Shown in pieces: positions 1 to 34,162 of a DNA stretch of 34,162 nt. The stretch is from Anaerolineaceae bacterium (lineage in GTDB: Bacteria; Chloroflexota; Anaerolineae; Anaerolineales; Villigracilaceae): the NCBI GenBank assembly GCA_003598975.1, contig QZIJ01000140.1:1-34162 (forward strand). Reading direction: 5' to 3'. The notes beneath the pieces are model-generated. The model had not been told where the DNA came from and did not search any database. It saw nothing but the letters and a program-made list of their open reading frames with translations. The position numbers and the translations under genes were made by a program. Every line of letters begins with the position of its first letter. Within the stretch, counting starts at the first letter, position 1.

Positions 1-63
1 TCGGCTGAAAGTGTCGGGGTGGTCGGATACGTGTCATCCCCTGAATGGGGAAACCGACGACCC
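1..63 (-). pseudogene. Interrupted partial duplicate of the tRNA-Pro 3' end
   Basis: Bases 1-27 are identical to 73-99, which hold the 3' end of tRNA-Pro plus 13 flanking bases; bases 52-63 match 104-115 (T-stem and variable region). In this copy the T-loop is replaced by a longer stretch that contains a CCCC/GGGG hairpin, so it cannot fold as a normal tRNA. No acceptor 5' half or anticodon arm is present. It reads as a tandem partial duplication of the tRNA 3' portion, perhaps left by an integration event. It touches the window edge, so its true extent is unknown. Confidence 0.6.
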
Positions 64-85
64 TACGGATCGTCGGCTGAAAGTG

Positions 86-158
86 TCGGGGTGGTCGGAC
101 TTGAACCGACGACCCCCGCGTCCCAAACGCGGTGCGCTGCCAACTGCGCCACACCCCG
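86..158 (-). tRNA. tRNA-Pro (anticodon TGG)
   Basis: On the minus strand the 7-base acceptor arms CGGGGTG and CACCCCG pair exactly. The anticodon stem CCGCG/CGCGG encloses the loop TTTGGGA, so the anticodon is TGG (proline). The T-arm GTCGG-TTCAAGT-CCGAC is normal and the discriminator base is A. CCA is not encoded. Length is 73 bases. The 3' end is partly duplicated just downstream, at 1-63. Confidence 0.95.
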
Positions 159-167
159 AACAGTACG

Positions 168-173
168 AGTATA
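168..173 (-). promoter_or_regulatory. Probable -10 box of tRNA-Pro
   Basis: Read on the minus strand this is TATACT, ending ten bases before the mature tRNA 5' end, which would start the transcript almost at the tRNA. No good -35 lies 16-18 bases upstream. A TTGACC in the adjacent inverted repeat is too close (8-base spacer). Confidence 0.45.
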
Positions 174-180
174 CCGCACT

Positions 181-232
181 CGGTCAAAAATTGCGCTTAT
201 TTTATAAGGGTGGAAAGCGCAATTTTTGACCG
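181..232. repeat. Perfect 18-bp inverted repeat between divergent genes
   Basis: Arms 181-198 and 215-232 are exact reverse complements, with a 16-base AT-rich loop. The arms contain runs of A and T and a GC patch. The element lies between the minus-strand tRNA-Pro and the plus-strand lipoprotein gene, so it is upstream of both and is not an ordinary transcription terminator for either. It may be an operator, a MITE-like palindrome or a block to readthrough. Confidence 0.8.
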
Positions 233-241
233 TGGGTATTA

Positions 242-247
242 TATAAT
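242..247 (+). promoter_or_regulatory. TATAAT -10 box just before the lipoprotein start
   Basis: A perfect TATAAT overlaps the first possible ATG (246) and lies seven bases before the second ATG (255). A start site at the usual distance would fall on or next to the ATG at 255, giving a leaderless mRNA. No convincing -35 is seen at 16-18 bases. Confidence 0.4.
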
Positions 248-1157
248 GCGTGGAATGTCACCCCGTCAAGCGACTCGACTCTTCCTCACCCTCCCGCTTC
301 TTCTCGGACTTTGGGCCTGCTCGCCCTCCGAACCGCCGCTCCCCACCCCAACCTCTTCCCCGCCCACCTCCACGCCCAAACCTCTCCCGACGGTGATTCC
401 CCCCACTCCCACTGCCACCGCGTTGACCTGTCTCAGCGCGCCCGGCGAACTGCAGACGGGCGAAGTTGCCACCGACGAGCGTCCCATCGCCTATATTGTC
501 TACCTGCCTCCCTGCTACGAGGAGTTTCCCGAGGTGCGTTACCCCGTCCTCTACCTGCTCAACGGCCAGCCATTCTCGATCGATCCCTACCCGCCCGGCG
601 AGCAGTGGATCCGCATCGGCGCGCCCGATGCGGCGGATAAACTCATCCATTCGGGAGAGTCAGCGCCCTTCATCATTGTCTTTCCCGAAGACCGTTACTG
701 GAACATCCAACAGGGCACGCGCTTCGGGCAATATTTCCTCAACAACTTCATCCCCTACATGGACGCCAACTACCGCACCCTCGCGGACCGCGACCACCGC
801 GCCATCGGCGGACTTTCGCGCGGCGGCGGATGGGCGTTCCAGATCGGCCTGACCAATCCCAACCTGTTCGGTTCGCTCGGCCTGCATTCGCCTGCCATTT
901 TTTCCAGCGACCGCGTCGTCTTCGAACGCTGGATCCGTGAACTGAGTCCCGAACTCTGGCCGCGTCTCTACCTCGATGTGGGTGACAACGATCTCGAACG
1001 CGATTTCAACCTCCACATCGAGGAAGTGCTGACCGCCAACGAAGTCCCGCACGAGTGGCATCTCAACAACGGCGCGCACAACGAGGCCTACTGGTCCGCG
1101 CACGTGGAGGAATACCTCCAGTGGTACGCGGAGGGCTGGGCGCAATCCTCTCCCTGA
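246..1157 (+). CDS. Putative lipoprotein esterase, alpha/beta-hydrolase (esterase D-like)
   Basis: A 303-residue exported protein. The N-terminus is a lipoprotein signal (hydrophobic stretch then LWAC, lipidation Cys25), followed by a Pro/Thr-rich linker to about residue 58. The rest resembles the esterase D / enterochelin-esterase-like hydrolases: YPVLYLLNG near 99-107, the nucleophile elbow GGLSRGGG (Ser191), an acidic residue in DVGDND (Asp247 or 249) and a His in NNGAHNE (His278), a plausible Ser-Asp-His triad. It probably acts on an ester substrate at the outer membrane face or cell surface; the substrate cannot be read. The start is 246 or 255 (both ATG); neither has a clear ribosome site, and a TATAAT directly precedes them. 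The stop overlaps the gatC promoter. Confidence 0.8.
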   Translation: MRGMSPRQATRLFLTLPLLLGLWACSPSEPPLPTPTSSPPTSTPKPLPTVIPPTPTATALTCLSAPGELQTGEVATDERPIAYIVYLPPCYEEFPEVRYPVLYLLNGQPFSIDPYPPGEQWIRIGAPDAADKLIHSGESAPFIIVFPEDRYWNIQQGTRFGQYFLNNFIPYMDANYRTLADRDHRAIGGLSRGGGWAFQIGLTNPNLFGSLGLHSPAIFSSDRVVFERWIRELSPELWPRLYLDVGDNDLERDFNLHIEEVLTANEVPHEWHLNNGAHNEAYWSAHVEEYLQWYAEGWAQSSP

Positions 1158-1163
1158 TATAAT
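1155..1163 (+). promoter_or_regulatory. Extended -10 promoter of gatC (TGATATAAT)
   Basis: TGA TATAAT is a perfect extended -10. It ends seven bases before the gatC ATG, and its TGA is the stop codon of the preceding gene. There is no Shine-Dalgarno sequence between it and the ATG, so a leaderless gatC transcript is likely. Confidence 0.5.
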
Positions 1164-1170
1164 CCTTTCC

Positions 1171-1458
1171 ATGTCCCTCACCATTCAGCAAGTGGAACAT
1201 ATTGCGCGGCTGGCGCGTCTCGAGTTGACCGACGAGCAGAAGGAACACTACCGCGGCCAACTCTCGACGATTCTCGACCACATCGCCAAATTGCAGGAAC
1301 TCGACACCCGCGACATCCCTCCGACGGTGAGCGGGTCGCTGTCCGAGATGCCTCTCCGCACGGACGAGCCGCGTCCTGGTCTCTCGATCGATGTGCTCCT
1401 TGCCAACGCCCCCGAAACCGCCGACGATCAATTCAAAGTCCCGCCGGTGTTTGAATAA
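1171..1458 (+). CDS. gatC: Aspartyl/glutamyl-tRNA amidotransferase subunit C
   Basis: A 95-residue protein of normal GatC length. It begins with the family pattern in which a helix carries VEHIARLARLELTDEQ, then a second helix (LSTILDHIAKLQELDT), then the typical proline-rich stretch ending LRTDEPRPGL and a C-terminal FKVPPVFE. GatC tethers GatA and GatB in the complex that turns Glu-tRNA(Gln) or Asp-tRNA(Asn) into the amidated form. gatA follows after a 95-base gap filled by a palindromic repeat; gatB is not in the window. There is no ribosome binding site; an extended -10 lies seven bases upstream. Confidence 0.93.
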   Translation: MSLTIQQVEHIARLARLELTDEQKEHYRGQLSTILDHIAKLQELDTRDIPPTVSGSLSEMPLRTDEPRPGLSIDVLLANAPETADDQFKVPPVFE

Positions 1459-1466
1459 ATTATGGC

Positions 1467-1544
1467 CGTCATTACAAGGCGGTGTTCTCCCGCCGAAGCA
1501 ATCCCTGCTTTTTGGGAGATTGCTTCGCTTCGCTCGCAATGACG
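1467..1544. repeat. Dispersed palindromic repeat, CTCGCAATGAC-ended family, copy 1
   Basis: The repeat runs from CGTCATTACAAG to CTCGCAATGACG with imperfect terminal inverted repeats. An inner inverted pair GAAGCAATC (1495-1503) / GATTGCTTC (1518-1526) is exact. A second copy is at 31486-31582. It fills the gatC-gatA gap, and an open frame through it would add residues to GatA that are not part of the enzyme. Confidence 0.8.
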
Positions 1545-1553
1545 GTGACGCCA

Positions 1554-3032
1554 ATGCCCTCCCTTTCCTCTCTCACCCTCACCCAAATGAAAGCAGGCCT
1601 CGAGCGCGGCGAATTTTCCAGCCGCGACCTCGTCCAGGCCGCGCTGGATGCGATTGCGCGCCTTGACCCCTCCCTCCATGCGTTTTTACAAGTGGACGGC
1701 GACCGCGCCTTGGCCGAAGCCGCCAAAGCCGACCAATTACCAATCGCCAATTACCAATTACATGGTATTCCCATTGCCGTCAAAGATGTGTTGACCGTGG
1801 AAGGGATGCCCTGCACGGCTGGCTCGAAAATCCTCGAGGGATTTATCCCGCCATACACGGCCACCTCGGTGAAAAAATTACAGGAGGCGGGTGCCATCGT
1901 CATCGGCAAGACCAACACCGATGAATTCGCGATGGGATCGTCCACCGAAAATTCCGCCTATGGGCGGACGATGAATCCGTGGGAGTTGTCGCGCGTCCCT
2001 GGCGGCTCGTCAGGCGGGAGCGCGGCCGCAGTCGTCGCGAGACTCGTCCCTGCCGCGCTTGGCACCGACACGGGCGGTTCCGTCCGCCAGCCCGCTTCGT
2101 TTTGCGGAATCACTGGACTAAAAACCACCTATGGCCGCGTCTCGCGCTACGGGCTGATCGCATTCGGCTCGTCGCTGGATACGGTCGGTGTGCTCGCACA
2201 AAATGCTGAAGACGCCGCGTTGATTTTTTCGGTGATGGCGGGACACGATCCACTCGATGCGACCTCGGCGGATTCGTCTGTTCCTTCGATTGATCTGACC
2301 CGCCGCCCTGAGCGGAGCGGAGCGAAGTCGAAGGGCGATTTGCAGGGTCTGCGCGTCGGCGTCCCGAAGGAATATTTCATCGAGGGGATGCAGGCCGAAG
2401 TTCAGGAAAAGACGCGGCAGGCCATCGAACAGATGAAGTCCCTCGGCGCGGAAATCATCGAGGTCAGCCTGCCGCACACCGAGTACGCGCTTCCCGTCTA
2501 CTACATCCTCGCGCCCGCGGAAGCGTCCGCAAATCTGGCGCGCTTCGACGGAGTCCGCTACGGCCCGCGCAGTGAAGCGGACTCGATGTGGGACGTGTTC
2601 TTCAAAACGCGCGGCGAAAAATTCGGCGAGGAGGCCACGCGGCGGATCATGATTGGGACGTACGCGCTCTCGGCGGGATATTACGACGCCTACTACGGAC
2701 AGGCGCAGAAGGCGCGCACGTTGATCGCGCGGGACTTTGATGCGGCCTTCTCCAACGTGGACGTGATCGCCGCTCCGACGACCCCCACAACCGCGTTCGT
2801 GGCGGGCGCGCACGCGGACGATCCGCTGGCGATGTATCTTGAAGACGTGTTCACCCTGCCCGCGAATCTCGCGGGGATTCCCGGAATCTCATTCCCCGTT
2901 GGATTCGATTCACAAGGTTTGCCAATTGGGATGCAATTGCTCGGCCCGCGCTTTCGCGAGGATGTGATCCTGCGCGCCGCGCACGCGTACCAGCAGGTGA
3001 CGGATTGGCACATCTGCACGCCCAAATTATGA
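1554..3032 (+). CDS. gatA: Aspartyl/glutamyl-tRNA amidotransferase subunit A
   Basis: The amidase subunit of GatCAB, releasing ammonia from glutamine for tRNA-dependent amidation. It is 492 residues from the ATG at 1554, which has GGTGA five bases upstream. Longer in-frame starts lie inside the preceding palindromic repeat and are rejected. The amidase Ser-cisSer-Lys triad is complete: Lys77 (PIAVKD), Ser152 (PGGSSGGS) and Ser176 (TDTGGSV). Two stretches look like repeat-derived insertions: residues 60-70 (DQLPIANYQLH), coded by iterated CCAATTAC, and residues 250-261 (RRPERSGAKSKG), in the variable loop before GLRVGVPKEYF. Both sit at surface-loop positions away from the catalytic residues, so the enzyme should work. 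Confidence 0.95.
   Translation: MPSLSSLTLTQMKAGLERGEFSSRDLVQAALDAIARLDPSLHAFLQVDGDRALAEAAKADQLPIANYQLHGIPIAVKDVLTVEGMPCTAGSKILEGFIPPYTATSVKKLQEAGAIVIGKTNTDEFAMGSSTENSAYGRTMNPWELSRVPGGSSGGSAAAVVARLVPAALGTDTGGSVRQPASFCGITGLKTTYGRVSRYGLIAFGSSLDTVGVLAQNAEDAALIFSVMAGHDPLDATSADSSVPSIDLTRRPERSGAKSKGDLQGLRVGVPKEYFIEGMQAEVQEKTRQAIEQMKSLGAEIIEVSLPHTEYALPVYYILAPAEASANLARFDGVRYGPRSEADSMWDVFFKTRGEKFGEEATRRIMIGTYALSAGYYDAYYGQAQKARTLIARDFDAAFSNVDVIAAPTTPTTAFVAGAHADDPLAMYLEDVFTLPANLAGIPGISFPVGFDSQGLPIGMQLLGPRFREDVILRAAHAYQQVTDWHICTPKL
1733..1761 (+). repeat. In-frame CCAATTAC iteration inside gatA
   Basis: CCAATTAC occurs at 1733-1740 and 1747-1754, and CAATTAC at 1755-1761, in a gene that is otherwise GC-rich. 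It codes for DQLPIANYQLH just before the conserved GIPIAVKD segment, where GatA proteins vary in sequence and length. Confidence 0.65.
2304..2337 (+). repeat. In-frame GAGCGGAGCGAAGTCGAAGG-type repeat in gatA
   Basis: The ends CGCCCT (2304-2309) and AGGGCG (2332-2337) are inverted, around a GAGCGGAGCGGAGCGAAGTC core. Related sequence lies at 28341-28376 and in the 30613-30740 gap. It is translated as RRPERSGAKSKG within GatA. Confidence 0.65.
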
Positions 3033-3034
3033 TT

Positions 3035-3097
3035 AACCACAAAGGACACAAAGTGCACGAAGTTTTTCCTTTGTGACCTTTGTGTACTTTGTGTTTA
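3035..3097. repeat. Large imperfect palindrome, ACCACAAAGGACACAAAG family, copy 1
   Basis: The left arm (3035-3062) and right arm (3066-3097) are imperfect reverse complements built of CACAAAG/CTTTGTG units. It fills the gap between gatA and galE. Related copies are at 14059-14131, 17128-17264 and 29433-29506. It may act as a terminator or stabilise mRNA ends. Confidence 0.75.
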
Positions 3098-3110
3098 GAA
3101 AAGAGGATTG

Positions 3111-4088
3111 ATGAATATTTTTGTCACAGGCGGGGCGGGATATATCGGCTCGGCCACAGCAGAAGCACTTTTGAAGGCGGGACATTCCGTCACGGTGTTT
3201 GATTCGCTGGTCAGCGGACATCGCGCTGCCATTCCAGAGGGGGCGATATTTGTCAAAGCAGATTTGAAAAATACGAGAGCCTTGTCCGCTGCGCTGAAGG
3301 CCGAGAAGTTCGACGCGGTGATGCATTTTGCCGCGTCCATCGAGGCGGGCGAGTCGATGAAGGACCCTGGCAAATTTTTTCACAACAACCTGGTCAATTC
3401 CCTACATTTGATCGAGGCGGCTGTTGAAAATGAAGTTAAACGTTTTGTCCTTTCATCCACCGCCGCAGTTTATCAGTCCAGCGAGGAACCATTGACGGAG
3501 GAGTCGCCGCTCGGCCCGACCAACGTTTACGGGCAGACGAAGTTGATGGTGGAGCAGGCGCTCGAATGGTATCGAAAAATTTACGGAGTGCATTTCGCGG
3601 CCCTGCGATATTTCAACGCCTGCGGCGCCTTGCCCGGACGGGGAGAGGCGCACCAGCCCGAATCGCACCTCATCCCGCGCGTGCTCAGCGTGCCGCTCGG
3701 CAAACTGGATTCGATCAACATCAATGGGACGGACTACCCGACGCCCGACGGCACCTGCATCCGCGACTATATTCACATTGCGGACCTGGTCTCGGCGCAT
3801 CTGTTGGCGTTGGATGCGCTCGCGTTACGCGACAGGCTGGTATATAACGTCGGAAGCGGGAGCGGCTACTCGGTCCGCGAAGTGATCGAGATGGCGCGCG
3901 CCGTCACCGAGCACGACATCCCGGCGGTCGAGTCACCGAGGCGGGAGGGCGATCCCGCGCGGTTGGTGGCGTCGTCCGAGAAAATCCGCCGCGAGTTGGG
4001 ATGGAATCCCGCACACGACGATTTGCGCGAGATTCTGTCCAGCGCGTGGGAGTGGCACAAGTCACATCCGAATGGATATCAGGAGTAA
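3111..4088 (+). CDS. galE: UDP-glucose 4-epimerase
   Basis: A 325-residue extended short-chain dehydrogenase. The Rossmann motif TGGAGYIGS is at the N-terminus, the catalytic Ser/Thr and Tyr-Lys are in LSSTAAVYQ and NVYGQTK, and RYFNACGA and DGTCIRDYIH are typical of GalE. It would interconvert UDP-glucose and UDP-galactose in the cytoplasm, supplying sugar for polysaccharide or for Leloir metabolism. The ATG at 3111 has AGAGGA about four bases upstream; a TTG directly before it is not needed. It ends two bases before the M50 peptidase gene, whose ribosome site overlaps the galE stop, so the two are co-transcribed. Other NDP-sugar epimerases cannot be excluded. Confidence 0.9.
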   Translation: MNIFVTGGAGYIGSATAEALLKAGHSVTVFDSLVSGHRAAIPEGAIFVKADLKNTRALSAALKAEKFDAVMHFAASIEAGESMKDPGKFFHNNLVNSLHLIEAAVENEVKRFVLSSTAAVYQSSEEPLTEESPLGPTNVYGQTKLMVEQALEWYRKIYGVHFAALRYFNACGALPGRGEAHQPESHLIPRVLSVPLGKLDSININGTDYPTPDGTCIRDYIHIADLVSAHLLALDALALRDRLVYNVGSGSGYSVREVIEMARAVTEHDIPAVESPRREGDPARLVASSEKIRRELGWNPAHDDLREILSSAWEWHKSHPNGYQE

Positions 4089-4090
4089 TC

Positions 4091-4750
4091 ATGACCTTTG
4101 CAGTTGTTCTTATCGGCTGGATCTTTTCGCTTTGCCTGCATGAGTTCGGCCATGCCATCGTCGCTTATTATGGCGGCGACACCACTGTGAAGGATAAGGG
4201 TTACCTCACCTTCAATCCGTTGAAATACACCCACCCACTCTACTCGATTGTTTTGCCGGTGGTGTTTTTGTTGATGGGCGGCATTGGCCTGCCCGGCGGC
4301 GCCGTTTACATCGAGACATGGCGATTGAAGAATCGCACTTGGCAAAGTCTCGTTTCGCTGGCGGGACCTGTTGCGAATCTCATTGTCCTGATCGTCCTCG
4401 GTATCGTGCTTAAGTTTGTGCCGTGGGAGAACTATGATGCCAATAACAGTATCTGGCCGGGGATTGCCTTCCTGGCGCTCCTTCAAGCCAGCGCGCTGGT
4501 GCTGAATTTGATTCCGCTCCCGCCCTTCGATGGATATGGAATTCTCGAACCATTCCTCAAGGATGGCACGCGCGATTGGATGAATTCGATGCGGACATGG
4601 ATCATGCTGATTGTCTTCCTCGCGCTGTGGAACATCCCGATGGTCAATAACCTGTTCTGGACACAGGTGTACATCATCTCCAGCCGCCTCGGCGTCCCAT
4701 GGGAACTGGCTTGGGACGGTTTCGACCGTTTCCGCTTCTGGCTGCTGTAA
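4091..4750 (+). CDS. M50-family membrane metalloprotease (site-2 protease-like)
   Basis: A 219-residue polytopic membrane protein. The first helix carries the zinc motif HEFGHA (residues 17-22), and a later helix carries NLIPLPPFDG, matching the NPDG-type third ligand of site-2 proteases. There are about five or six hydrophobic segments and no PDZ or CBS domain, so it belongs to the small YwhC-like group. It would cut membrane-embedded substrates; the target is unknown. AGGAG lies five bases before the ATG. It is translated with galE and followed by a strong terminator. Confidence 0.85.
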   Translation: MTFAVVLIGWIFSLCLHEFGHAIVAYYGGDTTVKDKGYLTFNPLKYTHPLYSIVLPVVFLLMGGIGLPGGAVYIETWRLKNRTWQSLVSLAGPVANLIVLIVLGIVLKFVPWENYDANNSIWPGIAFLALLQASALVLNLIPLPPFDGYGILEPFLKDGTRDWMNSMRTWIMLIVFLALWNIPMVNNLFWTQVYIISSRLGVPWELAWDGFDRFRFWLL

Positions 4751-4766
4751 TTTTTTCTTTCTTTTC

Positions 4767-4803
4767 AAACAACCTCCTCATGCAAGTGGGGAGGTTGTTT
4801 TTA
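4767..4803 (+). terminator. Rho-independent terminator after the M50 gene
   Basis: Arms AAACAACCTCC (4767-4777) and GGAGGTTGTTT (4790-4800) pair exactly, followed by further T residues. Confidence 0.85.
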
Positions 4804-4805
4804 AC

Positions 4806-4834
4806 TTTACAAATAAGACTGAATTTGTTATAAT
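4806..4834 (+). promoter_or_regulatory. Consensus-like promoter of the NADH dehydrogenase gene
   Basis: TTTACA (4806-4811), a 17-base spacer, and an extended -10 TGTTATAAT (hexamer 4829-4834). The predicted start near 4841 leaves a leader of about 37 bases with an AGAGAG ribosome site before the ATG at 4878. Confidence 0.8.
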
Positions 4835-4877
4835 AATAGTGTAATATTTCACAAATAAATACCCAAGAGAGAATCCT

Positions 4878-6122
4878 ATGACTACCACCCCTCATGTTGT
4901 CATCATCGGCGCAGGCTTCGCGGGGCTAGAAGTCGCGCATGGTTTGGCGAAAGCCCCCGTTCGCATCACCTTGATCGACAAGCACAACCACCATCTATTC
5001 CAGCCTCTGCTGTACCAGGTCGCCATTGCGGGTTTGCTCCCTTCGCAGATCGCGCAACCCGTCCGCACCATTTTCCGCCGCCAGAAGAATTTCACATTTC
5101 AAATGGGCGAAGTGACCGAGGTCAATTTTGATCAACGCTTTATCAAACTCAACGGTTCGGTCATCGCCTACGATTACCTTGTCATCGCGGTCGGCGGGCG
5201 GACCAACTTCTTTGGCCAGGATGCGCTGGAGGAACAAGGCTTCCAACTCAAAGACATTGAGTCTGCTGTCCGCACGCGTAACCACCTGCTCTCGCTTTTT
5301 GAACAAGCCAGCCACGAAGGCGACGCCGAAAAGCGCAAGGCCATGCTGACCTTCGTCATCGTGGGCGGAGGACCGACAGGCGTGGAGACGGCAGGCGCGC
5401 TGGCCGAACTGGTCGAGCACGTGATGGTGAAAGACTTCCCCCGCCTCAACCTGGACGAGGCGCGGGTCATCCTGCTCGAGGCGAGTCCGCACCTCATCAA
5501 CGCCTACCCCGACGAATTGCGCCGCGCCACACATCGTCTCTTGCGCAAAAAGAACGTGGAAATTTTATTGAACACGAAGATGGAGGATTACGACGGTCAA
5601 CGCGTGACGTTGGGGAATGGGACTCAGATCGAATCACGCACGCTGATCTGGACGGCGGGAGTCAAAGCCGCCGAACTCGCGGATCGACTCGGCGTGGAGC
5701 AGGCCTCCGCGGGACGAATTCGCGTCACGCCGACCTTGCAGTTGCCGCGTCGTCCCGAGGTTTTTGTCATCGGGGACGCGGCCTTCCTCGTCAACGGAAA
5801 TGGACAGCCGCTTCCGATGTTGTCCACGGTCGCCATCCAGCAGGGAAAGGCCGCGGCGGACAGTATCCGCCGTCTGGTCGCGGGAGGCGAGGCGCTTCCG
5901 TTCCAGTACAAGGATCCTGGTCTGCTTGCCACGGTCGGACGGAACGCCGCCGTAGCGCGCATCTTCGGGCTGTCGTTCAGCGGGTTGATCGCGTGGCTGA
6001 TCTGGGTCGGCCTGCACATCTATCGCATCATCGGCTTCCGCAATCGCATCGCCGTGATGTTCAACTGGGCGTGGGATTATTTCTTTTACGAGAATCAGGT
6101 GAGGTTGATCACGAGAGAATAA
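4878..6122 (+). CDS. ndh: Type II NADH dehydrogenase
   Basis: A 414-residue FAD flavoprotein that moves electrons from NADH to quinone without pumping protons. Two Rossmann motifs are visible: VVIIGAGFAGLE at the N-terminus (FAD) and FVIVGGGPTGVE in the middle (NADH). FVIGDAA is the second FAD contact. The C-terminal part contains a hydrophobic/amphipathic stretch (SGLIAWLIWVGLHIYRI) and aromatic WAWDYFFYENQ, which in this family anchor the protein on the inner membrane face. It stands alone between a terminator and a convergent minus-strand gene and has its own strong promoter. Confidence 0.93.
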   Translation: MTTTPHVVIIGAGFAGLEVAHGLAKAPVRITLIDKHNHHLFQPLLYQVAIAGLLPSQIAQPVRTIFRRQKNFTFQMGEVTEVNFDQRFIKLNGSVIAYDYLVIAVGGRTNFFGQDALEEQGFQLKDIESAVRTRNHLLSLFEQASHEGDAEKRKAMLTFVIVGGGPTGVETAGALAELVEHVMVKDFPRLNLDEARVILLEASPHLINAYPDELRRATHRLLRKKNVEILLNTKMEDYDGQRVTLGNGTQIESRTLIWTAGVKAAELADRLGVEQASAGRIRVTPTLQLPRRPEVFVIGDAAFLVNGNGQPLPMLSTVAIQQGKAAADSIRRLVAGGEALPFQYKDPGLLATVGRNAAVARIFGLSFSGLIAWLIWVGLHIYRIIGFRNRIAVMFNWAWDYFFYENQVRLITRE

Positions 6123-6137
6123 AAAGAAACCTGGTTT

Positions 6138-6503
6138 CTACAGCGCGGACATTTCCCGATACAAAAACCATTGCCCCTTGCGGTTGTCCACGTTTTTCAT
6201 GGCGCGGTCGTAGTAGAGATCGAAGACCTGCCCCGAATCCGCCTTCACCCGAAAATAGAAGCGTCCCACGTTGAGCGAACCGCGTCCCGCCGCGACAACT
6301 GCGTGTTTGGGACGCATGTTCTTCGCGGCGCGGCCGCGGCGGGTGAAGTCCGCCCACTCGGAGAGGGACTCGGTCACGCGGAAGGTTTTCCCGTTCCAGA
6401 TGAATCCGTTCGGGCAGGGCGGGGATTTTTCCAGCGCGGGAGGGGAATCGAAGATGACTTCGATGGGGTCATCGTAGAAGTGGAGAGGGGTGAGGTCAGA
6501 CAT
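6138..6503 (-). CDS. DUF6504-like cytoplasmic protein
   Basis: A 121-residue soluble protein with the pattern DDPIEVIFDSPP, then GFIWNGKTFRVTE, and a C-terminal VFDLYYDRAMKNVDNRKGQWFL, which resembles DUF6504 proteins; function is unknown. The ATG at 6503 has no Shine-Dalgarno sequence. The start lies inside the 3' end of the upstream Cys-rich frame (130-base overlap), which suggests that the upstream gene lost its own end here. It converges on ndh with only 15 bases between them and no clear terminator. Confidence 0.75.
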   Translation of the reverse strand: MSDLTPLHFYDDPIEVIFDSPPALEKSPPCPNGFIWNGKTFRVTESLSEWADFTRRGRAAKNMRPKHAVVAAGRGSLNVGRFYFRVKADSGQVFDLYYDRAMKNVDNRKGQWFLYREMSAL

Positions 6504-6955
6504 TTTACACTTTGATCATAACCCATATTTGGCGTCTGCACATAATCGCTACAGCCCGTTGCCGCCCCACAGTTACAGCTCCCCGTCGCCCCAATCGCCT
6601 TGCACACCTGCCCCCCCGTACAATAGCCGTTACAGCTCGGGTATCCGCTCGCCACACACGTCGGCCCCGTCGGCGGGGGAGTCGGCGACGCCGTGGGGTT
6701 GTCCTGGTCATAACACTGCGCCCCGTGCGGCATACAATTAGCACAATCCAACAAATTACTGTAGCTCCAATCACAACTACCCGCCTTCTCCTCACACTTG
6801 GCCTGATCCCCATTCGCTGATCCACATTCATCAGCATTTTCATCCCATTTCAAACAAGTCACTGAGTTATTTGTACAATCAAGCGCGCTCACACTCTTGT
6901 TAGCGCCCAGCCACAACCCAAAAAGTAGTAGCATCACCCCCACCACCCTCTTCAT
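6374..6955 (-). CDS. Secreted Cys-rich protein, probably with a non-native C-terminus
   Basis: Family not recognised. A signal peptide (MKRVVGVMLLLFGLWLGANK, likely cut after VSA) precedes about 16 Cys residues in two clusters separated by a Thr/Pro linker (NPTASPTPPPTGP). The spacing suggests disulfide-bonded small domains outside the cell. The last 43 residues are read from the start of the DUF6504-like gene in another frame, are Ser/Thr/Pro-rich and contain only one Cys. The true end was probably lost by deletion or frameshift at about 6503. It overlaps the upstream gene by four bases (ATGA), so the two are translationally coupled. Confidence 0.6.
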   Translation of the reverse strand: MKRVVGVMLLLFGLWLGANKSVSALDCTNNSVTCLKWDENADECGSANGDQAKCEEKAGSCDWSYSNLLDCANCMPHGAQCYDQDNPTASPTPPPTGPTCVASGYPSCNGYCTGGQVCKAIGATGSCNCGAATGCSDYVQTPNMGYDQSVKCLTSPLSTSTMTPSKSSSIPLPRWKNPRPARTDSSGTGKPSA

Positions 6956-7470
6956 GGCCCACCTCCAAACACCACTCTCTCTCCTCTCACTTTGTCCATC
7001 GCCCCTCTCACCCGTGCCAGGCTCTCCCCCCGCTCCCCACTAGCTATCCCAAACGCCCAGCACCCCGTCACGATCCCGTTTAGTCTCGCAGGGGTCTCCT
7101 CTATCCCGTAGCGCGCGATCAGTCGGTTAGTGTCCACATCCAGTGTCACCAGCGCCACACTCCGGGCTAGGTAGGTCTTTGGCACCAAACATCCCGTCAT
7201 CGGCTCTTTGGTCTCGGTATTCACGCTCCACAGCCCATACTCCTGGCTCTGCACTCCCTCCCGCGCCCACACGATCAAATAGGGTTTGTAAAATCCCGCC
7301 GCCTCTCTCCCCGCCGCTACCATCTCGGTCAAAGTCGCCTTATCCTGAATCAAGAGTCCTTTTCCTACTATCAAATACCCTCTCCCCACCTGCACTCCGA
7401 CTGCTCCCGCCAATATCACTCCCACTACGATCAAAACTATCAAAAAAGTCCCTGCAATCCACTTCTTCAT
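6952..7470 (-). CDS. Single-TM extracytoplasmic protein, unknown
   Basis: A 172-residue protein from the ATG at 7470 (a GTG at 7479 is the alternative). An N-terminal membrane anchor (TFLIVLIVVGVILAGAVGV) is followed by about 145 residues outside the membrane. Visible features are KPYLIVWAREG, YGLWSVNTETKEPM, and two Cys residues about 45 apart that may pair. I recognise no family. It lies in a row with the upstream lipoprotein (43-base gap) and the downstream Cys-rich gene (4-base overlap), so all three are probably one exported cassette. Confidence 0.65.
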   Translation of the reverse strand: MKKWIAGTFLIVLIVVGVILAGAVGVQVGRGYLIVGKGLLIQDKATLTEMVAAGREAAGFYKPYLIVWAREGVQSQEYGLWSVNTETKEPMTGCLVPKTYLARSVALVTLDVDTNRLIARYGIEETPARLNGIVTGCWAFGIASGERGESLARVRGAMDKVRGERVVFGGGP

Positions 7471-7513
7471 TAATTCCACTATACACGAAGTTCGCTCTCC
7501 CCCTCAACTCCGC

Positions 7514-8476
7514 TTACTCAAACCAAATCTCCTCTTCCTCCACCTTTCGCGGATCCATTGCAAATTTGGCATTTCCCGCCATCACCGACACAATACTCAT
7601 ATTCGGAGTCTTATCATCCGAACTTCGTAAATCCAAGTCTTTCTCGGTAAATTCTCTGCTCGCCCGCATAAAGCTCTCAAACATTGCCGTGAAAACCGCC
7701 GCCTCATTTGCCCCATCTCCACCGATCAAGACCTCATCATAACCATGTTGTATCGAATAATCTGGTATATAGGAGCTCCCGCCCACAAACACCATCTCCA
7801 CCAGCCCAGTCGCCTCATTTTTTACCGCCAGCCACCCATATACCTCCGCCGGACTATACACCGTCGCCCCACCTGTCGTAACTGGCGGACTACTCCTTTG
7901 TGCATCAATCTGCGCTCTCCACCAATCTTTTATCTGGCTCCAATTATCTGGCGAGATCACCACTGTCCGAATATTTTTCAGGCTCACCCCACCTGCTTCA
8001 GTTACTACTTTGTTGGTCTTAAATTCTGGGTAACCTGGGTTCCCCACGATCCACATCCACTCCGTCCCGTCAGGGCTACTGGCAGGCAGGAAATAGTCGT
8101 GCTCGGCCAGCCAGGTCAATTTTTCTTCGTGAGTAGGATTAGTCTTGATTAGTGTACTTGCCCAATAATCCGCATTCGCGGGCCCGTCCACCAATGCGTC
8201 AATCCCGTCCTGCCACAATCCGTGCGGATCCTTTGGCTCCAGTCCTGCACACCAGGTCTCCACATCTTCAGGATGCAGACAGCCTACAGTTTGCGGTCGC
8301 AATTCCACCACGATCTCGGGGGTGGGGGAGGGGGTGACAGTCACTTCGGGAGTGACTGTCACCTCGGCAGGCGCGGGTAAGACCTCCGAGGTTTCTGAAA
8401 CCTCGGAGGTCTGCATGGCAACAGGTGCGCAGGCGGTGAGTAAAACAACCAGCAAAAAGGGCAGAATCCGTTTCAT
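7514..8476 (-). CDS. Lipoprotein with repeat-built linker, unknown function
   Basis: A 320-residue lipoprotein with signal and lipobox LLTAC (Cys16). The linker after the Cys (residues 22-52) is low complexity: TSEVSETSEV is coded by the palindrome at 8380-8412 and TVTPEVTVTP by a second palindrome at 8334-8362. The remaining domain of about 260 residues has WCAGLEPKDPHGLW and many Trp/Tyr residues and ends in an acidic tail; I do not recognise it. AAGGA is a good ribosome site. It heads the three-gene exported cassette downstream of the YbaK-like gene. Confidence 0.7.
   Translation of the reverse strand: MKRILPFLLVVLLTACAPVAMQTSEVSETSEVLPAPAEVTVTPEVTVTPSPTPEIVVELRPQTVGCLHPEDVETWCAGLEPKDPHGLWQDGIDALVDGPANADYWASTLIKTNPTHEEKLTWLAEHDYFLPASSPDGTEWMWIVGNPGYPEFKTNKVVTEAGGVSLKNIRTVVISPDNWSQIKDWWRAQIDAQRSSPPVTTGGATVYSPAEVYGWLAVKNEATGLVEMVFVGGSSYIPDYSIQHGYDEVLIGGDGANEAAVFTAMFESFMRASREFTEKDLDLRSSDDKTPNMSIVSVMAGNAKFAMDPRKVEEEEIWFE
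8334..8362. repeat. 12-bp-arm palindrome inside the lipoprotein gene
   Basis: GTGACAGTCACT (8334-8345), five-base loop, AGTGACTGTCAC (8351-8362), exact. The same TGACTGTCA core recurs in palindromes at 11087-11121 and 14003-14037. In frame it codes for VTVTPEVTVTP. Confidence 0.75.
8380..8412. repeat. TSEV palindrome, copy 1 (in-frame)
   Basis: Arms of 16 bases around a single central base, exact. Read on the minus strand it codes for QTSEVSETSEVL in the lipoprotein linker. A second copy at 28596-28628 lies in the same reading frame of an unrelated gene and differs at three positions, two of which are compensatory. Confidence 0.85.
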
Positions 8477-8516
8477 GATTTTTGTCCTTAAAAGAGCGAT
8501 TGAGCCTTATTCAATT

Positions 8517-9011
8517 TTATGCTCGTATCGCAATCTTCACTACCCTCGGCTTCGCGATGCGGAAGAAATCCGCGCATTTCATAAAAATAGACCGATCCAG
8601 CCTGCCCGCGTTGAAGACCACCTCCTCGTTTTCCTGAATCAACGGGTCGGCCAACACTTCGAGTTGGTCGTTGAATGAAAACGGGGGAATCGAGCCGATG
8701 ACGCAGCCCGTCAACGCTTCGGCTTTTTCGCGCGGGGCAAAGGCGGATTGCGTCCCGCCGAACAGGTCGCGGATGGCTTTCAAGTCCACGCGGCAATCAC
8801 CAGGGACGTTGGCCAGCGCGTAGCGCGGCGCGTCCTTGCCGAAGCGGATCATCACCACAATGGACTTCACCGCCTGCTCGGTGCGGTTGCCGCGGATTTT
8901 GGCGATGTGCTCCGTGCGGCCTTCGGATTCATGCTCGACCACGCGGAAATCCGCGCTTTCGCGCTCGAGCAATGCTTTGAGTTGTTCGTGGATGGAAAGC
9001 GGTTCGGTCAT
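8517..9011 (-). CDS. YbaK/EbsC-family aminoacyl-tRNA deacylase-like protein
   Basis: A 164-residue single-domain protein of the YbaK/ProX fold. Visible are KSIVVMIRFGKDAPRYALANVPGD, containing the conserved Lys and GD region, then FGGTQSAFAPREKAEALTGCVIGSIPPFSF, matching the family's G-x-S-PF segment, and a C-terminal VVFNAGRLDRSIFM. Members hydrolyse mischarged tRNA such as Cys-tRNA(Pro) or Ala-tRNA(Pro); the exact substrate here is not readable. GAGG lies six bases before the ATG. A DUF3592-like gene precedes it by 15 bases. Confidence 0.82.
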   Translation of the reverse strand: MTEPLSIHEQLKALLERESADFRVVEHESEGRTEHIAKIRGNRTEQAVKSIVVMIRFGKDAPRYALANVPGDCRVDLKAIRDLFGGTQSAFAPREKAEALTGCVIGSIPPFSFNDQLEVLADPLIQENEEVVFNAGRLDRSIFMKCADFFRIAKPRVVKIAIRA

Positions 9012-9026
9012 GTGATGCCTCGAATT

Positions 9027-9512
9027 TCAATCTTCCAAATCCTCGCCCCGTTGCCAGGCGCGAAACATGACAACGGTGGTCACCAACGCGGCGATCAACA
9101 TGGCGGGGATGATGAGGATCGGGAAGAGCCAACGCTCAGACCATTTATCGATCTGCGCGGTTTCGGGATTGGCAGGATCGTACAGCACAGGCATGCGCTC
9201 GCCAACCCGATAAGCAGGAGGGTCAGAGGCGGTGCCGCCCTCAAAGGAAAAGGCGCGGCCGCCCGCGTCAAATTCCACGATGGGCACGTAGGTGCAACAG
9301 CCGCCTTCACTATCACTTTGTTCGTTTAGGCGGACAACCGTCCCTTCAGTTTTTTCTCCGCTGGTCTGCAATTTCCAACTGATGTAGCCAGCGTACACAC
9401 CCCATAGGCAGAAAGCCATAAAAAACAGGTTTATTAAGACAGCCATACAGCCGATTTTCAGGCGATTTGCGCCTTTTTCAACGGTATCGAGCGTTTTGTT
9501 GAGCTTGGACAT
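9027..9512 (-). CDS. DUF3592-like membrane protein
   Basis: A 161-residue protein with two membrane segments (about 22-46 and 128-150) around an extracytoplasmic beta domain. The domain has the DUF3592 pattern: SGEKTEGTVV, then YVPIVEFDAGG, YRVGERMPVLYDPANPETAQID and a final W before the second helix. Function is unknown for the family. AGGTGA is a good ribosome site. It runs with the YbaK-like gene downstream and the thioesterase upstream. Confidence 0.82.
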   Translation of the reverse strand: MSKLNKTLDTVEKGANRLKIGCMAVLINLFFMAFCLWGVYAGYISWKLQTSGEKTEGTVVRLNEQSDSEGGCCTYVPIVEFDAGGRAFSFEGGTASDPPAYRVGERMPVLYDPANPETAQIDKWSERWLFPILIIPAMLIAALVTTVVMFRAWQRGEDLED

Positions 9513-9536
9513 GGGTCACCTTTAAAGTTGGGATTT

Positions 9537-9971
9537 TTAACGATCACGAATGCAGATCATCGTTGCCTGCATGATGGCGCAAAGCGATTCTTCCTCTTTC
9601 TCGATTGAAAACAACTTCCCCTCGCAGACTGTCAGCGTGCGGCCGTGTTTGATGACGCGTCCCTCGGCGCGAAATCGTTGACCTCGGGCGGGGGACAGCA
9701 AATTGACTTTGAACTCCACCGAAAGGACGCGCGAGGCGGCGGGCATCAGCGAGTAGGCCGCGTATCCACAGGCGGAATCCATCAGAGTGGTGACTATCCC
9801 CGCGTGCAGGAATCCGTCCTGCTGGGTGAAGCGCGCGTCGTAAGGCGCGGTCAGGTGGAACTCGCCCGCTTTTAACAATGCGATCTCCGCACCCAGGCTG
9901 GTCAGCATTTCCTGTTTTGAAAAACTGTCGCGCACGCGGGTCTTGAAATTGGGGTCAATGGAAGGATGCAT
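9537..9971 (-). CDS. PaaI-type thioesterase
   Basis: A 144-residue hotdog-fold protein from the ATG at 9971 (a GTG at 9995 would add eight residues). QDGFLHAGIVTTLMDSACGYAAYS is the PaaI/4HBT active-site region, with the H-x-G turn and catalytic Asp in the helix; VEFKVNLLSPARG and a late EGKLFS follow. It would hydrolyse acyl- or aryl-CoA thioesters. The neighbours do not indicate a pathway. No clear ribosome site is seen before the ATG. Confidence 0.85.
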   Translation of the reverse strand: MHPSIDPNFKTRVRDSFSKQEMLTSLGAEIALLKAGEFHLTAPYDARFTQQDGFLHAGIVTTLMDSACGYAAYSLMPAASRVLSVEFKVNLLSPARGQRFRAEGRVIKHGRTLTVCEGKLFSIEKEEESLCAIMQATMICIRDR

Positions 9972-10051
9972 GGGTTGAGCGCGGGGGCGTCGCACCTGTC
10001 CCGAGGAGAGAGACTCTACTCGTTGAGGTGCAACGCACTTTGATTTCTGGA

Positions 10052-11065
10052 TTACGCGATGTGCAAAATGCTTTCCTCGGTCTTGCCGTCCACTTGTTCG
10101 AGACGACGCCAGGCGGAGTTGTCGTTGAGCGTGATCCAGCGGCGCTCCTCCATGCGGTAGAACCAGTCCTTATCCTGTTTGTAGTAGATCTGGATTCCCG
10201 CCGCCTCCCAGATGTTGAGAATCTCGTTACTGTGTGAGTGGATTTGGTCGAAGTCCGTGGTGGCGCGCTGACCCATCTCGCTGTAGAGTTCGTTGAGTTC
10301 CAGCAATAGCGTGTTGACGCCTGCGGGCATGGTGTCTGCTTTCAGTCCGATGCGACGCGCCTCCTCCATCAGGATGGGATAAGTGTGGGAGGGATACTTC
10401 GAGTTGAGCGTGCTGGCGATCTGGTCTGCGACCGTCTCATCGGTGATGTGGAACGCCAGCAGTTCCTTGCAGAGCATGATGGAAAGCGACTCGGCGCGGT
10501 CCACAGCGCCGATGACGAGCGGATGCACGTGTTGGAACAGCGACTGGTACGGATTCTCTTTTTCGTGGTCTTCCTGCTTCTCCCACAGGCGGATGACGCG
10601 CGTCAACTCGTCGAGGCTGACGCTGACGCGGTCGTTGTCGCGGTCAATGGGGGAGAGGGAGTGCGTGAGGGACGTGTCCACGGCGGTGAGGTAGGCCATC
10701 GGCCCCATGAGGATTTCATTCGCGCCAAGCACGATCATCGTCGCGGCCGAGGCGCATTCCAGCGGGACAAGTGCAACGAGTCGGTCGCAATATTTTCTGA
10801 GCAGGTTCACCAGCCGCAACGATGACTGTCCGTTGCCGCCTCCCGACTTGATGAAGAGGTACATCTTTTCCTGGCGGCCGAGTTTTTCCAGCACCTCGTA
10901 CAACGCCACCACATCGTTTTGACAGACCGAACCCATCGGGTTGTTCCAGTAGGTGATGAGCGGACCGCCCAACTGCGCGGCGATCCTTGCGATGATGGCC
11001 TGTGTCTTGTCGAACAGGACGGGGGGCTGCTTGACCTTGATTTGCTCGCTGGTTTCTTCGGACAT
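10052..11065 (-). CDS. Serine dehydrogenase proteinase (SDH) family, Clp-fold serine protease
   Basis: A 337-residue protein of the SDH proteinase family, a ClpP/SppA-fold group. LFIKSGGGNGQ (residues 70-80) forms the oxyanion region and ECASAATMI (103-111) carries the probable nucleophile Ser106. There is no signal peptide, so it is cytoplasmic or on the inner membrane face. Family members degrade proteins and are often membrane-associated. Its two upstream genes encode membrane proteins, one with TPR repeats, which could dock it or present substrates (inference). AGGAG lies five bases before the ATG. Confidence 0.85.
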   Translation of the reverse strand: MSEETSEQIKVKQPPVLFDKTQAIIARIAAQLGGPLITYWNNPMGSVCQNDVVALYEVLEKLGRQEKMYLFIKSGGGNGQSSLRLVNLLRKYCDRLVALVPLECASAATMIVLGANEILMGPMAYLTAVDTSLTHSLSPIDRDNDRVSVSLDELTRVIRLWEKQEDHEKENPYQSLFQHVHPLVIGAVDRAESLSIMLCKELLAFHITDETVADQIASTLNSKYPSHTYPILMEEARRIGLKADTMPAGVNTLLLELNELYSEMGQRATTDFDQIHSHSNEILNIWEAAGIQIYYKQDKDWFYRMEERRWITLNDNSAWRRLEQVDGKTEESILHIA

Positions 11066-11086
11066 GGAGTCTCCTGTTGGGTGTGA

Positions 11087-11121
11087 GATATGACAATCAC
11101 TTTCAAAGTGACTGTCATATC
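11087..11121. repeat. 17-bp-arm palindrome, TGACTGTCA family, copy 2
   Basis: Arms 11087-11103 and 11105-11121 are reverse complements with one mismatch. It lies between the TPR gene and the proteinase gene and could attenuate or stabilise the transcript; there is no T-tract. Confidence 0.75.
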
Positions 11122-11126
11122 AAATC

Positions 11127-12803
11127 TTATTCCACAATGAATGTCCCACGCCGGACGAGATGGTTGTCAATGTACAACTCGACCGTGTACTCGCCCGAGG
11201 CGAAAATGAACAGGTTGCTGTAAGCATAACTGATGGGCTTGGCCGCGCCGCCCGATTCCTGCAATTTCCAGGTGCCGATAACGCGCAGGGTGGGGTCCTC
11301 GTAGCCGTTGCGATAAACCTTCCAAATCTCGGATTGTCCCGTAACCGCGCCACTGTAATCGAACAGGATGACCATCTCGTTGATTCCACTTGGGAAGGTG
11401 GATGCAATATTGTAACGGACAAATTTGCCATTTTCATCCACTTCTTCCTGCGCGAATTGGAAGGGCGTGGCGGTGAAGGTCACATTCGGGTTGGGGGCCG
11501 TGCCGCTGAACTCGAGGGCGGTGGTGGTGTCTTTGAGCAACTGGAACATGTTGCGTGCCTGTGCCCGCAGTTGTTCGTGATCGACCGCGATCAGGTTTCG
11601 GCTGGGAACCTGCGACCAGTATTTTGCGTTCCCGTCCAGTTCGAGCAGGAGGTTTTCGATGTCCTGCGCGGAGGCGTCCATGTAATACCAGAAGGAGGAG
11701 GGCGGCTGGACTCCCTGCTCGTGGGCACTGGTCACCTCGGCCACCGCGTCGTTGACGCCTTTGTAGTATTCCTTCTCGGCCTCGGCGAAGTCGCCGCGGA
11801 CCATCAATGCCAGCGCCAGGTTGAATTGGACGCCGAGCAGGCTCGGATCCTGGCGAAGGACGCGGCGATTCATGACTATGGCATCGTCGAATCGGCCGAG
11901 CAGATAATAGTTCCAGCCGATGTTCCAGCCTACGTTGGTGTCTTCGCGGCCGGCGTCCCAAGCGGCTTCGTAATCGGCGAGTGATGCCTGATAGTCTCCA
12001 CTGAAGTAATGGGCGTTGCCGCGTTCGTACAGCGCGTTGGCGTAGTCTGGCTCGATGAACAGCGCCCGGTCAAAGTCCGCGATGGCGCCGGTAGAGTCGC
12101 CGTACCAGGCCTTGCCGACCCCATCCGCATAGGCGTTGATGGCGTCTTCTGAGATGGTCGGGACGGGCAGAATCATGACGATCAATGCCCAGAGCGCGAC
12201 GATTACCGCAATGACGGATCCCAGCCCAATGAAGACGCCTCGCATCACCCCGCGCAGGGTGGTGGACAGGCCATAGAGCGAAAGCGTGACCGCCAGCAGG
12301 GTGAGATGGACGATGAAGATATTGGCGCGGTCGTCCCAAGCGTCGCTCAATTCGTTGTAGGCGGTGAACTTTTCGGTGAAACGCGTGCTTTCCACCACAT
12401 AGGTATCCGCTTCGTATTTTGCGACGTCGGGGCTAAAGCCAGAGGCCGGGTCGAAGTAGGGATTGGCGAAGATCGGCACGAGCGTGGCGATGTGGTCGCG
12501 CACCGCGCGGTAGCGGGACGCGGCGGCGGTATCCCCGGCGAGTTCGGCACCCAGGGCCTGCAAATCCAGTTCGTACCAGGTCTGGTAGGCGCCCTGTCGT
12601 TCATGGCTGACCCGCGTCTGTCCGCTGGTCTTGGCCTGCATGGCCTGGATGGCAAATTGTGATGAGGCGCGCTTGGCCTCGTTGCCCTTGCCTGCCGAGT
12701 AGGTCTGCATGGTGGTGATGACGGCCGCCAGGATGGCCACGCTCGCGATCAGGAAGGAGATCAGTTTTTCAGCACGCGTTTGGGGAGAGGTAGATTCGCT
12801 CAT
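11127..12803 (-). CDS. Membrane TPR protein with C-terminal beta domain
   Basis: A 558-residue protein. TM1 is at about 14-32, a helical extracytoplasmic part runs to 160, TM2 and TM3 are at about 162-182 and 188-213, then TPR-like helices span about 222-350 (AIADFDRALFIEPDYANALYE is a typical unit). The C-terminal 120 residues look like a beta-sandwich. With one TM before and two after the helical part, the TPR side faces opposite to it or away from the N-terminus depending on orientation. The first 215 residues share the layout of the neighbouring 212-residue protein. AGGAGG is a strong ribosome site. Likely a partner of the SDH-type proteinase (inference from gene order). Confidence 0.75.
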   Translation of the reverse strand: MSESTSPQTRAEKLISFLIASVAILAAVITTMQTYSAGKGNEAKRASSQFAIQAMQAKTSGQTRVSHERQGAYQTWYELDLQALGAELAGDTAAASRYRAVRDHIATLVPIFANPYFDPASGFSPDVAKYEADTYVVESTRFTEKFTAYNELSDAWDDRANIFIVHLTLLAVTLSLYGLSTTLRGVMRGVFIGLGSVIAVIVALWALIVMILPVPTISEDAINAYADGVGKAWYGDSTGAIADFDRALFIEPDYANALYERGNAHYFSGDYQASLADYEAAWDAGREDTNVGWNIGWNYYLLGRFDDAIVMNRRVLRQDPSLLGVQFNLALALMVRGDFAEAEKEYYKGVNDAVAEVTSAHEQGVQPPSSFWYYMDASAQDIENLLLELDGNAKYWSQVPSRNLIAVDHEQLRAQARNMFQLLKDTTTALEFSGTAPNPNVTFTATPFQFAQEEVDENGKFVRYNIASTFPSGINEMVILFDYSGAVTGQSEIWKVYRNGYEDPTLRVIGTWKLQESGGAAKPISYAYSNLFIFASGEYTVELYIDNHLVRRGTFIVE

Positions 12804-12813
12804 CTTGGCCTCC

Positions 12814-13452
12814 TCACATCACCAATTCGATCGTCAACGCGGCGAACGAACTGACCAACAATAAAAATCCGCCGAACGTTGCGAACAGGTACTTGATTTT
12901 GTGGTCCACGATTTGCGCCAGCGTGAAGAACCAGAAGGAAATGCCAAGCAGGATCAGCATCTGCACCAGCAGGTTCGACTTGGCCCGCAAGCCGTCCGCT
13001 TCGGTGTAATGGACATCGGGACGGGTGTCGCGGGCGCGCTGTTCATCGGCCAGTAACTCTTCCATTTCGCGCTCGCTGTCATACGTCCCATCGGGACGCA
13101 GGTAACGCGAGGGGAAGAAGATGGATTGCAGGCCATAGGCAATGCCCCACGAATCCGATTTCTGTTGTGTCAGTATATCGGCATCCGCAGGATTGGCTTG
13201 CAGGGCATCGTAGATCTTATAGCCCAGTTCGTTGTAGCGCGTGTAACTGAGAAATGCCTGGTAGTGCTCCGTCACTTTGATGGTGCTCAGCACCCAGGCC
13301 TCCTCGGCGTTGACGGTGGCCACCAGCCCGCGAAAATCGGCGTCGCCGGCGTCTGATGAAGCCACCGAAGCGCGCCAGGCTGTCAGCGCGCTGACCACGG
13401 TCACGATGGCGATCATTGAAGCAGTAAAAGTTTTAAAGTTTTCTGTTTTCAT
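12814..13452 (-). CDS. Membrane protein, sister in layout to the TPR protein's N-terminal part
   Basis: A 212-residue protein with TM1 at about 8-26, a helical extracytoplasmic region of about 130 residues, and two closing TM helices (about 161-180 and 186-208). This TM, helical, TM, TM plan matches residues 1-215 of the next gene, suggesting an ancient duplication or a heteromeric complex; sequence identity is low by eye. Not assigned to a family. GGAGGAG lies just before the ATG. It is the first gene of the three-gene block, ten bases before the TPR gene. Confidence 0.7.
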   Translation of the reverse strand: MKTENFKTFTASMIAIVTVVSALTAWRASVASSDAGDADFRGLVATVNAEEAWVLSTIKVTEHYQAFLSYTRYNELGYKIYDALQANPADADILTQQKSDSWGIAYGLQSIFFPSRYLRPDGTYDSEREMEELLADEQRARDTRPDVHYTEADGLRAKSNLLVQMLILLGISFWFFTLAQIVDHKIKYLFATFGGFLLLVSSFAALTIELVM

Positions 13453-13481
13453 GGCTCCTCCATTGGCGAATGGATGTGCAG

Positions 13482-13487
13482 AGTATA
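13482..13487 (-). promoter_or_regulatory. Candidate -10 for the proteinase block
   Basis: Read on the minus strand this is TATACT, about 30 bases before the ATG at 13452. No clear -35. It overlaps the divergent folK promoter region. Confidence 0.35.
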
Positions 13488-13497
13488 AACCAAATCA

Positions 13498-13506
13498 TGA
13501 TATATT
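13498..13506 (+). promoter_or_regulatory. Extended -10 of folK (TGATATATT)
   Basis: TG-A-TATATT, nine bases before the ATG at 13516, leaving almost no leader and no clear Shine-Dalgarno sequence. Confidence 0.4.
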
Positions 13507-13515
13507 CGCAGAGAT

Positions 13516-14028
13516 ATGACCCATGATGTTTACCTCGCCCTCGGGACCAATCTCGGGGACCGAATCGCCAACCTGCGCGCTGCCCTCCGTTCGCTCCAAC
13601 CTGACCTGGAACTGGTCGCGGTTTCGAAAATCTATGAGACTCCCCCCTGGGGTTTCACGGACCAACCCGCGTTCCTGAACATGACCGTCCACGCGCAGAC
13701 GACGCTCGAGCCAGAATCCCTCCTCAGAAAACTGAAGCAGGTCGAGGTCCAGATCGGACGCGAGCAGACCTTCCGCTGGGGGCCGCGCGTCATTGATCTC
13801 GATATCCTGTTCTACGACGATCTCGTCCTCGATTTGCCCGGACTCACCATCCCGCACAAGCGCCTGCACGAACGTGCCTTCGTCCTCGTCCCGCTGATGG
13901 ACATCGCTCCCGACCTCATCCATCCCGTGCTCGGCAAGACCATCCGCCAACTGCTGGCCGAAGTGGACTCGGGCGAGATTGTGTTGAATAACGAACAAAT
14001 TGAAACGACTGTCACCCATAAAAAGTGA
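13516..14028 (+). CDS. folK: Hydroxymethyldihydropteridine pyrophosphokinase
   Basis: A 170-residue HPPK. It transfers pyrophosphate from ATP to 6-hydroxymethyl-7,8-dihydropterin in folate synthesis. The N-terminus LALGTNLGDR and KIYETPPWG, the FLNM-V segment and the signature RWGPRVIDLDILFYDD (two Asp for Mg) are all present, followed by IPHKRLHERAFVLVPL. The last seven residues (TTVTHKK) and the stop are coded by the left arm and loop of the terminator hairpin, so the tail is repeat-derived. No other folate genes are adjacent. Confidence 0.93.
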   Translation: MTHDVYLALGTNLGDRIANLRAALRSLQPDLELVAVSKIYETPPWGFTDQPAFLNMTVHAQTTLEPESLLRKLKQVEVQIGREQTFRWGPRVIDLDILFYDDLVLDLPGLTIPHKRLHERAFVLVPLMDIAPDLIHPVLGKTIRQLLAEVDSGEIVLNNEQIETTVTHKK

Positions 14029-14040
14029 CAGTCGTTTTTG
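14003..14040 (+). terminator. folK terminator overlapping its 3' coding end
   Basis: AAACGACTGTCAC (14003-14015), nine-base loop, GTGACAGTCGTTT (14025-14037), exact, then further T residues. It shares the GACTGTCAC core with the palindromes at 8334 and 11087. Confidence 0.85.
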
Positions 14041-14058
14041 TTTTCATGGCCTATAATT

Positions 14059-14131
14059 TAACCGCAAAGCCCGCCAAGAGCGCAAAGATTCTCATTGTTT
14101 TTCTTCGCGGCCTTCGCGCGCTTCGCGGTTC
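14059..14131. repeat. Imperfect palindrome, ACCGCAAAG/CTTCGCGGTT, same style as the CACAAAG family
   Basis: The ends AACCGC (14060-14065) and GCGGTT (14125-14130) are inverted, with internal AAAG/CTTCGCG units. It resembles the CACAAAG family with GC-richer units and lies between folK and the CoA ligase gene, just after a TATAAT at 14052-14057. Confidence 0.6.
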
Positions 14132-14151
14132 AATAAAACACAGGAGTCAAC

Positions 14152-15333
<1,182 letters not shown>

Positions 15334-15354
15334 AACGAAAAACGTAAAACGTAA

Positions 15355-15382
15355 CGGGCGGCGGAGGGAGGGACGCCGCCCG
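15355..15382. repeat. GC-rich hairpin after kbl
   Basis: CGGGCGGCG (15355-15363) and CGCCGCCCG (15374-15382) pair exactly around a ten-base purine loop. It is preceded by an AAAACG/GTAAAACG-rich stretch (15332-15354) resembling 33062-33088. It may slow or end transcription before the membrane gene; there is no T-tract. Confidence 0.65.
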
Positions 15383-15394
15383 AAGGTGAAAAGC

Positions 15395-15838
15395 ATGTCT
15401 ATCAATGGTGTGGATATCACACAGGAATTTGGTTTGATCTGCGGTTCAGCATGGCTTGTATTTTATGCTGTGTTGATTTGGTTTGTATGGACGCGAAAAC
15501 CCAAGACATTGATTGGCAGGCGATGGAAGGCTGCGTGGCTGATTGGCGGGATTCCAATTTTGGGGATGCCGTTGTTATTTTCATCTATTATGTTGGGAAT
15601 TATATTAATCCAAGTAATGCAACCAAACTTGAGTAATCCTGATCTGCCCAAAAACTGGATGATGCTCTTTTCTTCCGTAATGACATTAGCGGCTTGTACT
15701 GCCCCACTTTCGGCGTTCATGGCGGTATTTTCAATTTTGGGCACATATTTTAACTACCGAAATATGCTTGATTACTGGTTGGATAAAATCGTTCCACCAT
15801 CAAAGGATGAGAAACCGTACGTGTGGGATGAATTGTGA
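15395..15838 (+). CDS. Small four-TM membrane protein, unknown
   Basis: A 147-residue protein from the ATG at 15395, with GAAGGTG upstream. Four hydrophobic stretches are visible: GLICGSAWLVFYAVLIWFVW, AAWLIGGIPILGMPLLF into MLGIILIQVM, a Met/Ala-rich MTLAACTAPLSAF, and FMAVFSILGTYF, then a soluble YVWDEL tail. It is more AT-rich than kbl. Its stop overlaps the GTG start of the transposase gene, so the two travel and translate together. No family recognised. Confidence 0.65.
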   Translation: MSINGVDITQEFGLICGSAWLVFYAVLIWFVWTRKPKTLIGRRWKAAWLIGGIPILGMPLLFSSIMLGIILIQVMQPNLSNPDLPKNWMMLFSSVMTLAACTAPLSAFMAVFSILGTYFNYRNMLDYWLDKIVPPSKDEKPYVWDEL

Positions 15839-16497
15839 ATGCTTCAAATCCAAATCGGTATCATCGTCGCTCCATCCGCCTGAAGGGATATGATTATTCG
15901 CGAGCGGGCGTGTATTTTGTCACCATCGTGACGTGGGGACGGTTAATGCTGTTCGGTAAAATAGAAAACGGGGAAATGAATATAAATCGGTATGGTGAAA
16001 TCGTTCAAAAATGGTGGAATGAAATCCCTGTCCATTTTCCAAATGTGGAAACAGGCGCGTTTGTCATCATGCCCAACCATGTCCATGGGATAATCATCAT
16101 TACCGATGAACGTAGGGGCACGGTCCCCGTGCCCTTTGACACAACCATCGCCCAACAAAAGGGTGAGGTGACCGCGCTGTCACAAAACAATGGGTATGGA
16201 ATCGAACAACAGGGCGGGGAGACCCCGCCCCTACAAAATAATGACATCGGTGAAACGGCACAGGGCGAGAGAACCTCGCCCCTACGAAAACCGACGTTGG
16301 GGCAAATTGTGGCATATTTCAAATATAAATCGACTAAGGAAATCAATGTAATGGATGGAGGACGAATCCAGAAATTGTGGCAGCGCAATTATTACGAGCA
16401 CATCGTTCGCAATGAACACGAAATGGAAAATATCTGGAACTACATCGAATCTAATCCCGCCATGTGGGCAACGGATGATGAAAACCCCAATAAATAA
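15835..16497 (+). CDS. REP-associated-type tyrosine transposase (Y1 family)
   Basis: A 220-residue single-stranded DNA transposase of the IS200/Y1 group. The HUH metal motif is MPNHVHG (His82, His84) and the likely catalytic Tyr is in RNYYEHIVR (186/187). The N-terminus RRSIRLKGYDYSRAGVYFVT and C-terminus WNYIESNPAMW are typical of RAYTs. Residues 93-151, between the HUH strand and TLGQIVAYFKYKSTKEIN, are a low-complexity insert coded by four similar units in the same frame, each with GGGC/GCCC-type inverted arms. The start is GTG, overlapping the previous stop. No IS ends are recognised. It ends at a strong terminator. Confidence 0.85.
   Translation: MNASNPNRYHRRSIRLKGYDYSRAGVYFVTIVTWGRLMLFGKIENGEMNINRYGEIVQKWWNEIPVHFPNVETGAFVIMPNHVHGIIIITDERRGTVPVPFDTTIAQQKGEVTALSQNNGYGIEQQGGETPPLQNNDIGETAQGERTSPLRKPTLGQIVAYFKYKSTKEINVMDGGRIQKLWQRNYYEHIVRNEHEMENIWNYIESNPAMWATDDENPNK
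16114..16286 (+). repeat. Four in-frame palindromic units inside the transposase gene
   Basis: Units begin at 16114, 16159, 16210 and 16261, spaced 45, 51 and 51 bases, all in the same codon phase. Three have clear arms: GGGCACGG/CCGTGCCC (16116-16134), GGGCGGGG/CCCCGCCC (16212-16230) and GGGCGAG/CTCGCCC (16263-16281); the second is degenerate. Units 3 and 4 share CGCCCCTAC after the arm. They code for RGTVPVPF, KGEVTALSQ, GGETPPLQ and GERTSPLR. Confidence 0.8.
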
Positions 16498-16531
16498 AAC
16501 ACGGCCTCCGAATTCTTCGGAGGCCGTGTTT
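16497..16531. terminator. Bidirectional terminator between transposase and hsp20
   Basis: 16-bp exact arms AAACACGGCCTCCGAA (16497-16512) and its reverse complement (16516-16531) with a three-base loop. The A-tract and T-tract serve both converging genes. Confidence 0.9.
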
Positions 16532-16563
16532 ACCTGTGTACGTGTTTACCTGTCTACCTTCCC

Positions 16564-17004
16564 CTACTTTGCCTTCACTGTGATCATCTTCGGCTTGACC
16601 TCTTCCGCCTTGGGCAGGGTGATGGTCAGGATGCCGTTTTCGAACTCGGCCTTGGCCTTGTCAGGGACGACCGCGGTCGGGAGGGGGAAGGTGCGCTCGA
16701 AGGCGCCGTAGCGCTGTTCGCGCAGGTGGTAAGCCTTTTCCTTCTTCTCTTCCTCCTGCTTGAACTCGCCCTTGAGCGACAGCATGTCGCCGGTGATGGA
16801 GATTTGCACATCATCGGACTTCATGCCGGGCAGGGAGGCCTTCACAACCACCTCATCGTCGGTCTGGTACAGGTCCACAGCGGGAACCTGCCAGCCGCCC
16901 GTCGCGCCCGCGGACGGAGTGAACGCGTCATTGAAGAGGCGGTCCATCGCTTCGCGCAGGGTGATCATCTCGCGCATCGGTTCAAAACGGATAAGATTGG
17001 ACAT
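16564..17004 (-). CDS. Small heat-shock protein Hsp20
   Basis: A 146-residue alpha-crystallin-type chaperone that holds unfolding proteins in soluble oligomers. A short N-terminal arm (MREMITLREAMDRLFNDAF) is followed by the crystallin domain: VPAVDLYQTDDEVVVKASLPG, ERTFPLP and the diagnostic AEFENGILTITLPK. The short tail ITVKAK ends the protein, and no clear I-x-I motif follows. AAGGAG is six bases before the ATG. A promoter with an inverted repeat in its spacer lies upstream, so regulation by a repressor is likely. Confidence 0.93.
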   Translation of the reverse strand: MSNLIRFEPMREMITLREAMDRLFNDAFTPSAGATGGWQVPAVDLYQTDDEVVVKASLPGMKSDDVQISITGDMLSLKGEFKQEEEKKEKAYHLREQRYGAFERTFPLPTAVVPDKAKAEFENGILTITLPKAEEVKPKMITVKAK

Positions 17005-17051
17005 AGCAGACTCCTTTCTTGTGTGAGTGGTTTTGGTTTTACGCCCCTTAA

Positions 17052-17086
17052 TTTAAACAGCCTGCGTTAAAAAAACGCAAGCTGTT
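17052..17086 (-). promoter_or_regulatory. hsp20 promoter with inverted repeat across the spacer
   Basis: On the minus strand TTGCGT (17080-17075), a 17-base spacer and TTTAAA (17057-17052) form a plausible promoter. An inverted repeat of 13-bp arms with one mismatch (17056-17086) covers the spacer and both hexamers in part, with a five-base A/T loop. It is not the CIRCE sequence. It may be an operator for heat-shock control. Confidence 0.5.
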
Positions 17087-17127
17087 CGTAAAAATTCTGT
17101 CAGAGATTTTTGGGTACTGAATTTTTT

Positions 17128-17264
17128 CAAACACGAAGGACACAAAGGAAATACGCTTGATGGCACGGCCAATTTCCTCCGGCTAGGAAACTCCAGGATT
17201 GAAGGCCCATTGCCGAAATCATCAGGCAACCCACCTTCGTTGCCTTTGTGTCCTTTGTGTTTAA
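17128..17264. repeat. CACAAAG-family palindrome with a 94-base insert
   Basis: The arms 17127-17148 and 17243-17264 match in 20 of 22 positions as reverse complements. The loop of about 94 bases holds no gene. It occupies most of the 265-base gap between hsp20 and the response regulator and may serve as the end of the signalling operon. Confidence 0.7.
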
Positions 17265-17269
17265 CGAAT

Positions 17270-17983
17270 TTACTTCCTCCGAAAATCCACAAACCGATAC
17301 CCCACCCCTCGCTCTGTGAGAATGTACTTCGGGTTGGCGGGGTCTTTCTCCAGTTTCTGGCGCAGGTAGTTGATGTAAAGGCGGACATAGTGCGGTTCGT
17401 CACGGTATTCGTAGCCCCAGACCTTTTGCAGTAACTGGTCGTGCGAGACCACCCAGCCGGTGTTCTGGACGAGGTGATAGAGCAGGCGGTATTCGGTGGG
17501 ACGCAGTTTGACGAGTTTGCCCTCCAGCCAGATCTCGCGGCGGTCGAAGTCAATTTTGAGGCGGTCATCCACCTCGATCAGTTCGTGCATGGAGCCGGTC
17601 GCGCCCTCCGTGCGGCGCAACACCGCCTTGATGCGGCTGACGAGTTCGCGCGCGCTGAATGGCTTGGTGACGTAGTCGTCCGCGCCGAGTTCGAGGCCGC
17701 GCACGCGGTCATCCTCCTCGCCCTTGGCGGTGAGCATGATGACCGGGACGTTGGTAAACTCGCGCAAGGTCTCCAGCACATCGAAACCGTCCACGTCGGG
17801 CATCATCACATCGAGCAGGATGATGTCGGGATTCACATCGCGGAGTTTGCTGATGGCCTGTTTGCCGTTGTTGGCCTCCGAGACGATGAAGCCATCGTGT
17901 TCCAGGTTCATGCGGATGAAGCGAATCATGCGCTCCTCATCGTCCACGACGAGGATTTTTCTGCGGTCGAAATCTTCGGGCAT
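17270..17983 (-). CDS. OmpR/PhoB-family response regulator
   Basis: A 237-residue two-domain regulator. The receiver (about 8-122) has the acidic pair VVDDEE, the phospho-Asp in [10 protein letters not shown], the Thr in VIMLTAKG and Lys in [10 protein letters not shown]. The winged-helix domain (about 135-232) ends with [17 protein letters not shown] and RGVGYRF, typical of PhoB-type DNA binding. No histidine kinase is nearby. It is the last gene of an operon led by a Ser/Thr kinase, so control by that kinase, or by an unlinked His kinase, is possible (inference). Four bases separate it from the small gene upstream. Confidence 0.93.
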
Positions 17984-17987
17984 GGGA

Positions 17988-18230
17988 CTATTCCCTCACG
18001 AAACTGACGATCTGTTCGGCTTCCTCGCCGCTCAGGACTTCCACGAAACTGATACGTTCGAGCGGCCAGATGACCTTGATGGCGCGCGAGTCGATGTAAT
18101 GGATGTCTTTTCCGTCGCGGCGGCGCGGGTTCATGACGGTGATGACCGTATCGCTGGCCTTGGGCAATTCCTCCACTTCGCCCGCAATCGGCTCTTCACC
18201 TGCAATATGGAGCAAAATAATGTGAGACAT
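17988..18230 (-). CDS. 80-residue protein of the signalling operon, unknown
   Basis: A small acidic protein with no membrane segment. It begins [19 protein letters not shown] and contains [15 protein letters not shown] and a C-terminal [19 protein letters not shown]. The short beta-rich run and Arg/Asp patch suggest a compact Sm-like or beta-barrel fold, but I do not recognise it. It sits 4 bases before the response regulator and 20 bases after the FHA gene, so it is a genuine operon member. Confidence 0.7.
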
Positions 18231-18250
18231 GGGTTCCCTTTCAGGGTCGG

Positions 18251-18751
18251 TTAGCGGAGCAAGATCTGAAATTTGAATTTTCCGAGCGCCACCACATCGC
18301 CGTGGTTGAGCAGGCGCTCGCTGTTCGACGCCAGGCGCTTGCCATTGACGTAGGTGCCGTTGGCCGACCCGAGATCCATGACGGTGACGCGTTTGCCGTC
18401 CCGTTTGATCAGCGCGTGGATGCGCGACACGCCCGCGGCGTAGGCCTGATGCGGCGACAGGTCCAGGTCTGGGACGACCGGTTGGCCCTCGCCGAGACGT
18501 CCCAGCGTGTATTCGTTGCGGTCAGCCAGCGATAGAATCTGGCCGCTGTCCATCAAATGCAGGGAGGCCCAGGCGTTGTCGGTGATGGGTTTGGGGATGG
18601 AGACGGGCTTTCCGCGGTCAGTGGAGGGGGCGACTTTGTCGGTGCGGATGGACTGGGTGGCGATTTCGCCGGCGGCCAGTTGCGCGCCGCATTCCGCGCA
18701 GAAGATGGCGCCCGGCGGGTTTTTGTGCAGGCAGTTTTTACAAAGGATCAT
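18251..18751 (-). CDS. Zinc-ribbon/FHA-domain phosphothreonine reader
   Basis: A 166-residue protein. Cys4, Cys7, Cys18 and Cys21 form an N-terminal zinc ribbon of the FCAECGAQL type, then a linker, then an FHA domain (about 80-166) with YTLGR, the SRIHA phosphate contact and DLGSANGTYVNGKRL. FHA domains bind phosphothreonine, so this is the natural reader of the kinase two genes upstream of its partner. Its ATG overlaps the stop of the J/vWA gene by four bases. Confidence 0.88.
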   Translation of the reverse strand: MILCKNCLHKNPPGAIFCAECGAQLAAGEIATQSIRTDKVAPSTDRGKPVSIPKPITDNAWASLHLMDSGQILSLADRNEYTLGRLGEGQPVVPDLDLSPHQAYAAGVSRIHALIKRDGKRVTVMDLGSANGTYVNGKRLASNSERLLNHGDVVALGKFKFQILLR

Positions 18752-20223
18752 CCCGGAACCTCTCCCTCTTGCATGAATAGTGCGCGGGTCGCATATTTGA
18801 TCTCCTTTTCGCCGCTGAGCGAAAAAGTGCGTTTGCGCTGGATATTTTCGGCTTCCAACAGGACGGTGTTGGCCAGGTCGCGATGTCCCTGCTCGAGCAG
18901 GTGGACGGCCAGGCTTTTCAGCGAGCGGGTGGCTTTGTCATATTCGCCGGCCTGCGCTTCGTCGCGGGCGCGTTCTTGCATTCGATATAGCGTTAACCGC
19001 GAGAGCGCCTGCAGGATGGCAGGCGGGGGCAGGGCAACAGCAGGTTCATCGGCGGTTTCAGTTTGGATTCGGATGCGGATGGGGGACAGGGGCGTGGGAC
19101 GCGCCGCCATGGCAATCTTCAATGCGCCATCCAGCAGGAGCGTGCGATCTTCTTTGAGTGCGGAGGGTTGCACCAGGAATTCGAACAACACGCTCAATCC
19201 AGTATCTCGCAGGATGGCGCCCAGCGGTGTGGTTTTGTCGAATAGCAACGGTCCGCTTTCGGGCTGGGTACGGAAGGCATAATTTACCTGAACGCCTTCT
19301 GCGAGTGCCCCTTCCAGGGTTACTTCCTCGGCCAGGACGCTCGTGAGTTCGTGGAATTTTTCGGCCAGCAGTTTTTGTATATCCTGCGGGCGCGCAATAT
19401 AACGGCTGGTGTTGCCTGTGCGGCTTGCCATCTGATCGAGGAAGGCATCGTTCCAGTCGGTGCCGATGCCCATCACGCTGATGCCGATCCCCTCCCGCGA
19501 GGCCTGTTCCGCGAGGTTGAGGCAGGCTTCTTCGTCACCGTAGGTGTGACCGTCGGTGAGCAGGATGACCTGGTTGACGCGTCGCGCGTCCCGTCCGCGG
19601 CGGACTTCGTTCAGGCCGCTTTGCAGTCCCTGAAACAGTTCGGTCGCGCCGCGCGCCTGAATGTCGCGAATGCGCGACTCGAGTTTCAGCCGGTCGTTTT
19701 GATACGAAGCGGGGATGATGACATCCGCCCGGTCACTGAAGGCGACTACGCTGAAGATGTCCTCGGCGCGCAGATCACGCAGGAATTGGATGGCGGCCGC
19801 CTTGAGCAGGTCCATCTTCGCGTCTTTCATGGATGTGGAGCGGTCCAGCACCAGGCAGACGTTTAGCGGCGGGACGGGAAGCGACTGTCCTTCATTTCGG
19901 GCGCGCAAATTTACCAGCACGTACATTAATTGCGCTTCATCCAAACGGACAAGATGAGGGCGGCTGTACAAGATCTCGTGAAGGATGGGACTTTCGGGCG
20001 TTTCTTCCTTTGGAAGCGTCGCATCGTAGGCCTTACGCCGTTTTGGGTTGGAAAGCGTCTCGTAAGCCTGCTGGACTTCGAGGAATATCTCCGTTTCACC
20101 GGGCGCCTGGTTCTTGTCGGGGTGCAAGTGCTGCGCGGCCTCAACGTAGGCGCGTTTAACCTCCTCTGGCGTTGCATCCCGTAAAAGGCCGAGAATGGCA
20201 TAATAATCAGGCGTTTGACCCAT
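18748..20223 (-). CDS. J-domain/von Willebrand A-domain fusion protein
   Basis: A 491-residue protein. Residues 1-70 are a J domain with the Hsp70-stimulating HPD (34-36) in AAQHLHPDKN. Residues about 120-295 are a vWA domain with an intact MIDAS: DRSTS (Asp127, Ser129, Ser131), ARGATELFQGL and LLTDG. The remainder, rich in beta strands then helices, is like the C-terminal parts of vWA proteins of the inter-alpha-inhibitor type. It could link a DnaK chaperone to a metal-dependent protein contact. A J domain fused to a vWA domain is unusual. It lies 7 bases after the phosphatase gene. Confidence 0.85.
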   Translation of the reverse strand: MGQTPDYYAILGLLRDATPEEVKRAYVEAAQHLHPDKNQAPGETEIFLEVQQAYETLSNPKRRKAYDATLPKEETPESPILHEILYSRPHLVRLDEAQLMYVLVNLRARNEGQSLPVPPLNVCLVLDRSTSMKDAKMDLLKAAAIQFLRDLRAEDIFSVVAFSDRADVIIPASYQNDRLKLESRIRDIQARGATELFQGLQSGLNEVRRGRDARRVNQVILLTDGHTYGDEEACLNLAEQASREGIGISVMGIGTDWNDAFLDQMASRTGNTSRYIARPQDIQKLLAEKFHELTSVLAEEVTLEGALAEGVQVNYAFRTQPESGPLLFDKTTPLGAILRDTGLSVLFEFLVQPSALKEDRTLLLDGALKIAMAARPTPLSPIRIRIQTETADEPAVALPPPAILQALSRLTLYRMQERARDEAQAGEYDKATRSLKSLAVHLLEQGHRDLANTVLLEAENIQRKRTFSLSGEKEIKYATRALFMQEGEVPG

Positions 20224-20230
20224 GCAAAAT

Positions 20231-21127
20231 TTACCCCAGTAGTTGAATTAGAACCACGCTGATGTTATCCGGGCCGCCTGCGGCATTTGCCGATGCGACC
20301 AGGTTCTGGCAGGCGCGTTGCAGGTTGGGCGACTCGCGGAAAGTGTGTAACACATCCTGTTCCGAGACCACGCCCCATAACCCGTCACTGCACAACATGA
20401 GTGTGCCTGCGCTGGGAAAGGGGATCGTAAAGATGTCAGGCTCGAGCCCTTCGCCCTGTCCGAGGGCGCGATAGAGCACGTTTCGGTGCGGATAGTTGGC
20501 GGCTTCGTCCGGGCTGATGTGACCGAGTTCCTCGAGACGCTTGACCAGCGAATGGTCCCGCGTGACCGGTTCGATGCGTCCGTCCGCGTAGATCATGTAG
20601 GCGCGGCTGTCGCCCACGTGGGCGATGGTCACCTGCTGGCCGAGGATCAACGCGGCGGTGAGCGTGGTTCCGCTGCCGGGCGCCTCGCGCTGGATTGTCT
20701 TTTGCGCTTCTCCCACAGCCGAAAGGATAATCTCCTGCAGTGACTCGTCCAGCGGTTCGGGTTTTAAGTTGAATAGGTAGGGATGGAACTTCCGCATGAT
20801 GGTCCCCGCCACTGTGCGGATGGCGGTGTTGCTCGCCACTTCGCCGAATTGATGCCCGCCCATACCATCGGCCACAATGTACAAGCCAAACGGTGTGTTG
20901 CCGCTGTTGCCTGCCAGAGTGGCGGTGATGGCCAGGATGCTGTCCTCGTTCAGGTCGCGCTGTTTGCCCACAGACTGTCCACAGGCCGAGATGAGTTGTT
21001 GGATGTCGGAGCGCGCGCTCGGACCGCTGATGATGGACTGGATCTGTTGTTCATCCAGCGGCGCGGTCGTGGCGGTATCCTGACGCGGGGCTGGCTTTTT
21101 GAATAACTTGCGGAAAAAATCAAGCAC
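20231..21127 (-). CDS. PP2C-family Ser/Thr phosphatase
   Basis: A 298-residue phosphatase. After a 45-residue extension, the metal-binding motifs are complete: RDLNEDS, VADGMGGHQFGE, GSGTTLTAA, IAHVGDSRAY, LCSDGLWGVV and GGPDNISVV. It is cytoplasmic, with no TM segment, unlike many PrpC/PstP-type enzymes. It would reverse phosphorylation by the kinase encoded 12 bases upstream, a standard pairing. The J/vWA gene follows after seven bases. Confidence 0.93.
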   Translation of the reverse strand: MLDFFRKLFKKPAPRQDTATTAPLDEQQIQSIISGPSARSDIQQLISACGQSVGKQRDLNEDSILAITATLAGNSGNTPFGLYIVADGMGGHQFGEVASNTAIRTVAGTIMRKFHPYLFNLKPEPLDESLQEIILSAVGEAQKTIQREAPGSGTTLTAALILGQQVTIAHVGDSRAYMIYADGRIEPVTRDHSLVKRLEELGHISPDEAANYPHRNVLYRALGQGEGLEPDIFTIPFPSAGTLMLCSDGLWGVVSEQDVLHTFRESPNLQRACQNLVASANAAGGPDNISVVLIQLLG

Positions 21128-21139
21128 GGCGGACTCCTT

Positions 21140-22990
21140 CTAAGCGAGCAATGCGTACACCTGATGGTCGGTGGAACCGATGTAAACGATATCGTCGTAC
21201 ACGAGCGGCGAACCGGTGATGGGCCCTTTGGTGGCATATTTCCAGCGCAGGCGTCCGCTTCGATATTCGAGACAGTAGATTTGCCCGTCCACTGAACCAC
21301 AGTAGACGGAATCCTTGTAGATGACCGGCGAACCGCTGACCTGATGCTCGGTGCGGAAGCGCCACAGTTCGCGCGCGCTCTGGGTTTCGATGGCGTAGAT
21401 GAACCCGTCCGCCGCGCCGGTGATGACGATGTTTTCCGCCACCGCGGGCGAGACGATGGAGCTCTTCCCCAAACGGAATCGCCAGAGGATCCATCCGTTG
21501 CGGGCGTCCAGCGCGTAGAGGGTGCTGTCCATGGATCCGAAATAGACCGCCTGCCCGGCCACGATGGGAGAGGAGGTGATGGCGCGTTTGGCCTGGAAGC
21601 GCCATTTCATTTCGCCGCGAAAATCAATGGTGTAGAAATCCCCGCTTTCATTGCCGACGTACACGAGTTCGTTGGCAACGAAGGGTGTCGAGCGGACGGA
21701 GGAGGAGGTTTCGAATTTCCAGGCGGCGCGGCCGGTGTTCAGGTTGACAGCGTGCAGGTGGTGATCGTCGGAGCCGATGAAGACATGTCCCTCGGCGACG
21801 CGCGGCGAGGAGCGGATGGGGCCATCGGTGTAGTAGGTCCACACCACCTTGCCCGAACGCGCGCCCACCACGTGCAGTCGCCTGTCCTCCGAGCCGAAGT
21901 AGACATTGCCTTCGTAGACGCCCGGCCGCGAAACGATTCCGCCATCGGTGGGATATTTCCACAGGAATTTCCCGTCGGCCGCGTTGAGCGCGTAGAGATT
22001 GTTATCGTAGGAACCGATGAAGAGCGTTCCCTGATGGATGGCGGGTGTGCCGCGAATCTCGTCTTCGCAGGTGAACGTCCACAGCGGTTTGACCGCGCTG
22101 GCCTGCAGGTTGGAGGTGGGCAGGTGCGAGAGCACACCCGTCTTTCGGCCGGCGCTCACCAACGCGTCCTTCATGTCGGCGGCGGAGGGGAAGCGTTCCT
22201 CCACGTTGTATTGGAGCGCGGTGGCGATGACCGTCTCCAGTTCGATGGAGACCGCAGGGTTCATCTTGCGGATGGGACGCTCGGCGAACGAGAAGGGCGG
22301 CTCGAGACGCGGGTCGCGGCGCGTCAACGCGTGGTGGAGGGTGGCGCCCAGGGCGTAGATGTCCGCCAGCGGGGTCGCGTCGCCGCGATATTGTTCGGGC
22401 GGGGAATAGCCCTCGGTGCCGATCATCGTCCCTTTGACTCCCGTCTGGAATGTCTTGGCGATGCCGAAGTCCACCAGGATCACATCCCCGTTGTGGTTGA
22501 TCATCACGTTGGAGGGTTTCATATCGCGGAAGATGATCGGGTCGGGGCTGTGCGAGTGGATGTAGGCCAGCACGTCGCACAGTTCGATACCCCATGCGAG
22601 CACCTGCTCTTCGGGCAGGAAACCGTCTGTATCGGTGATGATGGCTTCGAGATCCTTGCCGTGGATGAATTCGAGGACGAGGTAGGAGCGGTCGTCCTGC
22701 GAGAAGTAATCGTAAATGCGCGGGATGGAGGGATGGTTGAGCGTGGCGAGCAGGTTGGCTTCGCGCTCGAAGTTCTGGACGATGGTCTGGCGCACGAGCG
22801 GGTCGGGCGCGAGGTTGATCATTTCCTTCACGGCCACCAGTTTCACCACGTTGGGGAAGTGCAGGTCGCGGGCGCGATAAACCGAGCCCATGCCGCCTAC
22901 GCCGATCACTTCCTGGATCAGGTAGCGTTGGGAGAGTGTCGTGCCAGCCTGCAACTGCCGGCGGGGCGTGGAATTGTTCCCGTCATCCAA
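21140..22990 (-). CDS. Ser/Thr protein kinase with PQQ-type beta-propeller
   Basis: A soluble eukaryotic-like kinase, 616 residues from TTG 22990. Kinase motifs: IGVGGMGSVYRARD, Lys55 (VAVKEM), FRDMKPSN (Asp156; the usual His of HRD is Phe), DFG (174-176) and GTEGYSPPEQY. After about residue 300 there are around eight 39-40 residue repeats of the DNNLYALNAADGKFLWKY type, a PQQ/WD-like propeller ending at the C-terminus. There is no membrane segment, so the propeller is probably a cytoplasmic sensing or substrate-docking surface. A CTG at 23017 has AAGGAG eight bases upstream and may be the real start, adding nine residues. Confidence 0.9.
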   Translation of the reverse strand: MDDGNNSTPRRQLQAGTTLSQRYLIQEVIGVGGMGSVYRARDLHFPNVVKLVAVKEMINLAPDPLVRQTIVQNFEREANLLATLNHPSIPRIYDYFSQDDRSYLVLEFIHGKDLEAIITDTDGFLPEEQVLAWGIELCDVLAYIHSHSPDPIIFRDMKPSNVMINHNGDVILVDFGIAKTFQTGVKGTMIGTEGYSPPEQYRGDATPLADIYALGATLHHALTRRDPRLEPPFSFAERPIRKMNPAVSIELETVIATALQYNVEERFPSAADMKDALVSAGRKTGVLSHLPTSNLQASAVKPLWTFTCEDEIRGTPAIHQGTLFIGSYDNNLYALNAADGKFLWKYPTDGGIVSRPGVYEGNVYFGSEDRRLHVVGARSGKVVWTYYTDGPIRSSPRVAEGHVFIGSDDHHLHAVNLNTGRAAWKFETSSSVRSTPFVANELVYVGNESGDFYTIDFRGEMKWRFQAKRAITSSPIVAGQAVYFGSMDSTLYALDARNGWILWRFRLGKSSIVSPAVAENIVITGAADGFIYAIETQSARELWRFRTEHQVSGSPVIYKDSVYCGSVDGQIYCLEYRSGRLRWKYATKGPITGSPLVYDDIVYIGSTDHQVYALLA

Positions 22991-23037
22991 CGGCTGGGTG
23001 ATGTGATGCGTATCCAGAGGATATTCTCCTTATCAGG

Positions 23038-23066
23038 ATTATATTGTGCAAAGACGGGATTGGCAA
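23038..23066 (-). promoter_or_regulatory. Promoter of the kinase/phosphatase operon
   Basis: On the minus strand TTGCCA (23066-23061), a 17-base spacer and TATAAT (23043-23038). The predicted start near 23031 is followed at once by AAGGAG (23031-23026), so the leader is very short if translation starts at CTG 23017. Confidence 0.75.
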
Positions 23067-23228
23067 CTGTGCCATCCTTTGCCTTTCCCTTCATATTTGC
23101 AAGGGATGGGTTCCCGCCTCCATTCGGACCCGCGGCCGGTTTCTGCGCTGGAGGTTTCCGCGTCCTGAAAGCAGGTAATAAAAAGAGGAGTATAGCAGTC
23201 TTATTTGCAAATGAAATGAGGCTTTAAT

Positions 23229-24146
23229 ATGTACACATCCCCCACTTCTCAAACCCAAACTGAATTTTCCATCCATCCTCAAACCTTGCTGGGACACGTC
23301 TCCTTGACCGTGGCCAGCCTCGACAATCAGATCACCTTTTACCAGCAGGCGATGGGATTCAAACTCCACTGGCGCGAGAACAATCGCGCGGGGCTGGGTT
23401 CCGGCGGCGCGGACCTGCTCCGCTTGGTGGAAGAACCCAACGTCAAGAAGTACAGCCGCGTGACGGGACTCTATCACGCCGCCTATCTCTTCCCGAACCA
23501 ACGCGAGTTGGCGCGGGCGATGGCGCGCCTGTTTGTGCTGAAATATCCCAACTCGCCCACCGACCACATCATGACCAAGACCACCTATCTCGATGACCTG
23601 GAAGCCAACGGGATCGAACTCTATGCCGAGTCTCCCGAAGACGGGACGTGGTCACTGACGGATGGTCAGTACATCACCCGCCGCAAAGATGGCTCCCTGA
23701 GCAACGGACGCGAGCCGCTGGATTTGGATGAACTCTTCACTCATCTCAAGGAAGACGACAAGGTGGATGTCCCCATTCCAGCCGAAGCGCGAGTTGGACA
23801 CGTTCATCTCCACGTGCGCGACATTGACGAGGCGGTTGACTTCTACCACGGCGTGCTCGGCTTCGACGTGATGGGCGTGGTCAAGGATTTTCAAATGGCG
23901 TTCGTCTCCGCGGGCGGATACCATCATCATATCGGACTCAACACCTGGCAGGGACGCGGCGCGCCTCCGCCTCCCGCCGACGCGGTGGGACTGCGTCACT
24001 TCACGGTGGAACTGCCCAATCAGCAAGCGCTGGACGATGTCATCGCTCGGGTGGACGCGGCAGGCCTCCCGTCTAATCAGACCGATGATGGTTTGCTCGT
24101 CCACGATCCGTCACAGAATGGGGTGGTGTTGCGGGTGAAAGAGTAA
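23229..24146 (+). CDS. Two-domain VOC protein, CatE-like ring-cleavage dioxygenase
   Basis: A 305-residue protein with two vicinal-oxygen-chelate modules. The first starts LLGHVSLTVASLDNQITFYQQAMGF (about 20-45), the second VGHVHLHVRDIDEAVDFYHGVLGFDV (about 190-215), with metal-ligand His in each, and GGYHHHIGLNTW. This is the layout of YfiE/CatE-type catechol 2,3-dioxygenases; the substrate is uncertain and glyoxalase-like roles are possible. GAGG lies seven bases before the ATG. It is a single gene followed by a terminator and divergent from the kinase operon. Confidence 0.85.
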   Translation: MYTSPTSQTQTEFSIHPQTLLGHVSLTVASLDNQITFYQQAMGFKLHWRENNRAGLGSGGADLLRLVEEPNVKKYSRVTGLYHAAYLFPNQRELARAMARLFVLKYPNSPTDHIMTKTTYLDDLEANGIELYAESPEDGTWSLTDGQYITRRKDGSLSNGREPLDLDELFTHLKEDDKVDVPIPAEARVGHVHLHVRDIDEAVDFYHGVLGFDVMGVVKDFQMAFVSAGGYHHHIGLNTWQGRGAPPPPADAVGLRHFTVELPNQQALDDVIARVDAAGLPSNQTDDGLLVHDPSQNGVVLRVKE

Positions 24147-24162
24147 GTCAAAACCAGACATG

Positions 24163-24193
24163 ACTTCCCCAGACCAATCAGGTTTGGGGAAGT
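24163..24193 (+). terminator. Hairpin terminator after the VOC gene
   Basis: ACTTCCCCAGACC (24163-24175) and GGTTTGGGGAAGT (24181-24193) pair with one G-T wobble, five-base loop; the T-tract is weak. Confidence 0.7.
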
Positions 24194-24339
24194 TTGATTC
24201 TGGGGGATTGAACTCGCTTGCCCCTTTCCTCAATCCAAGTTATCCTTAAGGCATCCCCTTATTGGCATAAAGGTTATCCGCTTTTTCTGCGCGTAGCCTG
24301 TTCTTATTTTCGTCCAATCCCCAGAAAATGGAGGTTTCC

Positions 24340-26247
24340 ATGCGCGTCCACGTCCCTGAAAAATACGAGCGAAACGGCTGGCCGTCTGTCGAGCGTCCCG
24401 ATCTGACGCCGCCCGAAGGCTGGAGTTTGCCGCTCATCAACTCGGTTAATCGCGTCTATCAGAGTCGCCTCTCGCCCGATGGCGAGCGGATCGCGTTCAT
24501 CTGGAACCGCGAGGAGCAGGCGGATGTTTACGTCATGCCGTCGAAGGGCGGGTGGCCGAGCCGCGTTTCGTTCACGCGCGCCAGCACGCCCTATTGGTGG
24601 GATCGCGCCCCGCAGTGGTCGCCCGACGGCAAGTGGCTGGCCTTCCGCATGAAGGGAGACGTTCACATCGCCGACTCGCGCGGCGGGCTTCCCGTCAAAC
24701 TGCCTCTGCCGCTCGACGCGTCCGCTTCGCCCGCGTGGATGCCCGACAGCAATCAGATGGTCATCGCGATTCGTCCCGACGAGATTCCGCACCTCGCCAT
24801 GACTGACCGCGAGGGGACGTTCCTACGCGTCCTCACAAGGGACAGCGGCGAGGACGCCGACCCGCGTCCCTCCCCCGACGGGAAGTGGGTCGCGTACGTC
24901 CACTGGCCTGACGACGACCGCAACCGCCGCGACATCCGCCTCGTTGACCTCGCCTCGGGCGTGACGCGCGTGCTGGTGGGCGCGCCGAAGATGAAAGACT
25001 GGTTCCCGCGCTGGTCGCCCGACTCAAAATGGATCGCGTTCCTCTCGCAACGTACGGACTACAACCAGGTGTGGGTCATCCGCCCTGATGGGACGGAGAT
25101 GCGTCAGGTGACGGCTCTCGGCACGAACGTGGAGGAGTTTTCGTGGTCGCCCGATGGGACGCGTTTGGCGGTGATCGTCAACCGCCGCGGCAAACTCGAT
25201 TTGGCGGCGACCAACTTGACGTCAGGAAAGACCGAGGAGGTCAAGGCGGGGCGCGGAGTCTACTCGCGTCCGCAGTGGAGTCCCGACGGCGCGTACATCT
25301 ACGTCGAGTATGAAGATCCGATCACGCCGCCCGACATCCAGCGCATTGACGTGTCGAGCGGGCGCGCGAAACAGTTGACGTTTTCGAATCCGCCCGCGCT
25401 TGCGACCCTGCCGATGGTGATGCCCGAGGAGGCGATTTACAAAAGCGCTGATGGACTCGAAATCGCGGGCATTCTTTACAAGCCGAAAAATCCCAACGGC
25501 GCGGCGCTGGTGCATCCGCACGGAGGTCCGACCGAGCAGTTTGGGTACACGTGGGAAATTTTGATTCAGTATCTGGCCGCGAAGGGTTACACCGTGTTGT
25601 GCCCGAACTATCGAGGCTCGACGGGATATGGGCTGGCGTTCGAACATGCCAACTACAACAACTGGGGTGTCGGCGATGTGCAGGATTGCTTGAGCGCCGC
25701 GAAGTTTTTGGCCGACCTGCCTGGGATTGCCCCCGCGCGCCTCGGCATTTATGGCGCGAGTTACGGCGGCTATCTGACGGTGGCGAGCCTGGCGCGTGAC
25801 CCCGAGTTTCGATTCGCGTGCGGCGTGAGTCAGTATGGCGACGCGTCGCTGGTCAGTTCGTGGGCGCAGTGCGACCGCAACACGCGCCTGTACACCGAAA
25901 TGCAGATCGGACATCCGTCGGACAATTGGGAGGTCTTCATTGACGGCTCATCCATTCATCAGGTGGCGAACATCAAGTCGCCGCTGTTGCTGTTGCACGG
26001 ACTCGAAGACGAAGTGGTCGCGCCGCAATCGTCGGAAGAACTGGCCGAAGCCCTGCGCCGTCACAACAAGACCTTCGAGTACAAGACCTACGCGGGCGAG
26101 CCGCATGGATTCCAAAAACGCGCCACCGTTCTCGACGCGACGACGCGGCTGGAACGGTTTTTGGATTGGTATCTGTTGCCGCCGTCGGTGCCGAGTCCGC
26201 CGAGGATTGATCTGCCGTTGGTGGGGGGTGAGGATGATGAGGAGTAG
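24340..26247 (+). CDS. S9-family prolyl oligopeptidase-type peptidase
   Basis: A 635-residue cytoplasmic serine peptidase of the acylaminoacyl-peptidase/DPP-IV type. The N-terminal half is a beta-propeller of repeats marked SPDGERIAF, SPDGKWLAF, SPDGKWVAY, SPDSKWIAF, SPDGTRLAV. The C-terminal alpha/beta-hydrolase has HGGPTEQ, GASYGGY (Ser474), HGLEDEVV (Asp557) and GEPHGF (His589). It trims short or N-blocked peptides. There is no signal peptide. GGAGG lies five bases before the ATG at 24340; an upstream in-frame ATG covers the ribosome site and is rejected. Confidence 0.92.
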   Translation: MRVHVPEKYERNGWPSVERPDLTPPEGWSLPLINSVNRVYQSRLSPDGERIAFIWNREEQADVYVMPSKGGWPSRVSFTRASTPYWWDRAPQWSPDGKWLAFRMKGDVHIADSRGGLPVKLPLPLDASASPAWMPDSNQMVIAIRPDEIPHLAMTDREGTFLRVLTRDSGEDADPRPSPDGKWVAYVHWPDDDRNRRDIRLVDLASGVTRVLVGAPKMKDWFPRWSPDSKWIAFLSQRTDYNQVWVIRPDGTEMRQVTALGTNVEEFSWSPDGTRLAVIVNRRGKLDLAATNLTSGKTEEVKAGRGVYSRPQWSPDGAYIYVEYEDPITPPDIQRIDVSSGRAKQLTFSNPPALATLPMVMPEEAIYKSADGLEIAGILYKPKNPNGAALVHPHGGPTEQFGYTWEILIQYLAAKGYTVLCPNYRGSTGYGLAFEHANYNNWGVGDVQDCLSAAKFLADLPGIAPARLGIYGASYGGYLTVASLARDPEFRFACGVSQYGDASLVSSWAQCDRNTRLYTEMQIGHPSDNWEVFIDGSSIHQVANIKSPLLLLHGLEDEVVAPQSSEELAEALRRHNKTFEYKTYAGEPHGFQKRATVLDATTRLERFLDWYLLPPSVPSPPRIDLPLVGGEDDEE

Positions 26248-26253
26248 GGCTTT

Positions 26254-26320
26254 GGGACGCGGATAACGCGGATTGAACGGATGAACGCGGAGATGTTTAA
26301 TTTCTCCGCGTTCGTTTTTT
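26254..26320 (+). terminator. Repeat-derived terminator of the S9 peptidase gene
   Basis: 26254-26294 is a GGGACGCGGATAACGCGGAT-type dispersed repeat, found in reverse orientation at 29511-29552. Its end forms the hairpin GAACGCGGAGA (26283-26293) / TCTCCGCGTTC (26303-26313), exact, followed by six T, so the repeat acts as terminator. Confidence 0.8.
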
Positions 26321-26341
26321 ACAACACATAACAAATGTGCG

Positions 26342-26370
26342 TTGACCATGCGAGTCTTTGTGCATATAAT
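26342..26370 (+). promoter_or_regulatory. Near-consensus promoter of the AT-rich insert
   Basis: TTGACC (26342-26347), 17-base spacer, TATAAT (26365-26370). The predicted start near 26377 leaves an untranslated leader of about 115 bases before the ATG at 26493; I see no known riboswitch in it. Confidence 0.8.
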
Positions 26371-26492
26371 CAGGCTATCGTAGTTTACGTTGCACCTTTA
26401 ATCCACTGGGCAATCCCACAGGCTTTTTTCGACAAATATCCATTTGATTCATAAGCCAATCGAGCGCGAGTTTGTTTTCAAAGGAAAGGCAT

Positions 26493-27368
26493 ATGGACAT
26501 CATCGCTCTTTCGCAAGCATTGGTTTCATTGTTAGCCCCCATATTGCCATGGCTAGTTAAGGCTGGCGAAAAATCTGTTGAGGAGATTGGCAAGAAAATC
26601 GGGGAATCTTCTTGGAACTTTGCCAAAAAGATTTGGGCTCGTCTTTCCCCTAAACTAAATGCCAATCCTGTAGCGAAAGAAGCAGTTGCTGATGTGGCGC
26701 AAAATCCTAAAGATGAGGATTCAATCGCCGCTTTTCGTGGTCAATTAAAGAAGTTGTTGACATCTGATCCATCTTTGGCTCAAGAACTGTTTGCTCAAAT
26801 TAAGGATATTGAAGCGGTTTCAAGTCAGATCAACATAAACATTGGGAACATCAATGTAGGCGGCAATGTATACGGTGGGAATTTTGTCGGCGGCACAGGT
26901 AATGTCTTCAATAACGGAACGAACAATTACCACTACACAGTCAACATTGGGAAGATTGACAGGGTGGTCTATGGCAGAGAAAATCGTATGGCCGAAATGC
27001 AAGAAATCGAATTAAGTTTCTTGCAACCTGATAGCACATACCCAAAACATTCTTGGATAGATAAAGCAAATGTATTGGAAATCATTGCGGGACAAAACTC
27101 AAGAGTCACGGATGAAAAATGGGAGCCAACTGGATTTAACCATGCCGTATTACGGAATCTTTTGATTACCGAAATCAATCGTTGGACATTGAAAGGATGG
27201 GAATTAGTGGAGACTGATCCCGAAAAATTATTTATTTCAGAATACGACTCGGCAGAAACCATTGCTTCGGCTGTTGGCAGTCTGTTAAGTATTCCAACTG
27301 GAACTGCGCGGAGACATTGGAGAATCTATTACGGTGCTAGATTTCATGTCAGACGTTTCGTCGACTAA
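26493..27368 (+). CDS. Helical/Gly-Asn-rich protein of the AT-rich insert, unknown
   Basis: Not assigned to a family. A 291-residue protein from the ATG at 26493, with AAGGAAAGG just upstream. Residues 1-110 are helical and amphipathic (LVKAGEKSVEEIGKKIGESS), then NPKDEDSIAAFRGQLKKLL. Residues 112-150 are a Gly/Asn run (INVGGNVYGGNFVGGTGN) like short beta-solenoids. Residues 160-291 form a separate domain; ITEINRWTLKGWELVET recalls the DUF4177 pattern. The helical-plus-GGN layout is seen in proteins whose C-terminus varies, some in predicted immune or signalling systems (from memory). No enzyme motif is visible. The J-domain gene follows after 23 bases. Confidence 0.7.
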   Translation: MDIIALSQALVSLLAPILPWLVKAGEKSVEEIGKKIGESSWNFAKKIWARLSPKLNANPVAKEAVADVAQNPKDEDSIAAFRGQLKKLLTSDPSLAQELFAQIKDIEAVSSQININIGNINVGGNVYGGNFVGGTGNVFNNGTNNYHYTVNIGKIDRVVYGRENRMAEMQEIELSFLQPDSTYPKHSWIDKANVLEIIAGQNSRVTDEKWEPTGFNHAVLRNLLITEINRWTLKGWELVETDPEKLFISEYDSAETIASAVGSLLSIPTGTARRHWRIYYGARFHVRRFVD

Positions 27369-27391
27369 TTTCAACTTTGGAGGATTGAAAA

Positions 27392-28234
27392 ATGGCTACA
27401 AATTTACCAAATTACTACAAGGCATTGCAAGTTGACAATGAGGCAGAAACAGAAGTTATTGAAGTAGCATATAAACGTTTGGCTTTGAAATACCATCCTG
27501 ATGTTAATAAGTCGCCAAACGCCGAAGAAAAAATGAAACTGATAAATGAGGCAAGAAAAGTTTTGACCGATCCCAAAGAGCGAAGAAAATACGATCAAGA
27601 ATATTCGCAAGATAATCAGCGTCAAAGCGCACCCCCAAAAGCCAAGAAACAAGATGTTCCTGTCGAAGATGATATTTGGGAAGAAAAATCAATCCGAAAC
27701 TTGGCTACTCAAATAATTTTTGTTGTTCAGCAAGCGCTTAACCAAAAGAAATGGCGTATCGCGCAAGAAAAATTATATGCCTTTGAAGGACTTGGCAAAC
27801 CGTCTAAGGATGGTCCATTGCCAACCTTTACGTCGTTCCTGCCTGAATGGCAGAATGCAAAAAAATTGGATGAATTGGCGAATCAGCAATCTACCGAGTT
27901 TCGGGTTAAGTTGCAGAAGTATTCGTTCATCCTATACTGCACTGTTTTATCCTTTCTTGGTCTTGTGGCAGGAATAGGAGATGGGTCGCCAGGATTTTGG
28001 TTTCTATTGGGAATTGGGGGACTTATTATTGGCTTTGTCGTTGGGGCAATTGGAACAGCAGTGTATATGCAATGGTTCGCTGGCAAAAGAGATGAAGGGA
28101 CAGATATGTTTTTGGGAGTAATGACCCCTGTCATAATTGCCTTAGTGATTACTGTTGGTATCTATATCATTATGGGATATGCCATTCTTAAAGGACTCAG
28201 TATATCCTTCCAAAATGATAACAGGAGGCGGTAA
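27392..28234 (+). CDS. Membrane-anchored J-domain protein
   Basis: A 280-residue J protein. The N-terminal J domain (about 6-70) has HPD at 35-37 in ALKYHPDVN and the usual EARKVLTDPKERRKYD end. A charged linker, then a helical region around 98-170, then three TM helices (about 177-195, 202-228, 240-266) and a basic tail. It lacks the Gly/Phe and zinc domains of DnaJ, so it would bring DnaK to the membrane for a specific client, probably the product of the preceding gene (inference). GGAGG lies before the ATG. AT-rich like its partner. I see no terminator before the next gene. Confidence 0.85.
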   Translation: MATNLPNYYKALQVDNEAETEVIEVAYKRLALKYHPDVNKSPNAEEKMKLINEARKVLTDPKERRKYDQEYSQDNQRQSAPPKAKKQDVPVEDDIWEEKSIRNLATQIIFVVQQALNQKKWRIAQEKLYAFEGLGKPSKDGPLPTFTSFLPEWQNAKKLDELANQQSTEFRVKLQKYSFILYCTVLSFLGLVAGIGDGSPGFWFLLGIGGLIIGFVVGAIGTAVYMQWFAGKRDEGTDMFLGVMTPVIIALVITVGIYIIMGYAILKGLSISFQNDNRRR

Positions 28235-28252
28235 TAGCCTGTAAGCCTGAAA

Positions 28253-29419
28253 ATGACCGAATTCTTCCTCTACGACACCTTAACCTGGCCTGAAGTCGCC
28301 GATCTCCCTCGCGAAGCTCCCCTCGTTCTGCCGCTTGGTTCCTCCTTCGACACTTCGACTTCGCTCAGTGCAAGTTCCGAGAAACTCGCCGCGCAACTGG
28401 GACATCCCAACCGCCTCGGCATTCTCCCGTCTTTTCCCTTCGGCTGGCGCGGCAGTGGACTGGCTGTCCCTGAACCGCTGCTCTCCGCCTACATCGGCAA
28501 CCTGCTCGACAGTCTGCGCGACGATGGGTTTACGCGCGTGTACGCGTTGACTCCCCAAGGCATTGACCTCGGCCTCGGCGAATCCGCTCTCCGCCAGACC
28601 TCCGAGGTCTCAAAGACCTCGGAGGTCTTACCAAGCGACTCCGAACGCGGCAAAGTCATCCTCATCCCCATCGGCCACACCGAGCAACACGGATGCCACC
28701 TGCCCCTCAACGTGGACACGATCATCATTGACGCCATCGCGCAAGGGACGGCGAACAAAGTCCCTGAGCAGGCGTACACTCTGCCCGTCAATCCCTACGG
28801 CGTCAGCACGCACCGTTCCTCCTTTGCCGCGACCCTCAACGCGGGCGGACGCGCCTTCGAAGATTTCTGGCTCGGCGTCATTGACGTGCTCGCGGCGCGC
28901 GGCTTCGACCGCTTCTACTTCATGAGCGGACACGGCGGCAACATGTCGTTCCTCGTCAACATTACCAAGTACGCGGGCGAGCGTCACCGACGGATTTTCT
29001 GCGCCACGGCGTTTCTGCACACGGCGGGAAGAATCGGTTCTGTCGCGCTGGATAAATATCGCACCTCGCCTATCGGCGGGATGGGTCACGCCTGCGAACT
29101 GGAGACTTCGTATATGCTCCACCTGCGCCCCGGCCTCTGTCACATGGAGCGCGTGGTGGACGAGACCGACTTCGTCTCCACGCTCGACTACTACATGGAC
29201 TGGATCGAGGGCGGCAGTCTCATCGCCAACCCGCCCTGGGACGACGACAGCAAGACGGGCGCGTATGGTGCGGGCAGTCACGCCACCGCGGAGAAGGGAC
29301 GTCTCTGGCTGGAGGCCGCGGTCGAGGAGAAGGTCGGTCATGTGGCCGAGATCCACGAACAGCACCGTCGACGGGAAGAGAGACGGAACGCGGGGTATGG
29401 GTTGTGGGGGAAGAAGTAA
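28253..29419 (+). CDS. Creatininase-family amidohydrolase with degenerate N-terminal half-domain
   Basis: A 388-residue protein; the family is usually near 250. Residues 134-388 are a complete creatininase-type domain: IGHTEQHGCHLPLNVDT (Glu144, His146, Asp155), SGHGGN (His227) and GMGHACELETS (Glu282), the usual two-metal site. Residues 10-105 repeat its plan without ligands: LPLGSS for IPIGHTEQHG, LPSFPFG for LPVNPYG, GFTRVYALTPQG for GFDRFYFMSGHGG. The join (116-127) is the TSEV palindrome. Relatives cut cyclic amides or formamides; the substrate is unknown. No ribosome site at normal distance; GGAGG lies about 25 bases before the ATG. Confidence 0.85.
   Translation: MTEFFLYDTLTWPEVADLPREAPLVLPLGSSFDTSTSLSASSEKLAAQLGHPNRLGILPSFPFGWRGSGLAVPEPLLSAYIGNLLDSLRDDGFTRVYALTPQGIDLGLGESALRQTSEVSKTSEVLPSDSERGKVILIPIGHTEQHGCHLPLNVDTIIIDAIAQGTANKVPEQAYTLPVNPYGVSTHRSSFAATLNAGGRAFEDFWLGVIDVLAARGFDRFYFMSGHGGNMSFLVNITKYAGERHRRIFCATAFLHTAGRIGSVALDKYRTSPIGGMGHACELETSYMLHLRPGLCHMERVVDETDFVSTLDYYMDWIEGGSLIANPPWDDDSKTGAYGAGSHATAEKGRLWLEAAVEEKVGHVAEIHEQHRRREERRNAGYGLWGKK
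28341..28376 (+). repeat. CTTCGACTTCGCTCAG-type repeat in the creatininase gene
   Basis: A CTTCGACTTCGCTCAGTGCAAG stretch (reverse-complement style of the 2304-2337 repeat in gatA) codes for SFDTSTSLSASS in the degenerate half-domain, at the place where the catalytic EQHG would be. Confidence 0.55.
28596..28628. repeat. TSEV palindrome, copy 2 (in-frame)
   Basis: AGACCTCCGAGGTCT and AGACCTCGGAGGTCT, exact 15-base arms with a three-base centre. It codes for QTSEVSKTSEVL between the two halves of the creatininase-like protein. Compared with 8380-8412 (minus strand), three bases differ; T-A to C-G at one stem pair is compensatory. Confidence 0.85.
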
Positions 29420-29432
29420 GATGCGGATTTTT

Positions 29433-29506
29433 AAACACAAAGGCACTAAGACTCGAAGGCACGAAAAAAATTTGTGACCCTGTGTCTTCGTGCCTTCGTG
29501 GTTAAA
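29433..29506. repeat. CACAAAG/CGAAGG-family palindrome, copy 4
   Basis: The left arm (29433-29465) and right arm (29471-29506) are imperfect reverse complements with AAGGCACGAA/TTCGTGCCTT units. It follows the creatininase gene and probably ends or stabilises its mRNA. Confidence 0.75.
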
Positions 29507-29510
29507 TGTT

Positions 29511-29552
29511 TTTCTCCGCGTTGATCCGTGTAATCCATGTTCTCCGCGTCCC
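29511..29552. repeat. CTCCGCGTTNATCCGTG-type dispersed repeat, copy 2
   Basis: It corresponds, in reverse orientation, to 26254-26294. It stands next to the CACAAAG palindrome in the 236-base gap before the MBL-fold gene; the rest of that gap holds no gene. Confidence 0.65.
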
Positions 29553-29655
29553 ATAGATTCATCCAAACTTCCCACTCACCCTGAGAACTATTTCCTAGTA
29601 TCCAATCTCTCCTCGCTTGTATCATGGGGATGTAACTTGAGCGCGGAGGTTCAGC

Positions 29656-30621
29656 ATGGACGACAAATTCGCCATCCGATTTTGGGGCGTGCGGGGGAGC
29701 TATCCGGCACCTGGCAATGCGACTGTCCGCTATGGCGGAAATACTCCCTGCGTGGAAGTGACCGCTGGCGGGCGCACGCTCATCCTCGACGCGGGGACGG
29801 GAGTCATTCCGCTCGGGCGTGACCTCGTCCGACGCGCGAGCGGCAAACCGCTGGAAGTGTTGTTGCTGGTCAGTCACCTGCACCACGATCACACGCAGGG
29901 CTTTCCGTTCTTCACGCCTGCGTACATCCCGTCCACCAGGTTACATGTCTACGGCCTCGGTGCGGACGCGGAGTCGTTGGAGCGCGTGTTAGAGTCGAAT
30001 CAGTCCGCGCAGAGGTTTCCCGTCAGTTTGCGAGAGATGGGCGCGGCGAAGGACATCCGCTCGTTGCGCGAGTCGGACGAAGTCGTTTGGGATGAGGACG
30101 GGGTTCGGGTGGCCGCGCCCGCTCAGAGCGTCGGGAGGGACGCGTTGCGGGTGAGGATTCATCGGTCGTACGCGCACCCAGGCGGGGTCTACGTCTACCG
30201 CGTCGAGTGGCGCGGACGGTCGCTGGTCTACGCCACGGACACTGAGGGTTACGTCGGCGGCGATCGTCGGCTGGCGGCATTCGCCCGCGGCGCGGACGTG
30301 CTGATCCACGATGCGCAGTACAGCGAAGCGCACTATCGCGGACAGACAGGCGCGGCGTCCACGCAGGGATTTGGGCATTCGACGGTAGAGATGGCCTGTG
30401 AGGCCGCGTCCGCCGCGGGCGTGGGGCGACTCGTCCTGTTCCATCACGACCCGTCGTATGGCGACGCGCAGTTGGATGAGTTGCAGGCGAGAGCGCGCAG
30501 TCTGTTTCCAAATTCGCAGATGGCGTATGAGGGATTGACGTTGGAGTTGAATGAATTACAGGTAAGACGAATCCTCGATGATTTTGTAGCCCCTCGTATT
30601 TCAAGTCAATCACCGTCCTGA
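29656..30621 (+). CDS. MBL-fold metallohydrolase (cyclic-phosphodiesterase-like)
   Basis: A 321-residue metallo-beta-lactamase-fold protein. FWGVRGSYPAPG at the N-terminus and VSHLHHDHTQG, the zinc motif H-x-H-x-D-H, place it with the PhnP/RNase Z-like group, COG1235 type. Later ligands are in VYATDTEG, IHDAQYSE and FHHDPSYGD. It may hydrolyse a cyclic phosphate or phosphodiester. A Crp/Fnr gene follows, so a role in cyclic-nucleotide turnover is tempting but unproven. GCGGAGG is six bases before the ATG. The final residues (RISSQSPS) and stop lie in repeat sequence. Confidence 0.85.
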   Translation: MDDKFAIRFWGVRGSYPAPGNATVRYGGNTPCVEVTAGGRTLILDAGTGVIPLGRDLVRRASGKPLEVLLLVSHLHHDHTQGFPFFTPAYIPSTRLHVYGLGADAESLERVLESNQSAQRFPVSLREMGAAKDIRSLRESDEVVWDEDGVRVAAPAQSVGRDALRVRIHRSYAHPGGVYVYRVEWRGRSLVYATDTEGYVGGDRRLAAFARGADVLIHDAQYSEAHYRGQTGAASTQGFGHSTVEMACEAASAAGVGRLVLFHHDPSYGDAQLDELQARARSLFPNSQMAYEGLTLELNELQVRRILDDFVAPRISSQSPS

Positions 30622-30740
30622 GCGGAGGGCGGCGATGTTCCGCCCGTAGTCGAAGGATGGGCACTTGATACAACACTTGTTTGAATCTACCTGCCCTTCG
30701 ACTGCGGCTTCGACTTGCACTCAGCCTCCGCTCGGGGCAG
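30613..30740. repeat. Composite repeat between the MBL and Crp genes
   Basis: CCTGAGCGGAGGGCGG with a GGGCGG/CCGCCC hairpin, then CTGCCC (30691-30696) and GGGCAG (30735-30740) enclosing TTCGACTGCGGCTTCGACTT. It is related to the repeats in gatA and the creatininase gene and contains the MBL stop codon. Confidence 0.6.
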
Positions 30741-30775
30741 TGAGTTGAATGTAAATGAGGCGAAAGGGATGTAAA

Positions 30776-31480
30776 ATGTTGACCATGACACACGACGAGA
30801 CGCAAAGTTTGCTGGCGGGGATCGGCCTGTTTCAGGGACTGACGCCCGAGCAGTTGGTGCGGGTGGGACGCAGTGTGCGCCGCCGTGCCTTCGCCGAGGG
30901 GACAAATATTTTTACGACTGAGCAACCTGGCGAGGCGTTGTATTTCATCCTGAGCGGCAAGGTGAAGGTCTACATCGAACAACGCGATGGCACCGACGTG
31001 ACGCTTTCCATTTTGGGGCGCGGCGACACGTTTGGTGAGATGAGTATGTTCGATGATTCGGGTCGCTCGGCCAGCGCGCTGACAATCGAAGACTCGGTGT
31101 TGTTGTGGATGGATAGGCAAGCGTTTCAGGAGTGTTTGGCCGAGGTGCCGCCGTTGTGGCATAACCTGGTGCGAATCCTTTCGGCGCGCGTCCGTTTTGC
31201 GGATGAGCACATTCAGGCGCTGGCGCGGCTGGACGTGTACGGACGCGTGGCGCGTCAACTCTTAAATTTCGCCGAACGCTACGGCCAGCCCGACGCGGAT
31301 GGGAGCGTGTTCATCCCGCTGAAACTTTCGCAGGGTGATCTGGCTGATCTAGTCGGCGCGTCGCGGAAGAGGGTCAATCAAGTGATCGTGGCGTTCAAGT
31401 CGCAGGGATTGATCGCGGTAAATGAGGATGGGCGCTTTAGTCTTTTGGACCGTGGCGCGTTGGAACGGTTTTTCAGATAA
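30776..31480 (+). CDS. Crp/Fnr-family transcription regulator
   Basis: A 234-residue regulator. The cyclic-nucleotide-binding fold (about 12-130) has EALYFILSGKVKVY and GRGDTFGEMSMFDDSGRSASA, resembling the cAMP pocket (FGE...RSA). The HTH (about 165-225) carries LSQGDLADLVGASRKRVNQVI. There is no Cys cluster, so it is not an FNR oxygen sensor. AAAGGGA lies six bases before ATG 30776; ATG 30785, seven bases after TAAAAT, is an alternative leaderless start. Its target genes are not evident. Confidence 0.9.
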   Translation: MLTMTHDETQSLLAGIGLFQGLTPEQLVRVGRSVRRRAFAEGTNIFTTEQPGEALYFILSGKVKVYIEQRDGTDVTLSILGRGDTFGEMSMFDDSGRSASALTIEDSVLLWMDRQAFQECLAEVPPLWHNLVRILSARVRFADEHIQALARLDVYGRVARQLLNFAERYGQPDADGSVFIPLKLSQGDLADLVGASRKRVNQVIVAFKSQGLIAVNEDGRFSLLDRGALERFFR

Positions 31481-31485
31481 CCACT

Positions 31486-31582
31486 CGTCATTGCGAGACG
31501 GTGCTCTCACGAAGTGGTCGAAGCAATCTCCTCTTCACGGTGGGATTGCTTCGCTCGCTTAAGAACGCTCGCTCGCAATGAC
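31486..31582. repeat. CTCGCAATGAC-ended palindromic repeat, copy 2
   Basis: GTCATTGCGAG (31487-31497) and CTCGCAATGAC (31572-31582) are exact 11-bp terminal inverted repeats, with an inner GAAGCAATC/GATTGCTTC pair. Same family as 1467-1544; again it ends just upstream of a gene start. Confidence 0.85.
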
Positions 31583-31593
31583 AGTCGAAACGG

Positions 31594-31599
31594 TATAAT
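31594..31599 (+). promoter_or_regulatory. TATAAT six bases before the thioesterase start
   Basis: A perfect TATAAT with a six-base gap to ATG 31606 and no Shine-Dalgarno sequence suggests a leaderless mRNA. No -35 is seen; the upstream bases belong to the palindromic repeat. Confidence 0.4.
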
Positions 31600-31605
31600 C
31601 GCCGC

Positions 31606-32025
31606 ATGTCACAATTCCACTTCCACCATCCCATCGAAGTCCGCTATGGTGATCTCGACCCGCAGGGTCACCTCAACAACGCCAAATACGTGACCTTCTT
31701 CGAGCAGGCGCGCATTCAGTACATCAAACATCTCGGCTTATTCAAGGAAGGCCAATCGTTCATGGACATTGGCGTCATCCTGGCAGATGTTCACATTGCG
31801 TACAAGAAACCGGTCGAGTGGGGGACGCCCGTCAAAGTGGGCGTGCGGACGCTGAAGATTGGCAACAAATCCATGACCGTGGAGCAGACCGTTGTCCACG
31901 CAGAGACGGAGGAGTTGTTCGCCATCGGGGAGGTGGTCATGGTCGCGTACGATTATCGCATCGGAAAATCCATTCCGATCTCGCAGGAGTGGCGGGATGC
32001 AGTTCACAGATTGGAGGGAGTATGA
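31606..32025 (+). CDS. 4HBT-family acyl-CoA thioesterase (YbgC-like)
   Basis: A 139-residue hotdog thioesterase. VRYGDLDPQGHLNNAKYVTFFEQARI is the YbgC/4HBT active-site signature, with the Asp and H-x-NN. The remainder is the usual beta-sheet (VGVRTLKIGNKSMTVEQTV, AIGEVVMVAYD). It would release CoA from short or aromatic acyl-CoA. Its stop overlaps the oxidoreductase start (ATGA), so the two are coupled. Confidence 0.88.
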   Translation: MSQFHFHHPIEVRYGDLDPQGHLNNAKYVTFFEQARIQYIKHLGLFKEGQSFMDIGVILADVHIAYKKPVEWGTPVKVGVRTLKIGNKSMTVEQTVVHAETEELFAIGEVVMVAYDYRIGKSIPISQEWRDAVHRLEGV

Positions 32026-33017
32026 AATTCGATGCCGCACTACCCATCGTTCAACTGAAGGATGTCCCTGCCATTGCCAAAGCCGCAGAAGCGATCGGCT
32101 TCGATGTGCTGTGGACATCGGAGACACAGCATGATCCCTTTTTGCCCTGCACGTTGATTGCCGAGCACACGGACAGACTCAACTTTGGGACAGCCATTGC
32201 CGTCTCATTCTCGCGCTCGCCCGCCAATCTCGCGTACACCGCCTGGGACCTGGCCGCGCAATCAGGTGGACGGTTCATCCTCGGTCTGGGCACACAGGTC
32301 AAGGCGCACATCGAACGAAGGTTCGGGATGCCGTGGCCTGAGTCGGTGATGGGGAAACTCCGCGAGCAGATCCAGGTCATTCGTGCTTTTTGGGATTGCT
32401 GGCAGAACGGGACGAAACTCAACTTCCGCGGCGAATATTACAAGATCAGTTTGATGTCGCCGTTCTTCAATGGGGGGGCGATTGAGAACCCAAATATTCC
32501 GATCTACATCGCGGGTGTCAACACAAAACTGGCGCAACTGGCGGGGGAACTCTGTGAAGGGTTCCACGCGCACCCGTTCCACAGTCCGCGCTATTTGCGG
32601 GAGGTGATTCTGCCCGCGATTGGGGATGGTGCGAAAAAAGCAGAGAGCGGAAAACAAAAAACAAAAATCTCGGCGACCGCGTTCGTGGCGACCTCTCCCG
32701 AAGAGGAAGCCTTCGCACGGATGCAGATTTCGTTCTACGCGTCAACTCCATCTTATCGAGCCGTCATGGACCTCCACGGCTGGGGCGAAACTGCCGAGAA
32801 GTTGTCGGGCTTCGCCGCGAAAGGGGAGTGGGCCGAGATGCCCATGCTCATCACCGACGAGATGCTGGGCGAATTCTGCCTTCGCACTACGCCTGAACGT
32901 CTGGCCGCGGACTTGAAATCCCGCTACAACGGCCTCGCGGACAGGTTGACTCTGTACACGCCCTTTGTCCCCGGTGAGAAGGATGATTGGTGGAGAAATC
33001 TGGTCCAGAGTTTCTAA
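32022..33017 (+). CDS. Luciferase-like (LLM) flavin/F420-dependent oxidoreductase
   Basis: A 331-residue TIM-barrel oxidoreductase of the luciferase-like monooxygenase family. IGFDVLWTSETQHDPF, GTAIAVSFSRSPANLAYTAWDLAAQSGGRFILGLGTQ and IYIAGVNTKLAQLAGELCEGF are the typical segments; it resembles the TIGR03617-type F420 group. Whether it uses F420 or FMN cannot be settled here. Residues around 205-218 (KKAESGKQKTKIS) are coded by an A-rich AAAACAAAAAACAAAAA tract and look like a repeat insertion in a loop. GGAGGGAG lies four bases before the ATG. Confidence 0.87.
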   Translation: MKFDAALPIVQLKDVPAIAKAAEAIGFDVLWTSETQHDPFLPCTLIAEHTDRLNFGTAIAVSFSRSPANLAYTAWDLAAQSGGRFILGLGTQVKAHIERRFGMPWPESVMGKLREQIQVIRAFWDCWQNGTKLNFRGEYYKISLMSPFFNGGAIENPNIPIYIAGVNTKLAQLAGELCEGFHAHPFHSPRYLREVILPAIGDGAKKAESGKQKTKISATAFVATSPEEEAFARMQISFYASTPSYRAVMDLHGWGETAEKLSGFAAKGEWAEMPMLITDEMLGEFCLRTTPERLAADLKSRYNGLADRLTLYTPFVPGEKDDWWRNLVQSF

Positions 33018-33035
33018 CTTGCTCGCATAATAAAG

Positions 33036-33064
33036 AAAGGCGCCCTCGAAATGAGAGCGCCTTT
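33036..33064. terminator. Bidirectional terminator between LLM and icd genes
   Basis: AAAGGCGCCCTC (33036-33047) and GAGAGCGCCTTT (33053-33064) pair with one mismatch and a five-base loop, with A/T tracts on both sides for the converging genes. Confidence 0.85.
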
Positions 33065-33087
33065 TACGTTTTACTCGTTACGTTTTT

Positions 33088-34162
33088 CTACATGTGCTTG
33101 ATGATCGCGTCGCCGAACTCCGAGCACTTGACCTCGGTCGCGCCTTCCATCAGGCGGGCGAAATCGTAGGTGACGGTTTTTGCGGCGACCGCGCCTTCCA
33201 TGCCCTTGACGATCAGGTCAGCGGCTTCGCCCCAGCCCATGTAGCGGAGCATCATCTCGCCAGAGAGGATGACCGAGCCGGGATTGACCTTGTCGAGGTC
33301 AGCGTACTTGGGCGCGGTGCCGTGAGTCGCTTCGAAGATGGCGTGACCGGTCACGTAGTTGATGTTCGCACCGGGCGCGATGCCAATCCCGCCGACTTGC
33401 GCGGCCAACGCGTCGGATAGATAATCGCCGTTGAGATTCAAAGTGGCGATCACATCGTAGTCGCGCGGACGGATGAGGGTAAATTGAAGCGAGACGTCGG
33501 CGATGGAGTCCTTGATCAGAAGCATCTTTTTCCATTTGCCGTCGCCGTGGGTGTCCCACAGTTTCAGCGCCTCTTCCACTTCCTGCTTGATGTCGTTCTG
33601 CTGGGCGGGGCTCATCATGTCGAAGCCAGGATCAATCATCTTGGCGTTTTCTTCGACAGTGAGATTGGGCTTGGATTCCTTGTTGCCGAGGATCCAGGTC
33701 TCGCGTTCGGTGACGATGCGATTGCGGAACTCGCGCTTGGCGAGCGCGTAACCCCAATCCTTGAATGCGCCTTCGGTGAACTTCATGATGTTGCCCTTGT
33801 GGACGAAATTCACGCTCTTGCGGTTGTTATCCAACGACCATTGGATGGCGGCGCGCACGAGGCGCTCGGTGCCTTCGACGGAAACTGGCTTGATGCCGAT
33901 GCCCGCCGTGTCGGGGAAGCGCATCTTGGCATATTCCTTCGGGAAGGATTCCTTGAAAAGCGATTTAAATTTCTTGTTCTCTTCGGTTCCGTATTGGAAC
34001 TCAATACCGGTGTAAATATCTTCGGTGTTCTCGCGGAAGATGACCATATCCACGTATTCGGGATGCAATACGGGCGAGGGCACACCCTTATACCAGCGGA
34101 CGGGGCGCTGGCAAACGTACAAGTCCAGCAGTTTGCGGAGTTGGACGTTCAGCGAGCGGATG
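33088..34162 (-). CDS. icd: NADP-type isocitrate dehydrogenase, 5' end beyond the window
   Basis: The C-terminal 357 or so residues of isocitrate dehydrogenase, the TCA enzyme making 2-oxoglutarate. The frame is open to the window edge ([21 protein letters not shown]). Conserved parts: [36 protein letters not shown], the Tyr/Asp region [20 protein letters not shown], and [12 protein letters not shown]. Sequence is closest to the bacterial homodimeric (E. coli-like) type. It ends in IIKHM, and a shared terminator follows. Confidence 0.95.

What the first reader, a model, noticed from the sequence alone, without database searches (positions are those of the whole stretch)
8380..28628. 33-base palindrome read in the same frame in two unrelated proteins, with a compensatory change
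Copies at 8380-8412 (minus) and 28596-28628 (plus) both code for QTSEVS(E/K)TSEVL, in a lipoprotein linker and between two halves of a creatininase-like protein. Three bases differ; one stem pair changes T-A to C-G, keeping the arms paired. Both strands of the palindrome translate to similar TSEV text, so insertion in either orientation is tolerated. This is like the Rickettsia palindromic elements that insert in frame, but in another phylum and with no sequence relation that I can claim.
Basis: partly seen in the sequence, partly recalled or inferred. Interest (0 to 1): 0.8.

Follow-up and report, generated by a model that had tools for sequence, protein, structure and literature searches.

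The report
RAYT-linked palindromes inside protein-coding genes
A 33-base DNA palindrome that can be read as 11 apparently harmless amino acids is scattered through the genomes of many unrelated bacteria, often inside working genes, and it sits around and even inside genes for a transposase-like enzyme that probably spreads it.

Summary
Both 33-nt palindromes (15-bp perfect stem, 3-nt loop) are at the stated coordinates and read in the same frame. They belong to a dispersed family: a covariance model finds it in 68 of 101 genomes (own and 100 relatives), with 24 listed sites in the own genome and 53 in a same-genus genome. Exact-arm copies occur in Chloroflexota, Thiotrichaceae, Desulfobacterales, Cyanobacteria and Bacteroidota records.

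39 of 82 sites lie inside called genes, 31 of them in the TSEV frame (14.0 expected, p=3e-8). Hosts include aconitase, Sir2, SMC, PheT and lipoproteins.

The likely mover is a clade of REP-associated tyrosine transposases (RAYTs): 20 of 30 RAYT loci have such hairpins beside or inside the gene, and palindrome type largely follows RAYT clade. The palindromes lack the GTAG tag; the enzymes resemble RAYT subclass 2.1, reported without REPs.

In-gene REPs are already in print. New here: an untagged, symmetric, frame-preserving family, its RAYT clade, and repeated colonisation of the same protein loops. Some copy-rich genomes show no such RAYT. Mobility is inferred, not shown.

The parts
8380..8412 (.). 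Family A palindrome AGACCTCCGAGGTTT-CTG-AAACCTCGGAGGTCT, in frame (TSEV phase) in a lipoprotein linker
   Evidence: (57.5 bits)
28596..28628 (.). Family A palindrome AGACCTCCGAGGTCT-CAA-AGACCTCGGAGGTCT, in frame (TSEV phase) in a creatininase-family protein; same-genus genome G006 has a co-varying version at the same site
   Evidence: (59 bits)
7514..8476 (-). Host gene 1: predicted lipoprotein (by eye), no Pfam match; homologue in G003 (55% identity) lacks QTSEVSETSEV
28253..29419 (+). Host gene 2: creatininase-family protein (PF02633, residues 130-359)
8332..8364 (.). Family B palindrome (GTGACAGTCAC type, 13 of 15 pairs), in frame in the same lipoprotein linker, encodes EVTVTPEVTVTP; this type flanks a different RAYT clade
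   Evidence: translation
11088..11120 (.). Family B palindrome (14 of 15 pairs), between ORFs 10052-11065(-) and 11127-12803(-)

Best explanation
The palindromes are small non-autonomous mobile elements of a RAYT system. A clade of HUH/tyrosine transposases related to TnpA-REP recognises the 15-bp-stem, 3-nt-loop hairpin as single-stranded DNA, cuts at its foot and inserts copies elsewhere without target duplication (inferred by analogy with E. coli TnpA-REP and IS608). Because stem plus loop is 33 nt and usually free of stops, an insertion into a gene adds 11 codons and keeps the frame; selection keeps insertions in tolerant loops and linkers, mostly in the frame that reads the hydrophilic peptide TSEVxxTSEV. 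RAYT clades have their own palindromes. Shown: family, structure, phase bias, RAYT linkage, and that palindrome type clusters on the RAYT tree. Inferred: recognition, cutting, copying and direction of causation.
For: Dispersed family with many arm sequences, each matched by its second arm: in a 36-row alignment (33 distinct rows) 7 of 15 pairs change on both sides; 99.2% of cells pair against at most 56.2% in slid controls (rows were partly found by their pairing, so the pairing percentage is not independent, the variety of arms is). RAYT-first test: 20 of 30 RAYT loci carry a hairpin of at least 13 of 15 pairs within 200 nt or inside the gene, 12 of the 20 on both sides (in one, L342, the two are unlike); 1.35 per kb near versus 0.16 per kb farther off (one of the 30, L332, is the query's own locus). 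On the RAYT tree family A needs 4 changes versus 11.2 shuffled (0 of 500 as low), B 1 versus 5.7. The 12 genomes that I scored as having a clade A RAYT have median 34 strand-hits, the other 89 have 4 (p=5e-4, not corrected for kinship). RAYT-like by profile and by fold: best PDB match 4er8, RAYT bound to a REP hairpin; H59, H61 and Y129 invariant in 20 rows. No clear target duplication and no stem extension beyond 15 bp in 78 copies. Phase bias 31 of 39, more weakly 23 of 42 in other contigs (p=0.015). Exact 11-residue insert in Sir2.
Against: The own genome's assembly (84% complete) shows no clade A RAYT: best match 42% identical (L356, no hairpin near) and short pieces. Copy-rich genomes such as G063, G066, G012 and G021 have no match to the L214 RAYT at E<=1e-10; Desulfonema magnum, a complete genome with several copies, has none either, and 9 of the 22 genomes behind loci have none. 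10 of 30 RAYT loci show no hairpin. Palindrome type C is not clustered on the tree (2 changes, 2.0 shuffled), and some family A RAYTs lie in another clade. L214 RAYT scores below the NF047646 cut-off (65.9 vs 80). Few clean filled/empty DNA pairs: host loops are hypervariable, and PheT shows only 1 residue net gain against its solved homologue. No biochemical or population evidence of movement.
Confidence: 0.75

Rival explanations
1. The palindromes are binding sites or transcript-end hairpins kept by selection (for a nucleoid protein, regulator or terminator), not mobile elements.
For: Perfect symmetry; 43 of 82 sites are between called genes, 21 of these 43 within 10 nt of a called gene boundary.
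Against: 39 of 82 lie inside genes, mostly in one frame; flanks look unrelated; arm sequence differs between subfamilies of one genome while pairing is kept; type clusters on the RAYT tree; no Rfam family but a tRNA matched in the six sources searched.
Confidence: 0.08
2. The palindromes spread or are homogenised by recombination or replication template switching; the RAYT gene is merely another host of the repeats.
For: At orthologous sites 13 of 19 changed stem pairs changed on both sides, pairing kept in 13 of 13, as template-switch correction would give. RAYT genes carry copies inside their own frame. Some copy-rich genomes show no such RAYT.
Against: 12 of 20 hairpin-bearing RAYT loci have hairpins on both sides of the gene, and unlike RAYT clades carry unlike palindromes; template switching alone does not make new sites.
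Confidence: 0.12
3. The TSEV peptide repeats are ordinary hydrophilic linkers that converged on a palindromic codon string.
For: The in-gene phase prefers a hydrophilic peptide.
Against: Such palindromes also occur between genes and in another frame; pairing is kept at synonymous positions; same arms in many phyla.
Confidence: 0.02

Closest known systems
REP / REPIN with RAYT (TnpA-REP, IS200/IS605-related Y1 transposases; REPtron)
   Same: Hairpin repeats dispersed in the genome, cognate copies beside a low-copy Y1 transposase gene, palindrome type following transposase clade.
   Different: No GTAG/GTGG foot; symmetric 15+3+15 hairpin; nearly half of the copies in genes; the enzyme has F-Q/F-E where GTAG-reading classes have W-Q (PMC6006769 section 12, read).
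TnpA-REP subclass 2.4 (Bertels group 4) with REPs inserted in its own gene
   Same: In-frame palindrome inside the transposase gene between the HuH and Tyr motifs (PMC6006769 section 12, read). The paper calls this unique to subclass 2.4.
   Different: Here a different clade, with motifs close to subclass 2.1 (N/T-HYH, FQ, YIHxNP), for which that paper found no REP-like sequence; palindromes lack the double GTAG/CTAC foot.
TIRtron / TIRYT (Di Nocera 2013)
   Same: RAYT-like genes flanked by non-GTAG inverted repeats, some self-complementary and multi-copy (PMC3733652 section 16, read).
   Different: The GGGGWSAS motif shared by some TIRs is not in the family A arms; the Figure 9 sequences are not held, so kinship could not be compared.
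Rickettsia palindromic elements (RPE) and intragenic REPs of R. conorii and O. terrae
   Same: In-frame palindromes in unrelated genes (PMC3733652 section 15 and a passage, read).
   Different: 33 nt here, against longer RPE-1 (length recalled); other phyla; here with an associated transposase clade. Sequences not compared.
PARCEL coding palindromes
   Same: Palindromic coding repeat spread across distant taxa, also in lipoproteins (PMC2996958, abstract only).
   Different: PARCEL is a 25-residue tandem repeat; here mostly single 11-residue inserts.

Membership tests
Canonical REP (GTAG/GTGG-tagged) | GT[AG]G foot 0-2 nt from the hairpin | tested here: not met
   0, 1, 1 (5') and 2, 1, 0 (3') of 225 copies at offsets 0, 1, 2; background per offset 2.1 and 1.6
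Canonical REP (GTAG/GTGG-tagged) | Cognate copies flank a RAYT gene | tested here: met
   hairpin near or inside 20 of 30 RAYT loci, 12 on both sides
Canonical REP (GTAG/GTGG-tagged) | Mostly extragenic | tested here: not met
   43 of 82 between genes, 39 of 82 in called genes
RAYT / TnpA-REP | HUH and Tyr catalytic motifs, Y1 fold | tested here: met
   H59, H61, Y129 invariant in 20 rows; PF01797 33.6 bits, cut-off 23; top fold match 4er8
RAYT / TnpA-REP | NF047646 curated score | tested here: inconclusive
   L214 RAYT 65.9 of 80; L215 RAYT 83.2 of 80
RAYT subclass 2.1 (Bertels group 1) | Motifs NH[YF]H, FQ, Y[IV]HLNP | tested here: inconclusive
   By eye: L384 and L357 fit all three; the six clade A rows of A2 have THYH, FQ, YIHANP or YIHMNP; no tree with the published sequences
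Rickettsia palindromic element | In-frame insertion into genes | tested here: met
   31 of 39 in one phase; Sir2 11-residue gap
Rickettsia palindromic element | Sequence homology to RPEs | not tested
   No RPE sequence was compared
MITE of a DDE transposon | Target site duplication | tested here: not met
   78 copies: k=2 8 vs 4.1 (sd 1.8), k=3 3 vs 1.1 (sd 1.1), none at k 4-6; a 2-3 nt duplication is not fully excluded

The most novel reading that the evidence does not exclude
A widespread RAYT lineage, thought to have no cognate repeat, writes a symmetric frame-preserving 11-codon palindrome into conserved proteins, and resident copies can be exchanged in place for another subfamily: the same place of the CODH flavoprotein gene holds three different palindromes in three same-genus genomes, and the same aconitase loop holds palindromes of different types in different species and genera.
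Probability: 0.35. Interest if true: 0.85.

Novelty: new variant of a known kind. Interest (0 to 1): 0.72.

Why it matters
What mobilises protein-coding palindromes such as the Rickettsia elements has, as far as I recall, stayed unknown. Here coding palindromes come with a candidate transposase clade, clade-linked sequences and carriers that include named strains such as Niabella ginsengisoli and Stenomitos frigidus, so the question can be tested. It would also show a steady route by which bacterial proteins gain 11-residue loops.

Tried and rejected
Rfam scan of six sources: only a tRNA. Exact-string search of the held papers for four arm strings: 0 papers; this covers only open-licence PMC text. 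Further paper searches; nothing in their listings named this family, but supplements and figures could not be read, and the eight 'typically palindromic' repeats of Thiomargarita (PMC4853749, passages seen) may include it. Y1_Tnp in general: found in 16 of 16 carriers, but 17 of the loci L184-L213 with a RAYT-like ORF showed no family A palindrome. R66-type RAYT: one palindrome 156 nt away in G066, one side only, so not claimed. Clean empty sites at DNA level: creatininase and aconitase linkers vary too much. PGI/PMI alignment starts after the insert; PheT gains 1 residue net. Naive ORF test in loci: 88 of 130 copies gave no clear ORF.

Limits and dropped rows. Alignment A1 (36 rows) was hand-picked: of 30 non-exact copies, eleven, most with full pairing, went in. 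For one search I fetched loci for 24 of 24 listed G000 sites and 48 of 53 listed G006 sites; its 82 sites come from my own hairpin finder (at least 13 of 15 pairs, 9 of 15 consensus letters) and may hold a few unrelated palindromes. Only 20 in-gene hosts, besides the two window genes, were scanned with Pfam. The tree (quick method, 12 of 54 inner branches starred) left out L333 (broken frame), fragments and edge rows (L141, L340, L396, L400, L404, L406, L408, L409) and duplicates (L076, L088, L094, L138); L215 had no match. The set of 12 clade A genomes was mine and left out G092 (L348, weak model hit inside the gene). Orthologue pairs are 10 comparisons at 8 sites; the three CODH ones are not independent, and most copies were first found by a model that asks for pairing.

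Full report
CHECK. Each is a 15-bp perfect stem with a 3-nt loop, 33 nt in all; each arm is nearly palindromic itself. Both read QTSEVS(E/K)TSEVL in frame. Simulated windows gave no 15-of-15 hairpin in 20 runs.

FAMILY. Exact arms occur three times in the own genome and in 16 of 101 genomes searched (own included); the reversed control pattern gave 0 in every row. Of 161 exact-arm matches in the loci then held (some loci overlap), 134 were 33 nt. A covariance model finds matches in 68 of 101 genomes, own included. In G000 and the same-genus G006 it gives 75 and 125 strand-hits at E<=0.01, roughly half as many sites, with only 150 candidates scored per genome; 24 and 53 sites are visible in the listing. 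The genomes hold co-varying subfamilies, e.g. AGACTTCCGAAGTCT, AGACCTCACAGGTCT and AGAACTCCGAGATTT, each with its matching second arm. In the 36-row alignment (33 distinct) 7 of 15 pairs change on both sides; since rows were found partly by their pairing, the news is the variety of arms, not the pairing percentage.

IN GENES. With a home-made gene caller, 39 of 82 sites in 20 G000 and 41 G006 loci are inside genes, against a coding fraction of 0.83. Phases: TSEV phase 31, the next 7, the third 1; expected in the TSEV phase 14.0, p=3.3e-8; in the 29 best-scoring genes 21, 7, 1. Length 33 is as common between genes (39 of 43) as in genes (34 of 39), so the length looks like a property of the hairpin, not of coding. 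Hosts by Pfam among 20 scanned: PheT, aconitase, SMC (insert within the hinge match), Eco57I-type methylases, PGI/PMI, CODH flavoprotein, acetyl-CoA synthetase, UroD, HemN-type, Sir2, ABC transporters. Several proteins that look like lipoproteins carry it just after the lipobox Cys: the window gene and L283 in G000, L299, L304 and L306 in G006, and L177 in G005. Against solved structures, Sir2 has an 11-residue insert, aconitase a net 10 residues, acetyl-CoA synthetase a net 5, PheT a net 1. An independent, cruder test on loci gave 23 of 42 in the TSEV phase (0.37 expected, p=0.015).

SAME LOOPS, OTHER PALINDROMES. In aconitase the same loop holds family A in G000, AACCATCCGAAGGTT-TAG-AACCTTCGGATGGTT in G010, AACCTTGCGAAGGTT-CCG-AACCTTCGCAAGGTT in G012 and yet another palindrome in G005; G004, G008, G009 and G011 show none. 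G010 also has a RAYT with a CGAAGGTT-type palindrome beside it (L361). The CODH flavoprotein site holds three subfamilies in G000, G006 and G005 (the G005 copy was read on L130, which is identical to G005's L218 over 4501 nt). The creatininase site has co-varying versions in G000 and G006 that encode the same QTSEVSKTSEV. Over 10 comparisons at 8 sites, 13 stem pairs changed on both sides, all keeping pairing; 6 changed on one side. Repeat insertion at a tolerant spot, in-place exchange and template-switch correction all remain possible.

THE LIKELY MOVER. In G044 a RAYT gene lies between two copies. Searching with that protein found matches in 44 of 101 genomes. Of the 30 RAYT loci handed out, 20 have a hairpin of at least 13 of 15 pairs within 200 nt or inside the gene, 12 of them on both sides; density 1.35 per kb near, 0.16 per kb elsewhere, and some of the latter are cognate copies too. 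Family A marks 10 of the 30, GTGACAGTCAC (family B) 6, other types 4. On a 57-row tree (33 rows labelled) A and B cluster strongly; type C (2 rows) does not. Family A copies also lie beside RAYTs in the Stenomitos, Leptolyngbyaceae, Thiotrichaceae, Niabella and Thermoflexia genomes; the Niabella and Thiotrichaceae ones fall in another tree clade, so transfer or convergence is open. In 6 of the 10 family A loci of the RAYT-first set a palindrome lies inside the RAYT gene (in L333 the gene also has stops), between the HUH motif and the next helix, while L384 and L385 have the bare loop; in the model of the G044 enzyme, which lacks the insert, this loop is residues 67-74. The fold matches TnpA-REP bound to a REP hairpin best.

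COMPARISON. Quentin 2018 (PMC6006769; sections 12 and 17 and passages read) reports REPs inside tnpA-REP genes as unique to subclass 2.4, and none near subclass 2.1. Di Nocera 2013 (PMC3733652; sections 15 and 16 and passages read) reports intragenic REPs and TIR-flanked tyrosine transposases. Here the tag is not enriched in 225 copies, and by a loose regex on 70 RAYT-like proteins the motif that is W-Q in GTAG-reading classes is FQ in 35 and FE in 15, WQ in 4, other in 9, not found in 7. By motif the clade is nearest to subclass 2.1, but it was not placed in a tree with published members.

WEAK POINTS. The own assembly shows no clade A RAYT; several copy-rich genomes and the complete Desulfonema magnum genome show none; clean empty sites are few; the copy-number test ignores kinship; the gene caller is crude; nothing here shows movement.

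Noticed in passing
window 15835-16497 (+): A second RAYT-like ORF (NF047646 64 bits, below cut-off; NHVH, WQ, YIESNP motifs by eye) whose middle holds three GTAG/CTAC-footed hairpins in frame (feet near 16112, 16231, 16282), which looks like the published subclass 2.4 pattern of REPs inside tnpA-REP.
   Followed up: partly
window 14004-14036: A degenerate GTGACAGTC-type hairpin (12 of 15 pairs), possibly a third family B copy.
   Followed up: no
window 16498-16530: Perfect 15-bp hairpin directly after the RAYT-like ORF, looks like a terminator.
   Followed up: no
L117:23-155: Three tandem 50-nt units, each with one family A palindrome.
   Followed up: no
L302:3242-4081: G006 RAYT ORF carries two different family A palindromes in frame, 9 nt apart, between the HUH and Tyr motifs.
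   Followed up: partly
creatininase linker in L147, L148, L168: Homologues without the palindrome carry other short repeats in the same linker (e.g. repeated CCCAATT in L147), so the spot seems to collect repeats of several kinds.
   Followed up: no
78 copies in G000 and G006: The base just outside the palindrome is A or C in 0.76 and T in 0.06 of cases, a possible weak target preference.
   Followed up: no
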